Positions 1 through 64,000 of a stretch of 64,000 nt of DNA are shown here, in pieces; position 1 is the first letter of the stretch; each line of letters opens with the position of its first letter. The notes under the pieces were generated by a model. It saw only the letters and a list, made by a program, of their open reading frames with translations, made no database searches and had not been told where the DNA came from. This stretch comes from an uncultured Clostridia bacterium (lineage in GTDB: Bacteria; Bacillota; Clostridia; Oscillospirales; Ruminococcaceae). Location of the stretch: positions 124,001 through 188,000 of the forward strand of contig CANQUJ010000001.1 in assembly GCA_947627005.1 (NCBI GenBank), written 5' to 3'. The translations under genes were made by a program, and so were the position numbers.

Positions 1-146
1 CCGACCCGGAAATAATCCTTAAATGCCTCGCATATCGAGGGCGCCTCTTCGTCGTAGGCGAACTGGCCCCTCGTCTGCCCCCCGCATGAGCAGAGCAGCA
101 CCGCGCAAGCGGCCGCCGCAAGGATGATTCTTGAAAAATTCTTCAT
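1..146 (-). CDS. Lipoprotein, N-terminus only; possible GH10 endo-1,4-beta-xylanase (partial)
   Basis: Only the first 48 codons lie in the window; the gene runs off the left edge. It starts at ATG 146 (minus). The product opens with a basic-hydrophobic signal peptide ending in a lipobox (LLCSC around residues 17-21), so it should be an exported, lipid-anchored protein. The mature segment ends with APSICEAFKDYFRVG, which resembles the conserved start of GH10 xylanase catalytic domains (pattern like L..AYKDYF.IG). That identification is an inference from a short match. Context agrees: an AraC-type regulator lies 16 nt upstream on the same strand, and xylulokinase and a GH39 beta-xylosidase occur elsewhere in the window. 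A sugar-binding lipoprotein is the main alternative. Confidence 0.5.
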   Translation of the reverse strand, partial: MKNFSRIILAAAACAVLLCSCGGQTRGQFAYDEEAPSICEAFKDYFRV

Positions 147-162
147 GAGTATTCGCCTTTCT

Positions 163-957
163 TTATTCTTCCGAACCTTCCGGCTTTTTCATCTTAAGCT
201 GGTTGATCTTGCGGTATTGAAGCGGGCTCATGCCGGTTATGATCTTAAACTGGCGGCAGAAGTGCTCGATACTCTGATATCCGCATAGTTGAGCGATTTT
301 TTGAGAAGAATAAGCAGAGCTCTGCAAATATTCCTTGGCAAGGTCGACCCTGCGGTTTAAAACGTCCTGCATGCATGAAACGCCGAACTGCTTTTTATAT
401 ATGCTTTGAAGGTATCCGGTGCTGACGTGGACCCTTTGGGCCATTTCGTTGACGGTCCACTGATAATCCGGCCTCGTCTGAATGTCGTATCTAAGGTTGA
501 TGAGAGCGCGCTGCTGCTCGGTCATGCTGCTGTCTTCGATTGATTCGGCTATCTTCATAACCATAAGCCGCATTATCATTCCCATAGACTGCTGACCGTA
601 GGCGAAATCCGAGAAGTATTCTTTTACGAGGACTTGGAACAAATTGTCCATACTCTCGGGCGAGCGAAGGGCTATCGGCCTTCCGAAGGGGATATTTAGC
701 TTTTCGATAAAGTCTTCGTCGGTGTAAAATCTTACGTAGTAGTTGGCGTAGGGGCCGTCGTATGCCTCGTAGCTCGCCGACATATGCGGCGGATATAATA
801 AAACGGTGTCGGGCGGAACTATAACGTCGCCGTCCTCGGCGTGCACCTTTGCGTAGGATTTGGTCTGCACCAGAAGCCACCAATCGTGGCTGTTGTCGAA
901 ATAAACAAAATCGGGCTCGTGAACGGAATTGAGCCAAACAAAGTTTATATCAACCAT
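163..957 (-). CDS. AraC family transcriptional regulator
   Basis: A 264-aa DNA-binding regulator. The N-terminal ~150 residues look like an AraC-type cupin sensor domain (PPHMSASYEAYDGPYANYYVRF). The C-terminal ~100 residues form the double helix-turn-helix, with the typical signatures VNEMAQRVHVSTGYLQSIYKKQFG and IAQLCGYQSIEHFCRQFK...GMSPLQYR. I chose ATG 957 because GGAGG lies 8 nt upstream; a TTG one codon earlier is also possible. It is followed after 16 nt by the edge lipoprotein, which it probably controls in response to a sugar ligand (inference). The effector is unknown. Confidence 0.92.
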   Translation of the reverse strand: MVDINFVWLNSVHEPDFVYFDNSHDWWLLVQTKSYAKVHAEDGDVIVPPDTVLLYPPHMSASYEAYDGPYANYYVRFYTDEDFIEKLNIPFGRPIALRSPESMDNLFQVLVKEYFSDFAYGQQSMGMIMRLMVMKIAESIEDSSMTEQQRALINLRYDIQTRPDYQWTVNEMAQRVHVSTGYLQSIYKKQFGVSCMQDVLNRRVDLAKEYLQSSAYSSQKIAQLCGYQSIEHFCRQFKIITGMSPLQYRKINQLKMKKPEGSEE

Positions 958-1113
958 CAATATTACCTCCAGTCAAAAATTTTAGTCTGCGCAAATCCGC
1001 AATATGCGCTTATTCGTACAATTATATAATGCACCGCTGCTCTCGATTTGTCAAGACCTTTTTTAAAGATTTATCACTTTTTGTCAAATTTGCATAATCT
1101 AATAAAATTACTG

Positions 1114-1142
1114 TTGCTTTTCTTGAAAAACGGTGTTATAAT
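1114..1142 (+). promoter_or_regulatory. Sigma-A-type promoter for the cohesin-domain gene
   Basis: TTGCTT (1114-1119), a 17-nt spacer, then a perfect TATAAT (1137-1142). It lies 79 nt before the cohesin gene start, in the 263-bp gap between the divergent AraC and cohesin genes. The gap is AT-rich and holds nothing else recognisable except the leader hairpin at 1159. Confidence 0.7.
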
Positions 1143-1158
1143 TAAAGTGTATTTCTTT

Positions 1159-1180
1159 GCCCGCACTGCGGCGGGCTTTT
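1159..1180 (+). terminator. Hairpin with T-run in the 5' leader of the cohesin gene (possible attenuator)
   Basis: GCCCGC / GCGGGC stem with a 6-nt loop followed by TTTT, located between the 1137 promoter -10 and the ATG at 1221. Since it follows a promoter and precedes the ORF, it can act as an early terminator or a structured leader; no alternative antiterminator pairing was found by eye. Confidence 0.45.
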
Positions 1181-1220
1181 ACGAAAAGTTAGAATACAGC
1201 TTGGAAGGAAAGATAAAACT

Positions 1221-2225
1221 ATGTCTAAAAGAATTGCGGCGCTTTTTGCCGCGCTTATCGCCGCCGCCGCGATGACCCTTGGCGCCTTTGCGGCCGCGGG
1301 GTCATGCACCCTTGTCCAGACCTCTTACGCCAAAAAAGGGGAGAATTTTACAGTCGACGTCGTATTAAGGGGCAACCCGGGGATCAAGAGCCTCGACTGC
1401 GTCATCAGATACGACTATGAAGATCTTCAATTCGTAAGCGTAAGCGACGCCGGGATAATCAGCGGATTTTCACACACCGAGATAGGCTCGACCGTTCAGC
1501 TTACATGGATAGGCGGAAGAAGCAACACCGACCAAAACGGCGTTGTGGCGACCATAACCTTTAAAGCCCTTACCGACAGCGAGGAGGGCAGCGTTATCAC
1601 CAACGGCGTAAACGCCTATGACACGAGCGGTATCCGCGCGCAGGTTGACGGCGCCACCGCGATGGTATACTTTGGGGAAGACCCTAACGCCGCCGTTACC
1701 CCGCCCGAGCCCGAGCAGCCCGAAGTCACCGAACCCCCGGTCACCGAGCCGCCGGTAAGCTCTTCGGAGGAGACCGAGCAGCCCACTGCCTCGGAGGAAG
1801 AGACGGAATACGTCCCGGACGAGACGGAGGCCACCGAGCCCACCACCGGCGAGACCGAGCCGACAGAGCCCCCGACTGAGCCCACCGAGCCTCCCACGCA
1901 GCCGACCGAACCCCCGACCGAGGCGACAGAGCCCCCGACGGAGCCCACCACCGAGCCGACAGAGCCCCCGACCGAGCCGACCGAGCCGCCCACGCAGCCG
2001 ACCGAACCTCCGACCGAGGCGACAGAGCCCCCGACGGAGCCCTCTTTGCCGATGACCGAGCCGGAGACCGAGCCGACCGTTATCACCGACGCTTTTTCGG
2101 ACGTTTACAACGACGGAGTGGACAATTCGGCGGCCAACAACGGAACCCTTCTGATCGCGCTTATAATGCTCGCGCTGACCGCCGTGGTAGTCGTCGGAAT
2201 AGAAATTTACAAGCGGAACAGATAA
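1221..2225 (+). CDS. Membrane-anchored cohesin-domain protein (scaffoldin-like)
   Basis: A 334-aa surface protein. Residues 1-25 are a signal peptide. Residues ~27-150 match the cohesin fold pattern: an N-terminal strand with KKGENFTVDVVLRGNPGIKSLDCVIRYDYEDLQFV, then an SGFSHTEIG-type loop, a VATITFKAL strand and a final strand. Residues ~155-275 are a Thr-Glu-Pro linker (TEPPTEPT repeats), and ~308-328 are a transmembrane helix with a short basic tail (KRNR). Cohesins bind dockerin modules in cellulosomes, so this would display a dockerin partner at the membrane; no dockerin was seen in this window. The start ATG has GGAAGG upstream. There is one cohesin module only, so it could instead be a cohesin-like adhesion module. 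Confidence 0.8.
   Translation: MSKRIAALFAALIAAAAMTLGAFAAAGSCTLVQTSYAKKGENFTVDVVLRGNPGIKSLDCVIRYDYEDLQFVSVSDAGIISGFSHTEIGSTVQLTWIGGRSNTDQNGVVATITFKALTDSEEGSVITNGVNAYDTSGIRAQVDGATAMVYFGEDPNAAVTPPEPEQPEVTEPPVTEPPVSSSEETEQPTASEEETEYVPDETEATEPTTGETEPTEPPTEPTEPPTQPTEPPTEATEPPTEPTTEPTEPPTEPTEPPTQPTEPPTEATEPPTEPSLPMTEPETEPTVITDAFSDVYNDGVDNSAANNGTLLIALIMLALTAVVVVGIEIYKRNR
1865..2042 (+). repeat. Tandem duplication coding the Thr-Glu-Pro linker
   Basis: Two copies of a 96-bp (32-codon) unit lie in tandem at a 96-bp offset, with only a few substitutions. Each is itself made of 9- to 12-bp TEP/TEPP codon repeats. This kind of DNA is prone to copy-number change, so linker length probably varies between strains. 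Confidence 0.75.
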
Positions 2226-2251
2226 GCTTTTAAAAAACGGAGGCGTTTTAA

Positions 2252-3145
2252 ATGAGCAGATTTATTAACAAAAAGGTCGTTTTAACGATACTCATAATCA
2301 TTTTGGTCATAGTTTTGGCCGCAAGCTGTTTTACGATAGTTCAGCCGGGCCACACCGGCGTAGTCGTCACGCTCGGGCGGGTCGACGAAGGCGTTTTACA
2401 GGAGGGGCTTCATCTTAAGCTCCCGTTCGTACAGAGCGTTGTTATGATCGACAACCGCATCACCAAGCTCGAGGTCGACACCGAGGCTTTCTCGCGGGAT
2501 CTTCAGACGGTTGAGACCACCCTTGCCATCAACTATCGGGTGGACACCTCGAAGTCTTACAGCATATACAAAAACATCGGCGGGGCGTATGAGACCATTC
2601 TCGTCGTTCCGGCGGTAAACGAGGTTTTAAAGGCCATCGTCGCGAAATATACCGCCGAAGAAAGCGTTACCAACCGAACCTTGATTTCGGCCGGGCTTGT
2701 CGAGGGGCTTAACGAAAAGCTAAACGAGATCGGGCTTTACGTCACCGACGTAAACATCATCAACTTTGAATTTTCGGACGCTTTTATAACCGCGATCGAA
2801 GAAAAACAGGTCGCGCAGCAAGAGCTTCTTAAGGCCGAGACCGAAAAGCAGACCAAGATCACCAACGCCGAGGCCGAAGCCGAAGCGATAAGGGTCAAGG
2901 CGGAGGCAGACGCCGACGCTTTAAGGATCACCGCCGAGGCCGAGGCAGAGGCCAACGCGACCATCGCCGAATCGCTCACCGAAGAGCTTATCGAATATCA
3001 CAAGATAGACAAGTGGGACGGCGAGCTGCCCGAAGTTATGGGCTCGGACGGGACCTTTTTAGACGTCTCTTCGCTTACCGAGGGGAAGGATTCGGCGCAG
3101 AATTCGTCGAACAACCCCGCGCCCAATCCCGCCCCCGCGGAGTAA
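2252..3145 (+). CDS. SPFH / prohibitin family membrane protein
   Basis: A 297-aa membrane scaffold protein. Residues 8-28 form an N-terminal transmembrane helix; the SPFH/Band-7 domain covers ~30-200 (QPGHTGVVVTLGRV, GLHLKLPFVQSV, ETTLAINYRVD). A long Ala/Glu coiled coil rich in AEAEA heptads follows at ~205-245, typical of HflK/HflC/prohibitin relatives. The tail is Asn/Pro-rich. Such proteins oligomerise and organise membrane microdomains or proteases. It starts 26 nt after the cohesin gene with GGAGG 9-10 nt upstream, so the two genes are probably cotranscribed. No protease partner lies beside it. Confidence 0.88.
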   Translation: MSRFINKKVVLTILIIILVIVLAASCFTIVQPGHTGVVVTLGRVDEGVLQEGLHLKLPFVQSVVMIDNRITKLEVDTEAFSRDLQTVETTLAINYRVDTSKSYSIYKNIGGAYETILVVPAVNEVLKAIVAKYTAEESVTNRTLISAGLVEGLNEKLNEIGLYVTDVNIINFEFSDAFITAIEEKQVAQQELLKAETEKQTKITNAEAEAEAIRVKAEADADALRITAEAEAEANATIAESLTEELIEYHKIDKWDGELPEVMGSDGTFLDVSSLTEGKDSAQNSSNNPAPNPAPAE

Positions 3146-3163
3146 AATAATAATATAAAAAAG

Positions 3164-3191
3164 ACCGCGGCGTATAGTCGCGGTTTTTATA
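3164..3191 (+). terminator. Rho-independent terminator after the SPFH gene
   Basis: ACCGCG / CGCGGT stem followed by a T-rich tract, 18 nt after the SPFH stop codon. Confidence 0.75.
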
Positions 3192-3202
3192 TTTTTTATT
3201 AT

Positions 3203-3234
3203 AAAAGAAAATCGCCGATGGTTTCATCGGCGAT
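3203..3234 (-). terminator. Terminator of the DUF6465-like gene
   Basis: Perfect 10-bp stem (3211-3220 with 3225-3234) and a 4-nt loop; on the minus strand it is followed by a T-rich stretch. It lies just after the stop codon at 3246. Confidence 0.8.
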
Positions 3235-3245
3235 CGGAAGCTTGA

Positions 3246-3599
3246 TCAAAGCTCGACTTTATCCGAAAAGTCGGAGTTGACGACGTAGTAGACGGCCTTG
3301 TCTTCGGGCTTGACGTAGATCTCAACGGTCTTGATCCTGCCCTTGACCTTAGACTTGAGGTCGGCGTCTACGGCGGTTTTGATGGCGTCGAGGTCGTATT
3401 CCTCTCCTCTGAACTGAACCTTAACTACATGCTTAGGCTCGGCTTTCGCCCTCGGCGCTGCCGGCTTTTTGGCGGCGGCCTTTTTAGCGGGCTTTTCGGC
3501 GGGCTTTTCGGTAACGGCTTCGACTTCGGGCTTCTTAACGGCCTCGGCAACGACTTCGGTCTTTACCTCGGCGGCTTCTGTGTTCTTTTTCCTTGGCAT
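3246..3599 (-). CDS. Small basic protein, DUF6465-like
   Basis: A 117-aa protein with two parts. Residues 1-55 are low-complexity Lys/Ala/Glu/Pro (KPAEKPAKKAAAKK), resembling a histone-tail-like region. Residues 56-117 are a compact domain (VVKVQFRGEEYDLDAIKTA ... VKTVEIYVKPEDKAVYYVVN) that I associate with DUF6465, a Clostridia family of unknown function. The start ATG has GGAGG 8 nt upstream. It stands alone between two terminators. The basic tail suggests nucleic acid binding, but this is inference only. Confidence 0.75.
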   Translation of the reverse strand: MPRKKNTEAAEVKTEVVAEAVKKPEVEAVTEKPAEKPAKKAAAKKPAAPRAKAEPKHVVKVQFRGEEYDLDAIKTAVDADLKSKVKGRIKTVEIYVKPEDKAVYYVVNSDFSDKVEL

Positions 3600-3731
3600 A
3601 ATAACTACCTCCGGCGGTATAAATTTTTATTATTATACCACCGTTTTCCGCAAATGTCAATAAATTTCTTAAATTTAATGTCATTTTCGGCTATATATCA
3701 TCACTTCTTTGTTTATATCTTTAAAATTCGG

Positions 3732-6700
3732 TCAAGGGTTCTGCGCGGGCCTCGTTTCGCCGACTCCTTCCAAAATCTCCCAATCGTCGCTTTCTTCGCG
3801 ATACATCAGCCCGAAATACCGGATCATATGCCCGCTTTCAAGAGAGGTCTTTGCGGGATCGTATTCTGCGTTGAAGTCGGCGGAGACGACGAGGAATCTA
3901 TCATTCAGGTCGTCGTCGCTCCAGCCCCTTTCCTTCGCAAGATCGCTTCCCGCATACATCTCGGCGAGGCGATAGGTCTCCTGCCAATCCTCCGAAATAT
4001 TGTTGATCTCAAGACTTATGACGTAGTCGCTCTGTGCCTCGGCTTCAAGGGCCTCGCGGACGGTTTCAACCGCCGCAAGGGTGTCGGTGTAGTAATAGCT
4101 CTCGGTGAACTCGAACCGGCTGCTGCCGTCGGAGTAGTAGTCGGGAAGCTCTATCGAGGCGATTTTCCAGCTTCCGTCTTCTTTTTCGAGATGGAAGATA
4201 TAGTCGTCGACGTTGTCGCCCTCGCGGTCGTAGGTTATGGTCGTGTAGGCGGTCATTCTGTTCTCGCCGTCATAGACCGCGCCGCTTATCGGAAGGTCGC
4301 ATACGATAGTCCCCGCGTAGTCGCCGATGATGGCGTACATCTTTCCGCCGAATTCCGAAAACTTTCTGTTTCTGCCGAACTGGTTTTTGAGTATCAGCTC
4401 GCGGAAATCGCGGGTAAAGGTCTTGTTCAGAAGCGCTTCGCACTCCGCCAGCGTGTCGTAGTCGCTGTTCAGCGGAATGTATTCCGCCCCGCCTTGGGCG
4501 ATTATATCTCCGTTGTCCCGCCTTTGAAGGTGCAAAAACAGGCTCGCCTCGACGTAATTATCCCAAATCGGGAGGGACTGCGCCTCTTTTGTCGCCTCGG
4601 GGTCGAAATCGAATTTGGCCCGGCTGTCGATATCCTGCAAGAATTTGTAGAACGCTTGGGCCTGCGCGTAAAAGTCGGTGAAGACGACATATTCGGGAAC
4701 GTCTTTATATGACTCCGCCGTGGTGAGATAACCGTAAAACTCTTCGTCGGTTTCGTCCTCGGGGTCATAGACGAAGATGTCGGCGGCGTCTGCGGTCACG
4801 GCGTACAGCCGCGGAAGCCTGTCGCGGCTTTGATATCTTGCCGTGAAGCAATAGGCGTATTCGGTAAAGATTCCGTCGCTTTTTCTGACCTTGATTTCGC
4901 GGGCGGCCGTGCCGCCGTCGGACGAAAGCTCGACGCTCCCGAAGCTTGTATATTGCGCGTATGCCTCGAACGCCTCTTCGAGAATGTCTTTTGCTTCGTC
5001 GTAAGAATACGACTGCTCGGGAGCGTCGCCGCTTTCGGCGGATAAAACTATGCTGTCGATTATCCCGAAAATAACGCGCATGTCGTCCTGCTCGTCAAGG
5101 TCAAAGAATATGCACATACTCTTAAAGTCGTCAAAGGTCGCATAGTCCAAAACGCCGTTGCGATAGCATAGTTTCATCTTATATCCCGAAGCGGCGGTAT
5201 AGTCGGAAACGTCATAGGAAACCCCGAGCGCCTCCTGCGATTCGATATAGCTCTGCGCAAAGCCGCTTACCGCCTCGGCGACAAACAGCTTTCCGCCGTA
5301 CATTTCGCGTTGAGCGGGGATTGCGCCGTCATAAAGTTGGATACCGATGTGCTGAAGACTGTAATCTTCCAACGTATAGCTCTGCCAGCTTTCGGGTATG
5401 TCAACGCTGACGCTCATGATGTCAAAATTTCGGGTGACGTTTTTGACATTCCCGACCTCGTCGGGGCGGCCGCCGCTGACTTCGCTTAGATATTCGTTAT
5501 AGTCGGCATACTCGGTCGCTGCGGTCGTCTGCCAAACGCCGTCAAGCTTTGCAATCGTGAGCCTTATATAGGGCGAGCCGCTGTCATACCTAATCTCGAT
5601 TATGCCGCTCTGAATTCCGCTGACGTTGTCGGTGATCGCGGTGTATTCGGCGGTATAGCTGTGAAGCGGTAGATCGGTGTTTTCGGTGATGTATTCCTCG
5701 GCAAGGCGGGTGATCGTTTCGCCGTCGGGCGGAAGGATAAACTCCTCAAATGCGGCGTTTACCTCGGAAATATCGGCGTTGGGCTGATAGCCGTTGAGGC
5801 TGTCGGTGTAGTGATACTCAAACCCCGTGATCTTCCCGCCGCTGACGTAAAGCAGGGTTATCGCGTATTTGCCCTCGTCGCCTTCGGAGAGAAGCGGCCG
5901 CCAGATCTCGATTTTTTCGCCGTCATACCAACGGTAATCTTTGTCCGAAATGCTCCAACCGTTTCCGCCGACGTCGCGGGTATAGGTCTTTCCGTCGTGC
6001 TCGCGATAGGGGCTGCCCGCAAGGGCTTCGTCGGCAAAATCATCGCTGAAAAGCCCGTGCATGAAGTCGTAGAGCTCCTGCCACTCGGTAAAGCCCTCTT
6101 CGGTGACTGGGTAATAAATCTCGCCGTCGATGGTGACGCTGTCGGCGGGGCTGTTTGAGGCGTAGTCGAGGCTGCCGTAGTCAAACGCCCGCTCGTAGAT
6201 CATGAAATTATCGACGAGCTTATTGACCCCCGAGCCGTCGAGGCCGGCCTCCGCCCGGCTTATCGGCCACGCGCAGATACATTCCGGGTCCTCACGCGCG
6301 GCGTCAGGGTCGATGATTTTGTCTATCTTCCACTCCCCGAGCTCGTTTTTAAAGACTATCTCGCAGTCCGAGAGCGAATCGTCCTGCCAGACGAATTTCG
6401 TCTTCGCAGATATTTCTTCGGCGGATATCTTTTCCGCGCTCTCGAAAGGATAGATAAACGTAAGCCGCAGAGGCTCGCTTATTTCGTGATATAAAACTCC
6501 GTCGACTGTCCGGCAGCTCTCGCCCTCTTCAAAAAGCGCGCGGCGCTTCTCGCAGGCTTCGGAGGTAAACACCTTCGATAGGGCGCTAAGGCAGCTCTCT
6601 GCGCTGTCGTATGGGCTTCGCATGGCCGAGAAATATGATGTTCCGTCGGCGGTTTCAAGCTCTAAATCCGCGGGCTTTTCGGTTCCGTCGCCGAACTCGG

Positions 6701-8291
6701 GCGAAACGTCGAAGACGAGGATCTCGTTTGCAAGCTCGAGCGAGCCGTCGTTTGAAAGATCGGCCAAGGCCGCGTTCGCGACCCCGAGATAGTCGCGTAT
6801 CTCGCTTATCTTCCAGCCGTCGTCGGCGTAAATCGCGGTGTATTCGTCGAACTGCTCTTCGCCGTTATAAAAATATTCCGCCCTTAGAACCGCCTCGCCG
6901 GAATCGGTTTTTATTATCTCTACCCGCCTAAGCTCCGCCGCAGGGATATCGCCGTAACCCTCGGGGCAGCAATATGTCTCGTCGTTGTGGGTTATAAGGG
7001 TCTCGCTCTGCGAAAGTCTGCCGTCGAGCGCCCCGCCGGTATATACCGACTCGAAAAGGGCGTTATATTCTTCCGCTTCGTCGAGCGATTCGTCGGTGAC
7101 TCTGTAACAATTGTATTTCCGGCCGACGAGCGGCAAGGCGTCTTCGGGGTCGTATTCCGGCGGCTCGGAGAAAATAAGCCGCCTTATCCCGAAATCGCCG
7201 TTTATAAGCTTTTCGGCGGTCTTTTGATCTATCTTTAAGCCGCTCTTTTTAAGGTCGGCGGTGCAGCCGATAAGCGCCCCCGCCGCAGTCGCAAGAACAA
7301 CCGCCAGCGCCAAAAGGACCGCGCCGTTTTTCTTGTTAAGCTTTGAGAGAATGTTGTTAAAGCGCTTTTTCATGACATTTTTCCCGCCGCTGAAGTGGGT
7401 CGAAAGCGCCCCCGCGACCGAAGCGCCCTTTCCGGCGGTCGAATATAAGACTTCGGTATAGGCTTTCTTTTCTTCAAAGCTCGATTTTCCGACTACCCCT
7501 TCGTCCGCCGAAAGCTCCATATCAATGTCGGCCCGGCGGCGCATTATCCAGACTATCGGGTTGAACCAGTGGACCGAAACCGCCGCCGCGAACAAAAGCT
7601 TGAACCAAACGTCCCGCCTGCGGTGGTGGATAAGCTCGTGCCGCAGGATAAACCTAAGCTGCTCGGCGGAAAATTCCCCCTCGGGAAGGACTATCGCTGG
7701 CTTAAAATACCCCAAGGTCATCGGCCCGGGCGCGGCATTTGAGATATAAAGCCTCGGCGCGCGGGACATCTTCATCTCTTCGCAAAGCCGGGAAAAGATC
7801 TCTCTTTCGGGGCGGTTTTCCGCGATTTTCCCGCGCTTTATTATCCTGCGCTTAAAGGCCGCGAATGCCGCAATCTGCCCGCCGAAGCATACCGCCGCGC
7901 CAACCGCCCACAAAGCCGAGATCAGCATAAGCGGGGTTATGTTCGGCCGCTTTTTCGATTCTGCGGCGGGGGCTTCGCTTCGCGGGGCTATCGGCTCGGT
8001 AAAGCTTTCGGGGACGGTCAGTTCTATCCTCGGATAAGTCGGCGCAGGGGCGGGAAGGGGCGCCGGCGCGGTCTGGACCGCCGCGGCGTCGGTCGGGGCG
8101 GGGGAGACTTCGGCCTTTTTTTCGGGGATAAACCCTATCGGTATCAGAAGCCTTAGCGCCAAAACCGCCCATATCCAAAACCGCCACTTTGCGGCGAACC
8201 CCTTCGCCAGCGGCGACAAAAGCATCAAAGCCGCCGCCAAAAGCCCGGTCGATACCGATATCCCCAAAATTCTCAAGAAAAGGTCAGTCAC
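3732..8291 (-). CDS. BlaR1/MecR1-type M56 metallopeptidase sensor with a giant extracytoplasmic region
   Basis: Taking GTG 8291 as start (GGAG upstream, overlapping the blaI stop) gives 1519 aa. Residues 1-340 form the BlaR1 M56 part: several membrane helices, a Pro-rich loop (~60-110), the zinc motif HELIH at 218-222, a likely third ligand E259 in DMEL, and a last helix at ~323-343. The remaining ~1170 residues should lie outside the cell. They contain at least six modules, each ending in a W-[KEQS]-I type strand (SWKISEI, EWKIDKI, GWSISDK, SWKIASI, DWEILEG). No penicillin-binding transpeptidase signature (SxxK, KTG) was evident. Family knowledge: the sensor transmits a signal by zinc proteolysis that inactivates BlaI. 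Here the ligand is unknown. Confidence 0.88.
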   Translation of the reverse strand: MTDLFLRILGISVSTGLLAAALMLLSPLAKGFAAKWRFWIWAVLALRLLIPIGFIPEKKAEVSPAPTDAAAVQTAPAPLPAPAPTYPRIELTVPESFTEPIAPRSEAPAAESKKRPNITPLMLISALWAVGAAVCFGGQIAAFAAFKRRIIKRGKIAENRPEREIFSRLCEEMKMSRAPRLYISNAAPGPMTLGYFKPAIVLPEGEFSAEQLRFILRHELIHHRRRDVWFKLLFAAAVSVHWFNPIVWIMRRRADIDMELSADEGVVGKSSFEEKKAYTEVLYSTAGKGASVAGALSTHFSGGKNVMKKRFNNILSKLNKKNGAVLLALAVVLATAAGALIGCTADLKKSGLKIDQKTAEKLINGDFGIRRLIFSEPPEYDPEDALPLVGRKYNCYRVTDESLDEAEEYNALFESVYTGGALDGRLSQSETLITHNDETYCCPEGYGDIPAAELRRVEIIKTDSGEAVLRAEYFYNGEEQFDEYTAIYADDGWKISEIRDYLGVANAALADLSNDGSLELANEILVFDVSPEFGDGTEKPADLELETADGTSYFSAMRSPYDSAESCLSALSKVFTSEACEKRRALFEEGESCRTVDGVLYHEISEPLRLTFIYPFESAEKISAEEISAKTKFVWQDDSLSDCEIVFKNELGEWKIDKIIDPDAAREDPECICAWPISRAEAGLDGSGVNKLVDNFMIYERAFDYGSLDYASNSPADSVTIDGEIYYPVTEEGFTEWQELYDFMHGLFSDDFADEALAGSPYREHDGKTYTRDVGGNGWSISDKDYRWYDGEKIEIWRPLLSEGDEGKYAITLLYVSGGKITGFEYHYTDSLNGYQPNADISEVNAAFEEFILPPDGETITRLAEEYITENTDLPLHSYTAEYTAITDNVSGIQSGIIEIRYDSGSPYIRLTIAKLDGVWQTTAATEYADYNEYLSEVSGGRPDEVGNVKNVTRNFDIMSVSVDIPESWQSYTLEDYSLQHIGIQLYDGAIPAQREMYGGKLFVAEAVSGFAQSYIESQEALGVSYDVSDYTAASGYKMKLCYRNGVLDYATFDDFKSMCIFFDLDEQDDMRVIFGIIDSIVLSAESGDAPEQSYSYDEAKDILEEAFEAYAQYTSFGSVELSSDGGTAAREIKVRKSDGIFTEYAYCFTARYQSRDRLPRLYAVTADAADIFVYDPEDETDEEFYGYLTTAESYKDVPEYVVFTDFYAQAQAFYKFLQDIDSRAKFDFDPEATKEAQSLPIWDNYVEASLFLHLQRRDNGDIIAQGGAEYIPLNSDYDTLAECEALLNKTFTRDFRELILKNQFGRNRKFSEFGGKMYAIIGDYAGTIVCDLPISGAVYDGENRMTAYTTITYDREGDNVDDYIFHLEKEDGSWKIASIELPDYYSDGSSRFEFTESYYYTDTLAAVETVREALEAEAQSDYVISLEINNISEDWQETYRLAEMYAGSDLAKERGWSDDDLNDRFLVVSADFNAEYDPAKTSLESGHMIRYFGLMYREESDDWEILEGVGETRPAQNP

Positions 8292-8679
8292 GGCGCTCAC
8301 TCTCCAGTCTGTCGAGATATTCCCGAAGCTCGGCAAGGTCGTCGGCGCTCAACATATCGTTGTCGTAAAGGGTCGCCACAAGGCGCTGCGCGGAGTTGTT
8401 GTAGAGCTTCTTCAAAAAGCTTTTGCTCGCGCCCGCCTTATAGTCGTTTTCAGTGACCGCCGCGGAGTAAAGGTTAGACCCTCCTTCCCGCCGGCAGACG
8501 ACGTAGCCCTTGTCCTTAAGCCGCGAAAGCGAGGTCATAAGGGTCGAAAGCTGCCAGTCGCGCCGCCCTTTAAGCCCGTTTAAAACCGCGACCGAGGTCA
8601 TCTCCTCGTCCGGGTGAGACCATATGGCCTGCATGATCTCAAGCTCGGCCTCTCCGAGCTTTTTAAGCGTTTCTTTCAT
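8284..8679 (-). CDS. BlaI/MecI-type transcriptional repressor
   Basis: A 131-aa winged-helix repressor. N-terminal signature LGEAELEIMQAIWSHPDEEMTSVAVL, then a recognition region QLSTLMTSLSRLKDKGYV and the wing RREGGSNLYSA. The C-terminal half is a dimerisation helix pair, including the region usually cut by BlaR1. Its stop overlaps the GTG start of the M56 sensor by 8 nt, the normal blaI-blaR1 arrangement. It should bind the two inverted repeats directly upstream (8714-8754) and repress its own operon. Confidence 0.93.
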   Translation of the reverse strand: MKETLKKLGEAELEIMQAIWSHPDEEMTSVAVLNGLKGRRDWQLSTLMTSLSRLKDKGYVVCRREGGSNLYSAAVTENDYKAGASKSFLKKLYNNSAQRLVATLYDNDMLSADDLAELREYLDRLESERRD

Positions 8680-8713
8680 AATTGTATCACCTCTTGTTCT
8701 GTTTTACGATCGC

Positions 8714-8754
8714 ACTTATACGACCGTATAAGTAGATTATACAGCCGTATAAGT
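8714..8754. promoter_or_regulatory. Twin BlaI operators
   Basis: Site 1 (8714-8733) is a perfect 9-bp inverted repeat ACTTATACG / CGTATAAGT with a 2-nt spacer. Site 2 (8735-8754) keeps one perfect half and a degenerate other half. Centres are 21 bp apart (two helical turns), so both dimers face the same side. Site 2 covers the -10 and spacer; site 1 covers the transcription start. Confidence 0.8.
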
Positions 8755-8764
8755 CGTTTGTCAA
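8736..8764 (-). promoter_or_regulatory. Consensus sigma-A promoter of the blaI-blaR1 operon
   Basis: On the minus strand, TTGACA (8764-8759), an exact 17-nt spacer and TATAAT (8741-8736): both hexamers are perfect consensus. The expected start of transcription is near 8729. Such a strong promoter needs repression, consistent with the operators lying on top of it. Confidence 0.85.
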
Positions 8765-8770
8765 GAGGGA

Positions 8771-8804
8771 AAAAGAAAAAAAGCGACAATTTCGTCGCTT
8801 TTTT
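8771..8804. terminator. Bidirectional terminator
   Basis: Perfect stem AAAAAAGCGAC / GTCGCTTTTTT (8777-8787 with 8794-8804), 6-nt loop. T-runs are available in both directions. It would stop the minus-strand DUF3237-like transcript before the blaI promoter. Confidence 0.8.
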
Positions 8805-8912
8805 AGAAGATAGAGAGTTAGAGGATAGAAGTTAAAAGGATAGAAAGTTTGAAATCGCAGAAAGCCGCAAAACCAAACCTCTATCCTCTAATTTCTAAAT
8901 TCTATCCTCTAA
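8803..8912. repeat. Heptad-repeat tract (copy 1), folding as a hairpin
   Basis: A purine-rich arm of 7-bp units (TTAGAAG, ATAGAGA, GTTAGAG, GATAGAA, GTTAAAA) at 8803-8845 and a pyrimidine-rich arm of the same period (CTCTATC, CTCTAAT, TTCTAAA, TTCTATC) at 8878-8912. The outer 13 bp (8818-8830 and 8900-8912) pair perfectly. The centre contains AAAGCCGCAAAA, also seen in the copy near 21.87 kb. The second arm overlaps the last codons and stop of the neighbouring gene. Confidence 0.75.
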
Positions 8913-9291
8913 GAGCGTAAATCGAGACCACAACTCCGCCGTCGGCCTGTTTGATTTTCGCCTTAAGGGGCCTGTTTTCAAACTCCGATAGCGCGGCGCT
9001 GTCGGTTATAATCCTCGGCTCGAAGCCGCCCTCGAAGCTTCCGTTGTTTTCGATGAAGATTCGGCAGGGCAGGCCGTTTATATCCTTGCCCTCGAGCATA
9101 TATCTCGCCGAAAGGGAAAGCGGCCCGCCGATCTTCCCGCGCTGGGTATCCACCCCCGTGCCGAGCGATCTGCCGTTAAAATATCTCCCCTCGGCAGTCG
9201 CCGAAAAGCAGAGCATATTCGCCTCTTCGCTTTTGCCTTTAACCCCGAAGCCCTCGGTGATTTTAACATAGACGTCGAAAAGCTTTTCCGT
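8902..9291 (-). CDS. DUF3237-like protein with ACG in place of the start codon
   Basis: Reading up to the stop gives 129 aa if translation begins at ACG 9291. The core (LSARYMLEGKDINGLPCRIFIENNGS ... PRIITDSAAL) resembles DUF3237, a small beta-barrel family of unknown function. The in-frame sequence upstream of the first ATG (9216) is protein-like: EKLFDVYVKITEGFGVKGK. It begins right after ACG, with a GGGGG ribosome site 8 nt before. No ATG, GTG or TTG lies in frame between 9216 and the upstream stop TAG at 9306. Either a non-canonical ACG start is used, or ATG mutated to ACG and the gene is being lost. The last codons lie inside the heptad repeat. Confidence 0.6.
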   Translation of the reverse strand, partial: TEKLFDVYVKITEGFGVKGKSEEANMLCFSATAEGRYFNGRSLGTGVDTQRGKIGGPLSLSARYMLEGKDINGLPCRIFIENNGSFEGGFEPRIITDSAALSEFENRPLKAKIKQADGGVVVSIYALRG

Positions 9292-9306
9292 TTTTGATTC
9301 CCCCTA

Positions 9307-9335
9307 TAAAATCGCCCCGAATAAAGCTCGGGGCG
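9307..9335 (-). terminator. Terminator after the 185-aa lipoprotein gene
   Basis: Perfect 8-bp stem CGCCCCGA / TCGGGGCG (9313-9320 and 9328-9335), followed on the minus strand by a short ATTTTA tract; moderately strong. Confidence 0.6.
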
Positions 9336-9341
9336 GCGCGA

Positions 9342-9899
9342 TCATGATATTGTTTCAGAGGTCATTTTTCCGTCTTCCGAATACTGCCTGTCGGTAGTCT
9401 CGAAAAGCTCGCCCTCGTGATAGACCTCGGAGTGATAGTCTTTAATCGTTTTGCCGTCGGGGTAGTAGTTCTGTTCGCCGACTTCGCGGGTCTTGATCCC
9501 CTCGGCGTCGGTGTAGTTATTGTCCCAATTTCCCTTGGTCATGACTTCGTTTTCGTCGAAGTGTATCTCTGAATAATAGCTTGCGCCGTTGCCGCAGGTA
9601 TAGTTCACCCAAAGCTCGACCTTATCAAAGCCGATGGTTACGTTGTATTTTATCATCTCGCCGGTCTCGGCGTCAAAGAAGACGTCTTTTTGCCCGACCG
9701 ACGAGGTCAGCGCTTCGTCCGAAAAAAGAGTATACATTCTTTCGGTGACCGCGCCGGCGCCGTTTTCGACCTCGTATTCAAGCTTTCCGTAATAGCCGTT
9801 AAAGCTGCCGTAATCGACCGATTTTCCGCCCGCGGGCAGCGCGCATGAGCAGAAAAGAATTGCAGCCGCGGCAATTATCGCCGCGATTTTTTTAGTCAT
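9342..9899 (-). CDS. Lipoprotein with YwqK/MORN-like repeats
   Basis: A 185-aa lipoprotein: residues 1-20 are a signal peptide ending in LFCSC. The mature part contains alternating short motifs of the type F(D/E)AETGEMIKYN, YYPDGKTIKDYHSE, YHEGELFETTDRQYSEDGKMTSE. These resemble the (Y/F).(D/N)G... repeats of MORN/YwqK-type proteins. The function of such lipoproteins is not known. It is monocistronic between rnpB and its own terminator. Confidence 0.7.
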   Translation of the reverse strand: MTKKIAAIIAAAAILFCSCALPAGGKSVDYGSFNGYYGKLEYEVENGAGAVTERMYTLFSDEALTSSVGQKDVFFDAETGEMIKYNVTIGFDKVELWVNYTCGNGASYYSEIHFDENEVMTKGNWDNNYTDAEGIKTREVGEQNYYPDGKTIKDYHSEVYHEGELFETTDRQYSEDGKMTSETIS

Positions 9900-9933
9900 T
9901 GTATATCTACCCCTTCTTACGGGAAATTTTTCG

Positions 9934-10286
9934 TGGTGCGACTAAGCCGATAAGCCGAGTTTTGTCGTGTGCGGCAATCTATCTACGTCCGACGTCGCCG
10001 CCGGACTCAAGCCACCTTATCGCCGTGCCCGCCGAGCAGGCGTTTAGACACGGTCGAACCAAACGGTGTTGCATCGGGTAGGGTTTACACTCGGGAGCGG
10101 TCTCCCGTCCCGCGGTGAGCTCTTACCTCGCCTTTTCATCCTTGCCGTATAAAACGGCGGTTGTTTTCTGTTGCACTTTCCCTAAGGTCGCCCTCGGCTG
10201 CCGTTAGCAGCTACCCCGCTCTTTGATGCTCGGACTTTCCTCATTCGCCGGCGAACCGACGCCCGCTGCCGCATGGCTTACTCGCA
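9934..10286 (-). ncRNA. rnpB: RNase P RNA
   Basis: Catalytic RNA of ribonuclease P, which trims the 5' end of pre-tRNAs. On the minus strand the conserved landmarks are in order: GAGGAAAGTCCGAGCAT near the 5' end, GGGAAAGTGCAACAGAAA (J-regions around P8-P10), and near the 3' end ACAAAACTCGGCTTATCG. Total length is about 350 nt, as expected. Ends are set by the promoter at 10293 and the last conserved stem and are approximate by ~10 nt. This stretch has no protein-coding gene. Confidence 0.92.
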
Positions 10287-10292
10287 GAAAGT

Positions 10293-10321
10293 ATTCTACA
10301 ACAGTTTTCGCCGATTGTCAA
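10293..10321 (-). promoter_or_regulatory. rnpB promoter
   Basis: Minus strand TTGACA (10321-10316), 17-nt spacer, TAGAAT (10298-10293). The expected transcription start, about 7 nt downstream, coincides with the 5' end of RNase P RNA. Confidence 0.8.
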
Positions 10322-10380
10322 CATTTATTCGAGAAATTAGAAGATAGAATCCTGCCCCCCCGATTTCTTCCCCTTGCGTA

Positions 10381-10409
10381 TTGACTATTTTCCCCTGAAA
10401 TGATACAAT
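10381..10409 (+). promoter_or_regulatory. Promoter of the PHP-glycosyltransferase-yfhO operon
   Basis: TTGACT, 17-nt spacer, TACAAT, 30 nt upstream of the PHP gene start. Confidence 0.7.
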
Positions 10410-10438
10410 ACAATAGATTATAATCGGAATTTTGTGAG

Positions 10439-11209
10439 ATGATAGCATTGAAGAAATACAAATACGAAACCCATATGCACACTTCGCAGGGGTCGGATTG
10501 CTCGTCGACCTCGGGGGCGAAGATGGTCGAGCGGCTGTACGAGCTCGGCTACGCCGGCTGTTTTATAACCGACCACTTCTTCGGCGGCAACACCGCCGTA
10601 AGGGGCGAGCTTGCAAAGCTCCCGTGGGAGCTTAGGGTCAGGCTCTTCTGCCAAGGCTACGACGACGCGAAGCGGCGGGGCGACGAGCTTGGGCTTAAGG
10701 TCTTCTTCGGGCTCGAGTTCGGGTGGAGGGCCACCGAATTTCTTACCTACGGCATAGATATGAACTTTTTGATCTCTCACCCCGAGATCGACAATATGCC
10801 GATACAGTATTTCGCCGACCTCGTCCACGAAAACGGCGGCTTCGTAGTCCACGCCCACCCCTTCCGCGAGGCGGATTATATCGACACGATAAGGCTATAC
10901 CCCCACCGGGTCGACGGAGTTGAGATCTATAACTGCAACAACCGCGACGAATACAACATTCGGGCGAAGCAGTACGCCGAATCATACGGCCTGCCGGCAA
11001 CCGGCGGGTCGGACTCGCACCACCGCTGGTGTCACCCGAACGGCGGCGTATACGTCGACGAAAAATTCGAGACGCCCTTCGACTATTTGGCCGCGATGAA
11101 AGATAAAAGCCTTACCATTGCGGAGCGCGACCACTCGACCGACTATGACCCGGGCGAAAGCGCTTGGGCGAACTGCGTAAGGCCGAGCTTAGAGCTTTTA
11201 AAGGAGTAG
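10439..11209 (+). CDS. PHP-domain phosphoesterase
   Basis: A 256-aa member of the PHP metal-dependent phosphoesterase family. Visible metal-ligand motifs: HMHTSQGSDCSS near residue 12, an acidic site in FGLEFGW, HAHPFREAD near residue 140, and GGSDSHHR near residue 196. The PHP family includes histidinol phosphatase and 3',5'-phosphoadenosine / nucleotide phosphatases; the substrate here is not evident. It is the first gene of an operon with a CsbB-like glycosyltransferase (2-nt gap) and YfhO (4-nt overlap). Start ATG 10439 has only a weak ribosome site (GTGAG); TTG 10448 is an alternative. Confidence 0.85.
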   Translation: MIALKKYKYETHMHTSQGSDCSSTSGAKMVERLYELGYAGCFITDHFFGGNTAVRGELAKLPWELRVRLFCQGYDDAKRRGDELGLKVFFGLEFGWRATEFLTYGIDMNFLISHPEIDNMPIQYFADLVHENGGFVVHAHPFREADYIDTIRLYPHRVDGVEIYNCNNRDEYNIRAKQYAESYGLPATGGSDSHHRWCHPNGGVYVDEKFETPFDYLAAMKDKSLTIAERDHSTDYDPGESAWANCVRPSLELLKE

Positions 11210-11211
11210 AA

Positions 11212-12117
11212 ATGATATCAATAGTCATACCCGCCTTTAACGAAGAGGAAAACATCTTTCCGGCGGCAGAGGCCGTCTGCGGGGCGCTTAAAGGCGAAGA
11301 ACACGAAATTATTTTCGTCGACGACGGCTCGACGGACGAAAGCTGGAGCGAGATCCTTCGCGCGGCGGAAGACCCGAATATAAGGGGGATAAGATTTTCC
11401 CGCAATTTCGGGAAAGAGGCCGCGATTCGCGCCGGACTCGAGGCCGCCTCCGGCGAGGCTGCGGTGGTTATGGATTGCGACCTTCAGCACCCCCCGGCTG
11501 TAATACCGAAGATGATAGAAAAATGGCGGGGCGGGGCAAAGGTCGTAGAGGGCAAAAAGTCCTCCCGAGGGAGCGAAAGGCCCGCCCACGGCGCCCTTGC
11601 GGGGATCTTCAATTCGCTTATGAGCCGGGCGACCGGGTTCGATATGACCGGCGCTTCGGATTTCATTCTTTTGGACAGAAGGGCGATAGACGCGGTTTTG
11701 TCATACGGCGAGCAGGGAAGCTTTTTCAGAGCGCTTTCGCAGTTCGTCGGGTTCAGGGCCGAAGAGGTCGAATACGAAGTCGCCGCGCGAGAGCGGGGCA
11801 GGGGGAAGTGGACTTTTAAAAAGCTGGCGGGGTACGCCCTAAGAAACGTCGCTTCGTTCTCCTCTCTGCCGCTATATATAAGCTTTTTCGCGGGCGGGGC
11901 GATTTCCCTTATCGGGCTGGTTTTATTGATCCTCGGCCTTTGCGGGGCAAATCTTGAAAGCTTTACCGCCGGTATATCCGTCGTCATAATCCTGGCGGGA
12001 ATAATTCTTGCGGCGATAGGCGTCCTCGGGTTTTACGTTTCGAGGATATACGAAGAGATAAAGGGCAGGCCGAAATATATAATTTCGGAAGACACCGACG
12101 AAAGGAACCGAATATGA
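11212..12117 (+). CDS. Membrane glycosyltransferase family 2 (CsbB/GtrB-like)
   Basis: A 301-aa polyprenyl-phosphate glycosyltransferase. Residues 1-225 form the GT2 GT-A domain: IVIPAFNEEENI, FVDDGSTDESW, MDCDLQHPP (DxD metal site). Two C-terminal transmembrane helices follow at ~228-255 and ~265-290. ATG 11212 is chosen since AAAGGAG precedes it by 5 nt and it follows the PHP stop by 2 nt. In Bacillus subtilis, CsbB makes undecaprenyl-phosphate-GlcNAc, which YfhO uses to decorate lipoteichoic acid; the yfhO overlap here implies the same pairing. The sugar is unknown. Confidence 0.88.
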   Translation: MISIVIPAFNEEENIFPAAEAVCGALKGEEHEIIFVDDGSTDESWSEILRAAEDPNIRGIRFSRNFGKEAAIRAGLEAASGEAAVVMDCDLQHPPAVIPKMIEKWRGGAKVVEGKKSSRGSERPAHGALAGIFNSLMSRATGFDMTGASDFILLDRRAIDAVLSYGEQGSFFRALSQFVGFRAEEVEYEVAARERGRGKWTFKKLAGYALRNVASFSSLPLYISFFAGGAISLIGLVLLILGLCGANLESFTAGISVVIILAGIILAAIGVLGFYVSRIYEEIKGRPKYIISEDTDERNRI

Positions 12118-14927
12118 GCGAAAACGAATTTATCGAAAAAACCGGCGAAGAGCGCGCCCCAAAAAAGCCGACTTTTGCCGAGCGGGCATATTCCGCGTTC
12201 GATTCAAACCGCCTCGGCAGGGCGATATATAAGCGCAGGGTCGGGCTTGCGGCGTTCTTCCTGCCGGTTTTGATAATGTATCTCGCATACGCCTGCTACG
12301 GCGTTCACCCGTTCGGGGATCTCTCCGTTCTGGTCCTCGATCTAAACGGCCAGTATGTAAGCTACTACGAGGCTTTTCGCGACGCCATCTGGGGCGACGG
12401 CAGCCTTGTATACAGCTGGTCGAGAAACCTTTCGGGCGAAACCCTCGGAATGTTCGGCTACTATCTCGCAAGCCCGTTTATGTGGATAGTCGTTTTGCTG
12501 CCGCGAAGAATGATCCTCGGCGCGATCGAGATCATGGAGCTTGCAAAGGTCGGCTGCTGCGGGCTTTCGATGGCCTATTACCTCAAGCGAAGCAAGGGCG
12601 CGAAGCCGTCTTCACAAATAATCTTCTCGGTAACCTACGCTTTGATGACCTATATCGTCGTCGAGCTTATGAACCCGATGTGGATAGACGGAATGATCTG
12701 GCTGCCGATAATTCTTCTGGGGATAGAGCGGCTCGTCGACGAAGGAAAGATGCTTCCGTTTATTCTTCCGCTGACGGTTATGTTTATCTCTCACTTTTAT
12801 ATCGGCTATATGACCGGCTTTTTCTGCGCGCTCTATTTTATCTACTATGTTTTTTCAAGAGAGGGCCGCGCGATAGCCCCGCATTGGTTCGACCGCGGGC
12901 TAAGGTTCGCCGGTTCGGCGATAATCTCTGTTATGAGCGCCGCGGTGGTGCTTATCCCGGTATACAGCTCGCTAAGCCTCGGAAAGCTCGAATTTTCCGA
13001 CCCGGATTTCTCTCCGCGAAACCAGTTCGATATCTTCGGCTTCATCTCTAAGCTCTATACCAACTCATACGACACCGTTCGGCCCGAGGGGCTTCCGATG
13101 ATAGCCTGCGGCACCGCCATACTCATACTTTTGCCGCTTTTCTTCCTAAACACAAAAATCAAGCCGAAAGAGAAAATTTCGATAGCACTTTTGATGCTCG
13201 CGGTCTTCGGGAGCATGTACGTCTCGACGATTGATATCGCGTGGCACGGCTTCCAGGTCCCGAACTGGCTGCCGTATAGGTATTCCTACACCTTCTCGTT
13301 TTTGATGATAATCTGCGGCTTCAGGGCGTTTGAAAACCTCGAAGGGGTAACCTTTAAAGAGATTTGCCTTACCGCCTTCGGTTGGATAGCCATGCTCGCA
13401 TTTATAAACAAACAGCAGTACGAGCATATATACCTCGTCGAGACGGTCTGGTTCGGGGTTTTGGCGATATGCGTTTTCGCGGGGCTTATCTATATCTGCA
13501 AGAAATACCCGCGCGGCGTTTCGATAACCGTAACGGCGGCGTTCGTCTGTATAGAGGTCTTCATAAACAGCCTATATACCGTCTACGCCATCGACTACGA
13601 CGTAGTTTACAGCACATACAGCTCTTATGTTCCCTATTTTAACGACGGCCGCGAGATAGTCTCTCAGCTCGAAGAGCGCGACGACGGGCTTTACAGAGTC
13701 GAAAAAACCTTCCACCGCACAGTCAACGACCCGATAGGAATGGGCTTTAAGGGGATCTCCCACTCGAGCTCGACTATGAACACCCCGGTCCTCAATATGT
13801 TAAAATCCCTCGGCTACGGCATGCAGGGGCACTTTACCAAATACACCGGCCAAACCCCGGTGACCGATATGCTCTTCGGGATAAAATACATTATGTATAA
13901 AGAATCCGATCCTGCCGAACCGGAGGAGGGCGAGACCACCTCGGCCGACGATATCGAGCGGGTCAAATACGAAAACCTTATAAAGCGGCCATATTCGGGG
14001 TATGAGAAGATCATGACCCCCGAGACGACCGGGGTCGATAAAATAGAGGTATACCAAAACCCCTACGCCCTGCCGATAGGATATATGGCGGACGAGGACA
14101 TTTTAAAGATCACGACCGACTCTAAAGACCCGTTCAGGAACCAAGAGACCGTTTTAAGCGGCATAACCGGCAACCCGAGGGTGAGCGTTTTCCACCAGCT
14201 CTACCCCCGCTTTACCGACACCGTAAACTGCACTACCGCCACCACCGGCGACCATATTTGGTATACCACCACCGTCGACGGAAAGGACAGCTACGTTGAA
14301 TTTACCGTCGATATAGACACCGACCAGCCGGTGTTCGCATTTTTCCCGACAATATACCAGCGCCAATGCAATATGTGGCTTAAGGCCGATTCTTGGGATA
14401 TAAACAACTACGCCTTCGTCGACTATTTCTTTAAGGGCGAGTATTACAGCATTTTAAACCTCGGTTCGTTCGAGCCGGGAGAGACGATAAAGCTGCGAAT
14501 GACACTTGCCAACGGAGAAGCCCTTTTCAGCGACGTTTTGTTTTACAGTCTTGACGCCGAAGCCCTTAAAGAGGTATATGACCAAATCGCCCCGGGCGGC
14601 TGGAACATCGCCGAGCACAGCGACACCCACCTTGTCGGAACGGTAAACGCGCAGAGCGACGGAATATTTATGACCACCATTCCGCAGGAGCCGGGCTGGA
14701 CGGTTAAAGTCGACGGCGAAAAGGTCGACACCGTGACGGTTTTGGATTCGCTCATCGGAATAGAGCTTTCGGCCGGTGAGCACGAGATAGAGATGAAGTT
14801 CTTCCCGGATTGCCTCGTTCTCGGCGCGGCGGTGTCGCTTATCGGGCTTTCGTTTATCGCGCTTGTAGCGGTATTCGAGGTCAAAAACGGCGCTATCATC
14901 AAGAAGATTCTTAAAAAAACAGCTTGA
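12114..14927 (+). CDS. yfhO: YfhO family membrane glycosyltransferase
   Basis: A 937-aa multi-pass GT-C-type membrane protein. The first membrane segment is at ~47-67 (VGLAAFFLPVLIMYLAYACY), followed by the luminal loop with DLNGQYVSYYEAF, where the first-loop acidic residue of GT-C enzymes is expected. About 12-13 helices run to ~residue 500. A large extracytoplasmic domain (~520-890) follows, with a beta-rich C-terminal part ending in IPQEPGWTVKVDGEKVD. A last helix lies at ~900-922. It overlaps the GT2 stop by 4 nt (ATGA). By analogy with CsbB-YfhO it transfers a sugar from undecaprenyl phosphate to a cell-surface polymer; which polymer is unknown. Confidence 0.88.
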   Translation: MSENEFIEKTGEERAPKKPTFAERAYSAFDSNRLGRAIYKRRVGLAAFFLPVLIMYLAYACYGVHPFGDLSVLVLDLNGQYVSYYEAFRDAIWGDGSLVYSWSRNLSGETLGMFGYYLASPFMWIVVLLPRRMILGAIEIMELAKVGCCGLSMAYYLKRSKGAKPSSQIIFSVTYALMTYIVVELMNPMWIDGMIWLPIILLGIERLVDEGKMLPFILPLTVMFISHFYIGYMTGFFCALYFIYYVFSREGRAIAPHWFDRGLRFAGSAIISVMSAAVVLIPVYSSLSLGKLEFSDPDFSPRNQFDIFGFISKLYTNSYDTVRPEGLPMIACGTAILILLPLFFLNTKIKPKEKISIALLMLAVFGSMYVSTIDIAWHGFQVPNWLPYRYSYTFSFLMIICGFRAFENLEGVTFKEICLTAFGWIAMLAFINKQQYEHIYLVETVWFGVLAICVFAGLIYICKKYPRGVSITVTAAFVCIEVFINSLYTVYAIDYDVVYSTYSSYVPYFNDGREIVSQLEERDDGLYRVEKTFHRTVNDPIGMGFKGISHSSSTMNTPVLNMLKSLGYGMQGHFTKYTGQTPVTDMLFGIKYIMYKESDPAEPEEGETTSADDIERVKYENLIKRPYSGYEKIMTPETTGVDKIEVYQNPYALPIGYMADEDILKITTDSKDPFRNQETVLSGITGNPRVSVFHQLYPRFTDTVNCTTATTGDHIWYTTTVDGKDSYVEFTVDIDTDQPVFAFFPTIYQRQCNMWLKADSWDINNYAFVDYFFKGEYYSILNLGSFEPGETIKLRMTLANGEALFSDVLFYSLDAEALKEVYDQIAPGGWNIAEHSDTHLVGTVNAQSDGIFMTTIPQEPGWTVKVDGEKVDTVTVLDSLIGIELSAGEHEIEMKFFPDCLVLGAAVSLIGLSFIALVAVFEVKNGAIIKKILKKTA

Positions 14928-15040
14928 CCCGGCGCGAAAAGAGTAGTAAAATTTAATTGAAAGATTTTTCGCCCCCGCAATATTTCGCGCTCCTTACGCA
15001 TATTAAAAGTAGAAAATTATTTTAAAGGAGCGTTAATACA

Positions 15041-16009
15041 ATGAAAAAACTTATCGCAATGTTTATTTCCGCCGCTTTGCTGTCCTCTTGCGGGGCGGCC
15101 GCGCCCGAAAATATCTCCGCCGCGCGCGATTTCCCCGAATCCGTCGCGATAGCGACCATTCCGGAAGAGCCGGAGCAAAACCAAACCGTTTCAACCCATG
15201 TCGGCGATCAGCCCGAGCAGCGCGAAGACTCCGAGCCGAGCGCCGTCGAGTCCGAGCCGCCGCTTGAAATATATTCCCTTGAGGGCGAAACCCCCGAGGG
15301 GCTTAGCCTCGAGGTCGAGGCGTATAAATCCGGCGCGACCTACCGCGTCATTAACGGCACCGAGAACGACGTCACCGTCGGGGATATCAACGACTATTCG
15401 GTCGAGGTATTCGACCCGGAAGCGGACGGCAATTGGGTTGAGCTCGAATCCGCAGACCGCCCGGTCAGCCTTATTCTCATAACGATCCCCGCGGGCGAGG
15501 CGTCTAAATGCACAGTCGGCTGGGGCGACGTTTACGGCGAGCTTACAGAGGGCAGATACCGCCTTGTCAAAAGCGTGAACGCCGGCGGCGAGGAGCCGAT
15601 CCGCCTTTACGCCGAGTTTGAGATATCGGGCGGGGAGGACGACTTTAACGGCAAACCCGTAAACAACTTTGAAGGCGTCGAATTGGAAGTCGCCGGAATT
15701 TCGCCCGAAGGGCTTGAATATTCCCTTAAAAACAACGGCGACCGCGTTATCGAGAGCGGCACCGAATACGATTTCACCGTTCAGCTTAAGGGCGAAAACG
15801 GCTGGGAAAACGTCCACGGCGAATGGGCGGTAGACAGCGCTGCGGTAATCATAGAGCCCGGCAAGAGCTTTGAGGCCGAGATCGACTGGACCGACTTTTT
15901 CGGCGATCTTGACGAGGGGGAATACCGCCTTGTAAAATGCTTCTCGGTAGAGACCGAGCCGGAATGGTATGAAAACTTCTGCGCCGCCGCGGAGTTTGAA
16001 ATAAAATAG
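15041..16009 (+). CDS. Lipoprotein with two Ig-like domains
   Basis: A 322-aa lipoprotein: signal peptide with lipobox (LLSSCG, residues 13-18), an acidic Pro/Glu linker to ~75, and then two homologous ~110-aa beta domains. Each has a GLSLEVEAYKSG- or GLEYSLKNNGD-type strand, a YDFTVQL/YSVEVFD strand, and ends in the same pattern: W-x-D-x-(Y/F)-G-x-L-x-E-G-x-YRLVK. This matches bacterial Ig-like families found in Clostridia lipoproteins (Big_14-like). AAAGGAG precedes ATG by 9 nt. Function unknown, presumably a surface or envelope role. Confidence 0.8.
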   Translation: MKKLIAMFISAALLSSCGAAAPENISAARDFPESVAIATIPEEPEQNQTVSTHVGDQPEQREDSEPSAVESEPPLEIYSLEGETPEGLSLEVEAYKSGATYRVINGTENDVTVGDINDYSVEVFDPEADGNWVELESADRPVSLILITIPAGEASKCTVGWGDVYGELTEGRYRLVKSVNAGGEEPIRLYAEFEISGGEDDFNGKPVNNFEGVELEVAGISPEGLEYSLKNNGDRVIESGTEYDFTVQLKGENGWENVHGEWAVDSAAVIIEPGKSFEAEIDWTDFFGDLDEGEYRLVKCFSVETEPEWYENFCAAAEFEIK

Positions 16010-16043
16010 CCAACAAAATTTTGACATAAAGGAGAAAAAGAAA

Positions 16044-16616
16044 ATGAAATTCATCGTTGAAACATCGGCGCGCCACGTTCACGTCACCGAGGAGGACCTT
16101 AAGGTTTTATTCGGAGAGAACGCAACCCTTACCAAGAAGAAAGACCTTTCGCAGCCCGGGCAATACGCCTGCGAGGAGAGAGTTACCGTGGTCGGCCCTA
16201 AAAAAGAGCTTGCAAACGTTTCCATCCTCGGCCCCTGCCGCAAGGCGACCCAGGTCGAGCTTTCGGCGACCGACGCCCGCTCGATAGGCATTTCCGCCCC
16301 GATCCGCGAATCGGGCGACCTTAGCGGAAGCGGCGCCTGCAAGCTTGTCGGCCCGTGCGGAGAGATCGAGCTTAGCGAGGGCGTTATCATCGCGAAAAGG
16401 CATATCCACCTTACCCCCGAAGACGCCGCAAGCCTCGGAGTCAAGGACAAGGACGAAGTCTGGGTTAAGATCGACACCCCCGAGAGAAGCGCAATTTTGG
16501 GCAACGTCGTCTGCCGCGTAAGCGCAAGCTACGCCACCGCGATGCACATCGACACCGACGAATCCAACGCCGTCGGCTCGGGAAGAGAGCAGTACGGCGA
16601 GATAGTCAAGATTTGA
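16044..16616 (+). CDS. pduL: Phosphate propanoyltransferase / phosphotransacetylase PduL
   Basis: A 190-aa acyl-CoA:phosphate acyltransferase (acyl-CoA to acyl-phosphate). Two repeated beta-barrel halves carry the zinc-binding histidine motifs SARHVHVTEEDL (~residue 8) and AKRHIHLTPEDA (~residue 117), followed by DEVWVKID. There is no N-terminal encapsulation extension, and no diol-dehydratase or microcompartment gene nearby, so a housekeeping acetate/propionate fermentation role is more likely (inference). GGAG precedes ATG. It has its own terminator. Confidence 0.93.
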   Translation: MKFIVETSARHVHVTEEDLKVLFGENATLTKKKDLSQPGQYACEERVTVVGPKKELANVSILGPCRKATQVELSATDARSIGISAPIRESGDLSGSGACKLVGPCGEIELSEGVIIAKRHIHLTPEDAASLGVKDKDEVWVKIDTPERSAILGNVVCRVSASYATAMHIDTDESNAVGSGREQYGEIVKI

Positions 16617-16633
16617 GAAGTAAAAGCATCGGA

Positions 16634-16662
16634 AGCAGCCTCTTTTAAGGGGCTGCTTTTAG
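16634..16662 (+). terminator. pduL terminator
   Basis: AGCAGCC / GGCTGCT stem followed by TTTT, 18 nt after the stop codon. Confidence 0.8.
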
Positions 16663-16675
16663 ATTGGCAGATATT

Positions 16676-16781
16676 CGGATATCGGAGAACAGAATTTATT
16701 TTTGAAAGTTTCTTCAATTCCCGCTTTCTATCCTTCTAACTTCCGATTTCCGACCTCTGATTTCTGTGTTCTTGCTTCTTT
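16676..16781. repeat. Heptad-repeat tract (copy 2)
   Basis: Seven consecutive 7-bp units from 16733 to 16781: CTTCTAA, CTTCCGA, TTTCCGA, CCTCTGA, TTTCTGT, GTTCTTG, CTTCTTT. A shorter purine-rich partner (ATCGGAG, AACAGAA) lies at ~16681-16694. It fills the gap between pduL and hemW. Confidence 0.75.
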
Positions 16782-16821
16782 TTTAAAATTATGCTAAACT
16801 TAAAACAAGGGGGGTGCTTTC

Positions 16822-17934
16822 TTGCTCGGCATATATATCCACGTTCCGTTCTGCGTTAAAAGGTGCGGCTATTGCGCCTTTTGTTCGTCGGTGGCAAGCG
16901 CCTCCGAAATTTCCCGCTATTCCGCCGCGCTGATAAGAAATATCCGCGCCGCCGGCGGCCGCGGCCTTTGCGCCGATACCGTCTATTTCGGCGGGGGAAC
17001 GCCCTCGCTTCTTTCGGGGCGGGATTTTTCCGCGATTCTCTCCGCCCTGCGCGAAAGCTTTGATATCTCCCCCGGCGCCGAAATCACCGTAGAGGCCAAC
17101 CCCGAAACCGTCGACTTTTCAAAGCTCGCCGAATATAAAAGCGCCGGCGCGAACAGAATTTCCTTCGGGGTTCAAAGCGGCATAGACAAAGAGCTCTCCG
17201 CTCTCGGAAGAGTCCACGACTTTAAAAAAGCGGCCGAGGCGGTATCCGCCGCAAGGTCCGCCGGGATAACCAACATCTCCTGCGACCTTATGCTCGGCAT
17301 ACCCCGCCAGACCTTGCCCTCCCTCGCCGAGTCGATAGATTCTGTCTGCTCCCTCGGGATGACCCACCTTTCCGCTTATATGCTAAAAATCGAAGAGGGA
17401 ACCGCCTTCGACTGCCCCGAGGTTCGCGCCCTTGCGCCGGACGACGATACCGTCGCCGATATGTACCTCTATGCCGTAAAAGCCCTTTCAGAGCGCGGCT
17501 TTAAACAGTATGAGATATCCAACTTTTCCCGCCCGGGCTTTGAATCCCGCCACAATTTAAAATACTGGACCGGCGAGCCGTATCTCGGCTTCGGGCCGTC
17601 GGCACATTCTTTCTTCGGCGGAAAGAGGTTTTTCGTCCCGCCGGATATAAAAGCCTTTATCGAATCTCCGCTTCAGGAAACGGCTTTAGAAGACGCTTCG
17701 CCCGACCCTCTCGAGGAATATATCCTCTTGGGGCTAAGGTTAAGCGGGGGGATATCCCTTGAAAAGCTCTCCTCTCTCGGCGGAAGCAAAGAGCGCTTTT
17801 TAAAGGACGCCGAACCGTTTGTATCCGCCGGAATGATGAAGCTTTCGGGCGATTCCGCCGCGTTGACGACAAAGGGCTTTTTGGTCTCTAACGGCGTAAT
17901 TTTCGCGCTGATAGATTCGCAGAGCGAAATCTGA
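16822..17934 (+). CDS. hemW: Radical SAM heme chaperone HemW (HemN-like)
   Basis: A 370-aa radical SAM protein. The 4Fe-4S motif is at the N-terminus: C11-x3-C15-x2-C18 with an additional C21. Then GGGTPSLL (~residue 57), the TVEANPE strand and the RISFGVQS motif (~110). The C-terminal HemN-like region includes YEISNFSRPG and a GFGPSAHSF motif. HemW delivers heme; older annotation calls it oxygen-independent coproporphyrinogen oxidase. The start is TTG 16822 with a GGGGGG ribosome site; no better start is in frame. Confidence 0.92.
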   Translation: MLGIYIHVPFCVKRCGYCAFCSSVASASEISRYSAALIRNIRAAGGRGLCADTVYFGGGTPSLLSGRDFSAILSALRESFDISPGAEITVEANPETVDFSKLAEYKSAGANRISFGVQSGIDKELSALGRVHDFKKAAEAVSAARSAGITNISCDLMLGIPRQTLPSLAESIDSVCSLGMTHLSAYMLKIEEGTAFDCPEVRALAPDDDTVADMYLYAVKALSERGFKQYEISNFSRPGFESRHNLKYWTGEPYLGFGPSAHSFFGGKRFFVPPDIKAFIESPLQETALEDASPDPLEEYILLGLRLSGGISLEKLSSLGGSKERFLKDAEPFVSAGMMKLSGDSAALTTKGFLVSNGVIFALIDSQSEI

Positions 17935-17943
17935 AAAAAACTA

Positions 17944-17972
17944 TTGCGCTTTAAGGCGGAATGTGTTATAAT
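17944..17972 (+). promoter_or_regulatory. Promoter of the efflux-adaptor gene
   Basis: TTGCGC, 17-nt spacer, TATAAT, starting 10 nt after the hemW stop codon. Confidence 0.7.
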
Positions 17973-18018
17973 TGTCTCGATAGTATTTAGGCATTTCAAC
18001 TTTTTCGGAGGAATTTAA

Positions 18019-19035
18019 GTGAAAAGATTTTTCTCTGTTCTCGCCGCCGCGGCGATAATGTCTTCGCTTATGGTCTCATGCGGAAAGACCGACAACGAGG
18101 GCGACATCTACATCCCGATACGAACCGGCAACGCCGTAAACTATAAGACCGAAACCTGCTACGTCGGTACCATATTGGAGCAGGTGACTATCCAGGGCGA
18201 CGTCACCGCGCCCTATACTACGGACCTTTGCTTCACCCTTACCGGCGGAAAGCTCGCGCAGATGAACGTAAGGCAGGATCAGGAAGTCTCTAAAGGCGAC
18301 GTTATCGCTGTTTTGGACGATTCCCAGCTTGAAGACGACATCGTCATTCAAGAGTTGACCTTAAATTCCGCGAAGACCGCCTACCAAAATCTTCGCCGCA
18401 GTGGCGGCGGGAACGAGACCGAGTTCGCAAGGATAAGCATGGAGATCGAACAGATTAAATACGACGAGCTCGTCGAAAAGCGCGACGGCCTTGTATTGAC
18501 CGCGCCGTTCGACGGCCGAATCGTCTCGATCAAAAACTTCTACCCCGGCTCGAATATCGACAGATACGAGACTCTTTGCACCATTTCCGACTCTTCCCGG
18601 ATCTATCTCACCGCGACCGACTACGCCTCGCAGCTCTCGAACGTAGAGTTCGGCACGAGGGTCGACTTTAAGCAGGGCGAGATCCTCTCCGGCACCGGCA
18701 AGGTGGTAGACACTATAACCAACGAATTCCGCGGCCGCGAAGGCGAAAGCTTTACCGCCGTAAGCTACGTTATCCAGCCCGACGAAGACGTCGACTTTTC
18801 CGAGCTCGGCGGGGTAGACGTCACCTTTACCACCCTCCGCCGCGACGAAGCCGTCATCGCGCCGACCGACGCGGTTTATCAAGCGACCGACAACGGCGGC
18901 TATACCTCGAGCTACGTCAACGTTTTGATGAACGGCATTAAGGTACAGACCCCTGTGACCGTCGGCGTCGTATCCGGCGACAAGACCGAGATTCTAAGCG
19001 GCCTTTCGGGCGGCGAGCGGCTGATTCTCCCCTAA
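18019..19035 (+). CDS. Lipoprotein of the RND/MacA-type efflux adaptor family
   Basis: A 338-aa membrane-fusion/adaptor protein. Signal peptide and lipobox (LMVSCG, residues 17-22); lipoyl-like half-motifs at ~60-105 (LTGGKLAQMNVRQDQEVSKGDVIAVLDDS) and ~160-180 (LTAPFDGRIVSI); a short coiled hairpin between them; then beta-barrel and a C-terminal membrane-proximal domain. GTG start with GGAGG 8 nt upstream. Such adaptors normally pair with an ABC permease/ATPase (MacB-type), but none is adjacent: the gene has its own promoter and terminator. Partners must be elsewhere, or it acts differently. Confidence 0.85.
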   Translation: MKRFFSVLAAAAIMSSLMVSCGKTDNEGDIYIPIRTGNAVNYKTETCYVGTILEQVTIQGDVTAPYTTDLCFTLTGGKLAQMNVRQDQEVSKGDVIAVLDDSQLEDDIVIQELTLNSAKTAYQNLRRSGGGNETEFARISMEIEQIKYDELVEKRDGLVLTAPFDGRIVSIKNFYPGSNIDRYETLCTISDSSRIYLTATDYASQLSNVEFGTRVDFKQGEILSGTGKVVDTITNEFRGREGESFTAVSYVIQPDEDVDFSELGGVDVTFTTLRRDEAVIAPTDAVYQATDNGGYTSSYVNVLMNGIKVQTPVTVGVVSGDKTEILSGLSGGERLILP

Positions 19036-19087
19036 AAAATAATATAAAAAATTCTCTCCCCGCTTTGATTGCGGGGAGATTTTTTGT
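19034..19087. terminator. Bidirectional terminator
   Basis: Perfect 9-bp stem TCTCCCCGC / GCGGGGAGA (19055-19063 and 19071-19079), loop 7 nt, T-run on the plus side and an A-rich flank that serves as T-run for the minus-strand gene ending at 19096. Confidence 0.85.
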
Positions 19088-19095
19088 TTATTCGC

Positions 19096-19914
19096 TTATC
19101 CTATCCTCAAGAATCTAAGGTAGTTCTTGTCGTCCGGCTTTTTAACGCTCGAGGTTCGCCATTCGCCGTCGCCGAAGGTATAGCTTATCGTGCCGCCGTC
19201 AAGCCACCTTATGTCCGGCGTCACCCCGCGAACGTTGTGTATCGCCACCCTCGTGGTATATCCGACCTCTACGAGCGTGAAGTATCTGTATTCGACATCA
19301 AGGTCGTTCGGCTCGACAACTATCATAACCTGCCCGCGCGAATTGTCTTTGACGTCGACGACATAGTATCTGAACTTTCCGTCCGGCGAAACGCTCATCG
19401 CGTTTAGGTTGTCGATTTTTGCCATATCGTATAAAGAGGTTATCTCCTCCGGCGCGGAGGAGTTTATTTTAGTCTCTACCGAAGACCCGCCGAACAGCGT
19501 GCAGGCGATGCTGAACGCCACCAGCCCGACGACGTACATCAAAATATAGATCGTCCCCATTATAACCTTCGACGTCTCGGAAGCCGAGCAGGCGAAGAAC
19601 ATTATAATCCCGACTATAAGCGGGGGAAGGTATAAAAACGGCCTCGAAACGTTGAAGAGAATAAGAAGAAATACCGGCAAAAGCAGGATCATCGAGATTA
19701 TTCTCGTCGGAAGCTGCTTTCTCGTATAAAAGAGCAGAACGAGGAATATAACGCTCGCGGCGATATATACGATATTGAACGCCTTTTCGCTTCTGAACTG
19801 TATCTCATACAAAAAAGTCCAGTAGGCGAGAATGAATATAAGCCCGAGATATGCCGCCGAAATTATCGAAACGGCTAACTTCAGCCATTTGTTTGAAAGA
19901 ATTGATCCGTTCAT
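19096..19914 (-). CDS. Membrane protein of unknown function
   Basis: A 272-aa protein. About four to five hydrophobic helices lie in residues 10-150. A soluble C-terminal domain (~150-272) contains LNAMSVSPDGKFRYYVVDVKDNSRGQ and a RWLDGGTISYTFGDGEW strand. The wording resembles beta-propeller blade repeats but is too short to be one. I do not recognise a family. GGAGG precedes ATG. It starts 18 nt after lepA, so the two are probably cotranscribed; this gives no clear functional hint. Confidence 0.75.
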   Translation of the reverse strand: MNGSILSNKWLKLAVSIISAAYLGLIFILAYWTFLYEIQFRSEKAFNIVYIAASVIFLVLLFYTRKQLPTRIISMILLLPVFLLILFNVSRPFLYLPPLIVGIIMFFACSASETSKVIMGTIYILMYVVGLVAFSIACTLFGGSSVETKINSSAPEEITSLYDMAKIDNLNAMSVSPDGKFRYYVVDVKDNSRGQVMIVVEPNDLDVEYRYFTLVEVGYTTRVAIHNVRGVTPDIRWLDGGTISYTFGDGEWRTSSVKKPDDKNYLRFLRIG

Positions 19915-19932
19915 AATAAACCTCCGTCTTTG

Positions 19933-21738
19933 TCATTCCGAATCGAGCTTTAAAACGCTCATAAAGGCTTCCTGCGGGACTTCTACCGTCCCGAAGCGGC
20001 GCATGCGCTTTTTGCCCTCTTTTTGTTTTTCGAGAAGCTTTTTCTTTCGGGTGACGTCGCCGCCGTAGCACTTCGCCAAAACGTCTTTTCTGTATGCCTT
20101 AACGGTCTCCCTCGCGATGATCTTTCCGCCGATCGCGGCCTGGATCGGTATCTCGAACATCTGCCTCGGAATATTGTCTTTAAGCTTTTCGCAAAGCTTT
20201 CGCGCGCGGTTATACGCCCTGTCGGCGTGAACTATAAAACTCAGCGCGTCGACTATTTCGCCGTTGAGCAAAAGGTCGAGCTTTACAAGCTTGGACGGCG
20301 CGTAGCCCAGCATTTCGTAGTCGTACGAGGCGTACCCCCGGGTGCGGGACTTCAAAGTGTCGAAAAAGTCGTAGATGACTTCGTTCAGCGGCAGCTCGTA
20401 GTGAATGTCGACCCGCCTGTCGTCGATATATTTCATATCTTTATAGACCCCGCGCCGCTCCTGGCAAAGCTCCATAACGTTGCCGACGAACTCCGAAGGC
20501 GTAAAGATGTGCGCGTCGATGATAGGCTCCTCCGCCGATTGAATAACGCCCTGGTCGGGGTAGTTGGTCGGGTTGTCGATAAATTTGGTCTCGCCGCTCG
20601 TAAGGGTGACTTTATATATTACCGACGGCGCGGTTGTGATAAGATCGAGGTTATATTCCCGCTCGAGCCGCTCCTGAATGATGTCCATATGCAAAAGCCC
20701 CAAAAAGCCGCATCTGAACCCGAAGCCGAGCGCGATGGAAGTCTCCGGCTCGAAGGTAAGCGAGGCGTCGTTAAGCCTAAGCTTTTCGAGCGCGTCTTTA
20801 AGGTCGCCGTATTTCGCTCCGTCCGCGGGGTAGATGCCCGAAAAGACCATCGACTGAACGTTTCGATACCCCGGCAGGGCTTCCGAACAGGGGTTAAAAG
20901 CGTCGGTAACGGTGTCGCCGACCTTTGTGTCCGAGATATTCTTTATCGAAGCGGTGATATATCCGACCTCTCCGGCTCTAAGAATCCCCGAGGGTATAAG
21001 CTCCGTAGCGCCCATATACCCCACCTCTACGGTCTGAAATTCCGCGCCGGTGGCCATAAGCTTTATCGTATCCCCGGCCTTAAGGGTGCCCTCTTTGACT
21101 CTGACGTAGATTATAACTCCCTTATAAGAGTCGTACACGCTGTCGAAAATAAGGCATTTAAGCGGGGCGCCGGGGTCACCCTTCGGGGCGGGAATGTCGC
21201 TTACGACCCGCTCCAAAACCTCGCGGATGTTTATCCCCATCTTCGCCGAAATTCTCGGCGCGTCCTTCGCCGGCAGGCCGATGACGTTTTCGATCTCCGC
21301 CGCGGCAGAGTCCGGGTCGGCGCTCGGAAGGTCGATCTTGTTTATAACCGGCATGACCTCAAGGTCGTGCTCTATCGCAAGATAGGTGTTCGCAAGGGTC
21401 TGCGCCTCGATCCCCTGCGAAGCGTCGACTATAAGAATAGCCCCCTCGCAGGCCGCCAGCGAGCGCGAAACTTCGTAGTTAAAGTCGACATGCCCGGGGG
21501 TGTCGATAAGATTAAAGATATAGTCCTCGCCGTTTTCGGCGCGATATTTAAGCCGAACGGCGCGGGCCTTGATGGTTATCCCGCGTTCGCGCTCGATATC
21601 CATATTGTCTAAAAGCTGCTCCTCCATATCCCTCGCGGCGACGGTCTCGGTAAGCTCCAAGATCCTGTCGGCAAGGGTCGACTTTCCGTGGTCTATATGG
21701 GCGATAATGCAGAAATTGCGGATATTGTTCTGATCCAT
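19933..21738 (-). CDS. lepA: Elongation factor 4 (LepA)
   Basis: A 601-aa ribosome-associated translational GTPase that back-translocates stalled ribosomes. G motifs: AHIDHGKST (G1, residue ~13), GITI (G2), DTPGHVDF (G3), NKIDLP (G4). The family-specific LepA C-terminal domain ends with [45 protein letters not shown]. Length is typical. It is strongly conserved and complete. Confidence 0.97.
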
Positions 21739-21807
21739 CTTGAACTCCGAAAAAAATAATATTCATCGGCAGTATAACACATTTTTTTGAAAAAGTAAAG
21801 CGCTTTT

Positions 21808-21922
21808 GGAAATCGGAAAACAGAAATCAGAAGTCGGAAATTATAAGGACAGAAAGTCCGAAACCTCTCAAAGCCGCAAAAACAACTTCTGTTCTCTGAC
21901 AATCCGATATCTGTCCGTCTGA
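21808..21922. repeat. Heptad-repeat tract (copy 3)
   Basis: Purine units CGGAAAA, CAGAAAT, CAGAAGT, CGGAAAT at 21814-21841, a centre containing AAAGCCGCAAAA (also in copy 1), then a pyrimidine-rich arm (ACTTCTG, TTCTCTG, ATATCTG) to 21920. It lies between divergently placed ends: upstream of lepA and downstream of the anti-sigma gene. Confidence 0.75.
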
Positions 21923-21954
21923 AAAAGCAGACCTTTCGGTCTGCCTTTTCCATA
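21923..21954 (-). terminator. Probable terminator of the sigma / anti-sigma operon
   Basis: AAGCAGACC TTTC GGTCTGCCTT hairpin (near-perfect, about 21925-21947) directly beyond the stop codon at 21956; T-rich flank on the minus strand is TTTT within the stem end. Moderate call. Confidence 0.55.
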
Positions 21955-21955
21955 T

Positions 21956-23734
21956 TTATTCCTCGATCTCTATCTTAACGACGACCCCGTCTTCAAAGCC
22001 GATCTTTGCCTCCCAGCCGCCGTCTTCCTCGGCCGCGTATAGCGTCAAAATCGCGTCCGGCGTAAAGGAATACTCCGTAAGATAGAGCGCCTTAAGCGCG
22101 GTTTCCATATCCGTGCCGATCTCGACCCCGTTTATCTTCGGAAGTCCGTCCTCGTCCGGGCTGTATTCAAGCCTAAGCCCGCCGCTCTGATAGTTCGCCT
22201 TGATTCCGCTGCGGCGTTCGGGCTGCGGCTCTTGTTCGCCCTCCGGCTCTGCGCCAAGGCTGCCAAGGTCGATAAGCTGCGGCTCCATTCTCATAATATT
22301 TCTTTTAAGATACCGCGTAAGCTCGCTCACCGCCGCCTTTTGGGTGTAGATTTCCGGGTTGTTCACCGTCGAGGTGACGACCTCGAGTTCCTCCGGTTCA
22401 AGCCCCATATTCGTGTCGCCCGGGTCGACCATAAATCCGTCGTCCGAATAAACGTGATACGCGACGTCAAGGCCGTTTACGTTTTTGACCGAATAGATAA
22501 GCTGCGGGACGGGCTCTAAAACTCCGCCGCTCTGATATACCACTGCGATGTATTCGCCCTCCATAAGCGGCCGGCCGACAAGCTGGTTCTCGCTCGTCCC
22601 GATGTTGATAAACCCGGCCTTAACGCTTACTTCTTCGTCGTTAAAGTAGTCGTAGGTTATCCTGACCGAATAAAGCGTCTGGTTCGTAAGGTCGATATAA
22701 GTCGGCTCTGTGATGTTTTTCGCGACCGCCTCATAGCCGTCGTATGCGCCGTCTATCTCGAATCTTATAAGCGCCGTCTCGTCGAGGTTTGCGATGACTC
22801 CGTCGCGAATGTCGTAGTATTCATAGCTGAACCCGCTTGTAAGCGTCTCAAAGTCTATCGCCGCCGCGTCCTCCGCAGACACGTCGTAGCTCTCGGGGTA
22901 TTCGACTTCTTCGTCGGGGGCGTCGGCCGGCATTTCAAGCGGCGCGTCGTCAAGTTCGCCATCGGGCGTGATCTCCCCGCCGGTTCCTCTTGAGGGCGCA
23001 AGGCCGAGCGGATATATCGTATCTGCGCTGATCGAAACGCTTTCGGCGGTCTGATAAATATTCGCCGCAAAGTTGCTCTCGCTTCCGCTTCCGCTGAAGA
23101 CGTACGCCCCGCCGTCGTATCTTCCGTCGTAGTCGGGTGAAACCCCATAGCTGTAACCGTTGCCGCTCATCGGCATGACGGACTCAACGTAATCCTCGTT
23201 TTCGCCGTTTTCCGGCTCTTCTGTATCGTTTGCCGGCGCGGTCAAAAGCTCAAAGTCTTCGACTGAGTCGTCATAGGCGTCTTCCGCGACGTCTTCGGCG
23301 TCTTCGGCGATATCTTCGACCGCTTCGTCTACGTCTTCCGCCTCTTTTGCCGCCGGCATTTCCGCCCCGCCGTCAGCATAATTTTCGCCCGGGGCGCTTT
23401 GCGGCTCTTCGGCCGCGCCCTCTCCGTCAAGGGTATCGTTCATAACGCCGGTCTCCGGCTTCGGCGCAAAGTCCGAAACTTCCGCGCTCTTCGTCTGAAT
23501 CTTCCCGCTAAGGGTCAAAGCCCCGCCCACCGCCGAAACTGTCAGCAAAAGACAGGCCGCGAGCGCGACATATTTCGAGTATTTTTTGACGTTTGAATTC
23601 TTCGTTTTAACGATATTTTCTTCTCTTTCGGCGCGGCTCTCGTATTCCTCGAGCATTTTTTGCTTAAGCCCGGTCTTGAATTCTTCGCTAAGAGTCAAGG
23701 CTTCGACTTCGATTTTATATTCTGTTTTCTTCAT
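21956..23734 (-). CDS. Membrane anti-sigma factor-like protein with large acidic ectodomain
   Basis: A 592-aa protein from ATG 23734 (GGAGG 9 nt upstream; TTG 23740 also possible). Residues 1-55 are cytoplasmic (YKIEVEALTLSEEFKTGLKQKML), followed by a transmembrane helix at ~58-80. Then an acidic, Ala/Glu/Asp-rich stretch (~85-200) and an ectodomain of unknown fold. It begins inside the end of the ECF sigma gene (20-nt overlap), the usual place for the cognate anti-sigma factor. The N-terminal DUF-type helix would bind the sigma factor (inference). The ectodomain shows no family I can name. Confidence 0.78.
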   Translation of the reverse strand: MKKTEYKIEVEALTLSEEFKTGLKQKMLEEYESRAEREENIVKTKNSNVKKYSKYVALAACLLLTVSAVGGALTLSGKIQTKSAEVSDFAPKPETGVMNDTLDGEGAAEEPQSAPGENYADGGAEMPAAKEAEDVDEAVEDIAEDAEDVAEDAYDDSVEDFELLTAPANDTEEPENGENEDYVESVMPMSGNGYSYGVSPDYDGRYDGGAYVFSGSGSESNFAANIYQTAESVSISADTIYPLGLAPSRGTGGEITPDGELDDAPLEMPADAPDEEVEYPESYDVSAEDAAAIDFETLTSGFSYEYYDIRDGVIANLDETALIRFEIDGAYDGYEAVAKNITEPTYIDLTNQTLYSVRITYDYFNDEEVSVKAGFINIGTSENQLVGRPLMEGEYIAVVYQSGGVLEPVPQLIYSVKNVNGLDVAYHVYSDDGFMVDPGDTNMGLEPEELEVVTSTVNNPEIYTQKAAVSELTRYLKRNIMRMEPQLIDLGSLGAEPEGEQEPQPERRSGIKANYQSGGLRLEYSPDEDGLPKINGVEIGTDMETALKALYLTEYSFTPDAILTLYAAEEDGGWEAKIGFEDGVVVKIEIEE

Positions 23735-24218
23735 CGTCAAAATCCTCCTCCAGCAAGATTTTAAGCCGCTGCCTCGCCCGCATCAAAAGCGATGAAACGG
23801 TGTTTTGATTTTTCCCGGTAAGTTCGCAGATCTCCGCGATCCTATACCCCTCAAAGTAGTAAAGATATACCACCGTTCGGTATTTTTCCGGAAGCTCTTT
23901 GACCGCTTCCAAAACCGGCCCCTCGCCGAATTTCTGCTCTTCCGAAAGGTTCTCCGAAAGCTCTTCGGTCGGGTGAGAGTATATCTTTCGATTGTAGGTT
24001 TTACACATATTCAGCGTAACTCTTAAAAGCCAAGCCTTTTCGTGCTCGTCCGACTCAAAGTCCGGCAGAGCCTGCATAAGCTTTAAAAAAACCTCCTGCG
24101 TGATGTCCTCGGCATAGCTTCGGTCGCAAAGCGCGTGATACGCCGCCCGGTAAACCATGTCCGAATATCTGTCGACCGCGGAAGATATGTAAACGCCGAT
24201 GTCGTTAGCCGTTTGCAT
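23715..24218 (-). CDS. ECF-type RNA polymerase sigma factor
   Basis: A 167-aa sigma-70 family protein. Region 2 is at ~20-85 (YSDMVYRAAYHALCDRSYAEDITQEVFLKLM). Region 4 is at ~105-160, with PEKYRTVVYLYYFEGYRIAEICELTGKNQNTVSSLLMRARQRLK as a typical helix-turn-helix. Coupled by translation-level overlap to the downstream anti-sigma gene. The 284-bp gap upstream, before the divergent ArgC-like gene, contains a direct repeat of CGTATTAC on the minus strand with GAAAC between copies. This could be an autoregulatory promoter, but I could not place a convincing -10. Confidence 0.92.
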   Translation of the reverse strand: MQTANDIGVYISSAVDRYSDMVYRAAYHALCDRSYAEDITQEVFLKLMQALPDFESDEHEKAWLLRVTLNMCKTYNRKIYSHPTEELSENLSEEQKFGEGPVLEAVKELPEKYRTVVYLYYFEGYRIAEICELTGKNQNTVSSLLMRARQRLKILLEEDFDDEENRI

Positions 24219-24502
24219 GATCCTCTTTTTCAGACTCCTTTCTGCCCCCTGTAATACGTTTCAATAGTAATACGCGCGAAATCGCCGAAATATTGCGCGC
24301 CGCAAAAATTTTTTCATATTTTTCATTCTAACAGATTTTTCAAAAAAGTAAAGCGCCGGGGCACTGATTTTTCGCTTTATCGGGCGAATTTTAAAATTTA
24401 ATATTTTAAAGTGTGTAAAGCTATTGACAAAAGCGAAAAAATGTGTGAAAATTATTATGTCTTAGTGTATTTTTGCGATTTTATCCGAACGGAAGTGTGC
24501 CG

Positions 24503-25447
24503 ATGAAAAAAGTTCTCGTTGACGGCCATTACGGTACCGTCAATTTAAACCTCAATAAAATGCTCTCCGGCCGCGAAGACCTTGAGGTCATCTATTTAGA
24601 AAGCCCGAAGCGCGTTTCGGTCGAGCAGCGGACCGAGCTTTTAAATACCGCCGACATCGTTATCCTCTGCCAGTCCGCGCAGACTGTGGTGGAGACTATC
24701 CCCCTTATAACCAACCGCGAAGTCAAGGTTATAGACACTTCTAACGCCTATCGCCTTTCGCCGAGCTGGGTATACGGCATGCCCGAGCTTTCTTCGGATC
24801 AGCGGCAAAAGATCGCCTCGGCGAGGTTTGTTTCCCTTCCCGCGGCGATAGCCGTCGGAACTGCGGCCCTTGTAAACCCGCTTTTAAAGGGCAAAATAAT
24901 GCCGCCCTATCTCCCGCTATACGTCAACTCGGTGGTCGGGTATTCAAGCGGCGGCGCGAATATGATCGCCCTTTACGAAGACCGCGACAGGCCGCGCGCC
25001 TATTCCTCGGCGCGGCAATACGGACTCGACCAAAACATTTTGCAGCAAAAAGAGATAATGCACGCCTGCGGCATTTCCTATCGCCCGGCGCTTAACCCGA
25101 TGATAGACGACTACCCCAACGGCATTTTGGTGACCGTCCCGCTCCAACTTAGAACTTTATCGAAAAGGCTTCATTCCCGCCAGATCTGGGAGGTTATGTC
25201 CCGATACTACGAGCGCGAAAAAATTATTGAGATCGTCCCGTTCGACGAGGCGGTCGGCTCGGTCGGCGGATATCTCGACGCGGGCGGAATGGCCGGCTCG
25301 AACAAGATGCAGATCTTCGTTTTCGGCGACAATGACATCTGCCTTTTGGCCGCAAGATTTGACAATCTCGGAAAGGGCGGCGCCGGCGCGGTGGTTCAGA
25401 ATATGAACCTTATGCTCGGGCTTGACGAATACAAAGGCGTCATCTGA
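24503..25447 (+). CDS. ArgC type-2-like protein lacking the catalytic cysteine
   Basis: A 314-aa protein that matches N-acetyl-gamma-glutamyl-phosphate reductase of the short type 2. It has VDGHYGTVNLNLNKML for the nucleotide site, DIVILCQSA, VIDTSNAYRLSPSWVYGMPEL, and VNSVVGYSSGGANMIALYE. In the family the nucleophile lies in a motif like NPGCYPTG after this point. Here the equivalent is LPAAIAVG (about residues 112-119), with alanine at ~115 in place of cysteine. It should not form the thioacyl intermediate. No other arginine gene is nearby. ATG 24503 is chosen on GGAAG at 7 nt; a TTG at 24473 is a poorer choice. Confidence 0.8.
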   Translation: MKKVLVDGHYGTVNLNLNKMLSGREDLEVIYLESPKRVSVEQRTELLNTADIVILCQSAQTVVETIPLITNREVKVIDTSNAYRLSPSWVYGMPELSSDQRQKIASARFVSLPAAIAVGTAALVNPLLKGKIMPPYLPLYVNSVVGYSSGGANMIALYEDRDRPRAYSSARQYGLDQNILQQKEIMHACGISYRPALNPMIDDYPNGILVTVPLQLRTLSKRLHSRQIWEVMSRYYEREKIIEIVPFDEAVGSVGGYLDAGGMAGSNKMQIFVFGDNDICLLAARFDNLGKGGAGAVVQNMNLMLGLDEYKGVI

Positions 25448-25452
25448 TTTTT

Positions 25453-25476
25453 GCGGAGCTTATGCTCCGCTTTGCT
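25453..25476 (+). terminator. Terminator after the ArgC-like gene
   Basis: GCGGAGC TTAT GCTCCGC perfect hairpin, 6 nt after the stop; the following TTTGCTTTCGTTT is only moderately T-rich. Confidence 0.6.
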
Positions 25477-25535
25477 TTCGTTTCACCGCTTTTGCTTATA
25501 TATCTACGAATTTAAAAGAAAGGGGAATACCGAAG

Positions 25536-25588
25536 ATGCGTATTCGCGGATAATAAGACTTACCTGCCGGCAGTCATGTAAGTCTTTG
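25536..25588 (+). other. hflX leader: 5-codon ORF followed by a hairpin
   Basis: A mini-ORF ATG-CGT-ATT-CGC-GGA-TAA (25536-25553) has an AAAGGGG site 9-10 nt upstream. It is followed at once by a GACTTAC / GTAAGTC stem (25557-25563 with 25578-25584), which encloses TGCCGGCA, with TTTG after it. The position just before hflX suggests attenuation, but this is speculative. Confidence 0.3.
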
Positions 25589-25622
25589 CCAAACTGCTTA
25601 AATTTTTTATTTCGGAGGACTT

Positions 25623-26894
25623 ATGACTGATAACAATTTCGATAAAACATTTTCGGCCCCGGCCTCGGCCGCCGTCCCGAAGGCGATAATCGCCGCGATA
25701 GATACCGGCGAATACGACGTCGAGCGCTCTATCGCCGAGCTTAAAGAGCTTATAAGAACCGCAGGGGGAGAGACCGTCGCCGAGATAGTTCAAAAGCGCC
25801 CCGCGCCGGACAGCGCGACCTGTATCGGCTCGGGTCGGCTTGAAGAGATGAAGCGCCTTGCCGAAGACTTTGAGGCCGACGTCGCGGTCTTCGACCTTGA
25901 GCTTACCGCGACCCAGATCAGAAACATCGAGGACGCGCTCGACATCGAGGTCATCGACCGCACGATGCTTATTTTAGACATTTTTGCCCAAAGGGCGACT
26001 ACCCGCGAGGGCAGAATACAAGTAGAAATCGCGAAATATAAATATCTTCTTCCGCGGATCGCGGGAATGGGAAAAGAGCTTTCGCGGACCGGCGGCGCCG
26101 TCGGAATGAGGGGCGGCCCGGGAGAGACCAAATCCGAGCTCGACCGAAGACACATTCGCTCGAGAATAGGCGCATTAAACGCCGAACTCAAAGAGATAGT
26201 CGCCCGGCGCGAGCTTTTAAGAAAGCGCCGCAAAAAAGACGGCGTTCTTTCCGCCGCGATAGTCGGATATACCAACGTCGGAAAATCCACCCTTATGAAC
26301 GCCCTGACCGACGCCGGGGTTTTATGCGAAAACAAGCTTTTCGCCACCCTTGAAACCACCTCGCGCTCGATAATTCTTCCCGACGGCCGCAGCGTTCTTT
26401 TGGTAGACACCGTCGGCCTGATAAGCCGGCTCCCTCACCACCTTGTCGAGGCTTTTAAATCCACCCTCGAAGAAGCCGCCAACGCCGACGTTATCCTTCA
26501 CGTCTGCGACAGTTCGAGCGACGACATCGAAGAGCAGACAAAGGTCGCGCGAGAGCTTCTTTCAGAGCTCGGCTGCGACGGTATCCCGGTGGTCACGGTT
26601 TTGAACAGGTCGGATATTTCGGGTTGGAACGAAAACCTTCTGCCCGAAAGAACGGTTCTTATCTCGGCCAAAGAGGGCAGGGGGCTCGATGAGCTTCTTG
26701 ACGAGCTTTGCGCGGCCCTGCCCGAAACCGCCCGAAGAATGAAGCTTAAGCTGCCTTTTTCCGAGGCCGGCCTTTTGGCGAAAATTCGCGCCGAGGGCGG
26801 GATTTTTTCCGAAGAATACCTGCCCGACGGGATCGAAGTAGACGCGCTCGTCGACGTTAAGCTGATTTCCGCGGCGGAAAAATTCAGGGCGTAA
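25623..26894 (+). CDS. hflX: GTPase HflX
   Basis: A 423-aa ribosome-splitting GTPase. It has the HflX N-terminal subdomain (residues ~20-180) with the glycine-rich GMGKELSRTGGAVGMRGGPGE loop, then a coiled helix. The G domain at ~205-370 has GYTNVGKST (G1), DTVGL (G3) and NRSD (G4). GGAGG precedes ATG. Length is in the family range. It has its own strong terminator. Confidence 0.96.
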   Translation: MTDNNFDKTFSAPASAAVPKAIIAAIDTGEYDVERSIAELKELIRTAGGETVAEIVQKRPAPDSATCIGSGRLEEMKRLAEDFEADVAVFDLELTATQIRNIEDALDIEVIDRTMLILDIFAQRATTREGRIQVEIAKYKYLLPRIAGMGKELSRTGGAVGMRGGPGETKSELDRRHIRSRIGALNAELKEIVARRELLRKRRKKDGVLSAAIVGYTNVGKSTLMNALTDAGVLCENKLFATLETTSRSIILPDGRSVLLVDTVGLISRLPHHLVEAFKSTLEEAANADVILHVCDSSSDDIEEQTKVARELLSELGCDGIPVVTVLNRSDISGWNENLLPERTVLISAKEGRGLDELLDELCAALPETARRMKLKLPFSEAGLLAKIRAEGGIFSEEYLPDGIEVDALVDVKLISAAEKFRA

Positions 26895-26913
26895 CGCTTT
26901 AAAAATCCAACGC

Positions 26914-26947
26914 CAAAAGCGCTTCCGATCGCTCGGAGGCGCTTTTG
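26914..26947 (+). terminator. hflX terminator
   Basis: A 15-bp stem CAAAAGCGCTTCCGA / TCGGAGGCGCTTTTG with one G-U pair and a TCGC loop, 20 nt after the stop codon. Confidence 0.85.
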
Positions 26948-26993
26948 AGATATGGAGAAAGAAGAATGAAGGCCGATTTTCGGGCGTTTGCGC

Positions 26994-27083
26994 GGCGAAG
27001 CCCGCGGCGGGCGGCGCCCGCCGCTCGGGCGCGCCTGCGGCGCGCCCCGCCGGCCCCCGCCGGGGGCCGGCAAGGGCTTCGCC
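26994..27083. repeat. GC-rich multi-hairpin (four-way junction) element
   Basis: Closing stem GGCGAAGCCC (26994-27003) pairs with GGGCTTCGCC (27074-27083). Inside it are three consecutive perfect hairpins, each with a 3-nt loop: 9 bp at 27004-27024, 9 bp at 27027-27047, and 10 bp at 27049-27071. Base composition is far above that of the neighbours. There is no ribosome site or coding bias in it. It lies in the otherwise gene-poor gap between hflX and the 67-aa gene. Confidence 0.8.
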
Positions 27084-27113
27084 CACCGCCGAGGCGCGAA
27101 ATTTTTGAAAATC

Positions 27114-27317
27114 TCAGCTTGCGCGCTCAAATCTCTTGCATTGGCGCTCGTTTTGCGCTATAATATAAGCGGATGCTTCTTTTGCGGCTTTTTCGGCCGC
27201 GCGCTTTTCGCTTATGGCCGCCTTTTCGTCGCGGCGATTCTGAAGCAGCAAAAGCAGGTCGCGCAGGGTGTATATAAACATAAGTCCCAAAATCAGAGTG
27301 ATGATGTAAAACGACAT
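27114..27317 (-). CDS. Small single-pass membrane protein
   Basis: A 67-aa protein: an N-terminal hydrophobic helix (YIITLILGLMFIYTL, residues ~4-18), then a charged Leu/Arg/Lys/Glu/Ala helix likely to form a coiled coil. GGAG with the extended AAAGGAG lies 9 nt before ATG 27317, which supports real translation. No family recognised. It stands alone next to the GC-rich element. It could be a membrane regulatory miniprotein; function unknown. Confidence 0.6.
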   Translation of the reverse strand: MSFYIITLILGLMFIYTLRDLLLLLQNRRDEKAAISEKRAAEKAAKEASAYIIAQNERQCKRFERAS

Positions 27318-27385
27318 ATAAATTCTCTCCTTTTCGCTTCAAGGGCTCTTGTCCCTTGCTCTAATTCAATTATATATCGCCTACT

Positions 27386-27444
27386 GTCCGTTTATACGGA
27401 CTTGTTCGCCCGAATTTAAGAATATCAGTCCGCTTTTTCGGACT
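27386..27444. repeat. Pair of GTCCG...CGGAC hairpins upstream of the 27464/27491 gene
   Basis: GTCCGT-TTAT-ACGGAC (27386-27401) and AGTCCG-CTTTTT-CGGACT (27427-27444). The second is almost identical to a hairpin at 39478-39495. Both are perfect 6-bp stems ahead of a coding start. Confidence 0.55.
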
Positions 27445-27463
27445 TCAAGAGGGGGTTCGCCTT

Positions 27464-28015
27464 ATTTCCGACTTCAAGCTGATCGCGGGGGTGTATATCC
27501 CCGACGTCTCGAAAATCAAAAAAGAGTACAAATCGAAGAAAAACAAGCTTATTTTAAGCCTTTCGGGGGAGGATTACGCCGAATTTTTCAAAAAATCGGT
27601 GAAGCTTTTAAAAGAGCCGGTCTTCTTTTTCGCAGAGATCCCGGCGGACAACGACTCGACCCGCACCTATTATCTTGACAACTGCACCGTCCCGGTCGCC
27701 GAGGCGATTTTAAAGCGCTACGGCGGTATCCTCTTCGCCGACGGAGTTATAAAATTCGGCTTCGGATCGCATAAAACCGACGACGAAATTTATATGCGCG
27801 AATATCAGACCGTTTCGATCTATTCCGAATCCGCCGAAAAATACGAAGAGATCCTTGCCGGCCTCGGGTATAAAAGCAACCCGAAAGCGGTGCTGACATG
27901 GGATATTTTAGACGAAGCCAACCCGGGGGAGTGCGTCAACGTCGAAGTCGACGACGAGGGCTACCCCGAGATGATAAACAACCTCATCGACGTGGGAATG
28001 TACGCCGCGGAATAA
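27464..28015 (+). CDS. Conserved-looking hypothetical protein, start uncertain
   Basis: About 174-184 aa, soluble, no signal peptide or membrane helix: SKIKKEYKSKKNKLILSLSGEDYAEFF, then FFFAEIPADNDSTRTYYLDNCTVPVAEAILKRYG, FGFGSHKTDDEIYMREY, ending in VEVDDEGYPEMINNLIDVGMY. I do not recognise the family. Start choice: GTG 27491 has no spacing for a ribosome site. A good GAGGGGG site lies 8 nt before ATT 27464, which would give MISDFKLIAGVYIP. So either a rare ATT start or weak GTG initiation is used. It lies 54 nt before xylB. Confidence 0.65.
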   Translation: MSDFKLIAGVYIPDVSKIKKEYKSKKNKLILSLSGEDYAEFFKKSVKLLKEPVFFFAEIPADNDSTRTYYLDNCTVPVAEAILKRYGGILFADGVIKFGFGSHKTDDEIYMREYQTVSIYSESAEKYEEILAGLGYKSNPKAVLTWDILDEANPGECVNVEVDDEGYPEMINNLIDVGMYAAE

Positions 28016-28069
28016 GTAGATTTCGGGGAACCCCGATAAAATATAAACAAAAGAAAGCGAGGAAAATTT

Positions 28070-29593
28070 ATGAACTATGTGATCGGAGTCGACATCGGAA
28101 CGAGCGGAACAAAAACCGTTCTTTTCGACGAAAAAGGAAGCGTTATCGCTTCAAAAACGATAGAATACCCGATGTATCAGCCCAAAAACGGCTATGCCGA
28201 GCAGGATCCTTCTGACTGGGCGAACGCCGCGATACAGACCATCAAGGCGGTGGTCGCGAAGAGCGGAGTTAAAAAAGAAGACGTCAAGGGAATCGGCCTT
28301 TCGGGGCAGATGCACGGCCTTGTCATGCTCGACAAAGACAACGAGGTCATTCGCCGCTCGATAATCTGGTGCGACCAGCGCACCGCCAACGAAGTTGACG
28401 AGATGAACCGCAAGCTCGGAAGAGAGAAGCTGATCGAAATAACCGCCAACCCGGCGCTGACCGGCTGGACTGCCGCTAAAATTCTTTGGGTTAAAAACAA
28501 CGAGCCCGAAAACTACGAGCGCTGCCGCCACATTCTCCTCCCGAAGGATTATATCCGCTTTGTTTTGACTCACGAATACGCCACCGAAGTCTCCGACGCC
28601 TCGGGTATGCAGCTTTTGAATGTTCCGAAGCGCGACTGGTCGGATGAAATAATCGACGGCCTCGGGCTCGACCGCTCGATGCTCGGCAGGGTTTATGAAT
28701 CCTGCGAGGTCACCGGCGGGCTTACTGCCGACATCGCCGAAGCGGTCGGCCTTTGCGAGGGAACGCCGGTAGTCGGCGGAGCGGGCGACAATGCCGCCGC
28801 GGCCGTCGGAACGGGTGTTGTCGAAGACGGCAAAGCCTTCACCACGATAGGCACCTCGGGCGTTGTGTTCGCCCACACCTCGAAAATCTCGATAGACAAG
28901 CTCGGGAGAGTACATACCTGCTGCGCGGCGGTGCCGAATTCTTGGCACGTTATGGGCGTTACGCAGGGCGCTGGGCTTTCGCTGAAGTGGTTCCGCGACA
29001 ATTTCTGCAACGCCGAAAAAGAGACTTCCGAGATGATGGGGGTCGACCCGTATTATCTTATGGACAAAGAGGCCGCCGAGGTCCCGATCGGCTCGAACAG
29101 GCTGCTCTATCTGCCCTATCTTATGGGCGAGCGCACTCCCCACCTCGACCCGGACGCGAGGGGAGTGTTCTTCGGCCTTTCGGCGATGCACCGCAAGCGC
29201 GACCTTTTGCGCGCGGTTATGGAGGGCGTTTCGTACAGCCTTCGCGACTGCGTAGAGGTCTTTAAACAGATGGACATCAATGTAAGCGATATGATGGCCT
29301 GCGGCGGCGGGGGAAGCTCTCCGCTATGGAGGCAGATGCTCGCCGACCTTTACGCCTGCCCGGTCAAGACCGCCTCTTCTAAAGAGGGCCCCGCCCTCGG
29401 CGTCGCGCTTTTGGCGGCTGTCGGAACCGGCCTTTATTCGAGCGTTCCCGAGGCTTGCAGAGAGGTCGTCAAGACCGACAAGATTCAGGAGCCCATCGCC
29501 GAAAATATCAAGCCCTACGACGACTGCTACCGGCTTTACACCGAGATCTACCCCGCCCTCAAGGAGAGCTTCAAAAAGCTCGCGGAGCTTTAA
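28070..29593 (+). CDS. xylB: Xylulokinase
   Basis: A 507-aa FGGY-family sugar kinase phosphorylating D-xylulose to xylulose-5-phosphate, feeding the pentose phosphate pathway. N-terminal GVDIGTSGTKTVLFDEKG (phosphate-binding), GQMHGLVMLDKDNEVIRRSIIWCDQRT (substrate region typical of XylB), catalytic Asp in VVGGAGDNAAAAVGTG, and GGGGSSPLWRQMLADLY in the C-terminal ATPase half. AAAGCGAGG ribosome site. No xylose isomerase neighbour; it acts with the GH39 enzyme and the edge lipoprotein in xylan use (inference). Confidence 0.95.
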   Translation: MNYVIGVDIGTSGTKTVLFDEKGSVIASKTIEYPMYQPKNGYAEQDPSDWANAAIQTIKAVVAKSGVKKEDVKGIGLSGQMHGLVMLDKDNEVIRRSIIWCDQRTANEVDEMNRKLGREKLIEITANPALTGWTAAKILWVKNNEPENYERCRHILLPKDYIRFVLTHEYATEVSDASGMQLLNVPKRDWSDEIIDGLGLDRSMLGRVYESCEVTGGLTADIAEAVGLCEGTPVVGGAGDNAAAAVGTGVVEDGKAFTTIGTSGVVFAHTSKISIDKLGRVHTCCAAVPNSWHVMGVTQGAGLSLKWFRDNFCNAEKETSEMMGVDPYYLMDKEAAEVPIGSNRLLYLPYLMGERTPHLDPDARGVFFGLSAMHRKRDLLRAVMEGVSYSLRDCVEVFKQMDINVSDMMACGGGGSSPLWRQMLADLYACPVKTASSKEGPALGVALLAAVGTGLYSSVPEACREVVKTDKIQEPIAENIKPYDDCYRLYTEIYPALKESFKKLAEL

Positions 29594-29611
29594 TTTAGCC
29601 GTTCATAAAAG

Positions 29612-29645
29612 AGCGCCCCCGATTATCCGGAGGCGCTTTTCGCTT
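29612..29645. terminator. xylB terminator, overlapping the 3' end of the convergent SpoIID-like gene
   Basis: AGCGCC / GGCGCT core stem with flanking A/T pairs and TTTT. The stop codon and last codons of the minus-strand gene (ending 29623) lie within this hairpin, so it serves both genes. Confidence 0.7.
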
Positions 29646-30621
29646 CTAATATATTTATTCCGTCGAAAAAGTGCAGCAATATTTCTTTGTAGTTATACCC
29701 CTTTTTCGCAAGCTCGTTGCCGCCGCGAATCGAAAGCCCGACAAGGCTGCCGCTCCCCGAGACGGTGAAAATAAACCTGTTCGAGGCGGGGCTGTATCTG
29801 AAGGTGAACCTTGCCGACGGAAGGTTTAAAAGCCGCGCTATCTCGCTGCCCGAGACTATAAATCTCGAATCGAGATAAACCGACTGAACATACCCTGTCG
29901 CGGCGGTTTCCTTCGGGGTTATCCAGCCCTGCGGGTCCCCCAAAAGAACATAGCCGCCCTCGGCGGTGGTAAGCCGGGCAAAGACCTCTTCCTCGGTATA
30001 TGCGACCGTCGTGAAAAACGCGTCCGGCTCGTTTGTCGCAACGCTTTTAAGATAGGGGATATCCGCGCCCAAAACCGTCTTCGCGCTCTCGGTGGTTATC
30101 CCCGCCGAATAGCAAAACGCCGCGACTATCGGTTCGCCGCCGTATGAGCAGTATTCGCCCAAAACCTCTTTCGCGGCCTCTTTAAAGGGCAAAAGCTCCT
30201 CCTCCGAAACCTCGCCGAGCGAAAGGCGCGGGTATTTCGAACTGTCTGTCGAAACGTCGCAGCCGTAAAGCTCGGGCGTGGGCAGGGCGGTCTCGTCCCG
30301 CCGCCGCTTTAGAATATAAGTATACATCAAAACCGCCTGCGCCTTGATAAGCTCTTTTTCGCAGTTGGGCGGAAGCTGCTCGAAAAGCGCCGCAGCGATG
30401 TAGTCCTCGGTATCGAGGGCCAGCGCCCGCTCCGAAATCGTGTCGTAGATATAAACCTCGGTTATCGCCTCGGCCGGCTCGGGGGACTGCGGCGAAGTCT
30501 GCGAAAAGGCTTCGGCCGCCTCTTCTTTGTTTGAAAAAATCGCCCCGGCGGCGTACGGTATCGCCGGAAAAAGCAGCAGCGCGGCGGTTATCAGCGCAAG
30601 CCCTTTAAAAAAATCTCTCAT
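29623..30621 (-). CDS. SpoIID/LytB-domain protein
   Basis: A 332-aa protein from ATG 30621 (GGAGG 9 nt upstream; longer in-frame starts lack a site). Signal anchor at ~7-28. The SpoIID domain includes DTEDYIAAALFEQLPPNCEKELIKAQAVLMYTYIL. This is the conserved catalytic Glu region, written here as ALFEQLP instead of the usual GEMP/AEMP. It continues with FCYSAGITTESAKTVLGADIPYLKSVAT, equivalent to the S-x-GG-x-T motif, and ends in a GYVQSVYLDSRFIVSG...FRYS strand region. SpoIID is a lytic transglycosylase needed for engulfment. The divergent motifs make the spoIID paralogue assignment uncertain. Confidence 0.85.
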   Translation of the reverse strand: MRDFFKGLALITAALLLFPAIPYAAGAIFSNKEEAAEAFSQTSPQSPEPAEAITEVYIYDTISERALALDTEDYIAAALFEQLPPNCEKELIKAQAVLMYTYILKRRRDETALPTPELYGCDVSTDSSKYPRLSLGEVSEEELLPFKEAAKEVLGEYCSYGGEPIVAAFCYSAGITTESAKTVLGADIPYLKSVATNEPDAFFTTVAYTEEEVFARLTTAEGGYVLLGDPQGWITPKETAATGYVQSVYLDSRFIVSGSEIARLLNLPSARFTFRYSPASNRFIFTVSGSGSLVGLSIRGGNELAKKGYNYKEILLHFFDGINILEAKSASG

Positions 30622-30687
30622 ATTCGCGCCTCCGTATTTTTTATGGGACAAGTATACCAAACCCGGGGCGATCAAATTGTCGAATCG

Positions 30688-30723
30688 AGAGAAAAACGCC
30701 CCGACTCTTATAAAGCCGGGGCG
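30688..30723 (-). terminator. Terminator of the transglutaminase-like protein gene
   Basis: CGCCCCG / CGGGGCG stem (30697-30703 and 30717-30723); on the minus strand it is followed by GTTTTTC. Confidence 0.75.
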
Positions 30724-30742
30724 AAATTTATATTTGCGATTT

Positions 30743-33700
30743 TTAAGCGGGGTCGTCCGCGGCGAGGGCGGGCTCGGTCGGCGTTTCGACGACGTATTCG
30801 TTCTCGTCGTCCGGCGCGAACTCGGTGTTGTCGCGAACTCCGACAAATCCGCAGAAGCTGCAAACGCCGTTGGAATCATAGCTGTGCGGCGCGAATTCGT
30901 AAACCGCCCCGCAGATGTCGCAGGCTATCCAGTGGTTAAAGCCGTTGTACTTAAGGGTGAAGCTGTGAATGTGGCCGGGGTTTCCGCCGGGGTTTCCGCC
31001 CGGGTTTCCGCCGGGGTTGCCGCCGGGGTTATCGCCGGGGTCGTCCGAGCCTTGGGTCGAGGATATAACGTTTACGGTAACGCTGTTAGAAGAGGCGGTC
31101 GAAGACCCGGCGGTGACGGTTACCTCGCAGTAGTATTCGCCGGAATTGTCGACGCTGTGGCCGTTGCCGTCGGTGCCGGTAAGGGTAAGGCTGCTGCCGG
31201 TTCCGACGTGTATCGCCTCGCCGTTCGCGCCGATCTTATACCAGTTGTATTCGTAGTTCGGGTTCGGGTTCGCGACATAAAGCTTAACGCTGCCGTCGGC
31301 CTCGGTCTTAACGCTTCCCGCGCCGCCGTTAATCGAAATATCTTTTTGGGCCGGGGCGACCGCCTTCGGGACGACCGCGGTTCCCTTGTCGTTTAAAATC
31401 GCCGCCTGCGCCGCGAATCTCGCCGAAATAAGAGAAGAATCGGCCTTTATGTCTTCATAAGAAAGGGTGAAGGTATAGCTTTCGCTTTCTCCGTTATAGC
31501 CGCATTCCGCGCCCGAAACCTCTACGCTGTCGATGATATAGCCCGGGTCGGGTGTGACGGTGATCTTGCAGCTTTCGCCCTCTTTAAGAGAGACTCTTCC
31601 GCCGCTTATTCCGTCGACTTCGACCTTTCCGCCGACGTCCGCCATCGCGGCGACGGTCTTTTCGGTCGGCGCGCTGCCGTCGTCGGCTACGGCGACCACC
31701 GCAAACGGCGAGAATTTTCTACATTCGATCAAAAGGCCGTATTTGGTGATGGTGCAGGGTATCTCTTCGACCCCCAAAATCTCGCCGGTGTTCGGGTCTT
31801 TGTCGAAGTGGTAGGCTTTAAAGGTAACCCCCTCGTCATCCGGCCCATAGCCGACCGGGAAGCCGAGCTGAATCCTTACGGACATGCCGTCGGCAAGCTC
31901 TGCCCACTGCTTTTTACAAAGGGTTAGGCTGATGTTGTATGTAGTCGCCGAAAGAACGTCTTCGCCCTCGGAGGTTATCATATCCTCCATCTTGTGCTCG
32001 TCTTTGGCGCCGGTTTCGGATACCACGAGCATAAGCTTGCTCTTGTATTTTTCGTCCCATTCGGTGCCTTCCCAGACGTTTCCTTCGCTGTCCTTCCAGC
32101 CGTCCATAGAAAGGTCGCCGTCGGTGACGAGAACCGGCTTCGCGTGGGTGTTATAGTCGAAGCCCTGACTTCTGTAAGCGCAGATCGCGCAGGGCGCCTG
32201 TACCACCCAGCCGAAGGAATCTGGGGTCTTGCCGCTGTATGCGCCGACGAGGCCGGTAAGATAGAACACATACGCGACGTTATCGTCGAGCCACATCGAG
32301 CTGGTCGTATAGTCGAACTCGATCTTAGTCTCGGTCTGAAGCCCGTTCGTGGTCATGACGTCGACAAAGCTGATTTGAATATTTCTCATATTCTGATACT
32401 GCGCGCCGTTGTCGTCGCGTTTGATAAAGCTGTCGACCACATGGGCTTCAAGCTTAAAGTCGTTCGCGGTTGCGGAGCGCACGGCTTCTTTATATCCCTC
32501 TTCGCCGACTCGCTCGGTCTCGCACCATTCTTTATAAACCTCGGGGGTGACGAGGATATCGTTGAAGTATGCGACAAAGTGCTCGGTCGCGCCGAGGCCG
32601 ATGCAGCCTCGGGCATACGAGGGCTCGCCGTGAAGCGAGGCGGGGGCGGCGCGGTAGGTTCCGCTTTCGTTGTGTAAAAGCCCGCTTCTTGCAAGAAGAA
32701 GGGTCTCGTCGCCGTGGAAGAACATATCCGGGATAACGCCCATCTGGAATACCGGCGACGGGTCGATGGTAACGCCGAACTCGACGTATTCGACATGGGG
32801 CATATAGAACCAAGTCTCGTCGCCGTGGTCCGAGGCGTCGTCGGTCTGGCCGTAAACCTCCGGCATATAGTAGTGCCACTCGGTCTCCTCCCAGCCGGTC
32901 TCAACGTCGTATACCTTGTATCTCATCAAGAGATAGTAGCCGTTTTTCTTCATCTCGGTGGCGTTCATGCCCATATAGCTTACGCAGTAAACCCCGCCCT
33001 CAAGAATCTCTTCGTCGTAGGCGTCGCTCTTGAATTTGACGACGAGCGGGCTGTTTTCTTCGGAGATAAGCTCGAAATCCACCCCGAGCGAGGGGTAGTC
33101 GAACGCCCTGCCGTCCGGCGACATCGTTCCGTCGGTATAGTGGTGGACCGACATTTTCTGCTCGCCGACAAGAAGATATTCGTGCGATTCGTAGCCGTCG
33201 TCCCCGGTGATGGTATACTTCCCCGCCTTCGGGTTAACCGGGTCGTCCATAGTCGCGTCGACCGCGTACCATCTTCCGCCGAGATAAACTTCGTTCCAGA
33301 TGTGCGCTTCGGCGACCTTGTCGCTGTGGCGGTATACGCCGCTTACCATAACGCAGGGGATACCGAGGGCGTCCATCGCGGCCTTAAATGCGCGGGTGTA
33401 TGATTCGCAAACGCCGCGCCTTTTAACGAGGGCACCGTAGGCGGTTCTGATGAATCCCATATCGTCGGGGGCGATTTTTGCGATCGCAAGCTCGTCGGTA
33501 TAGGAAACCCTTTTCGTGATCCAGTCGTGGATAGCGATGACCTGCTCTCTTTGGTCCGAATAAGGGGCGGCGGCGCTTAACATCTCTTTAAAAGCGGCGT
33601 CGTATTCGTTTATCGCCGACTCGACCTGGGCTTGGTTGGTAAATCCGTCGGTGTAATAGGTCGGGTATCTTCCCGCGCCGAGGTAAAGGTGGTAGCCGTC

Positions 33701-34093
33701 GGCTTGGGAATATGTAATTCTGACGGTCAGCGCCGAAAAGTCCACATAGAATATATTCGGAAAATCGGCGTAAAACGCGTCTCTTCCGGCGCCGTATTCT
33801 TTGATGAGGTCTATCCCCCCGGCGGCGTGCTGCGCGCAATAATCCGCCGCCCTGCCGCCGAATTCTTCGACAAGGTCGAGCGCTTCAACGCCGGTTTTAA
33901 AGGTGCCGTCGATATACATTTTTTCCATCGCGTCGTAAAACATTCTTGCCGCGGAGCCGACGGAAAGCTGATCGCGGTAGTAGTATGCCGCCGAAGAGAC
34001 AGCGGCTGTGGCGGAAAGAGTGAAGATTCCGGAGGGGATAAGCCCTACCGCAAGACAGAGCGCAAGGATAATTGCGGATATTCTTCTTTTCAC
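30743..34093 (-). CDS. Large secreted transglutaminase-like surface protein
   Basis: 1116 aa from GTG 34093 (GGAGG 10 nt upstream). Signal peptide 1-31. Transglutaminase-like (TGc) core at ~180-285, with an apparent catalytic triad C229 (GVCESYTRAF), H264 (EAHIWNEVYLGG) and D279 (YAVDATMDDP). Then a long beta-rich region, Ig-like domains near ~890-1030 (including YEYNWYKIGANGEAI and GEYYCEVTV), a GGNP linker, and a C-terminal 40-residue cysteine region (CDICGAVYEF, GVCSFCGF) resembling a zinc ribbon. Surface cysteine peptidases or cross-linkers of this type are common in gut Clostridia. No sorting signal was found. Substrate unknown. Confidence 0.82.
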   Translation of the reverse strand: MKRRISAIILALCLAVGLIPSGIFTLSATAAVSSAAYYYRDQLSVGSAARMFYDAMEKMYIDGTFKTGVEALDLVEEFGGRAADYCAQHAAGGIDLIKEYGAGRDAFYADFPNIFYVDFSALTVRITYSQADGYHLYLGAGRYPTYYTDGFTNQAQVESAINEYDAAFKEMLSAAAPYSDQREQVIAIHDWITKRVSYTDELAIAKIAPDDMGFIRTAYGALVKRRGVCESYTRAFKAAMDALGIPCVMVSGVYRHSDKVAEAHIWNEVYLGGRWYAVDATMDDPVNPKAGKYTITGDDGYESHEYLLVGEQKMSVHHYTDGTMSPDGRAFDYPSLGVDFELISEENSPLVVKFKSDAYDEEILEGGVYCVSYMGMNATEMKKNGYYLLMRYKVYDVETGWEETEWHYYMPEVYGQTDDASDHGDETWFYMPHVEYVEFGVTIDPSPVFQMGVIPDMFFHGDETLLLARSGLLHNESGTYRAAPASLHGEPSYARGCIGLGATEHFVAYFNDILVTPEVYKEWCETERVGEEGYKEAVRSATANDFKLEAHVVDSFIKRDDNGAQYQNMRNIQISFVDVMTTNGLQTETKIEFDYTTSSMWLDDNVAYVFYLTGLVGAYSGKTPDSFGWVVQAPCAICAYRSQGFDYNTHAKPVLVTDGDLSMDGWKDSEGNVWEGTEWDEKYKSKLMLVVSETGAKDEHKMEDMITSEGEDVLSATTYNISLTLCKKQWAELADGMSVRIQLGFPVGYGPDDEGVTFKAYHFDKDPNTGEILGVEEIPCTITKYGLLIECRKFSPFAVVAVADDGSAPTEKTVAAMADVGGKVEVDGISGGRVSLKEGESCKITVTPDPGYIIDSVEVSGAECGYNGESESYTFTLSYEDIKADSSLISARFAAQAAILNDKGTAVVPKAVAPAQKDISINGGAGSVKTEADGSVKLYVANPNPNYEYNWYKIGANGEAIHVGTGSSLTLTGTDGNGHSVDNSGEYYCEVTVTAGSSTASSNSVTVNVISSTQGSDDPGDNPGGNPGGNPGGNPGGNPGHIHSFTLKYNGFNHWIACDICGAVYEFAPHSYDSNGVCSFCGFVGVRDNTEFAPDDENEYVVETPTEPALAADDPA
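30978..31042 (-). repeat. 12-bp tandem repeats coding a GGNP linker
   Basis: Four to five copies of a 12-bp unit (GGG-TTT/TTG-CCG-CC pattern on the plus strand) encoding GGNP repeats between the Ig-like and cysteine-rich regions of the surface protein. Confidence 0.75.
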
Positions 34094-34157
34094 TTTGATA
34101 AATCCTCCCATATTAAAATTGAACGGTGACTGCCCGCCTGCATATGCAGACACTATC

Positions 34158-34185
34158 ATTATACCCGAAATCCGCCGTTTGTCAA
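34158..34185 (-). promoter_or_regulatory. Promoter of the transglutaminase-like gene
   Basis: Minus strand TTGACA (34185-34180), 16-nt spacer, TATAAT (34163-34158), 65 nt before the GTG start. Confidence 0.75.
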
Positions 34186-34221
34186 TAGCGGCAGCCCCAA
34201 AATATCGCGATTTTTCGGGTA

Positions 34222-34250
34222 TTGACAGAATCGGGGGAATGGTTTAAAAT
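34222..34250 (+). promoter_or_regulatory. Promoter of the GH39 gene
   Basis: TTGACA, 17-nt spacer, TAAAAT, 31 nt before the GH39 start. The two divergent -35 elements form an inverted repeat (TGTCAATA ... TATTGACA). Confidence 0.8.
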
Positions 34251-34280
34251 GTATAAAAAACTTAATCGGGGCGATGAAAA

Positions 34281-35798
34281 ATGAAAATTGAAAAATCCTA
34301 TCATATTTTGCCGAACGAGACCGTTTTGTTCAACAATCGGGTGGATTATTGCGTCGGCACCGGCCGAATGGGTCTCGCTTTGCAGCGCGAATACTTCGAG
34401 CAGCTTAAGCTCGTACAAAAATACATCGGATTCAAACACATTCGCGGGCACGGGCTTTTTCATGACGACATGGCGATTTATCAAGAGCGGCGCGACAACC
34501 CCTGGGACAAAAACAGCCCGGTCCATATCGAGTATAACTTCACCTACCTCGATTTTGTCATGGATTCCTACCGCGAGCTCGGATTGAAGCCGTTTTTAGA
34601 GCTCGGATTTATGCCGAAAGCCCTCGCGTCGAGCGAAAACAGGGTCTTTGTTTGGGGAGGGCACACCTCTCCCCCGAAGGATTACAAGCTATGGAGAGAT
34701 CTCGTTCAAGCGACCCTTCGCCACCTTATCGAGCGCTACGGCGCCGAAGAGGCGACTTCTTTCCCGGTAGAAGTCTGGAACGAGCCGAACCTTCCCGGAT
34801 TCTGGGAAAAGGCGGATATGCAGGCGTATTTCAAGCTTTTCGACGAGACCTTCGCGGCGGTAAAAGAAGTCGACGAGCGGTTTAAAGTCGGCGGGCCGGC
34901 GGTCTGCGGCGGAAGCGACGAGCTTTGGATCTCGGAATTTATGAAGCACTGCTCCGAAAAGAGGCTTAAGATTGATTTTGTCACCCGCCACCACTATGCC
35001 ACCGAGCAGCCCGACAGAAGCGGCCACTACGTCTATCAAGAGCTTATGGAGCCGGAAAAGGGCTTTTCAAACCTTAAAAGCACCCGCGATATAATCGACG
35101 GCTTCCCCGAATACAAGGGTCTGCCTATCCACATAACCGAATTTAACACCTCGTACAGCCCCGACAACCCGATCCACGACACAAACCTTAACGCCGCGTT
35201 TATCTGCCACCAGCTTTCCCGCCTCGGCGACATTAACGAAAGCTATTCTTATTGGACCTTCGGCGACATTTTTGAAGAGGTCGGCGTTCCGTTCGCGCCG
35301 TTCCACGGCGGCTTCGGGCTTGTCGCAAACGGCTGTATCCCTAAGCCCACTTTTTGGAGCTTCGCCTTCTTTAAAAAGCTTGTCGGCGGCGAATGTGTTC
35401 ACCGCTCGGACGAGGCGGTCGTGGTCAAAGACGGCGAGACCTATAAGGGCGTTTTGTGGAACCACGCCCTAAAGCGGGAGGGGAGAGAGCTTTCGCTTAA
35501 ATTCCTTCTGCCTTTAAAGGGCGAGCTCTGCCTTATAACCGAAACGGTCGACGAGCAAACCTGCAACCCGCTTAAGCTTTGGCATGACCTCGGCGAGCCG
35601 CGAAGCCTTAGCGCAGAGCAAAAAGAGCTTCTTCGTTCGGCGGCCTATCCGCTTGTAGAATCGCGGAGGATATCCTCTTCGGGCGAGACCGAGCTTGAGT
35701 TTAATCTTAGCGAATTCGGGGTCATATACTTCGAACTTCGCCCCGCTCCGCTGACCCCCGACAGGGGCTACGACTACGAAAGGTCGGTAAAGCTTTAA
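34281..35798 (+). CDS. GH39 family beta-xylosidase
   Basis: A 505-aa glycoside hydrolase without signal peptide, so cytoplasmic. The general acid/base is E168 in EVWNEPNLPGFW and the nucleophile is E287 in HITEFNTSY, as in GH39 beta-xylosidases. It also has GFKHIRGHGLFHDDM at residues ~50-64 and a C-terminal beta-sandwich from ~400. It would split xylo-oligosaccharides to xylose, which goes via xylulose to XylB. It has its own promoter and terminator. Iduronidase is the other GH39 activity but is unlikely here. Confidence 0.92.
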   Translation: MKIEKSYHILPNETVLFNNRVDYCVGTGRMGLALQREYFEQLKLVQKYIGFKHIRGHGLFHDDMAIYQERRDNPWDKNSPVHIEYNFTYLDFVMDSYRELGLKPFLELGFMPKALASSENRVFVWGGHTSPPKDYKLWRDLVQATLRHLIERYGAEEATSFPVEVWNEPNLPGFWEKADMQAYFKLFDETFAAVKEVDERFKVGGPAVCGGSDELWISEFMKHCSEKRLKIDFVTRHHYATEQPDRSGHYVYQELMEPEKGFSNLKSTRDIIDGFPEYKGLPIHITEFNTSYSPDNPIHDTNLNAAFICHQLSRLGDINESYSYWTFGDIFEEVGVPFAPFHGGFGLVANGCIPKPTFWSFAFFKKLVGGECVHRSDEAVVVKDGETYKGVLWNHALKREGRELSLKFLLPLKGELCLITETVDEQTCNPLKLWHDLGEPRSLSAEQKELLRSAAYPLVESRRISSSGETELEFNLSEFGVIYFELRPAPLTPDRGYDYERSVKL

Positions 35799-35803
35799 AA
35801 ATA

Positions 35804-35843
35804 AAACCCGCCCTCGGCCCTTCTCGGCCGGGGGTGTTTTTAT
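35804..35843 (+). terminator. GH39 gene terminator
   Basis: GC-rich stem with CCTCGGCC / GGCCGGGG halves (one mismatch), then GTGTTTTTAT. Confidence 0.7.
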
Positions 35844-35862
35844 GCTCTTTTATAAAATTCGT

Positions 35863-35931
35863 AATCCGACTTCCGACTTCTGTCTTTCAACCTCCGTTTC
35901 CGACTTCTGATTTCTGACTTCTGATTTCCGG
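35863..35931. repeat. Heptad-repeat tract (copy 4), pyrimidine arm only
   Basis: Units CTTCCGA, CTTCTGT, CTTTCAA, CCTCCGT, then after a 1-bp phase slip TTTCCGA, CTTCTGA, TTTCTGA, CTTCTGA, TTTCCGG. It lies in the 273-bp gap between the GH39 and MazF genes; the rest of that gap holds only the hairpin at 35978. Confidence 0.75.
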
Positions 35932-35977
35932 CGCGGCAGCGCCCGGAACTTCGCGGACAGCTCGGACATATTATATC

Positions 35978-36004
35978 CCGAGGGGGCGGCTCTTTTCCCC
36001 TCGG
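35978..36004. other. Perfect hairpin upstream of the MazF-type gene
   Basis: CCGAGGGG / CCCCTCGG 8-bp stem with an 11-nt loop, 68 nt before the toxin start. No T-run follows; could be a leader structure or operator. Confidence 0.45.
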
Positions 36005-36071
36005 CTGTATAAAAAAGAATTTACTGTCAAAACTATCGTCGGAGATTGCTAAAAGGAGCGTGAAATTATCA

Positions 36072-36416
36072 ATGTCATCGGTTTACAGAGGAGAAATATA
36101 CTACGCCGATCTAAGCCCGGTCGTCGGCTCGGAGCAGGGCGGTATCAGACCGGTACTTATCGTTCAGAACGACGTCGGAAACCGCCACAGCCCGACTGTC
36201 ATCGCGGCGGCGATAACCAGCCGCCAAGAAAAGACCCGGCTTCCGACCCACATCGAAATTGATTCAAGCTCGTGCGGGCTCGCGAAGGACAGCGTGGTTC
36301 TTTTGGAGCAGATTCGGACCATCGACAAAAAGCGCCTTAAAGAGCGAATGGGAATGTTGGACAGCGTTGCGATGGATAAAATCAACAGCGCGCTTTCGAT
36401 AAGCTTCGGGCTTTAG
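36072..36416 (+). CDS. MazF/PemK-type endoribonuclease toxin (NdoA-like)
   Basis: A 114-aa toxin that cuts mRNA at short sequence motifs. Typical MazF features: [47 protein letters not shown], and the C-terminal [13 protein letters not shown]. The start ATG 36072 gives the usual N-terminus; GTG 36060 lies too close to AAAGGAG. The expected antitoxin gene is absent: upstream are a 270-bp gap and a GH39 gene. In Firmicutes the antitoxin is normally the preceding gene. Confidence 0.92.
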
Positions 36417-36431
36417 GCGGAAAAATAACAA

Positions 36432-36462
36432 GCCCCGGCGGGTTGTCTGCCGGGGCGATTTG
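36432..36462 (+). terminator. Terminator between the convergent mazF-like and ricT genes
   Basis: Perfect GCCCCGGC / GCCGGGGC stem with 9-nt loop, followed by GATTTGTT. Confidence 0.7.
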
Positions 36463-36481
36463 TTCGAATTTTTCGGTTTTT

Positions 36482-37345
36482 TCAGTTTTTTTCGAGGTCT
36501 TTAAGCGCGTTGATCTCTTCTCTGCTAAGCCGCATTACCGAGTCTTTCAAAATCGTCACCTGATCCCTTGTAAATACCGCGTCGCCGCCGGTGGCCTCAA
36601 GCTTAACGTGCATCTTTCCCGAAATAAGGTTCACGTCGGTAACGGTGCCCTTTCCGGATGGCGTTTCGACTATCGCGCCGAACTTCGGGGTTATCTTCAA
36701 AAGCTCTTCATAGCCGTCCTGCTCGTATTTAAGGCAGCACATAAGCCTTCCGCATGCGCCGGAGATCTTGGTCGGATTCAGCGAAAGGGATTGCTCCTTC
36801 GCCATTTTTATCGAGACCGGCTGAAAGTCGCCCAAAAAGCTTGAGCAGCAAAACGCCCTGCCGCAGATTCCGAGTCCGCCCATCATCTTCGCCTCGTCGC
36901 GAACGCCTATCTGCCTAAGCTCTATCCTCGTGCGAAAAACCGAGGCGAGCTCTTTTACGAGTTCGCGGAAATCCACCCTGTTTTCGGCGGTGAAGTAGAA
37001 CAAAATCTTCGAGTTGTCAAAGGTACATTCAACGTCCACAAGGCTCATTTTTAAACCGAGCTTCGCGATCTTTTCCTCGCAGATTCCGAAAGCGTCTTTT
37101 TCTTTGATCTTGTTTTTCTCGATCTGCGCGAGGTCGTCCTCGGTCGCGATTCTTATAACCGTTTTAAGCGGGGCGACTATCTCGTCGTCCTCGACGTTTT
37201 TGTTCCCGAAGACCGTCTCTCCGCACTCTACGCCCCTCGCGGTCTCGACTATAACCCTCTCGCCGGCCTCGATGTTAAGCTCGCCCGGCGAAAAGTAATA
37301 AACCTTCCCGACGCTTTTAAAGCGCACTCCGATAATTTCGGTCAT
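36482..37345 (-). CDS. ricT: PSP1-domain protein RicT (YaaT)
   Basis: A 287-aa regulator of the Ric complex (RicA-RicF-RicT) that aids RNase Y mRNA processing and Spo0 phosphorelay. N-terminal VRFKSVGKVYYFSPGEL, GVECGETVFGN, then the PSP1 core ELRQIGVRDEAKMMGGLGICGRAFCCSSFLGDF and SGACGRLMCCLKYE with the cysteines that ligate iron-sulfur in RicT. AAAGGA precedes ATG. It follows darA-holB in the order seen in Firmicutes, which supports the assignment. Confidence 0.95.
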   Translation of the reverse strand: MTEIIGVRFKSVGKVYYFSPGELNIEAGERVIVETARGVECGETVFGNKNVEDDEIVAPLKTVIRIATEDDLAQIEKNKIKEKDAFGICEEKIAKLGLKMSLVDVECTFDNSKILFYFTAENRVDFRELVKELASVFRTRIELRQIGVRDEAKMMGGLGICGRAFCCSSFLGDFQPVSIKMAKEQSLSLNPTKISGACGRLMCCLKYEQDGYEELLKITPKFGAIVETPSGKGTVTDVNLISGKMHVKLEATGGDAVFTRDQVTILKDSVMRLSREEINALKDLEKN

Positions 37346-37425
37346 ATATAAAAATCCTTTCTTTTTATCTGCAATTTATAACGGCGAAGATTCTCGCGCA
37401 TTGGTAACCAACCGCATTTAAAATC

Positions 37426-37440
37426 GTCGCCGAAGGCGAC
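37426..37440. other. Short perfect hairpin in the holB-ricT gap
   Basis: GTCGCC-GAA-GGCGAC, 6-bp stem with a 3-nt loop, 86 nt beyond the holB stop on the minus strand; not followed by a T-run. Confidence 0.4.
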
Positions 37441-37445
37441 ACATT

Positions 37446-37486
37446 AAAATTCCGACCTCTGATTTCCGATTTCTGTTTTCTTGAAG
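37446..37486. repeat. Heptad-repeat tract (copy 5), short
   Basis: Units ATTCCGA, CCTCTGA, TTTCCGA, TTTCTGT, TTTCTTG in sequence inside the 172-bp gap between holB and ricT. Confidence 0.7.
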
Positions 37487-37517
37487 CGAAAACTGCCGCA
37501 ACGGCTTAGGCCGCTTC

Positions 37518-38480
37518 TCAATTTGAGATAATTCTTCCGCACAGGCAGCTCAAGGTCAGCTGAATCGAGGCGTTGCCGCCTATCTTGCCTTCAGCCGAGG
37601 CGACCTCGTCGTAGATTCTCTCTATCGAGCTCTGCCGCAGCTTTTCGGAGAGTTTTTTCGCCCCGCCCGCGCAGACCGAAAACGTATCGCCCCCGAGTTT
37701 TATCGCCGAGGCGTCTCTCAAAACGGTCTTAAAGCCGGCCAGCGCTTCAAGGCAAAGCTCACGGTCTTTGTCCAAAGCCGAGAAAGCCCTTAAAAGCGCG
37801 TATTCGTCCTTTATCGCCAGCGCGTTTACTATCTCTTCGACCGCCGCCGGAAGCCGCTTCGCCCCGTCGTCGTTGATATAATCGAGGCATTTCCCGATAT
37901 TTCCGCCGAAAACGGCTATCGCGCCCTTGGCTTCTTCTTCCGAAGCGCCGCTTTCTGTCAGCGCCGAAAGACATTCGCTCTTTGAAACCTCGGAGATGTT
38001 CAATGATATCGCCCGAGAGAGAATTGTCGGCAAGATCTTCTCCCGCGATTCCGCGGTCATGATGAAAATAACATGCTTCGGCGGCTCTTCGATAACCTTC
38101 AAAAGGGTGTTCTGCGCCGCCGGAAGGGCTTTATCCGCCGAGGGAAGAAAGTATATCTTATATTTCCCCTCGTTCGGGACGGTATTCGCGTCGGCCACTA
38201 TCGGGCGAAGATCGTCAGAAAGATAGTTTCCGGTCTTTCCGCTCGGCTCTATCGCAATAAAATCCGGGTGGGCCGAATGTTCGATCATTCGGCAGGATTT
38301 GCAATTTTCGCAGGGCTCTCCGCTCTCGGACTCGCACAAAATCTGCTTCGCGATATATTTCGCAAGGGTCTTCTTCCCGACCCCCTTTTCGCCGCAAATG
38401 ATATACGCGTGGGAAAGCCGGTCATGAAGTATCATCGAGCGAATAAGCCCGACCGCGCCGCCTTTTGAATAAAGCTTCAT
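37518..38480 (-). CDS. holB: DNA polymerase III subunit delta'
   Basis: About 320 aa, clamp-loader AAA+ subunit. Walker A is GEKGVGKKT, the zinc-binding cysteines are C-ESESGEP-C-EN-C-KS-C, then IYFLPSADKALPAAQNTLLKVIEEPPKHVIFIMTA (sensor-1/SRC region, ending in ILSRAISL). ATG 38480 lies 8 nt after the darA stop; TTG 38501, overlapping darA, is an alternative start. Neither has a strong ribosome site, so translational coupling to darA is likely. The C-terminal domain is complete. Confidence 0.93.
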   Translation of the reverse strand: MKLYSKGGAVGLIRSMILHDRLSHAYIICGEKGVGKKTLAKYIAKQILCESESGEPCENCKSCRMIEHSAHPDFIAIEPSGKTGNYLSDDLRPIVADANTVPNEGKYKIYFLPSADKALPAAQNTLLKVIEEPPKHVIFIMTAESREKILPTILSRAISLNISEVSKSECLSALTESGASEEEAKGAIAVFGGNIGKCLDYINDDGAKRLPAAVEEIVNALAIKDEYALLRAFSALDKDRELCLEALAGFKTVLRDASAIKLGGDTFSVCAGGAKKLSEKLRQSSIERIYDEVASAEGKIGGNASIQLTLSCLCGRIISN

Positions 38481-38487
38481 CGCAAAA

Positions 38488-38805
38488 TCAGAATTTTTCA
38501 AATCTTTCGACGTCGGTGACGAAAACGGTCGCCCCGCCGACGTTGATTTCTATCGGGAAGGTAGAGAAAGCGCCGCTCAACGAAGAAGAGGGAAGTATCT
38601 GTTTGCGGCGCTTGCAGTGGGAATGAATGAGCGAGATGGCGTCGTCTACCTTTTCGTCGTCAAGACAGATGAGCAGGGTGGTGTTGCCCGAGCGAAGAAA
38701 GCTTCCGGTCGAGCTGAACCTCGTCGCCTGAATTTCTTTGGAGACAAGAGCGTCGGTAACGTTTCTGACGTCGTCGTCGTTGATTATCGCAAAAATGAGC
38801 TTCAT
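38488..38805 (-). CDS. darA: Cyclic-di-AMP receptor DarA/PstA (YaaQ)
   Basis: A 105-aa PII-like protein that binds c-di-AMP as a trimer. Signatures: IINDDDVRNVTDALVSKEIQATRFSSTGSFLRSGNTTLLICLDDEKVDDAISLI and the C-terminal INVGGATVFVTDVERFEKF. The conserved order darA-holB-ricT supports the call. GGAG precedes ATG. Its downstream targets are not known in most species. Confidence 0.95.
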   Translation of the reverse strand: MKLIFAIINDDDVRNVTDALVSKEIQATRFSSTGSFLRSGNTTLLICLDDEKVDDAISLIHSHCKRRKQILPSSSLSGAFSTFPIEINVGGATVFVTDVERFEKF

Positions 38806-38891
38806 ATTCCTTCTCCTTTCAAAGTGGCGGAATCGTATTTATAATTTCCCCGAATACATAATAACACAAATCCTTTCAAATTGCAAGGGTT

Positions 38892-39152
38892 TCATCGCCT
38901 TACCGAATATTTTAGCGCCTCGGCGATTTTTCCCTTCCCCCTGACTATCGCCCGCGAGACCGACGACACCGCTACTCCGCGCTCTTTCGCGATCTCGGGC
39001 ATCTTCTTCCCGCAAAAATAATACGCTTTTATGCACTCGCGCTGAACCTCGCTAAGGTCCGCGACGACTCTTTTAAGGGTCGAGGCGCTCACCCCCCGAA
39101 AGACCTCTCCGGTTTGAAGCCAATCTTCAAATTCCCGCAGCTTTTTTGACAT
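38892..39152 (-). CDS. Small sigma-region-4-like HTH protein
   Basis: 86 aa from ATG 39152 (AGAGG site). A helix-turn-helix of sigma-70 region-4 type: LSEVQRECIKAYYFCGKKMPEIAKERGVAVSSVSRAIVRGKGKIAEAL. There is no region 2. It begins inside the end of the preceding coiled-coil gene (26-nt overlap), so the two are translated together. This layout resembles phage late-gene regulators of the ArpU/DUF1492 type split in two, but no phage genes are nearby. Function unknown. Confidence 0.75.
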   Translation of the reverse strand: MSKKLREFEDWLQTGEVFRGVSASTLKRVVADLSEVQRECIKAYYFCGKKMPEIAKERGVAVSSVSRAIVRGKGKIAEALKYSVRR

Positions 39153-39369
39153 TTTTCCTCTCCCTTTCTTCAAGATAGAGCGCTATATCTCCCAAATCCT
39201 CCAAAATTTCGCTCCTCTCGGCCTCGATAACGCTCTTTCTGAGTTCGAGGTCTTTGATGACCTCAAGATCCCTCTCGGCCTTTATTTTTTCGGCAAGCTC
39301 CCGCCTTTTTTCCGAAAGCCTTGCCGCCTCGCGGCGATATTCCGCCGCCATCTTTCTGAATTCTTCCAA
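39127..39369 (-). CDS. Small coiled-coil protein
   Basis: 80 aa, almost entirely charged helix (Glu/Arg/Lys/Leu heptads), no membrane segment. TTG 39369 start with AAGGAG 9 nt upstream. It is coupled by overlap to the sigma-region-4-like gene and probably forms a complex with it: the pair together resemble the N-terminal coiled coil and C-terminal HTH of ArpU/RinA-like phage activators (inference). Confidence 0.7.
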   Translation of the reverse strand: MEEFRKMAAEYRREAARLSEKRRELAEKIKAERDLEVIKDLELRKSVIEAERSEILEDLGDIALYLEERERKNVKKAAGI

Positions 39370-39477
39370 TTTGATTTTCTCCTTTTCGTTTTTTCCGCAC
39401 TAAAGAACATTTGTTCTTAATTCCTCGATTTCCATGATACCCCGATTTTGAAAAATGTCAATACGGATTGAAAGTTG

Positions 39478-39495
39478 AGTCCGTTTTTTCGGACT
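39478..39495. repeat. AGTCCG-TTTTTT-CGGACT hairpin
   Basis: Perfect 6-bp stem with a T6 loop, just upstream of the YnzC-WYL promoter and between divergent operons; nearly the same hairpin occurs at 27427-27444. Confidence 0.55.
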
Positions 39496-39500
39496 ATCTA

Positions 39501-39529
39501 TTGCAATCGCGGAAAAAATATGGTAGAAT
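39501..39529 (+). promoter_or_regulatory. Promoter of the ynzC-WYL operon
   Basis: TTGCAA, 17-nt spacer, TAGAAT, 29 nt before ATG 39558. Confidence 0.7.
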
Positions 39530-39557
39530 AAAGAAAAAGATTGATTTTGGGGGAACT

Positions 39558-39740
39558 ATGGAGAAGCGAAAGATAGATCGGATAAACTTTCTCGCGAGAA
39601 AATCCAAGAGCGAGGGACTTACCGATGAAGAAAAGGCCGAGCAAAAGCTTCTGCGCGACGAATACCGCGCGGCTTTTCGACAAAGCCTTGAAGCGCAGCT
39701 TAGCGCGATAGTTTTTACCGACGGCAAGGAGGGTTCCTGA
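39558..39740 (+). CDS. DUF896 / YnzC family protein
   Basis: 60 aa. The fold signature is INFLARKSKSEGLTDEEKAEQKLLRDEYRAAFRQSLEAQL, two helices as in the B. subtilis YnzC structure. Function unknown; the family is common in Firmicutes. ATG 39558 has GGGGG 6 nt before. It precedes the WYL regulator by 2 nt. Confidence 0.88.
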   Translation: MEKRKIDRINFLARKSKSEGLTDEEKAEQKLLRDEYRAAFRQSLEAQLSAIVFTDGKEGS

Positions 39741-39742
39741 TC

Positions 39743-40732
39743 ATGGGCGACGCGAGATCGAAGCAGAAGCTTAAGCTTTTGTATCTCAAAAAAATTCTTT
39801 TGGAGCAGACCGACGACAAACACAAGCTTTCGGGGCCCGAGCTTATCGAGCAGCTCTCGCTGTACGGAATCTCGGCCGAAAGAAAGACGATATACGACGA
39901 CATCGCCTCGCTCGAGGATTCGGGGCTGGATATAGTCACCGAACGGCAGGGCCACGCCAACGTCTATTACGTCGCCTCGCGGCTTTTTCAGGAGGAAGAG
40001 CTTTCGGTTTTGGCCGACGCCGTCGCCTCTTCTAAATTTCTGACCCTAAAAAAATCCGACGAGCTTATAAAAAAGCTCCAGCAGCTTACCAGCAAATACA
40101 ACGCCAAGCATTTGAGAAGAACGGTATACGTCGGAAACCGCACAAAGGCCTATAACGAAAAGATCTATTATTCGACAAACGCCATTCACGAGGCGATGAA
40201 TACCGACAGGCGGATTTCGTTCAGATACACCGAATACGACCTCTCTAAAAACAAGCGCTTCCGCCACGGGGGCGAGCTTTACACCGTTTCGCCCTACTAC
40301 CTCATCTGGGAGAGCGACTGCTACTATCTCGTCTGTTATTGCGACAAGCACGACAAGGTCGCAAGATACAGGGTCGACCGAATGGTCGACGTTTCGGTCC
40401 TCGACCGCAAACGCCGCGAGCTTAGCATGGACGAAGAGAGCTTTGCAAAATCCCTCCGCGCGACCTACAATATGTACGGCGGGACCGAAGCCTCGGTTGT
40501 GTTGGAGATGTCGAACAAGCTGATAAACGTTTTGATTGACAGATACGGCGACAATTTTCACGCCAACCCGGTCGGGGAGGACAGGTTCACCGCCCGCCTC
40601 GACGTTCAGATCAGCCCGACTTTTTGGGGCTGGCTCTTCCAGTTCGGCAACGAGGCGAAGATAATCTCTCCGCCCTGGGCGGTGGACGAGGCCAAGCGCC
40701 GCCTCGCCGAGATTTCGGAAAACTACGGTTGA
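39743..40732 (+). CDS. WYL-domain transcriptional regulator
   Basis: A 329-aa regulator: HTH at the N-terminus (~30-70, LIEQLSLYGISAERKTIYDDIASLEDSGLDI), WYL domain at ~140-225 (RISFRYTEYDL..., YTVSPYYLIWESDCYYLVCYCDKHDKVARYRVDRM), and the WCX region to the end. WYL regulators sense ligands, including nucleic acid products. What this one controls is unknown; the ynzC operon is an obvious autoregulation candidate. Confidence 0.92.
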   Translation: MGDARSKQKLKLLYLKKILLEQTDDKHKLSGPELIEQLSLYGISAERKTIYDDIASLEDSGLDIVTERQGHANVYYVASRLFQEEELSVLADAVASSKFLTLKKSDELIKKLQQLTSKYNAKHLRRTVYVGNRTKAYNEKIYYSTNAIHEAMNTDRRISFRYTEYDLSKNKRFRHGGELYTVSPYYLIWESDCYYLVCYCDKHDKVARYRVDRMVDVSVLDRKRRELSMDEESFAKSLRATYNMYGGTEASVVLEMSNKLINVLIDRYGDNFHANPVGEDRFTARLDVQISPTFWGWLFQFGNEAKIISPPWAVDEAKRRLAEISENYG

Positions 40733-40738
40733 CTTTTT

Positions 40739-40766
40739 TCCCCGAATCGGTATAATATGAGTTAGC
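40739..40766 (+). promoter_or_regulatory. Promoter of the HMA-domain gene
   Basis: TTGACT, 16-nt spacer, TATAAT. The -35 begins 7 nt after the WYL stop. Confidence 0.7.
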
Positions 40767-40793
40767 ATATGCAAACCGAAAGGGGAGGGTCTT

Positions 40794-41054
40794 ATGTATA
40801 AAACAACCGTAAAAATCGGCGGAATGGCCTGCGGAATGTGCGAGGCGCACATCAACGACGCGATCAGAAACGCCTTTGAAATCAAGAAGATCTCGACTTC
40901 TCACTCAAAGGGCGAGAGCGTTATAATTTCGGGCGAGAAGCCGGATATCGAAAAGCTTAAAGAAACGATTTCGGCGGCGGGGTATGATTTTATCTCTGCG
41001 GAATCGGAAAAGTATGAGAAAAAAGGATTTTTGAGCGGAATTTTCGGCGGATAG
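40794..41054 (+). CDS. Heavy-metal-associated (HMA) domain protein
   Basis: 86 aa. The N-terminal ~70 residues are the ferredoxin-like HMA fold with a metal-binding GGMACGMCEAH motif (MxCxxC), followed by a C-terminal GFLSGIFGG tail. It resembles copper chaperones such as CopZ. There is no P-type ATPase gene nearby. The tail is unusual for a soluble chaperone. Confidence 0.88.
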   Translation: MYKTTVKIGGMACGMCEAHINDAIRNAFEIKKISTSHSKGESVIISGEKPDIEKLKETISAAGYDFISAESEKYEKKGFLSGIFGG

Positions 41055-41065
41055 GAGGAAACTTT

Positions 41066-42025
41066 ATGTCGGAATTCGGGTTTGCGATAATGGGCGCGGG
41101 GGATATCTCGCGGAAGTTTTGCGACGCCGTTAAAAGAATCGGCGGGGCGAAGGTTATCGCGGTTTCGAGCAAATCGGAGGACCGCGCGAGGGCGTTCGCC
41201 GAAAAAGAGGGGATAGCCGCCTATTACGGCAGCTATGAAAAAATGCTCGAAGAACAGCGACCCGACTGCGTATACATCGGGGCGGACACCGGCTCGCATT
41301 TCGACCTTACGACGCTCTGCCTTAAGCATAAGACGCCGGTTTTGTGTGAAAAAGCGATGTTCTGCACGGTCGACGAGGCGAAAAGGGCGATAGAATACTC
41401 TAAAGAGCAGGGCGTTTTTATGATGGAGGCCATGTGGAGCTATTTCCTCCCCGCGATAAAAAAGGCGAAGGAGTGGCTCGACGGCGGAAAAATCGGCGAG
41501 CCATACGCCTCGGACGCGGTGATCGGCTTTAAAGCGCCGACCCACGAGGGCAACAGATATTTCAACACCGCGCTCGGCGGCGGGGTGGCATACGATCTGA
41601 CCGTCTATACCTTTGATTTGACGACGCTTATGCTCGGCCGGGATTTTTTGGGCTGCGACGTCTTCGCGCTTTGGGACAAAAGCGGGGTGGACACCGTCAA
41701 CCACGCGGTTTTGAGGTATAAAAATTGCCTTTCTTCGATGACGACCTCGATAATCGGCCCGCTGGAAGAAAAGCTTATAATCTACGGCAGCGGAGGGAAG
41801 ATTGTCGTACCCTCGAGCCATTTTGCCTCGCGGGCGTATCTTTACGGCCCGGACGGGAAAATCGCCGAAGAATTTATCGACGACAAGACCGAAAACGGCT
41901 TCGTATACGAGGCCGCCGAGGCGATGAACTGCGTTCTTTCCGGCAAAAAAGAGAGCGACGTCGTCCCGCTCTCGGTGACCCTTTCCGCCGCGGAATTTTA
42001 TGAGAAAATTTACGCAACGAGATAG
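41066..42025 (+). CDS. Gfo/Idh/MocA family oxidoreductase
   Basis: A 319-aa NAD(P)-dependent oxidoreductase acting on sugars or their derivatives. Rossmann motif GAGDISRKF, the TGSHFDLTTLCLKHKTPVLCEKAMFC strand with the EK pair (family EKP, here EKA), and a C-terminal beta-sheet substrate domain. It follows the HMA gene by 11 nt and shares its promoter. Substrate unknown. Confidence 0.9.
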   Translation: MSEFGFAIMGAGDISRKFCDAVKRIGGAKVIAVSSKSEDRARAFAEKEGIAAYYGSYEKMLEEQRPDCVYIGADTGSHFDLTTLCLKHKTPVLCEKAMFCTVDEAKRAIEYSKEQGVFMMEAMWSYFLPAIKKAKEWLDGGKIGEPYASDAVIGFKAPTHEGNRYFNTALGGGVAYDLTVYTFDLTTLMLGRDFLGCDVFALWDKSGVDTVNHAVLRYKNCLSSMTTSIIGPLEEKLIIYGSGGKIVVPSSHFASRAYLYGPDGKIAEEFIDDKTENGFVYEAAEAMNCVLSGKKESDVVPLSVTLSAAEFYEKIYATR

Positions 42026-42034
42026 AAAATAAAC

Positions 42035-42103
42035 GACAGACAGCCGACCTCGCTTTCCGCTCCCGGCTGTCTGTCTTCTGGTTTCCGACAATCTGTCTGT
42101 CTA
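42035..42103. repeat. Heptad-repeat tract (copy 6) with 12-bp hairpin
   Basis: GACAGACAGCCG (42035-42046) pairs perfectly with CGGCTGTCTGTC (42064-42075). Pyrimidine units follow (GTCTGTC, TTCTGGT, TTCCGAC, AATCTGT) to ~42100, ending at the queA stop codon (42101-42103). Confidence 0.7.
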
Positions 42104-43144
42104 TCTAATCAGCATCGCGTCGCCGAAGGAGAAAAACCTGTATTTCTCCTCGACGGCGGTTTTATACGCCCTCATCGTGTTTTCATACCCCGCGAAGGCC
42201 GAAACGAGCATGATAAGCGTGCTCTCGGGCAGGTGGAAGTTGGTTATAAGGCCGTCGATGGCGCCGAATTTATACCCGGGATAGATGAAAATGTCGGTCA
42301 AGCCCTCGTCCGGCGCGATTTTTCCGAGCTTTTTGTACACGCTCTCGAGGGTTCGGCAGGAGGTCGTTCCGACGGCGATGACCCGCCCGCCCTCGGCCTT
42401 GGTTTTGTTGATTATCTCCGCAGTCTCGGGCGGAAGAACGTAGAATTCGCTGTGCATTTTGTGGTCGGCGACATTTTCCTCTTTGACCGGACGAAAAGTC
42501 CCGAGCCCGACGTGAAGGGTCACATAAGCGATGTTTATTCCCCTGGCGCGAAGGTCGTCCATCTGCTCGAGGGTGAAGTGAAGCCCCGCCGTCGGCGCGG
42601 CGGCCGAGCCGGTCTCTCGCGAATAGACGGTCTGGTAGCGCTCTTTGTCTTCGAGCTTTTTCGTGATGTAGGGCGGAAGGGGCGTTTGGCCGATCTCGTC
42701 GAGGACGGTATAAAGGCTGCCCTCGCAGAAAAATTTCGCGATGCGGTTGCCGTCCTCTAAAACGTCGAGAATCTCGGCCGAAAGCTTTCCCCCGCCGAAG
42801 ACGAATCTTGTTCCGATCTTCGCCTTTTTTCCGGGGCGGCAGAGAATTTCCCAGACGTTCTGCTCTTTTTGTTCGAGCAGCAAAAATTCGATGAAGCTGC
42901 CGTTAGATTCGCGCTCGCCGTAGATTCTTGCCGGCAGAACACGCGAATCGTTGACTATCAGGGCGTCGCCTTTTTTAAGGTGATCGCATAGATTATAGAA
43001 GCGGTCGTGAGAAATTTCGCCGGTTTGGCGGTCTATGACCATAAGGCGGGAGGAGTTTCGCGGCTCAAGAGGAGTCTGCGCGATAAGTTCTTCGGGGAGG
43101 TCGTAGTAAAAATCGCTCTTTTTAAGGTTGTTGAGATCAAGCAT
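42101..43144 (-). CDS. queA: S-adenosylmethionine:tRNA ribosyltransferase-isomerase
   Basis: A 347-aa enzyme adding the epoxycyclopentane precursor during queuosine synthesis in the tRNA wobble position. Start at ATG 43144 gives the normal N-terminus [26 protein letters not shown]. Motifs: [65 protein letters not shown] and [18 protein letters not shown]. Monocistronic on the minus strand next to the asd promoter. Confidence 0.96.
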
Positions 43145-43200
43145 TATATTCACCATACTTCGGTATAATAAATTGTAATTAAATTGTAATGCCGGGTTTA

Positions 43201-43229
43201 TTGACAAGCGGTCGCGCGTGTGATAAACT
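43201..43229 (+). promoter_or_regulatory. Promoter of the asd-dapA-dapB operon
   Basis: TTGACA, 17-nt spacer, TAAACT. The leader to the asd start is ~78 nt, too short for a lysine riboswitch. It does have an ATCGGG / CCCGAT closing stem (43234-43239 and 43290-43295) reaching close to the ribosome site. Confidence 0.75.
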
Positions 43230-43314
43230 TTTTAATCGGGAGCGGCTCGCCGTTTCATCATTATATAACATTACGCGGGATTTTTCAACCCCGATGAAGA
43301 GAGGATTTGACATT

Positions 43315-44397
43315 ATGAAGAATTATAACGTAGGAGTTATCGGCGCGACCGGAATGGTTGGACAGAGGTTTATAACCCTTCTTGCCGATCACCCTTGGTT
43401 TAACCTTAAGGTTTTGGCGGCTTCGTCCCGCTCTGCCGGAAAGCCCTATCGCGAGGCTGTCGGCGCAAAATGGGCGATGAGAACGCCGATACCCGCCAAG
43501 GCCGCAGACATTATCGTTAAAGACGCGGAAAAGGATATGGAAGAAATTGCGGCTTCGGTCGACTTTGTATTCTGCGCGGTTGATATGCCGTCGGAGGAGA
43601 TAATCGCCCTCGAGCAGGGCTATGCGAAGCTTGAATGTCCGGTAGTCTCCAACAACAAAGAGCACCGCTATTTCAACGACGTTCCGATGCTCATTCCGGA
43701 GTGCAACGCCGAGCACATCGCGGTCATCGAGACGCAGAAAAAGCGCCTCGGAACAAAGCGCGGCTTTGTCGCCGTAAAGCCGAACTGCTCGATCCAGAGC
43801 TATGTTCCCGCGCTTCACCCTCTTCGCGAATACGGGCTTAAGACCGTTCTCGCCTGCAACTATCAAGCGATTTCGGGCGCGGGAAAGACCTTTGAGACCT
43901 GGCCCGAGATGGTAGACAACCTCATACCCTTTATAAAGGGCGAGGAGCAAAAGAGCGAGGTCGAGCCGATGAAGATATGGGGAGAGGTCAGGGACGGCGT
44001 TATAGTCAACGCGGCCGAACCTCTCATCACGACCCAGTGTCTGCGCGTTCCGGTCTCGGACGGCCACACCTCGGCGGTGTTCGTTAAATTCGACAAAAAG
44101 CCCTCAAAAGAGGCTATAATAAAGGCTTGGGCGGAATATAAGGGAGAGCCGCAGAGGCTTAATCTGCCCTCGGCGCCGAAGCAGTTTTTGAACTATTTTG
44201 AGGAAGACAACCGCCCGCAGGCGAAGCTCGACCGCGACCTTGAGGGCGGAATGGCGGTTTCGATAGGCAGGCTTCGCGAGGATACGCTCTTCGACTACAA
44301 GTTTGTCTGCCTTTCGCACAACACGCTGCGCGGCGCCGCCGGCGGGGGAGTGCTCGCCGCCGAGCTTTTGGCCGCAAAGGGGTATTTTGAGAGGTAA
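43315..44397 (+). CDS. asd: Aspartate-semialdehyde dehydrogenase (archaeal/fungal type)
   Basis: A 360-aa NADPH enzyme of the aspartate pathway. Start at ATG 43315 with GAGG 10 nt upstream. N-terminal VGVIGATGMVGQRF; catalytic Cys158 in VKPNCSIQS; FETWPEMVDNLIPF in the middle. The pattern is that of the archaeal/fungal-like class (no insertion, PNCS active site), rather than the E. coli class. First gene of asd-dapA-dapB, giving lysine and diaminopimelate for the cell wall. Confidence 0.94.
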   Translation: MKNYNVGVIGATGMVGQRFITLLADHPWFNLKVLAASSRSAGKPYREAVGAKWAMRTPIPAKAADIIVKDAEKDMEEIAASVDFVFCAVDMPSEEIIALEQGYAKLECPVVSNNKEHRYFNDVPMLIPECNAEHIAVIETQKKRLGTKRGFVAVKPNCSIQSYVPALHPLREYGLKTVLACNYQAISGAGKTFETWPEMVDNLIPFIKGEEQKSEVEPMKIWGEVRDGVIVNAAEPLITTQCLRVPVSDGHTSAVFVKFDKKPSKEAIIKAWAEYKGEPQRLNLPSAPKQFLNYFEEDNRPQAKLDRDLEGGMAVSIGRLREDTLFDYKFVCLSHNTLRGAAGGGVLAAELLAAKGYFER

Positions 44398-44432
44398 GAG
44401 CGCTAAATTTATCATCGAAAGGCGATGTTTCA

Positions 44433-45323
44433 ATGAAAAAACCTGTATTTGTCGGTTCGGCGGTCGCAATCGTGACCCCATTTAACCCCGACGGAAGTAT
44501 AAACTTCGTTAAATACGGAGAACTCATTGATTGGCAGATCGAAAACGGTGCCGACGCCGTCGTCGCGGTCGGAACGACCGGCGAAAACGCAACCCTTTCG
44601 GGCGAGGAGCACCGCGCGCTTATGCGCTTTGCCGCCGAGCGGGTGAACCATCGCGTTCCGCTTATCTGCTCGACCGGCTCGAACGACACCGCCTACGGGG
44701 CCGAGACCTCTAAGGCCGCCGAAGAAGCCGGCGCCGACGCGCTTTTGTGGGTCACGCCGTATTATAATAAGACTTCGCAGAGCGGCCTTATCAAACACTA
44801 TGAAAAGATGCTCGAAAGCGTCGATATCCCGGTTATTTTATACCACATTCCCGGGCGCACCGGCCTTAACGTTAAGGTAGAGACTTTTAAAGAGCTTTCA
44901 AAGAACCCGCAGATAGTCGGGGTCAAAGAGGCGAGCGGAAACGTCTCGTTCTGCGCCAAGCTCGTCGACTCCTGCGGAGACGATCTTCCGGTATACAGCG
45001 GCAACGACGACCTCATCGTTCCGCTTATGTCGCTCGGCGCAAAAGGGGTCATATCGGTTCTCTCGAACATTCTCCCCCGCGAGACTCACGAGATCTGCCG
45101 CCTTTGCATTGAAAACGATTTCTTCGCGGCGAAAGAGCTTGCGATGAAATATATGTCGCTCGCAAACGCCCTCTTCATCGACGTGAACCCGGTTCCGGTA
45201 AAAGAGGCGCTGAATATGATGGGCCTCGGAGTCGGCGGCTGCCGGCTGCCGCTTTTCGAGCTGTCGGAGGGCGACAGAGGGGTTCTTTATAACGAGCTGT
45301 TAAAGCATGGGCTTGTAAAGTAG
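44433..45323 (+). CDS. dapA: 4-hydroxy-tetrahydrodipicolinate synthase
   Basis: A 296-aa (beta/alpha)8 lyase condensing pyruvate with aspartate semialdehyde. Motifs VAVGTTGENATLSGEEH, Y137 in LYHIPGRTG and Schiff-base K165 in VGVKEASG. Starts 36 nt after asd. Confidence 0.96.
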   Translation: MKKPVFVGSAVAIVTPFNPDGSINFVKYGELIDWQIENGADAVVAVGTTGENATLSGEEHRALMRFAAERVNHRVPLICSTGSNDTAYGAETSKAAEEAGADALLWVTPYYNKTSQSGLIKHYEKMLESVDIPVILYHIPGRTGLNVKVETFKELSKNPQIVGVKEASGNVSFCAKLVDSCGDDLPVYSGNDDLIVPLMSLGAKGVISVLSNILPRETHEICRLCIENDFFAAKELAMKYMSLANALFIDVNPVPVKEALNMMGLGVGGCRLPLFELSEGDRGVLYNELLKHGLVK

Positions 45324-45371
45324 CTTTGCTTTACACGATTTTTTAAGACTTTTTAAGGAAGTGAAACCGAA

Positions 45372-46121
45372 ATGACAAAAGCCGTTATCTGCGGCGCCTG
45401 CGGCAAGATGGGCAGGGTCATCGCAGACATTATTTCAAACCGCGAGGACTGCGCCGCGGTCGCCGGGATTGACATCAATCCTGTAAAGTATTCCGACTTT
45501 ACTGTCTATAAGACCCCGGCGGAGCTGCCGGAGGTTCCGGACGTTATCATCGACTTTACCCACCCCTCGGCGCTCGACGGACTTTTAAGCTATGCGCTTA
45601 CAAACGGGGTCGCGCTCGTTCTTGCGACCACCGGCTATACCCCGGAGCAGATCGAAAAAATCCGCTCGGCCTCAGAAAAAATTCCGATATTCTTTACCGC
45701 GAATATGTCGATCGGGATAAACCTTCTGCGCGAGCTTGCAAAGAAGGCGGCCCTTGTTTTGGGCGACCAATACGACGTCGAGATAATCGAGCGGCACCAC
45801 AACAAAAAGCTCGACGCCCCAAGCGGCACCGCGCTTATGCTGGCGGATTCGATAAACGAGGCCCGGGGCGGGAAGTATAACTACATATACGACCGGCACA
45901 GCGTTCGCCGCGCAAGAGAGCCCGCAGAGATAGGCATACATTCCGTCCGCGGGGGGACGATAGTCGGCGAGCACGAGATAATTTTCGCCGGCCGCGACGA
46001 AGTCATAACTCTAAGCCACTCCGCTGCTTCTAAAGAGGTCTTCGCGGTCGGCGCGGTAAACGCCGCGGTGTTCGTCGCAAAAAAAGAAAAGGGTCTATAC
46101 GATATGGGGGATATGATTTAG
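45372..46121 (+). CDS. dapB: 4-hydroxy-tetrahydrodipicolinate reductase
   Basis: A 249-aa NAD(P)H enzyme. Nucleotide site CGACGKMGRVI, substrate motif ERHHNKKLDAPSGTAL and FTANMSIGINLL. Third gene of the asd operon; its 48-nt gap from dapA has a good ribosome site (AAGGAAG). Confidence 0.96.
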   Translation: MTKAVICGACGKMGRVIADIISNREDCAAVAGIDINPVKYSDFTVYKTPAELPEVPDVIIDFTHPSALDGLLSYALTNGVALVLATTGYTPEQIEKIRSASEKIPIFFTANMSIGINLLRELAKKAALVLGDQYDVEIIERHHNKKLDAPSGTALMLADSINEARGGKYNYIYDRHSVRRAREPAEIGIHSVRGGTIVGEHEIIFAGRDEVITLSHSAASKEVFAVGAVNAAVFVAKKEKGLYDMGDMI

Positions 46122-46147
46122 CCGCAGCGCCCGAAATCACGCGAAAT

Positions 46148-46190
46148 ATGAAAAAGGGGAGTCCGAACGACAGGGCTTCCCTTTAAATTT
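46148..46190. terminator. dapB terminator
   Basis: AAAGGGGAGTCC / GGGCTTCCCTTT stem (one mismatch), convergent with asnB, followed by AAATTTGC; could serve both genes. Confidence 0.6.
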
Positions 46191-46224
46191 GCAAATTTAG
46201 CGATGAAATCAAGAATTTTTGCGG

Positions 46225-47799
46225 TTATTTTCCGCTTTCGCCGTAGTTTGAGAGCACCCTTGCGCTCGGGTCGTTTACGTTGCAGCCTTCCCATTCCTTG
46301 TTCGGCATCCAGAAGTCCTTTATCATCTGCGACTGCCCGGGGTAGAACCGCTCGAAGATCTCGCGGTATAAAAGCGATTCCTTCGTAAACGGCCGCGCGT
46401 GGTCGTATTTTTTGCGCAGGCGCTCGTATTCCTCGTCGCTGTAAAAGCTCTCGGCGTATTCCTTGAGGTAGTCCACCATCGAGTGCCCGACGGCGTCAGA
46501 AAAAGCGGCCTTTTCGCGGTATAAAATGTCGTGGGGGAGATAATCGCCCTCAAAGGCCTTTCTCAAAAGATATTTGCCCTTGTTGTATTTGTTCATCTTA
46601 AGCTCGGGGTTTATCGACATGACGTATTCGACGAAATCGAGGTCGCCGAACGGAACCCGCGCCTCAAGCGAGTTCACCGAAATGCAGCGGTCGGCGCGAA
46701 GAACGTCGTACATATGAAGCTCGCGGACCCGCTTTTCGGCCTCTTTCTGAAAAGCCTCGGCCGATGGCGCAAAGTCGGTGTATTTGTATCCGAAGAGCTC
46801 GTCAGAGATCTCGCCGGTCAGAATTACCCTTATGTCGGTGGTCTCGTGGATCGCCTTGCAGACGAGATACATTCCTATGCTCGCGCGGATTGTGGTTATG
46901 TCAAAGGTCCCCAAAAGCTCGATGACCCGGGTCAGCGAGCTTAAAACGTCTTCTTTTGAGATGATGACCTCGGTGTGATCGCTTCCGATATAGTCGGCGA
47001 CCTGCTTTGCGTATTTAAGGTCGATGGCGTCGCCGCTCATGCCGATCGAGAAGGTTTTTATCGGCTGTTTAGATGCCTTTTGGGCGACCGCGCAGACCAA
47101 AGAAGAATCCAGCCCGCCCGAGAGAAGATACCCTACCTTCGCGTCGGCCACAAGCCGCTTTTCTATCCCCTTGACCAAGAGGTCGTGGATTTTAGCGGTC
47201 GCTACGTCGACGCCGTCGGAAGAATATTTTTCGACCTTTGCGATATCGCGGTAGCAGACGAATTTGCCGCCTTTGTAGTAGTGCCCCGGGGGAAAGGGCA
47301 TTATTTTGTCGCAGAGGCCGACGAGGTTTTTCGGCTCGGAGGCGAAGGCGATGCTGCCGCTTTGGGTATAGCCGTAGTAGAGCGGCCTTATCCCTATCGG
47401 GTCGCGGGCGGCGATAAATTCGCGGGTCCTGCCGTCGTAGATTATAAGCGCAAACTCCGCGTCGAGCATTTTAAACATTTCAACGCCGCGCTCGAAATAG
47501 AGGGGAAGGAGTATTTCGCAGTCGGACCCGCTTTTGAAATTGTATTTGTTCGAGAGCTCGGCCTTTATCGGCTCGAAGCCGTAGATCTCGCCGTTGCAGA
47601 CGACGTAGCTGCCGTCAAGCTCGAAGGGCTGCATGCCCTCGGGGGTAAGCCCCATTATCGCGAGGCGGTGGAAAGCCAAAACTCCGTCGCCCAAGTCGAC
47701 AACTCTCGAATCGTCCGGCCCGCGAGATTCGGTTCTTTTAAACCCGGTTTCAAAGCGCTCGGGGTCGAGCCTTCCGACTACGCCCATAATTGAACACAT
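46225..47799 (-). CDS. asnB: Asparagine synthase (glutamine-hydrolysing)
   Basis: 524 aa. Choosing ATG 47799 gives M-Cys2 (MCSIMGVVG), the required N-terminal nucleophile of the class II amidotransferase. GAGG lies 7 nt upstream; an upstream TTG/ATG would bury this Cys. Motifs: RGPDDS, CNGEIYGFEPI, LLSGGLDSSLV (PP-loop), and LTGEISDELFGY. It converts aspartate and glutamine to asparagine and glutamate. It lies downstream of glnN and amt on the same strand, 130 nt after amt; that gap has GACAG/CTGTT and CGGGG/CCCCG hairpins on the leader. Confidence 0.95.
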   Translation of the reverse strand: MCSIMGVVGRLDPERFETGFKRTESRGPDDSRVVDLGDGVLAFHRLAIMGLTPEGMQPFELDGSYVVCNGEIYGFEPIKAELSNKYNFKSGSDCEILLPLYFERGVEMFKMLDAEFALIIYDGRTREFIAARDPIGIRPLYYGYTQSGSIAFASEPKNLVGLCDKIMPFPPGHYYKGGKFVCYRDIAKVEKYSSDGVDVATAKIHDLLVKGIEKRLVADAKVGYLLSGGLDSSLVCAVAQKASKQPIKTFSIGMSGDAIDLKYAKQVADYIGSDHTEVIISKEDVLSSLTRVIELLGTFDITTIRASIGMYLVCKAIHETTDIRVILTGEISDELFGYKYTDFAPSAEAFQKEAEKRVRELHMYDVLRADRCISVNSLEARVPFGDLDFVEYVMSINPELKMNKYNKGKYLLRKAFEGDYLPHDILYREKAAFSDAVGHSMVDYLKEYAESFYSDEEYERLRKKYDHARPFTKESLLYREIFERFYPGQSQMIKDFWMPNKEWEGCNVNDPSARVLSNYGESGK

Positions 47800-47930
47800 A
47801 TCCATTCCTCATTTCATGCTGTTTATTTCTTTTTTAAGCGCCGCGCCCCGGCCGGGGAACCCCCGAACCGAGGCACGGACACATCACTCTTTATAACAGG
47901 AGAAGCTGTCTTAGATTATCGGGCAGACGA

Positions 47931-49655
47931 TCACTCGTTGTCCTGAAGGGCGTCGTATCCCTCTTCGCCGGTTCTTACGCGAACCACGTTCTCGACGTCG
48001 TATACGAAGATTTTGCCGTCGCCGATGTGGCCGGTATAAAGAACCTTCTTCGCGGTCTCGATTACCGTTCTTACGGGGATCTTCGAGACTACGATATCGA
48101 CCTGGACCTTAGGAAGCAGGTTGGTCTCTACGGGAACGCCGCGATAGTATTCCGGTTTGCCCTTTTGCGCGCCGAAGCCCATAACATGGGATACCGTCAT
48201 ACCGGTGATGCCGAGCTTGGACATAGCGGTCTTAAGGGCGTCGAATCTCGCCTCTTTGCAGACGATCTCGATCTTGGTGAACTTGTGCTCGCCTTCCTCG
48301 AACGAGGGAACCTTTTTGACGGTTACCGCCTCGGCCTCGGGGACGGTTCCGGTTACGACCGGAACATTGTCAAAGTCGCCGTAAGAGGTATATTTGTCGA
48401 CCGCGGGCATAAAGTCGGGGTAGGCCGAGGGAAGCCCGTGTTCGGGAATGTCGAGACCCATGATCTCTTCGTCGGGGGTTACGCGAAGGCCGTGGAACTT
48501 TTTGATCAGCGCGAAGAATATGATCATCATAACGGCGGCGTAGACCGCGACGGAGATAAAGCCCAAAAGCTGAAGTCCGAGCTGTTTGAAGCTGCCGGTA
48601 TAGAACAGGCCGGAAAGGCCGGCGGGCGCGTCGGGGTTGGCCAAAAGGCCGACCGCTATCGTTCCCCAAATGCCGTTAGCCATATGAACGCCTACCGCGC
48701 CGACTGGGTCGTCGATGTGAAGCTTCATATCCAAAACCTCGACAACTACGACTACGAGTATGCCGGAGACTATTCCGACTACCGCGGCGCCGACCCAGTC
48801 CATCGCGTCGCAGCCGGCGGTGATTCCGACGAGACCCGCGAGCGAAGCGTTAAGGCACATCGAGACGTCCGGCTTGCCGTTTTTGACCCAGGTGTAGATC
48901 ATAGTGGTGCAGGTCGCGACGGAGGGCGCTACGGTGGTGGTTAAGAATATCGAGGCGAGCTCTGAGGGGGTGGTTGCGGCGGCGCCGTTGAAGCCGTACC
49001 AGCCGAGCCAGAGAATGAACACGCCGAGAGCGCCGAGGGTAATCGAGTGGCCGGGGATAGCGTTTACTTTTACGACCTTGCCGGCCTTGTCTTTAACGTA
49101 TTTGCCGATTCTCGGGCCGAGGAAGATTGCGCCTACAAGGGCCGCGATTCCGCCAACCATATGGATAGCGCAGGAGCCTGCGTAGTCGTGGAAGCCGAGC
49201 TGTGCGAGCCAGCCGCCGCCCCAGATCCAGTGGGCCTCGATCGGGTAGACTATAAGCGAGATGACCCCGGAATAGATGCAGTAGGCCGAGAACTTGGTTC
49301 TTTCGGCCATCGCGCCCGAAACGATAGTCGCGGTGGTGGCGCAGAAGACGAGGTTAAAAACGAAGGTCGACGCGCCGGTGAAGCCCTCTTCGGGCGAGGC
49401 GATAAATTCTTTGAAGTGTGTGAAGAGATCCATATTCGGAAGGCCGATAAGCCCGAAGAGCGTATCCTCGCCCATCATAAGGCTGTATCCCAAAAGCGAG
49501 AAGACGACCGTTCCGATGCAGAAGTCCATAAGGTTTTTCATTATGATGTTGCCGGCGTTTTTTGCCCTGGTAAAGCCGGTCTCGACCATAGCGAAGCCCG
49601 CTTGCATCCAGAAGACGAGCGCCGCGCCGATTAGGTACCAAAATTCAATTGTCAT
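47931..49655 (-). CDS. Ammonium transporter fused to a PII (GlnK) domain
   Basis: 574 aa. Residues ~1-415 are an 11-helix Amt: WMQAGFAMVETGFTRAKN, HWIWGGGWLAQLG, a GSCAIHMVGGIAALVG segment (first pore histidine equivalent) and the second histidine in GAVGVHMANGIWGTIA. Linker ~416-456. Residues 457-574 are a complete PII domain (KIEIVCKEARFDALKTAM, T-loop-like HVMGFGAQKGKPEYYRGV, TGHIGDGKIFVYDVENVVRVRTGE). Start ATG 49655 with GGGAG. A known but uncommon architecture; the PII domain probably gates its own transporter. No separate glnK gene is visible. Confidence 0.95.
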   Translation of the reverse strand: MTIEFWYLIGAALVFWMQAGFAMVETGFTRAKNAGNIIMKNLMDFCIGTVVFSLLGYSLMMGEDTLFGLIGLPNMDLFTHFKEFIASPEEGFTGASTFVFNLVFCATTATIVSGAMAERTKFSAYCIYSGVISLIVYPIEAHWIWGGGWLAQLGFHDYAGSCAIHMVGGIAALVGAIFLGPRIGKYVKDKAGKVVKVNAIPGHSITLGALGVFILWLGWYGFNGAAATTPSELASIFLTTTVAPSVATCTTMIYTWVKNGKPDVSMCLNASLAGLVGITAGCDAMDWVGAAVVGIVSGILVVVVVEVLDMKLHIDDPVGAVGVHMANGIWGTIAVGLLANPDAPAGLSGLFYTGSFKQLGLQLLGFISVAVYAAVMMIIFFALIKKFHGLRVTPDEEIMGLDIPEHGLPSAYPDFMPAVDKYTSYGDFDNVPVVTGTVPEAEAVTVKKVPSFEEGEHKFTKIEIVCKEARFDALKTAMSKLGITGMTVSHVMGFGAQKGKPEYYRGVPVETNLLPKVQVDIVVSKIPVRTVIETAKKVLYTGHIGDGKIFVYDVENVVRVRTGEEGYDALQDNE

Positions 49656-49678
49656 ATTTATCTCCCTTTCAATGCAGA

Positions 49679-49770
49679 TTTTATATGCAATATAAAACCG
49701 TCCATCGGCGAGCACCGCTTTTTCGCTAACACACCGTTGACCCGATATTTACTTTTAAAGCTGCTTTAAA
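49679..49770. promoter_or_regulatory. Two perfect palindromes between glnN and the amt gene
   Basis: TTTTATAT-GCA-ATATAAAA (49679-49697), 24 nt before the amt ATG, and TTTAAAGC-A-GCTTTAAA (49754-49770). Both may be regulator sites or RNA hairpins; no protein is known for them here. Confidence 0.45.
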
Positions 49771-49790
49771 TTTTTTCTATGCTTCTCGGG

Positions 49791-51878
49791 TCATCTGACT
49801 CCGAAGAGAAGCTTGCCGTATGTAGGATATCTCCAGAACTTTTCGTCGGTGATCGCCTCGGCCTCGTCGGCGGGGGCTCTTAGGGCGTCCATCGCGGGGA
49901 TAATCACGTCGCGGATGAAATACGAAGCCTCGGTTACGTCGGAGATCTTCTTGTATTCGGCGATCTTTTCGTCCAAGGTCTCGGTCGCGGCCTCGATCTT
50001 TTCCAAAAGCGCGCCGAGCTTAGAGATGAGGTTCTTTTCGTATTTCGCCTCTATGCCGACCTCTTTCTTGTTCTTCGCGGTCTGCGCGAGGGACGAGATG
50101 TAATCCTCGACCGCGGGCATTATCATCTTTTTGGACATGTCGGTCATAGTGAGGGCCTCGATGTTTACCGTCTTGACGTAGTTTTCGAGCATGATCTCGG
50201 TTCTCGATTCGATCTCGGCCTTTGAATAGACCTTGTGGGCGGTGAGCATATCTACGTTCTTCTTGTCCAAAAGCCTCGGCATCGCGTCGGGGGTGGTCTT
50301 AAGGTTCAAAAGCCCTCTCTTTTCTGCCTCGGCGATCCAGCTGTCGTCATAGCCGTTGCCGTTGAAGATTATCCTCTTGTGCTCTTTTATGGTAGACTTG
50401 ATAACATCGTGGAGGGCGGAGTTGAAGTCGTCGGCCTTCTCTAAAATGTCGGCGAACTGCTTAAGCGATTCGGCGACCGCCGAGTTGAGCATGATGTTCG
50501 CGCAGGCGATGGAGTTTGAAGAGCCGAGCATTCTGAACTCGAACTTGTTGCCGGTAAAGGCGAAGGGCGAGGTGCGGTTGCGGTCGGTGTTGTCGCGCTG
50601 GAACCTCGGCAAAACGTGAACGCCAAGCTTCATCGTGGTCTTTTCCGCGCCGCCGTAGGGCGCGTCGTTCTCGATAGCGTCCAAAACCGCCTGCAATTCG
50701 TCGCCGAGGAACATAGAGACTACTGCCGGAGGGGCCTCGTTCGCACCGAGGCGGTGGTCGTTGCCGGCGGTCGCGACAGCGAGCCTTAAAAGATCCTGAT
50801 AGTCGTCGACGGCTTTGATTACCGCGACGAGGAAGAGCAGGAACTGCGCGTTTTCATAAGGGGTCTCGCCCGGGGCGAGAAGGTTTACGCCGGTGTCGGT
50901 CGCAATCGACCAGTTGTTGTGTTTGCCCGAGCCGTTGACCCCGGCGAAGGGCTTTTCATGAAGCAGACAGACGAGCCCGTGCTTTGCGGCGACCTTCTGC
51001 ATGATTTCCATCGTAAGCTGGTTGTGGTCGGTCGCGATGTTTGTAGTTGTATAGATCGGCGCAAGCTCGTGCTGCGCGGGGGCGACCTCGTTGTGCTCGG
51101 TCTTTGCGAGGATTCCGAGCTTCCAGAGCTCTTCGTTAAGGTCTTCCATATAGGCCGCTACTCTCGGTTTGATGACGCCGAAGTAGTGGTCGTCAAGCTC
51201 CTGCCCCTTCGGGGGAAGGCAGCCGAAGAGCGTTCTTCCGGTGTAGATAAGGTCGGGCCTTTGGTCGTATAGCGTCTTGTCTACAAGGAAATATTCCTGC
51301 TCCGGGCCGACCGAGGTCTTGACGCACTTTACGTCGTCGTTGCCGAAGAGCTTGAGGATTCTTAAAGCCTGTTTATTAAGAGCTTCCATCGAGCGAAGAA
51401 GCGGGGTCTTTTTGTCGAGCGCTTCGCCGCCGTATGAGCAGAACGCGGTGGGGATGCAAAGGGTCTTTCCTTTAATAAAGGCGTAAGAAGTCGGGTCCCA
51501 AGCGGTATAGCCGCGAGCCTCGAAGGTCGCTCTCAATCCGCCGGAGGGGAAGCTTGAAGCGTCCGGCTCGCCTTTGATAAGCTCTTTGCCCGAAAATTCC
51601 ATCAAAACTCTGCCGTCCGGCGCGGGGGAGATAAAGCTGTCGTGCTTTTCGGCGGTGATGCCGGTAAGCGGCTGGAACCAGTGGGTATAGTGGGTCGCGC
51701 CCTTTGATACCGCCCATTCCTTCATCGCCTCGGCCACGGCGTTGGCCACCGAAATATCAAGCCTTGCGCCTTCGTCTATGGTCTTTTTTAAAGATTTGTA
51801 GACAGAGGCCGAAAGGTTAGCCTTCATAACTCTGTCGTCGAATACAAGACTGCCAAAGAAATCGGATACGTTTGCCAT
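49791..51878 (-). CDS. glnN: Glutamine synthetase type III
   Basis: A 695-aa GSIII (family length ~700). ATG 51878 with AAGGAGG is preferred over a longer in-frame start. Motifs: [26 protein letters not shown] (glutamate site), [46 protein letters not shown], and [19 protein letters not shown]-dependent amidation of glutamate. It heads the minus-strand cluster glnN-amt-asnB; control by leader hairpin see 51898-51959. Confidence 0.96.
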
Positions 51879-51897
51879 TGTTGTTTCCTCCTTAGTG

Positions 51898-51959
51898 ATG
51901 TAAAACAAAGAAAAGGCGCCGTTGGGGGAATAATCCCTCAAAGACGCCTTTGCCTTCAA
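51898..51959 (-). promoter_or_regulatory. glnN leader: ANTAR-type hairpin overlapping a terminator
   Basis: On the minus strand TTGAAGGC-AAAGGC-GTCTTTGA forms a hairpin with six-base loop AAAGGC (A1, G4). Its 3' part competes with a terminator stem AAAGGCGTC / GGCGCCTTT followed by TTTTCTTTG. This matches the alternatives used by ANTAR proteins. Only one such hairpin fits downstream of the promoter, whereas known targets have two. Confidence 0.5.
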
Positions 51960-51967
51960 TGGTTGTC

Positions 51968-51996
51968 ATTCTACTACTCTTTTGCGGATTTGTCAA
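51968..51996 (-). promoter_or_regulatory. glnN promoter
   Basis: Minus strand TTGACA (51996-51991), 17-nt spacer, TAGAAT (51973-51968), 90 nt before the ATG. Confidence 0.8.
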
Positions 51997-52110
51997 TACC
52001 CAAATTGCAATTTTTTTAAAAAAATTTGTTTTTTGCCATATTTTAGTTAAATTTTTGCAGGAGCGCTTTTTAAAACTTTCGTTTTTGCAAAAGTTTTTTC
52101 CTAAAAGCCG
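51997..52110. other. AT-rich intergenic stretch between divergent glnN and gltB1
   Basis: No gene. Contains poly-A/T runs and an AAAACTTT / AAAGTTTT hairpin (52072-52079 and 52090-52097). May act as an UP-element-like region for the gltB1 promoter. Confidence 0.4.
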
Positions 52111-52139
52111 TTGACAATCAAATTATTATATGCTATGAT
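52111..52139 (+). promoter_or_regulatory. Promoter of the glutamate synthase operon
   Basis: TTGACA, 17-nt spacer, TATGAT, with a ~110-nt leader. Confidence 0.8.
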
Positions 52140-52174
52140 GTCGTAGAAGTTTCACGGCTTCGGTATATATTTTT

Positions 52175-52238
52175 GTGAGCAACGGCGTTCACCCGAGGGC
52201 AGGGTATGCCCTTTTGAGGTGCGCCTATTTTTATTTTT
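52175..52238 (+). promoter_or_regulatory. ANTAR-type leader of the glt operon
   Basis: First hairpin GTGAGC-AACGGC-GTTCAC (52175-52192): 6-bp stem (one G-U) and six-base loop with A1 and G4, the features of ANTAR target RNAs. Second hairpin AGGGCA-GGGTA-TGCCCT (52196-52212) has a 5-nt loop. Then GCGCCT and a T-rich tract (ATTTTTATTTTT), so a terminator using the second hairpin's 5' arm is plausible. Confidence 0.55.
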
Positions 52239-52254
52239 GAAAGGATATGATCTG

Positions 52255-53370
52255 ATGCAGGATTTCGATTATCCCAATAATATAAAGGAGGGAGAATTAA
52301 GGATCCCTTCGGGCTGCGCGATATCCGCCGCGATCTCTAAAAGCGGGAAAAAGTTTACCGGCGAGGGGATCATCAACTCGATGAAGCCGATGCACGACCG
52401 TTCGAACGGCCTTGGCGGCGGCTTTGCGGCATACGGGATCTATCCCGACTATAAGGATTATTACGCGCTGCACGTCTTTTACGACGACAATTCCTGCCGC
52501 GCGGACTGCGAAAAATTCCTCTTTGAACACTTTGAAATAGTCCGCAGCGAGATAATTCCGACAAGAAAGATGCCCGAGATAACCGATTGCCCGCTTATAT
52601 GGCGATATTTCGCCGTGCCCGAGCACAACAGGCTGGTCGCCTCGCAGCTTACGCCGGACGAATTTGTCGCCAGATGCGTTACAAGGGTGAACGTAGAGCT
52701 TAGGGGCGCTTATGTATTTTCGAGCGGAAAGAATATGGGCGCGTTCAAGGCAGTAGGATTCCCGGAGGACGTAGGTTTGTTCTATAAGCTCGACGAGTAC
52801 GAGGCTTACCTCTGGACCGCTCACGGAAGATACCCGACCAACACCCCGGGCTGGTGGGGCGGCGCCCACCCCTTCGCGCTTTTGAATTATTCTATCGTTC
52901 ACAACGGCGAAATTTCAAGCTATGACGCCAACCGCAGATATATCGAGATGTTCGGCTATCGCTGCACCCTTAAGACCGACACCGAGGTCATAACCTATAT
53001 CGCGGACTACCTTTTAAGAAAGCAGGGGCTTACCCTTGAAGAGACCGCTTCCGTAATCGCGGCGCCGTTTTGGTCGACCATCGCGAAAAAGCCGCCGGAG
53101 GAGGCCGAAAAGCTTAGATTTTTGAGAACCGTTTATTCAAGCCTTCTCGTGACCGGGCCCTTCTCGATAATCCTGGGCTTCGAGGGCGGAATGATGGCGC
53201 TTAACGACAGGCTTAAGCTTCGCTCGATGGTAGTCGGCGAAAAGGGAGATATGGTTTATGTGGCATCGGAGGAAGCCGCGATAAGGGTTATGGAGCCCGA
53301 GCTCGAGCGGCTGTACGCTCCGGCCGGAGGAGAACCGGTCATAGTTAAAGTAAAGGAGGGCGCGTTTTAA
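52255..53370 (+). CDS. Glutamate synthase, glutamine amidotransferase subunit (split GltB, part 1)
   Basis: A 371-aa class II amidotransferase releasing ammonia from glutamine. Nucleophile is likely Cys20 in RIPSGCAISAA, with a short N-terminal extension. HDRSNGLGGGFAAYG follows, AHGRYPTNTPGWWGGAHPF and SIVHNGEISSYDANRRY are typical. This is the archaeal/Clostridia-type split in which the domains of GltB are separate genes. Start ATG 52255; stop overlaps the next start by 1 nt (TAATG). Confidence 0.92.
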   Translation: MQDFDYPNNIKEGELRIPSGCAISAAISKSGKKFTGEGIINSMKPMHDRSNGLGGGFAAYGIYPDYKDYYALHVFYDDNSCRADCEKFLFEHFEIVRSEIIPTRKMPEITDCPLIWRYFAVPEHNRLVASQLTPDEFVARCVTRVNVELRGAYVFSSGKNMGAFKAVGFPEDVGLFYKLDEYEAYLWTAHGRYPTNTPGWWGGAHPFALLNYSIVHNGEISSYDANRRYIEMFGYRCTLKTDTEVITYIADYLLRKQGLTLEETASVIAAPFWSTIAKKPPEEAEKLRFLRTVYSSLLVTGPFSIILGFEGGMMALNDRLKLRSMVVGEKGDMVYVASEEAAIRVMEPELERLYAPAGGEPVIVKVKEGAF

Positions 53371-54875
53371 TGGGAATCGAATACATATACCCCGAATTTG
53401 AAGTAGTCAGAAACGATTCGCGCTGTATTCGCTGCCGGGTATGCGAGCGCCAGTGCGCCAACTGCGTTCACAGCTACGACCCCGACTCCGATTCGATGAT
53501 AAGCGACGAGACCAAATGCGTCGACTGCCAGCGCTGCGTGGCTCTTTGCCCGACCCGCGCCCTTAAGATCGTTAAGAGCGACTGCACATTCCGTCCCAAC
53601 GCAAACTGGGGGCAGGACACCATCAAGGAGATATACAAACAGGCCTCGAGCGGCGGCGTTCTGCTCTCTTCGATGGGCAACCCGAACCCCCTGCCGGTTT
53701 ATTGGGACAAAATCCTCATCAACGCCTCGCAGGTCACGAACCCTTCGATAGACCCCCTTCGCGAACCGATGGAGACGAAGGTGTTCCTGGGCAAAAAGCC
53801 CTCCGAGATGAAGCGGGACGAAGGCGGAAAGCTTGTAACCAAGCTCGAGCCGCAGCTTGAGCTTTCGATGCCGGTAATGTTCTCTGCGATGAGCTACGGC
53901 TCGATAAGCTATAACGCCCACGAAAGCCTTGCCCGCGCGGCGACCGAGCTCGGGGTATACTACAACACCGGCGAGGGCGGACTTCACGAGGACTTCTACA
54001 AATACGGCCCGAACACGATAGTTCAGGTCGCTTCGGGGCGGTTCGGCGTTCACGAGGGCTACCTTAACGCCGGCGCGGCCATCGAAATAAAAATGGGCCA
54101 GGGCGCAAAGCCGGGCATCGGCGGGCACCTTCCGGGCGCGAAAATAGTCGGCGACGTTTCGAGGACGAGAATGATTCCCGAAGGGTCGGACGCCATTTCG
54201 CCGGCGCCTCACCACGATATCTATTCGATAGAAGACCTTAGACAGCTCGTCTACTCTTTAAAAGAGGCCACCGAATACAAAAAGCCGATAATCGTAAAAG
54301 TCGCGGCGGTTCACAATATCGCTGCCATCGCTTCGGGAATAGCGCGCTCCGGCGCGGATATAATCGCGATAGACGGCTTTAGGGGCGGAACCGGCGCGGC
54401 GCCGACGAGGATTCGCGACAATGTGGGTATCCCGATAGAGCTCGCCCTCGCCTCGGTGGATAAGCGGCTTCGCGACGAAGGAATCAGGGGCAACGTAAGC
54501 CTTGTCGTCGGCGGGTCGATCCGCTCGGCGGCAGACGTAGTCAAAGCCGTCGCCCTTGGCGCGGACGCCTGTTATATCGCCACCGCGGCGCTTATGGCAC
54601 TCGGCTGCCACCTTTGCCGAACCTGCCAGACCGGCAAGTGCAACTGGGGAATAGCCACCCAGCGGCCGGAGCTCGTCAAGCGGCTTAACCCGGATATCGG
54701 CTCGGAGAGGCTTATAAACCTTATGACCGCCTGGCGGCACGAAATTATGGAGCTTATGGGCGGAATGGGAATCAACTCGATAGAGTCGCTTAAGGGCAAC
54801 AGGCTTATGCTTCGCGGCGTTAATATGACCGACAAAGAGCTTGAAATTTTGGGTATATCCCATGCTGGGGAGTGA
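53370..54875 (+). CDS. Glutamate synthase FMN-binding subunit with ferredoxin domain (split GltB, part 2)
   Basis: 501 aa. Residues ~14-66 hold two 4Fe-4S motifs (CIRCRVCERQC, CVDCQRCVALC). Residues ~75-490 are the FMN TIM barrel: MPVMFSAMSYGSIS, GEGGLHEDFY, KPGIGGHLPGAKI, KVAAVHNIAAIASGIARSGADIIAIDGFRGGTGAAP and the cysteine cluster HLCRTCQTGKC for the 3Fe-4S centre. The catalytic subunit making glutamate from 2-oxoglutarate and ammonia. Electrons probably come from the downstream FeS and flavoprotein genes. Confidence 0.94.
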   Translation: MGIEYIYPEFEVVRNDSRCIRCRVCERQCANCVHSYDPDSDSMISDETKCVDCQRCVALCPTRALKIVKSDCTFRPNANWGQDTIKEIYKQASSGGVLLSSMGNPNPLPVYWDKILINASQVTNPSIDPLREPMETKVFLGKKPSEMKRDEGGKLVTKLEPQLELSMPVMFSAMSYGSISYNAHESLARAATELGVYYNTGEGGLHEDFYKYGPNTIVQVASGRFGVHEGYLNAGAAIEIKMGQGAKPGIGGHLPGAKIVGDVSRTRMIPEGSDAISPAPHHDIYSIEDLRQLVYSLKEATEYKKPIIVKVAAVHNIAAIASGIARSGADIIAIDGFRGGTGAAPTRIRDNVGIPIELALASVDKRLRDEGIRGNVSLVVGGSIRSAADVVKAVALGADACYIATAALMALGCHLCRTCQTGKCNWGIATQRPELVKRLNPDIGSERLINLMTAWRHEIMELMGGMGINSIESLKGNRLMLRGVNMTDKELEILGISHAGE

Positions 54876-54879
54876 CGGT

Positions 54880-55308
54880 ATGAAAAGAGTATATGTAAAC
54901 GAAAAATGGTGTCTCGGGTGTCATCTCTGCGAATATAACTGCGCTTTCGCGAATTCCGGCGAGAGCGATATGGCGAAGGCTTTGAGAAAAAAGGCTATCC
55001 GCCCGAACATCAGAATAGAAGAAGACGGCGACATCAACTTCGCGGTTTCCTGCCGCCACTGCAAAGACCCGATATGCGTTAAAAGCTGCATTACCGGCGC
55101 CCTTTCGATAGAAGACGGCGCGGTAAAGGTCGACCACGACAAATGCGTCGGCTGCCTGACATGCGTTTTGGTCTGCCCCTACGGCTGTATTCGCGAGGGG
55201 GAGAGCGGCGCGGTCCAAAAGTGCGAGCTTTGCCTTAACAACTCTTGCGGAGAGCCCGCCTGCGTAAAGGGCTGCCCCAACCGCGCAATAGTCTTTGAAG
55301 AGAGGTGA
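54880..55308 (+). CDS. 4Fe-4S ferredoxin-type electron carrier
   Basis: 142 aa from ATG 54880 (AGTGACGG, weak site; coupled, 4 nt after the upstream stop). Four cysteine clusters: CLGCHLCEYNC, CRHCKDPICVKSC, CVGCLTCVLVC, and CELCLNNSCGEPACVKGC. Same family as HycB/DmsB-like subunits. It probably moves electrons from the flavoprotein 55313 to the FMN subunit. Confidence 0.9.
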   Translation: MKRVYVNEKWCLGCHLCEYNCAFANSGESDMAKALRKKAIRPNIRIEEDGDINFAVSCRHCKDPICVKSCITGALSIEDGAVKVDHDKCVGCLTCVLVCPYGCIREGESGAVQKCELCLNNSCGEPACVKGCPNRAIVFEER

Positions 55309-55312
55309 GAGC

Positions 55313-56545
55313 ATGAAGAATTACGTCATAATCGGAAACGGCGCGGCTGCGGTCGGCGCGATAGAGGGTATCCGCTCGGTCGACAAAGACGGCGGAATAA
55401 CCGTCGTATCCGAAGAAAAACACCACGTCTATTCCCGGCCGCTTATATCCTATCTTTTAGAGGGCAAGACCGACGAAACAAAAATGCTCTACCGCCCGGC
55501 GGATTTTTACGAAAAAAACGGGGCGGAAGTCCTCTTCGGCGAAAAGGCGGTCAAAATCGACCCGGAGGCGAAGAAGGTCACCCTTGAAAGCGGCAAAGAG
55601 CTCTGCTACGATTCTTTGTGCATAGCGACCGGCTCGAGCCCGTTCGTTCCGCCGATAGAGGGGCTTGAGACGGTAAAAAACCGCCGCTCGTTTATGACCC
55701 TTGACGACGCCGAGGCGCTTGAGAGCGCGCTTACCCCCGAGTATTCGGTTCTGATAATCGGGGCGGGGCTTATCGGCCTAAAATGCGCCGAGGGGATATT
55801 GAACCGCTGCAAGAAGATCACCGTCTGCGACCTCGCGCCCCGCGTTCTTTCGAGTATTCTGGATTCCGACTGCGCCGCGATTATGCAGGCGCATCTTGAA
55901 AAGCTCGGGATAGAATTTCTGCTCGACGACACCGCCGTCAAGTTCGAGGAAAACAGGGCGGTCATGAAGAGCGGCAAGGTCGTCGACTTCGACTTTTTGG
56001 TGACCGCGGTGGGCGTAAGGGCCAACTCTTCGCTCATAAAAGACTGCGGCGGAGAAGTCGACCGAGGGATAGTAGTCGACGAAAGAATGGCAACCTCGAT
56101 CAAAGATATCTTCGCGGCGGGGGACTGTTCGGAGACGACGGATATAACCTCGGGAATAAAAAAGGTTATGGCGATAATGCCGCTGGCGTATATCGGCGGG
56201 CACTGCGCCGGGGTCAATATGGCGGGCGGGGAGGAGACCCTTTGCAACGCCCTGCCGATGAACTCGATAGGCTTCGCGGGGCTTCACTGTATGAGCGCCG
56301 GAAGCTATGAGGGCGAGCTTTACGAAGAAAAAACCGAGGGCGGCGTCAAGCGGCTTTACACCGAAAACAACCTTTTAAAGGGCTTTATGATAATCGGCGA
56401 TATCGACCGCGCGGGAATTTATACCGCGCTTATAAGAAACAAGACCCCGCTCGATTCGCTTAACTTCGAGCTTTTAAAGAAAAGCCCGTCGCTCGCGCCG
56501 TTCGGCAGGGAATATCGCGTAGAAAAACTCGGAGGCGAAGTCTGA
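55313..56545 (+). CDS. FAD-dependent pyridine nucleotide-disulfide-type oxidoreductase
   Basis: A 410-aa flavoprotein. FAD motif VIIGNGAAAVGAIEGI, NAD motif LIIGAGLIGLKCAEGI, the FAD end FAAGDCSE, and no redox-active cysteine pair. Similar to NirB N-terminal and rubredoxin reductase-like enzymes. In place of a GltD subunit, it would deliver NAD(P)H electrons to glutamate synthase (inference from operon). GAGAGG precedes ATG 55313; 4 nt gap to the FeS gene. Confidence 0.92.
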   Translation: MKNYVIIGNGAAAVGAIEGIRSVDKDGGITVVSEEKHHVYSRPLISYLLEGKTDETKMLYRPADFYEKNGAEVLFGEKAVKIDPEAKKVTLESGKELCYDSLCIATGSSPFVPPIEGLETVKNRRSFMTLDDAEALESALTPEYSVLIIGAGLIGLKCAEGILNRCKKITVCDLAPRVLSSILDSDCAAIMQAHLEKLGIEFLLDDTAVKFEENRAVMKSGKVVDFDFLVTAVGVRANSSLIKDCGGEVDRGIVVDERMATSIKDIFAAGDCSETTDITSGIKKVMAIMPLAYIGGHCAGVNMAGGEETLCNALPMNSIGFAGLHCMSAGSYEGELYEEKTEGGVKRLYTENNLLKGFMIIGDIDRAGIYTALIRNKTPLDSLNFELLKKSPSLAPFGREYRVEKLGGEV

Positions 56546-57264
56546 TGAAAACAATTGACGCAAAAAACCTTGAATTTTCCGCGCTGAATGATATAATAAG
56601 AGAGTCGGGAGACTGCGTTATTGAAAACTGTCTCGGCCAAAGGTTTATCGCCGCGGGAATGAGCTATCGCAAAATAGCGATTCACGGAACGCCCGGAAAC
56701 GCCCTCGGGGCTTATCTTAACGGCGGAACGGTTGAAGTCTTCGGCAACGCGCAGGACGCGGTCGGGGACACTATGAACGACGGAAAGATCATCATTCACG
56801 GCTCGATAGGCGACGCAGCGGGCTATGCGATGAGGGGCGGAAGCGTATTCGTTAAAACCGACGCCGGATATCGCGCGGGTATACATATGAAGGCTTATAA
56901 AGAAAAGATCCCCGTTATGGTGATCGGCGGAAGGACCGGCAGCTTTTTGGGCGAATATCAGGCCGGCGGGCTTATCATAGTCCTCGGGCTTAACACCGAC
57001 GGCAAGCCGATCGTCGGGAACTTCCCCTGCACCGGCATGCACGGCGGAAAGCTTTATTTAAGAAGCGACTGCAAGGATATTGCCTTCCCGAAGCAGGTTA
57101 CCGCGAGACCCGCAAGCAAAGAGGATATCGAAGAGATCTCCTCTTATATAGAAGAATACTGCCGGCTTTACGGCGCGGATTACGACGCGCTTATAAATTC
57201 CGACTACACGGTAGTCACGCCGGACAGCAAGAACCCTTATAAACAGATGTACGTTCAAAACTGA
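56545..57264 (+). CDS. Glutamate synthase GXGXG domain subunit (split GltB, part 3)
   Basis: 239 aa, the right-handed beta-helix C-terminal domain of GltB as a separate protein. Repeats of the type GGTVEVFGNAQDAVGDTMNDGKIIIHGSIGDAAGYAMRGGSVFVK give the GxGxG ladder; a C-terminal helical part ends near VVTPDSKNP. Structural role between the amidotransferase and FMN parts. Start overlaps the upstream stop by 1 nt (TGATG). Confidence 0.92.
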   Translation: MKTIDAKNLEFSALNDIIRESGDCVIENCLGQRFIAAGMSYRKIAIHGTPGNALGAYLNGGTVEVFGNAQDAVGDTMNDGKIIIHGSIGDAAGYAMRGGSVFVKTDAGYRAGIHMKAYKEKIPVMVIGGRTGSFLGEYQAGGLIIVLGLNTDGKPIVGNFPCTGMHGGKLYLRSDCKDIAFPKQVTARPASKEDIEEISSYIEEYCRLYGADYDALINSDYTVVTPDSKNPYKQMYVQN

Positions 57265-57292
57265 AGACCTTTTATGAAGGAGAAGGATCGCC

Positions 57293-58513
57293 ATGGTATA
57301 CACCCCCGAAGAAACAATCCAATATGTGGCCGAGGAAGACGTTAAGTTTATACGTCTCGCTTTCGTAGACGTTTTCGGCAGGCAGAAAAACATCTCTATC
57401 CAGCCGGGAGAGCTTGAACGCGCCTTTAAATACGGCATCGGGGTTGACGCCTCGGCGATAGCGGGCTTCGGCGGGGTAGTAAGATCCGACCTGTTTTTGC
57501 ACCCCGACCCTTCTACCCTCGCGATTCTGCCATGGCGGCCGGAGCACGGAAGAGTAGTCAGAATGTTCTGCACCATAACCTACCCGGACGGCAGGGAGTT
57601 TTTGCCCGACACGAGAAGCTTTTTAAAGCGCGCGGTAGAGCTCGCCGAAAAAGAGGGGTACAGCTTCTACATCGGATCGGAGACCGAGTTTTATCTCTTC
57701 AACCGCGACGACAAGGGCAACCCCACCGCCGAGCCCTACGATAACGCCGGGTATATGGACATCGCGCCGGCAGACAAGGGCGAAAACGTTAGAAGAGAGA
57801 TCTGCCTCGACCTTGAGCGAATGGGGATAATCCCCGAAAGCTCTCATCACGCAGAGGGCCCCGGCCAGAACGAGATAGACTTTAAGCGGGCGGACCCCCT
57901 TAAGGCCGCCGACGACGCCGTGACCTTCCGCTCGGTGGTAAGCACCATCGCGGCGAGAAACGGCCTTTACGCCGACTTTTCGCCAAAGCCCATCAAAAAC
58001 AGATCCGGCAACGGGTTCCACATTAAGATTTCGGTCGCGAACAACGAGCGCGGCGAGCTTTTGCCGAAGGTTATCGCCGGGGTTTTAAGGCGGGTGCCGG
58101 ATATCACCCTGTTTTTAAACAGCTCGGACGAATCATATATGCGGCTCGGGACTAACAAGGCCCCGAAATACATCACATGGTCGAGCGAGAACCGCTCGCA
58201 GCTTATAAGAATACCCGCGCCGGTCGGCGATTCGCCCGACCTTCGCGCAGCAGAGCTTCGCTCGCCAGATTCTTTGGCCAACCCCTATTTAAGCTTCGCG
58301 CTTATAATCCTTGCGGGGCTCGAGGGGCTTAAAGACGGCGCCGAACTCCCTCTGCCTGCGGATATAGACCTTTACGCCGCCGACGAGCAGACCTTAAGCC
58401 TTTACCGCGCCCTTCCGCACGATATCGACGAAGCGATAAGGGCCGCCAAGGCGAGCGATTTCGTTAAAAAATACGTCCCCGAAAAGATCCTTGAAAGCTA
58501 TTGCTTAAGATGA
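57293..58513 (+). CDS. glnA: Glutamine synthetase type I, short form
   Basis: 406 aa, shorter than the ~445 aa of B. subtilis GlnA. Motifs: IGSETEFYLF, HHAEGPGQNEIDFK, SGNGFHIKIS, WSSENRSQLIRIP and AELRSPDSLANPYL. Differences: VDASAIAGF replaces the usual DGSSIEGF (catalytic D50 region), NSSDESYMRL replaces NPTVNSYKRL, and ~20-30 residues at the C-terminus, including the region that contacts GlnR/TnrA in Bacillus, are missing. It may be a divergent enzyme or a regulated paralogue; main GS activity could lie with GlnN. Confidence 0.92.
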   Translation: MVYTPEETIQYVAEEDVKFIRLAFVDVFGRQKNISIQPGELERAFKYGIGVDASAIAGFGGVVRSDLFLHPDPSTLAILPWRPEHGRVVRMFCTITYPDGREFLPDTRSFLKRAVELAEKEGYSFYIGSETEFYLFNRDDKGNPTAEPYDNAGYMDIAPADKGENVRREICLDLERMGIIPESSHHAEGPGQNEIDFKRADPLKAADDAVTFRSVVSTIAARNGLYADFSPKPIKNRSGNGFHIKISVANNERGELLPKVIAGVLRRVPDITLFLNSSDESYMRLGTNKAPKYITWSSENRSQLIRIPAPVGDSPDLRAAELRSPDSLANPYLSFALIILAGLEGLKDGAELPLPADIDLYAADEQTLSLYRALPHDIDEAIRAAKASDFVKKYVPEKILESYCLR

Positions 58514-58557
58514 CCCCTTTTCTTTTCCTGCGTTTTATTTTATAAGGGGGGATATTT

Positions 58558-59142
58558 TTGGGACTGCGCGAGCAGGTATACAGCGTTCTTTTGGTATCGA
58601 ACGCCGAAAAATTCAATAATTCGCTGATATCGGCGCTTCCCGAAAAGAAATATTCGCCGATAAAGATAGTCGCGGGGGTCGGAAGCGCCAAGCGCGAGCT
58701 TTTGGAGCGCGGATACGACATCGTAATCATCAACACCCCGCTGCCGGACGACTACGGCACCCGCCTTGCGATCGACCTTTCGAGCGAGATAGGGCTCGGG
58801 GTTTTGATATTCGTCAAAAGCGAGAATTTCAGCGAGGTATACGACCAGGTCACCGACTACGGGGTATTGACTGTCTCTAAGCCCGCGAGCGGGCAGATAG
58901 TTTTGCAGTCGCTGCTGCTTTTGTGCGCGACGAGGGAGCGGCTTAGAAGAATGGAGCAGAAGACCGCCTCGATAGAAGAAAAGATGGAGGAGATCAGAAC
59001 CGTAAACCGCGCGAAATGGATTTTGATAGACAGCCTTAAGATGAACGAAAACGAGGCTCACAGATATATCGAAAGACAGGCTATGAACCGCTGTCTGACA
59101 AAAAGGCAGATAGCGGAGGAGATCATAAAGCAATATAAATAA
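58558..59142 (+). CDS. ANTAR-domain antitermination regulator
   Basis: A 194-aa RNA-binding regulator. Residues ~1-115 have a receiver-like fold, but the acidic pocket is gone (LLVSNAE for VDDE) and the phosphoacceptor position is N59 (IVIINTPLP). Residues ~120-145 form a coiled coil. Residues ~150-194 are the ANTAR domain (NRAKWILIDSLKMNENEAHRYIERQAMNRCLTKRQIAEEI). ANTAR proteins bind hairpins and block terminators. TTG 58558 start with AAGGGGGG. Placed at the end of the glt-glnA operon, it should act on the leaders at 52175 and 51938. Confidence 0.93.
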   Translation: MGLREQVYSVLLVSNAEKFNNSLISALPEKKYSPIKIVAGVGSAKRELLERGYDIVIINTPLPDDYGTRLAIDLSSEIGLGVLIFVKSENFSEVYDQVTDYGVLTVSKPASGQIVLQSLLLLCATRERLRRMEQKTASIEEKMEEIRTVNRAKWILIDSLKMNENEAHRYIERQAMNRCLTKRQIAEEIIKQYK

Positions 59143-60768
<1,626 letters not shown>

Positions 60769-60774
60769 AAAATC

Positions 60775-60858
60775 AGACGGCAGAATCGGAGAAAGCCGAA
60801 GAAATTTAATCGCCGGCGCGGCGAGCAAATTCCGGTATCCGATTCCGCCGTCTTTTCT
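60775..60858 (+). terminator. pyrG terminator (long stem)
   Basis: A 16-bp stem AGACGGCAGAATCGGA (60775-60790) and TCCGATTCCGCCGTCT (60838-60853) with one mismatch, then TTTTCTTG. The loop of 47 nt has its own GC-rich palindrome. It resembles the heptad family in using GA-rich / CT-rich arms. Confidence 0.65.
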
Positions 60859-60886
60859 TGACTGCGCCCATTTCGCATGTTATAAT
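60858..60886 (+). promoter_or_regulatory. Promoter of the LRR-protein gene
   Basis: TTGACT, 17-nt spacer, TATAAT, directly after the pyrG terminator and 36 nt before ATG 60923. Confidence 0.8.
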
Positions 60887-60922
60887 TTCATAAATTAAAG
60901 AATTTTGAGGAGCGGTGATTTT

Positions 60923-62254
60923 ATGAAAAAATATCTTCCGAGCCTTATTTTCGGGACGATCGCGCTGATAGCGGCTGCGGCGCTTTTTGTATATCTTGAC
61001 CGACAGCCGGACAAGACGGCGGGCGACGGCGAGGGCGAAGAAAAGATCCTCGCGATGAAGCTTAAAGACGACGAAAGCGGCTATATCGTAACCGGCCGCG
61101 GTAGCGTAGACGGCGCGGAAATAGTTATTCCGGCCGAATATAAAGGCGTTCCGATAGTCGAAATCGGCGAGCGAGCCTTTCGTGAAGACCGCAGTCTGAC
61201 CTCGATCATAATCCCCGAGACGGTTGAAAAAATCGGCGAGAGCGCCTTTGCGGGGGCCGGGATATCCGAACTTGCCCTGCCCGAAAGCGTTGAAGAAATC
61301 GGCGACTACGCCTTCTGCCGCTGCGAAAAGCTTGAAAAAGCCGCCCTGCCCAAGGCCGTCGGCAGCTTGGGCGAGCATCTTTTCGAGGATTGCTCAAAGC
61401 TCGTTGAAGCAACATTGCCCGAAAGCTTGACTGTGATTCCAGCGTATATGTTCACCCGCTGCACATTGCTTGAGAGCGTAGTGCTTCCCGCCGAAGTCGA
61501 GTCAATAGGCGAGTATGCGTTTAGCGTCTGCAATTCGCTCAGGCACATCGACCTGCCGAAAAGCGTTAAAACCGTTTCAGACTCCGCTTTCAATATGGCA
61601 AGGCTTGAAGAAATCATTCTGCCGGGCGGGATTAAAGAAATCGGCGCGAATTCGTTTTCGGGAAACCCGCTGACCGAAATAGAATTGCCCGACAGCCTTG
61701 AAAAAATCGGCAGCCGAGCTTTTTTGAATACCGATATCGCAAGCGTATATATTCCGTCTCGCGTTGCCGAGATCGGCTTTGAGGCTTTCGGCGGGAAATA
61801 CTATTTGTCCGATAACGGCGGGATCTCCGAAATAACCGTCAGCGAGGAAAATTCTGTATATTACAGTTCGAACAACTGCGTTATTATTCGCGAAACGGGC
61901 GAGCTGATTCTCGCGCCGGATCCCGACAGCGTTCCCGACGACGGCAGCATTAAAATCATCGGGCCTTTCGCTTATGCAAACGCCGACGCAGACAGGGTAT
62001 CTATCCCAGAGGGCGTAACGCTTCTGAAAAGCAACGCCGTGTCGGATTTTGACAGGATAGACGAGATTTTGCTTCCCGCAAGCCTCGAAAAGATAGAAGC
62101 GGCGGCAATAAGCGCGGTAGATTCTCACGGAGGATCGGTTGGAAAGATTTTATTCAAAGGTACGCACGATCAGTGGGCGGCGATCGAAAGGGACGAGGAA
62201 TGGCTTTCAGACGCCGACAATGTTTTGCTGATAGACGTCATAGATTTAGATTAA
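60923..62254 (+). CDS. BspA-like leucine-rich-repeat surface protein
   Basis: 443 aa. Signal anchor at ~5-25 (LPSLIFGTIALIAAAALFVYL), then LRR_5/BspA-type repeats from ~60 to 415. Each is ~22-24 residues with ...V.(I/L)P..(V/L)..IG..AF..C..L... (IGESAFAGAG, IGDYAFCRCEKL, IGEYAFSVCNSL, IGSRAFLN). BspA repeats mediate binding of host or other bacterial surfaces. GAGGAGCGG precedes ATG. It is anchored only by its N-terminal helix; no sorting signal. No partner genes follow except the broken small gene. Confidence 0.87.
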   Translation: MKKYLPSLIFGTIALIAAAALFVYLDRQPDKTAGDGEGEEKILAMKLKDDESGYIVTGRGSVDGAEIVIPAEYKGVPIVEIGERAFREDRSLTSIIIPETVEKIGESAFAGAGISELALPESVEEIGDYAFCRCEKLEKAALPKAVGSLGEHLFEDCSKLVEATLPESLTVIPAYMFTRCTLLESVVLPAEVESIGEYAFSVCNSLRHIDLPKSVKTVSDSAFNMARLEEIILPGGIKEIGANSFSGNPLTEIELPDSLEKIGSRAFLNTDIASVYIPSRVAEIGFEAFGGKYYLSDNGGISEITVSEENSVYYSSNNCVIIRETGELILAPDPDSVPDDGSIKIIGPFAYANADADRVSIPEGVTLLKSNAVSDFDRIDEILLPASLEKIEAAAISAVDSHGGSVGKILFKGTHDQWAAIERDEEWLSDADNVLLIDVIDLD

Positions 62255-62270
62255 AAAGAAGGATTTAATT

Positions 62271-62392
62271 ATGCCAAAAGATTCACAAAAGCAAAAGTTG
62301 AAAAACGCCTGAAATCTGCGTTTAAAAACCTATTCGTCAAAGTTGAGGCTTTGGACAAGATCTTTGTAGAAACGGATAAAGGAGTTAAATAG
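62271..62392 (+). pseudogene. Small gene with an apparent -1 frameshift
   Basis: ATG 62271 has a good AAGAAGG site 8 nt upstream, but its frame stops after 13 codons. From 62282 another frame reads on without a stop for 36 codons, in a protein-like way (FTKAKVEKRLKSAFKNLF, VEALDKIFVETDKGVK). A single missing base around 62281 would join the two into a ~40-aa basic, amphipathic peptide. No family recognised. Confidence 0.45.
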
Positions 62393-62465
62393 TAGGCGGC
62401 GAAAAAGAATAAGCGGGGAGGGATGGGCTCTATGCTATCCCCGATTTCCTTTATCTGAAATTATT

Positions 62466-62494
62466 CCCGCCCGCACCGATTTGGCGCAGGCGGG
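62466..62494. terminator. Bidirectional terminator of the cotJ operon
   Basis: 12-bp GC-rich stem with two or three G-U pairs (CCCGCC...GGCGGG), 5-nt loop. Lies 14 nt beyond the cotJC stop. Confidence 0.75.
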
Positions 62495-62507
62495 TAGTTT
62501 TGCGGAT

Positions 62508-63110
62508 TTACTTTTTTACGTCAAAGCTCGGGTTGAAGGCGTAGAAGTTCTTCGCGTCGAGCTTGTCGGTGACGAGGCGAAGGGCTTCACCGAACCTCTG
62601 GAAGTGGACGATCTCGCGCTCGCGGAGGAATTTGATGACGTCGCGGACGTCCGGGTCGTCGACGAGGCGAAGAATGTTGTCGTAGGTAAGGCGGGCTTTC
62701 TGCTCCGCCCCCATATCCTCGCTTATGTCGGCGATCGGGTCGCCGGTCGATTGGAATATATCCGCGCAGAACGGATAGCCCGAGGCCTGAACGGGGTAGA
62801 GGCCGTTCGTGTGGTCGACAAAATAGGCGTCGAAGCCGCTCTCTTTGATCTCCTTCGGACTCAGGTTTCTCGTAAGCTGATAAACTATCGAGCAGATCAT
62901 CTCCATATGCGAAAGCTCTTCGGTGCCGATGTCGTTTAAAATCGCCTTGACCTCCGGCGTCGGGGCGGTGTATCGCTGCGAAAGATATCTCATCGCCGCG
63001 CCGAGCTCGCCGTCGGGGCCGCCGAACTGGGTTATGATTATCTTCGCGGCGGTCGGGTCGGGCTTCTTTATTTTAACGGGATATTCAAGCTTTTTCTCGT
63101 ATTTCCACAT
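62508..63110 (-). CDS. cotJC: Spore coat protein CotJC (manganese catalase family)
   Basis: A 200-aa ferritin-like di-manganese catalase family protein: GPDGELGAAMRYLSQRY, IGTEELSHMEMICSIVYQL (metal ligands E-x2-H), DPIADISEDMGAEQKARLTY, VIKFLREREIVHFQRFGEAL. Acts in the inner spore coat. Operon order cotJA-cotJB-cotJC is the standard one. Confidence 0.95.
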   Translation of the reverse strand: MWKYEKKLEYPVKIKKPDPTAAKIIITQFGGPDGELGAAMRYLSQRYTAPTPEVKAILNDIGTEELSHMEMICSIVYQLTRNLSPKEIKESGFDAYFVDHTNGLYPVQASGYPFCADIFQSTGDPIADISEDMGAEQKARLTYDNILRLVDDPDVRDVIKFLREREIVHFQRFGEALRLVTDKLDAKNFYAFNPSFDVKK

Positions 63111-63123
63111 ATCTCTTCACCTC

Positions 63124-63378
63124 TCAATTTGCCGAAAGTTCCCAAGGGAACGGCCCGTCGACCCAAGCCCAGCGGCTGTCGTTTTGCTCCGACATAACGC
63201 AAAGCGGCCCGTAGGACTTTTCGTACTGCTCTTTTGCCTCTTCGCAAAGCTTCTTGTTTTTATTGTAGAACGCAAGCGCCTCGGCGCAGTCGGGGTGAGT
63301 GTCCAAAAAAAGCGCCGCGTCGGTCACCGCGAAGGAATACATCTGAACTCTCTTTAAAAGCTTCTCTCTGTCGTTCAT
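63124..63378 (-). CDS. cotJB: Spore coat protein CotJB
   Basis: 84 aa; family motif LLKRVQMYSFAVTDAALFLDTHPDCAEALAFYNKNKKL and the end WAWVDGPFPWE. The start overlaps the cotJA stop by 4 nt. Confidence 0.94.
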   Translation of the reverse strand: MNDREKLLKRVQMYSFAVTDAALFLDTHPDCAEALAFYNKNKKLCEEAKEQYEKSYGPLCVMSEQNDSRWAWVDGPFPWELSAN

Positions 63379-63596
63379 AGCGGTCTCTCCCCCAAAAAAG
63401 GCTTGTCGAGGTCTTCAAAGACCGTTCCTCGGTCGAGAGCGACCGAAGGGTCGTATACGTTTTTCCACTTCTGATATGGCACATAAGCCATTCCGACCGG
63501 GGTTTCCGCGGGGAACGCGCTCATCGTGTTGTTTTTCGGGCAAAGGGGGCAGCTCTTCGCGGCCTCCTCGGCCTCTGCTATATCGGCAAGGTTCAC
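63375..63596 (-). CDS. cotJA: Spore coat protein CotJA
   Basis: 73 aa. CotJA core MAYVPYQKWKNVYDPSVALDRGTVFEDLDKPFLG. An N-terminal CPLC motif is noted. The start is GTG 63596 (AAAGGA 11 nt upstream); the ATG just upstream leads to a stop after four codons. First gene of the coat operon. Confidence 0.9.
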   Translation of the reverse strand: MNLADIAEAEEAAKSCPLCPKNNTMSAFPAETPVGMAYVPYQKWKNVYDPSVALDRGTVFEDLDKPFLGERPL

Positions 63597-63612
63597 TCTA
63601 TAACCATTCCTT

Positions 63613-63648
63613 TCAAAAAAAGATCCCGAGGGTTTTGTCCCTCGGGAT
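63613..63648 (-). terminator. Terminator between the edge gene and cotJ
   Basis: Perfect 10-bp stem ATCCCGAGGG / CCCTCGGGAT (63623-63632 and 63639-63648), 6-nt loop, followed on the minus strand by CTTTTTTT. Confidence 0.85.
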
Positions 63649-63683
63649 ATACTATGCTCTTCCCGCTTTCGCGGTTACAAACG

Positions 63684-63785
63684 CAGAAAACAGAAATCAG
63701 AGGTCAGAGATCGGAAGCAAAAAAGACAGGCAGTGCGGAAAAACCCGACTGTCTGTCTTCTGCTTTCTGTTATCTGTCTTCCGAC
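63684..63785. repeat. Heptad-repeat tract (copy 7)
   Basis: Purine units CAGAAAA, CAGAAAT, CAGAGGT, CAGAGAT, CGGAAGC (63684-63718); a GACAGGCAGT / ACTGTCTGTC core; pyrimidine units TCTTCTG, CTTTCTG, TTATCTG, TCTTCCG (63756-63783). It abuts the stop codon of the edge gene at 63786. Confidence 0.75.
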
Positions 63786-64000
63786 TTATACTGTCGCCTC
63801 GGCCTCGGCCCCGCTTGCGGGGGAGGGGCGCTCGGCGTTCTTTTCCTCTTCTTCAAGGGCGTAGGCCATCTCGAGCTTCTTTAAAAGCTTAATCATATCC
63901 TCGCTCTGCCTCGGGGTCTTTTTATACTTTGAAAGCGTCCCGACCAGCTTTCGAACAGCCTCTTTCTTGCGAAGCCTAAGATATACCAGCCCGAGATAAA
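63786..64000 (-). CDS. C-terminus of a TPR-like protein (partial)
   Basis: The last 71 codons only; the gene enters from the right edge. The visible part is helical: YLGLVYLRLRKKEAVRKL (TPR-like helix pair), then KTPRQSEDMIKLLKKLEMAYAL, and an acidic Glu/Ala tail. Too short to name a function. The stop codon directly borders the heptad tract. Confidence 0.6.
   Translation of the reverse strand, partial: YLGLVYLRLRKKEAVRKLVGTLSKYKKTPRQSEDMIKLLKKLEMAYALEEEEKNAERPSPASGAEAEATV

Follow-up and report, generated by a model that had tools for sequence, protein, structure and literature searches.

Little-studied repeats built of seven-base units are known from several bacterial lineages, and heptamers are reported to be the commonest of the long simple repeats in most genomes (Mrazek 2007, as cited in PMC4679880 and PMC4692102). 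The TAACTGA heptamers of Beggiatoaceae, Cyanobacteria and Bacteroidetes, for which transposon excision is named as one conceivable source, are seven-base direct repeats, intergenic and patchily distributed across genomes, as are the heptads described here; their units are mostly exact and lie near start codons, whereas those of the present locus are degenerate, often form fold-back arms and, in one class, belong to a MITE (PMC4679880, whose main text contains neither Clostridi- nor Firmicutes). The GGGAATC repeats of Xanthomonas and the GGGGA(C/T)T repeats of Nostoc are likewise heptameric and heterogeneous, with some convergent inverted pairs, but are described as G-quadruplex-forming, and transposition is not mentioned in the passages of that report considered here (PMC4692102). 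The BrickBuilt MITE of Porphyromonas gingivalis is short, non-autonomous and intergenic and carries a tandem repeat, as does one of the elements below, although its units measure 23 nt rather than seven bases (PMC4596501). A 2024 review of MITEs notes an intergenic preference and promoters inside MITEs, with no mention of a fixed promoter distance in the parts considered here (PMC10969869).

The window (the whole 64,000-nucleotide stretch analysed) carries seven main heptad tracts, none of them more than a few bases away from the coordinates that the first-pass annotation had assigned to it (Table 1). Periodicity was assessed in 457,747 bp of DNA from the same genome, comprising the window and 20 further stretches, many of which were picked for holding matches. 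Lag-7 self-matching of at least 23/35 returned 41 tracts from this sample against none in one Markov shuffle; at the same threshold, lags 8, 10, 11 and 13 yielded 2, 3, 1 and 0 tracts, and lags 9, 12, 15 and 21 yielded 16, 15, 12 and 16, which probably derive from coding signal. A heptad model scored at 24 or above identified 64 arrays, seven of them inside the window (none in shuffled and four in reversed DNA), and a search with ATCRGAARTCRGAA at no more than one mismatch gave 101 matches genome-wide, compared to three for the reversed pattern. The seven-base tandem period thus exceeds chance, as in heptanucleotide simple repeats of the STRR/LSSR type, and copies exist beyond the window. The minor traces that the first-pass annotation had placed near 10335 and 60775 are also present; their significance is uncertain, since at a score of at least 16 the model gave 84 arrays but also 22 in reversed DNA and 2 in the shuffle.

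Table 1. Heptad tracts and associated features in the window
Feature	Position	Strand	Description
Tract 1	8803..8912	+	Class A fold-back: purine arm, GTTAAAAGGATAGAAAG core at 8831, AAAGCCGCAAAA middle, pyrimidine arm
Weak heptad trace	10332..10349	+	Score 17, uncertain
Tract 2	16675..16784	-	Class A element, reversed, upstream of hemW (16822-17934; HemW by NCBIfam)
lepA promoter (predicted)	21771..21799	-	-35 TTTACT 21794-21799, 17-bp spacer, -10 TATACT 21771-21776
Tract 3	21806..21922	+	Class A, between terminator-like hairpin (by eye) and lepA promoter
Tract 4	35865..35930	-	Lone pyrimidine-oriented heptad array, 66 bp
Tract 5	37417..37484	-	Class B remnant in holB-ricT (PSP1) gap
Tract 6	42035..42103	.	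Short hairpin GACAGACAGCC / GGCTGTCTGTC plus pyrimidine heptads; array 42044-42089, heptad model score 23
Weak heptad trace	60761..60793	+	Score 19, overlaps pyrG end, uncertain
Tract 7	63684..63787	.	Fold-back element, core differs

The first-pass annotation knew of no such family in Clostridia; lag-7 tracts built of other heptads occur in several other clostridial lineages, and the arrays extend the known class of seven-base repeats to the clostridia, with heptads that differ by lineage. Among relatives, 320 kb of clade 2 sequence yielded no tracts in the lag-7 test, but 80 kb from G018, G022 and G027 yielded none either; with zero in both groups, the test does not discriminate between them, and the contrast between clades rests on other data. 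In Rfam searches, RNase P was the sole match of the window at gathering score, with no family for the heptad tracts, and two class B loci (L223 and L168) matched only a tRNA at E values up to 1.

The heptad tracts are not one single thing, in that class A, class B and lone arrays differ. In about half of the strong elements (25/52), a purine array precedes a pyrimidine array, previously described as the usual layout around a middle, and none of the two-array elements among these 52 shows the reverse arrangement. Class A, represented in the window by tracts 1 to 3, is a fold-back repeat, and tracts 1 and 3 do possess the common middle ascribed to them. The gap holding tract 3 was compared across the genus, where relatives without any element have similar promoters ahead of lepA (by eye). 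Tract 4 resembles class B at the heptad level only, while tract 5 is 82% identical to the class B query over 68 bp (query positions 22-89), with no promoter found at either array edge.

Folding back into hairpins, suggested for the tracts in general, applies to some of them: RNA fold z scores on the + strand for tracts 1 to 7 were -5.1, -1.4, -2.1, +0.7, +2.1, -4.2 and -6.6. The good folding of some, together with several class A copies that touch terminator T-runs (by eye), would suit a role of class A hairpins in forming RNA 3' ends or in signalling RNA processing. This role is nevertheless improbable, as other class A copies precede promoters and fall beyond the predicted transcript, and fold scores range from strong to weak. 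Nor is a shared RNA 3' end supported as the single explanation for the arrays: some of them adjoin terminators (by eye), but in 25 of the 52 strong elements a promoter at one edge reads outward.

The flanks of class A copies show no excess of direct repeats: within broad flank windows, repeats of 7-12 bp were detected in 11/30 rows versus 38% of mismatched flanks, and repeats of at least 8 bp in 7/30 versus 20%. The suggestion of a mobile element finds no support in these class A flanks. Arm-to-arm homogenisation of the hairpins was rejected, the arms of one copy being no more alike than arms taken from different copies (P 0.994); coupled with the common core and asymmetric arms of class A copies, this points to en-bloc copying in that class too.

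For class B, an element of approximately 123 bp present in 12 of 31 genomes of the genus, the same suggestion stands. Exact target duplications of 7-10 bp flank 40 of the 85 full-length copies, compared to 0.07% in a mismatched-flank control (the other 45 copies lack an exact duplication), and empty sites were seen. Among the matches listed, 19 of 28 rows from G018 share 97-100% identity with the query, which was likewise taken from G018. Judged from its flanks and empty sites, class B has transposed, with the production of 8-9 bp target duplications, and it is short, multicopy and flanked by such duplications, as is expected of a MITE. Its heptad run is nearly fixed, the distance from the P1 foot to TTCAAGG being 34 or 35 nt in 57/85 copies and 43 nt in 22.

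These properties bear on the view that all of the tracts represent an immobile, slippage-driven heptanucleotide satellite of the cyanobacterial or Xanthomonas kind. The prominence of heptamers among long simple repeats, the degenerate units with 1-bp slips and the class A flanks without direct-repeat excess fit this view, but the transposition of class B and the common core and asymmetric arms of class A speak against it, and as an account of every tract it is unlikely. Slippage, also put forward in the first-pass annotation, may be the origin of class A and the lone arrays, whereas the heptad run of class B is nearly fixed.

The likely parent of class B is an IS of about 905 bp in the same genus, which contains ORF A and a separate downstream ORF B. 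ORF A encodes an InsA-type N-terminal zinc ribbon (PF03811, 30.1 bits against a cutoff of 26.1; IS1_IS1595_Zn, 32.4 against 28). ORF B is IS1-transposase-like and falls just under the Pfam IS1 cutoff of 24.1 (PF03400, E 2.1e-4, 22.1 bits) and below the NF033558 cutoff of 100 (34.2 bits), both ORFs being under the NCBIfam IS1 cutoff of 100. An alignment of eight sequences revealed conserved acidic residues in ORF B, which we take to be catalytic. IS1-family elements link two ORFs through -1 frameshifting on an A-run; here, an A-run is located near the end of ORF A, and ORF B is in another frame. The IS copy L336 has the target duplication CGCGCTTTT and imperfect inverted ends (by eye), in accordance with the terminal inverted repeats and 8-9 bp duplications of that family. 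The right end of class B, GGGAGTGTCTAAATCGCCC, corresponds to that of the IS, GGGAGTGTACAAACCGCCC, while its left end diverges more. ORF B was detected in 7 of the 12 genomes bearing class B and in none of the 19 others (Fisher p 0.0003), with no match in G000 (the genome of the window), G019, G020, G023 and G028, all of which contain class B copies. Class B is, therefore, likely a non-autonomous relative (MITE) of this IS1-family-like IS. The IS resembles IS1 in its length, its zinc-ribbon ORF A, its downstream ORF B and its 8-9 bp duplications, and differs in the below-cutoff scores of ORF B and in promoter-phased insertion.

This phase was established relative to sigma-A-type promoters predicted from hexamers. 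Fifty of the 85 full-length class B copies have a predicted promoter at a fixed distance from either end, and 35 have none under the criteria used. At the left end, a promoter was predicted at 15-18 bp for 43/85 copies, 42 of them at 16 or 17 bp (shuffled left flank, 1.5%), with at most three copies at each other distance from 0 to 49 bp; at the right end, ten of the 85 show one at a fixed distance. In 20 copies displaying both a promoter and a target duplication, the gap between the duplication and the -35 hexamer is 7 bp in 18 and 8 bp in 2, and the presence of a duplication does not raise the promoter share (24/40 with, 26/45 without). Downstream of 37/53 promoter flanks lies an ORF preceded by a ribosome-binding site, as opposed to 35/117 others. 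Hence, by hexamer prediction, the promoter-proximal joint of more than half of the full-length class B copies is placed approximately 7 bp upstream of a -35 hexamer. The promoters near class A and lone arrays are found at scattered distances (-2 to +49 bp), so that these arrays lack the precise phase.

Could insertion be random, with survival only just upstream of promoters? The elements are intergenic, where insertion is least harmful, but selection of this kind predicts a broad band rather than the 42 of 43 left-end promoters within 15-18 bp that fall at 16 or 17, with few copies at any other distance, and IS256-type copies of the same genus have a predicted promoter at 14-18 bp in 1/23 flank readings, that one at 18. 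Selection alone is accordingly disfavoured and highly improbable. IS256 is also disfavoured as the mover of class B, on account of this wrong phase and of the absence of PF00872 matches in G017, G023, G025, G027 and G028, draft genomes in which absence is weak evidence. Canonical E. coli IS1 was rejected as a promoter-seeker: none of nine sites has a promoter at 14-18 bp, weak promoters occurring at 11 and 19 only, and among the matches listed 18/40 overlap a feature besides the transposase.

Copies of the likely parent, sister MITEs devoid of heptads and homologous IS copies from other families of the order share this position, exactly or almost so, in a large proportion of cases. The -35 is located at 15-17 bp in 15/45 flank readings of IS loci (duplicates and stacked ends counted), and in other genera and families it lies 34-41 bp past the transposase stop in 9/19 loci (shuffled, 2.6%). 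Ends not flagged for heptads have a predicted promoter at 14-16 bp in 20/66 cases, at least two of these 66 ends (L350 and L352) in fact carrying heptads. In the copies inspected, neither the IS nor the two MITEs with like ends (112 bp and 292 bp) contain heptads, and several of these copies are at the same promoter phase. It is consequently very doubtful that the heptads act as a mobility or targeting signal, such as a transposase-binding array, even though their run is nearly fixed in class B.

How the phase arises is considered with more reserve. The transposase may read promoter DNA directly, through the -35/-10 sequence or a bend, without RNA polymerase; a phase fixed to the -35 within 1-2 bp is what direct DNA contact would yield. 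All 39 class B copies with a -35 matching at 5/6 or better at 16-17 bp, however, also have a -10, at a spacing of 16-18 bp, which suggests selection of the bipartite promoter in its entirety. RNA polymerase would manage this more readily than a small transposase, and direct reading is the less probable, though possible, route. We infer instead that docking of the transposase, or of its target complex, takes place either on RNA polymerase bound at the promoter or on the DNA immediately preceding sigma region 4, the site of contact of the alpha C-terminal domains. Docking at a promoter would phase insertion to it, and genes would rarely be broken. We give roughly even chances to the full proposal, in which this Oscillospirales IS1-like branch and its MITEs would dock on the RNA polymerase holoenzyme, make an 8-9 bp staggered cut 7 bp upstream of the -35 and thereby pile up elements in the DNA ahead of promoters that is not transcribed.

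The heptads, for their part, would be passengers rather than the mobility signal, taken up from older fold-back repeats, namely class A and the lone arrays. Those repeats most likely expanded through 7-nt slippage and were dispersed by recombination. Taken as a whole, with the class B MITE, promoter docking and passenger heptads included, it is probable that the degenerate RTCRGAA heptads represent a lineage-specific population found in several kinds of intergenic element.

The novelty lies in the promoter-phased insertion of these elements in gut and rumen Clostridia; the heptads look like cargo. No promoter-phased bacterial transposon is described in the titles or abstract openings of the papers listed by full-text searching, which covers a minority of subscription papers. 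The yeast retrotransposons Ty3 and Ty1 insert at a fixed distance from promoters via the transcription machinery; these are eukaryotic retroelements acting at RNA polymerase III genes, whereas the present case would involve a bacterial DNA transposon, sigma-A-type promoters and a presumed polymerase contact. If true, docking would constitute a bacterial counterpart to such promoter-guided integration, and insertion at a near-constant phase would stand out as an unusual, testable way for a bacterial DNA transposon to choose its target. Such phasing would account for the multiplication of these elements in compact genomes without gene breakage; it would also allow insertions to mark promoters in uncultured bacteria and may offer a route to placing DNA upstream of promoters.

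All seven main heptad tracts (degenerate RTCRGAA 7-bp units) reported in the first-pass annotation were present in the window. The 7-base period was well above chance in own-genome DNA, in stretches often picked for containing hits, whose array density is not the genome average, and further copies lay beyond the window (ATCRGAARTCRGAA, 101 matches genome-wide versus 3 for the reversed form). The described layout of a purine arm followed by a pyrimidine arm held in 25 cases among the 52 strong elements found in the own-genome DNA examined (FR, where F and R denote purine and pyrimidine arrays); the remainder comprised 13 single F, 10 single R, 2 RR, 1 FFF, and 1 RFR, with no RF pair among them. 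Tracts 1 to 3 are members of a fold-back repeat of ~115 bp, class A (30 rows compared, at least one being the opposite arm of another), whose core motif, at up to three mismatches, was matched 37 times versus 13 for the control in the source genome, G000, and 4 to 18 times versus 2 to 26 in relatives. As the arms of one class A copy are no more alike than those of different copies, class A seems, judging from its sequence, to be copied as one asymmetric unit. Direct repeats flanked 11 of 30 rows versus 38% of mismatched flanks, and the suggestion of a mobile element found no support in this lack of excess; it was borne out by target duplications for class B, a heptad-bearing MITE of ~123 bp of which tract 5 is a remnant.

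Class B was matched by a 123-nt query in 12 of the 31 genomes of the genus, with 1 to 37 matches each; these counts are lower bounds, as scoring covered no more than 28 candidates in several genomes. The 85 distinct full-length copies analyzed derived from the best-match loci and 60 further places, chosen mostly in list order with flanks unseen, a few repeats of earlier loci being merged. Exact target duplications of 7 to 10 bp, starting 0 to 1 bases from the left end, were evident in 40 copies and absent in 45, versus repeats of at least 7 bp in 0.07% of mismatched-flank pairings; since the left boundary can be placed only to within one base, most of the duplications are in fact 8 or 9 bp long. 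On these grounds, class B is a transposable element.

Across the genus, ATCRGAARTCRGAA was strongly enriched in G000, G017, G018, G022, G027, and G028 (72 to 235 matches) and moderately in G020, G021, and G023 to G025 (22 to 37); the remaining genomes gave 2 to 18 matches (controls, 0 to 12), among which G019 (15 versus 0) and G026 (18 versus 3) were low, though above control. LepA identity to the own LepA divides the genus into a near clade (91 to 93%) and a second clade (86 to 88%; G001 to G016 and G030), G020 lacking a full LepA match; no class B match was found in the second clade. Orthologous gaps, compared as the first-pass annotation had proposed, comprised occupied and empty sites. Upstream of lepA, with G020 and G028 not judgeable, class A is present in G000, class B in G022 and G025, and another heptad array in G018, and the scan used detected no element in G017, G019, G021, G023, G024, G026, G027, G029, or any of the 17 second-clade genomes. 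Among 13 genomes read at holB-ricT, the genes are almost adjacent in ten relatives, G000 harbors the class B remnant, G018 a different array, and G017 another neighbor gene. In a wider survey of 80 named clostridial lepA loci (946,290 bp), 21 lag-7 tracts, at least one of which (L107) resembles a coding repeat, were found versus 1, 1, 2, and 2 at lags 8, 10, 11, and 13; lags 6, 9, 12, 14, 15, and 18 yielded 14 to 28, and heptad units varied from lineage to lineage. In L058, the fold-back pair follows a promoter-like sequence and precedes the lepA start codon, which would place it in the 5′ leader.

Features located in the window, in loci cut from genomes (L; coordinates within each locus), and in genomes of the genus (G)
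Feature	Location	Strand
Bacterial RNase P class A RNA	Window 9935-10284	Minus
Tandem repeats, periods 12-96 bp, inside long open reading frames	Window 1853-2042, 30974-31041	
Separate dispersed sequence near CTAAAAGTTTTCGATCCAACCTTTTTCAAAAGGTTGGCG, fused directly to heptad arrays	L016:9781-9880, L028, L031:6396-6560, L032:8264-8400	
Further class B-like family in G028: repeated heptad elements, other 3′ part (GAGGCGCTGCCGAATGCGGC...)	L139:1494-1867	
Fold-back heptad pairs with other units (by eye), other clostridial lineages	L104:3430-3770, L093:10569-10740, L091:2962-3130, L058:5890-5985, L114:5052-5150	
~292-bp MITE with IS-type ends enclosing terminator-like sequence and several GC-rich hairpins	L338:3001-3295, L346, L344, L339:2701-2992	
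lepA frames, each interrupted by a single stop codon (TGA, TAG) that may be an assembly error	G002:C9:5804-7603, G001:C12:175834-177630	

Promoters were predicted from hexamers (−35 and −10 each matching at least 4/6, spacer 16 to 18, read away from the element). At the class B left end, a −35 starting 15 to 18 bp away was found in 43/85 copies, all but one at 16 or 17, versus 1.5% of shuffled left flanks; the right end gave 10/85 (14 to 17 bp), and either end 50/85. With a joint hexamer score of at least 9, promoters were present in 59/85 left flanks (47 at 16 to 17), versus 10/85 when reading toward the element and 10% after shuffling, and in 18/85 right flanks, versus 4/85 read toward the element. 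All 39 copies with a −35 of 5/6 or better at 16 to 17 also possess a −10, and in the 20 copies with both duplication and left promoter visible, the gap from duplication to −35 is 7 bp in 18 and 8 bp in 2. The promoter share is similar whether or not a duplication is present (24/40 copies with, 26/45 without), and an open reading frame with a ribosome-binding site follows 37/53 promoter-bearing flanks versus 35/117 others. Class A and lone arrays also adjoin promoters (25/52 elements; 27% of edges versus 2.3% shuffled and 0 when read toward the element), at spread distances. IS256-type copies of the same genus gave a promoter at 14 to 18 bp, namely 18, in 1/23 flank readings, some of which repeat one site; one such copy (L258, G018) lies within a heptad array with an 8-bp duplication, CAATTCTG, by eye.

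Searching G018 and G022 with the class B right end (20 places read) retrieved heptad-free sister MITEs of 112 and 292 bp and, in G018, an IS of ~905 bp, whose ORF A encodes an InsA zinc ribbon that passes the Pfam cutoff and whose ORF B resembles the IS1 transposase with scores below cutoffs. This IS1-like element, which shares that end, is the likely parent of class B. ORF B was matched in 7/31 genomes, every one a class B carrier, and in 0/19 class B-free genomes; no match was found in the carriers G000, G019, G020, G023, and G028. The IS copy in L336 displays, by eye, CGCGCTTTT as its duplication, separated by 7 bp from TTGACT-17-TACAAT, and the −35 lies at 15 to 17 bp in 15/45 flank readings at IS loci, duplicates and stacked ends counted. 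A search allowing up to four mismatches, which may have admitted a few chance matches, located 79 IS-type ends in L333 to L407; a promoter lies within 44 bp of 31, in 22 cases at 14 to 16 bp; the 66 not flagged for heptads, of which L350 and L352 do carry them, gave 27 and 20, respectively, versus 1.3% of shuffled flanks with a promoter at 14 to 18 bp. Elements of this family form end-to-end stacks next to one promoter in L341, L378, L340, L344, and L339, with repeated target duplications (e.g., TTTATATCT in L378), as if the newest insertion adjoined the promoter and older ones were displaced outward.

Beyond the genus, the IS has homologues in 11/245 genomes of the order. In 9 of the 19 homologous loci examined (27 listed), the −35 begins 34 to 41 bp past the transposase stop, versus 2.6% of shuffles, L385 lying a few bases further out; given that the element ends ~20 to 21 bp beyond the stop codon, the phase matches that in the genus, or nearly so. 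While IS1-like elements of the order often have this position, none of nine E. coli IS1 sites has a promoter at 14 to 18 bp, two giving weak matches at 11 and 19.

In promoter coordinates, the class B joints fall near −43 and −52, which is where the alpha C-terminal domains contact promoter DNA. Because both hexamers are present and the phase is fixed, we infer from sequence that the transposition complex would dock on RNA polymerase at the target promoter; the main rival is that it reads the promoter DNA directly. The heptads appear to be passengers carried by one MITE branch, and the surprising feature of these elements is their target choice.
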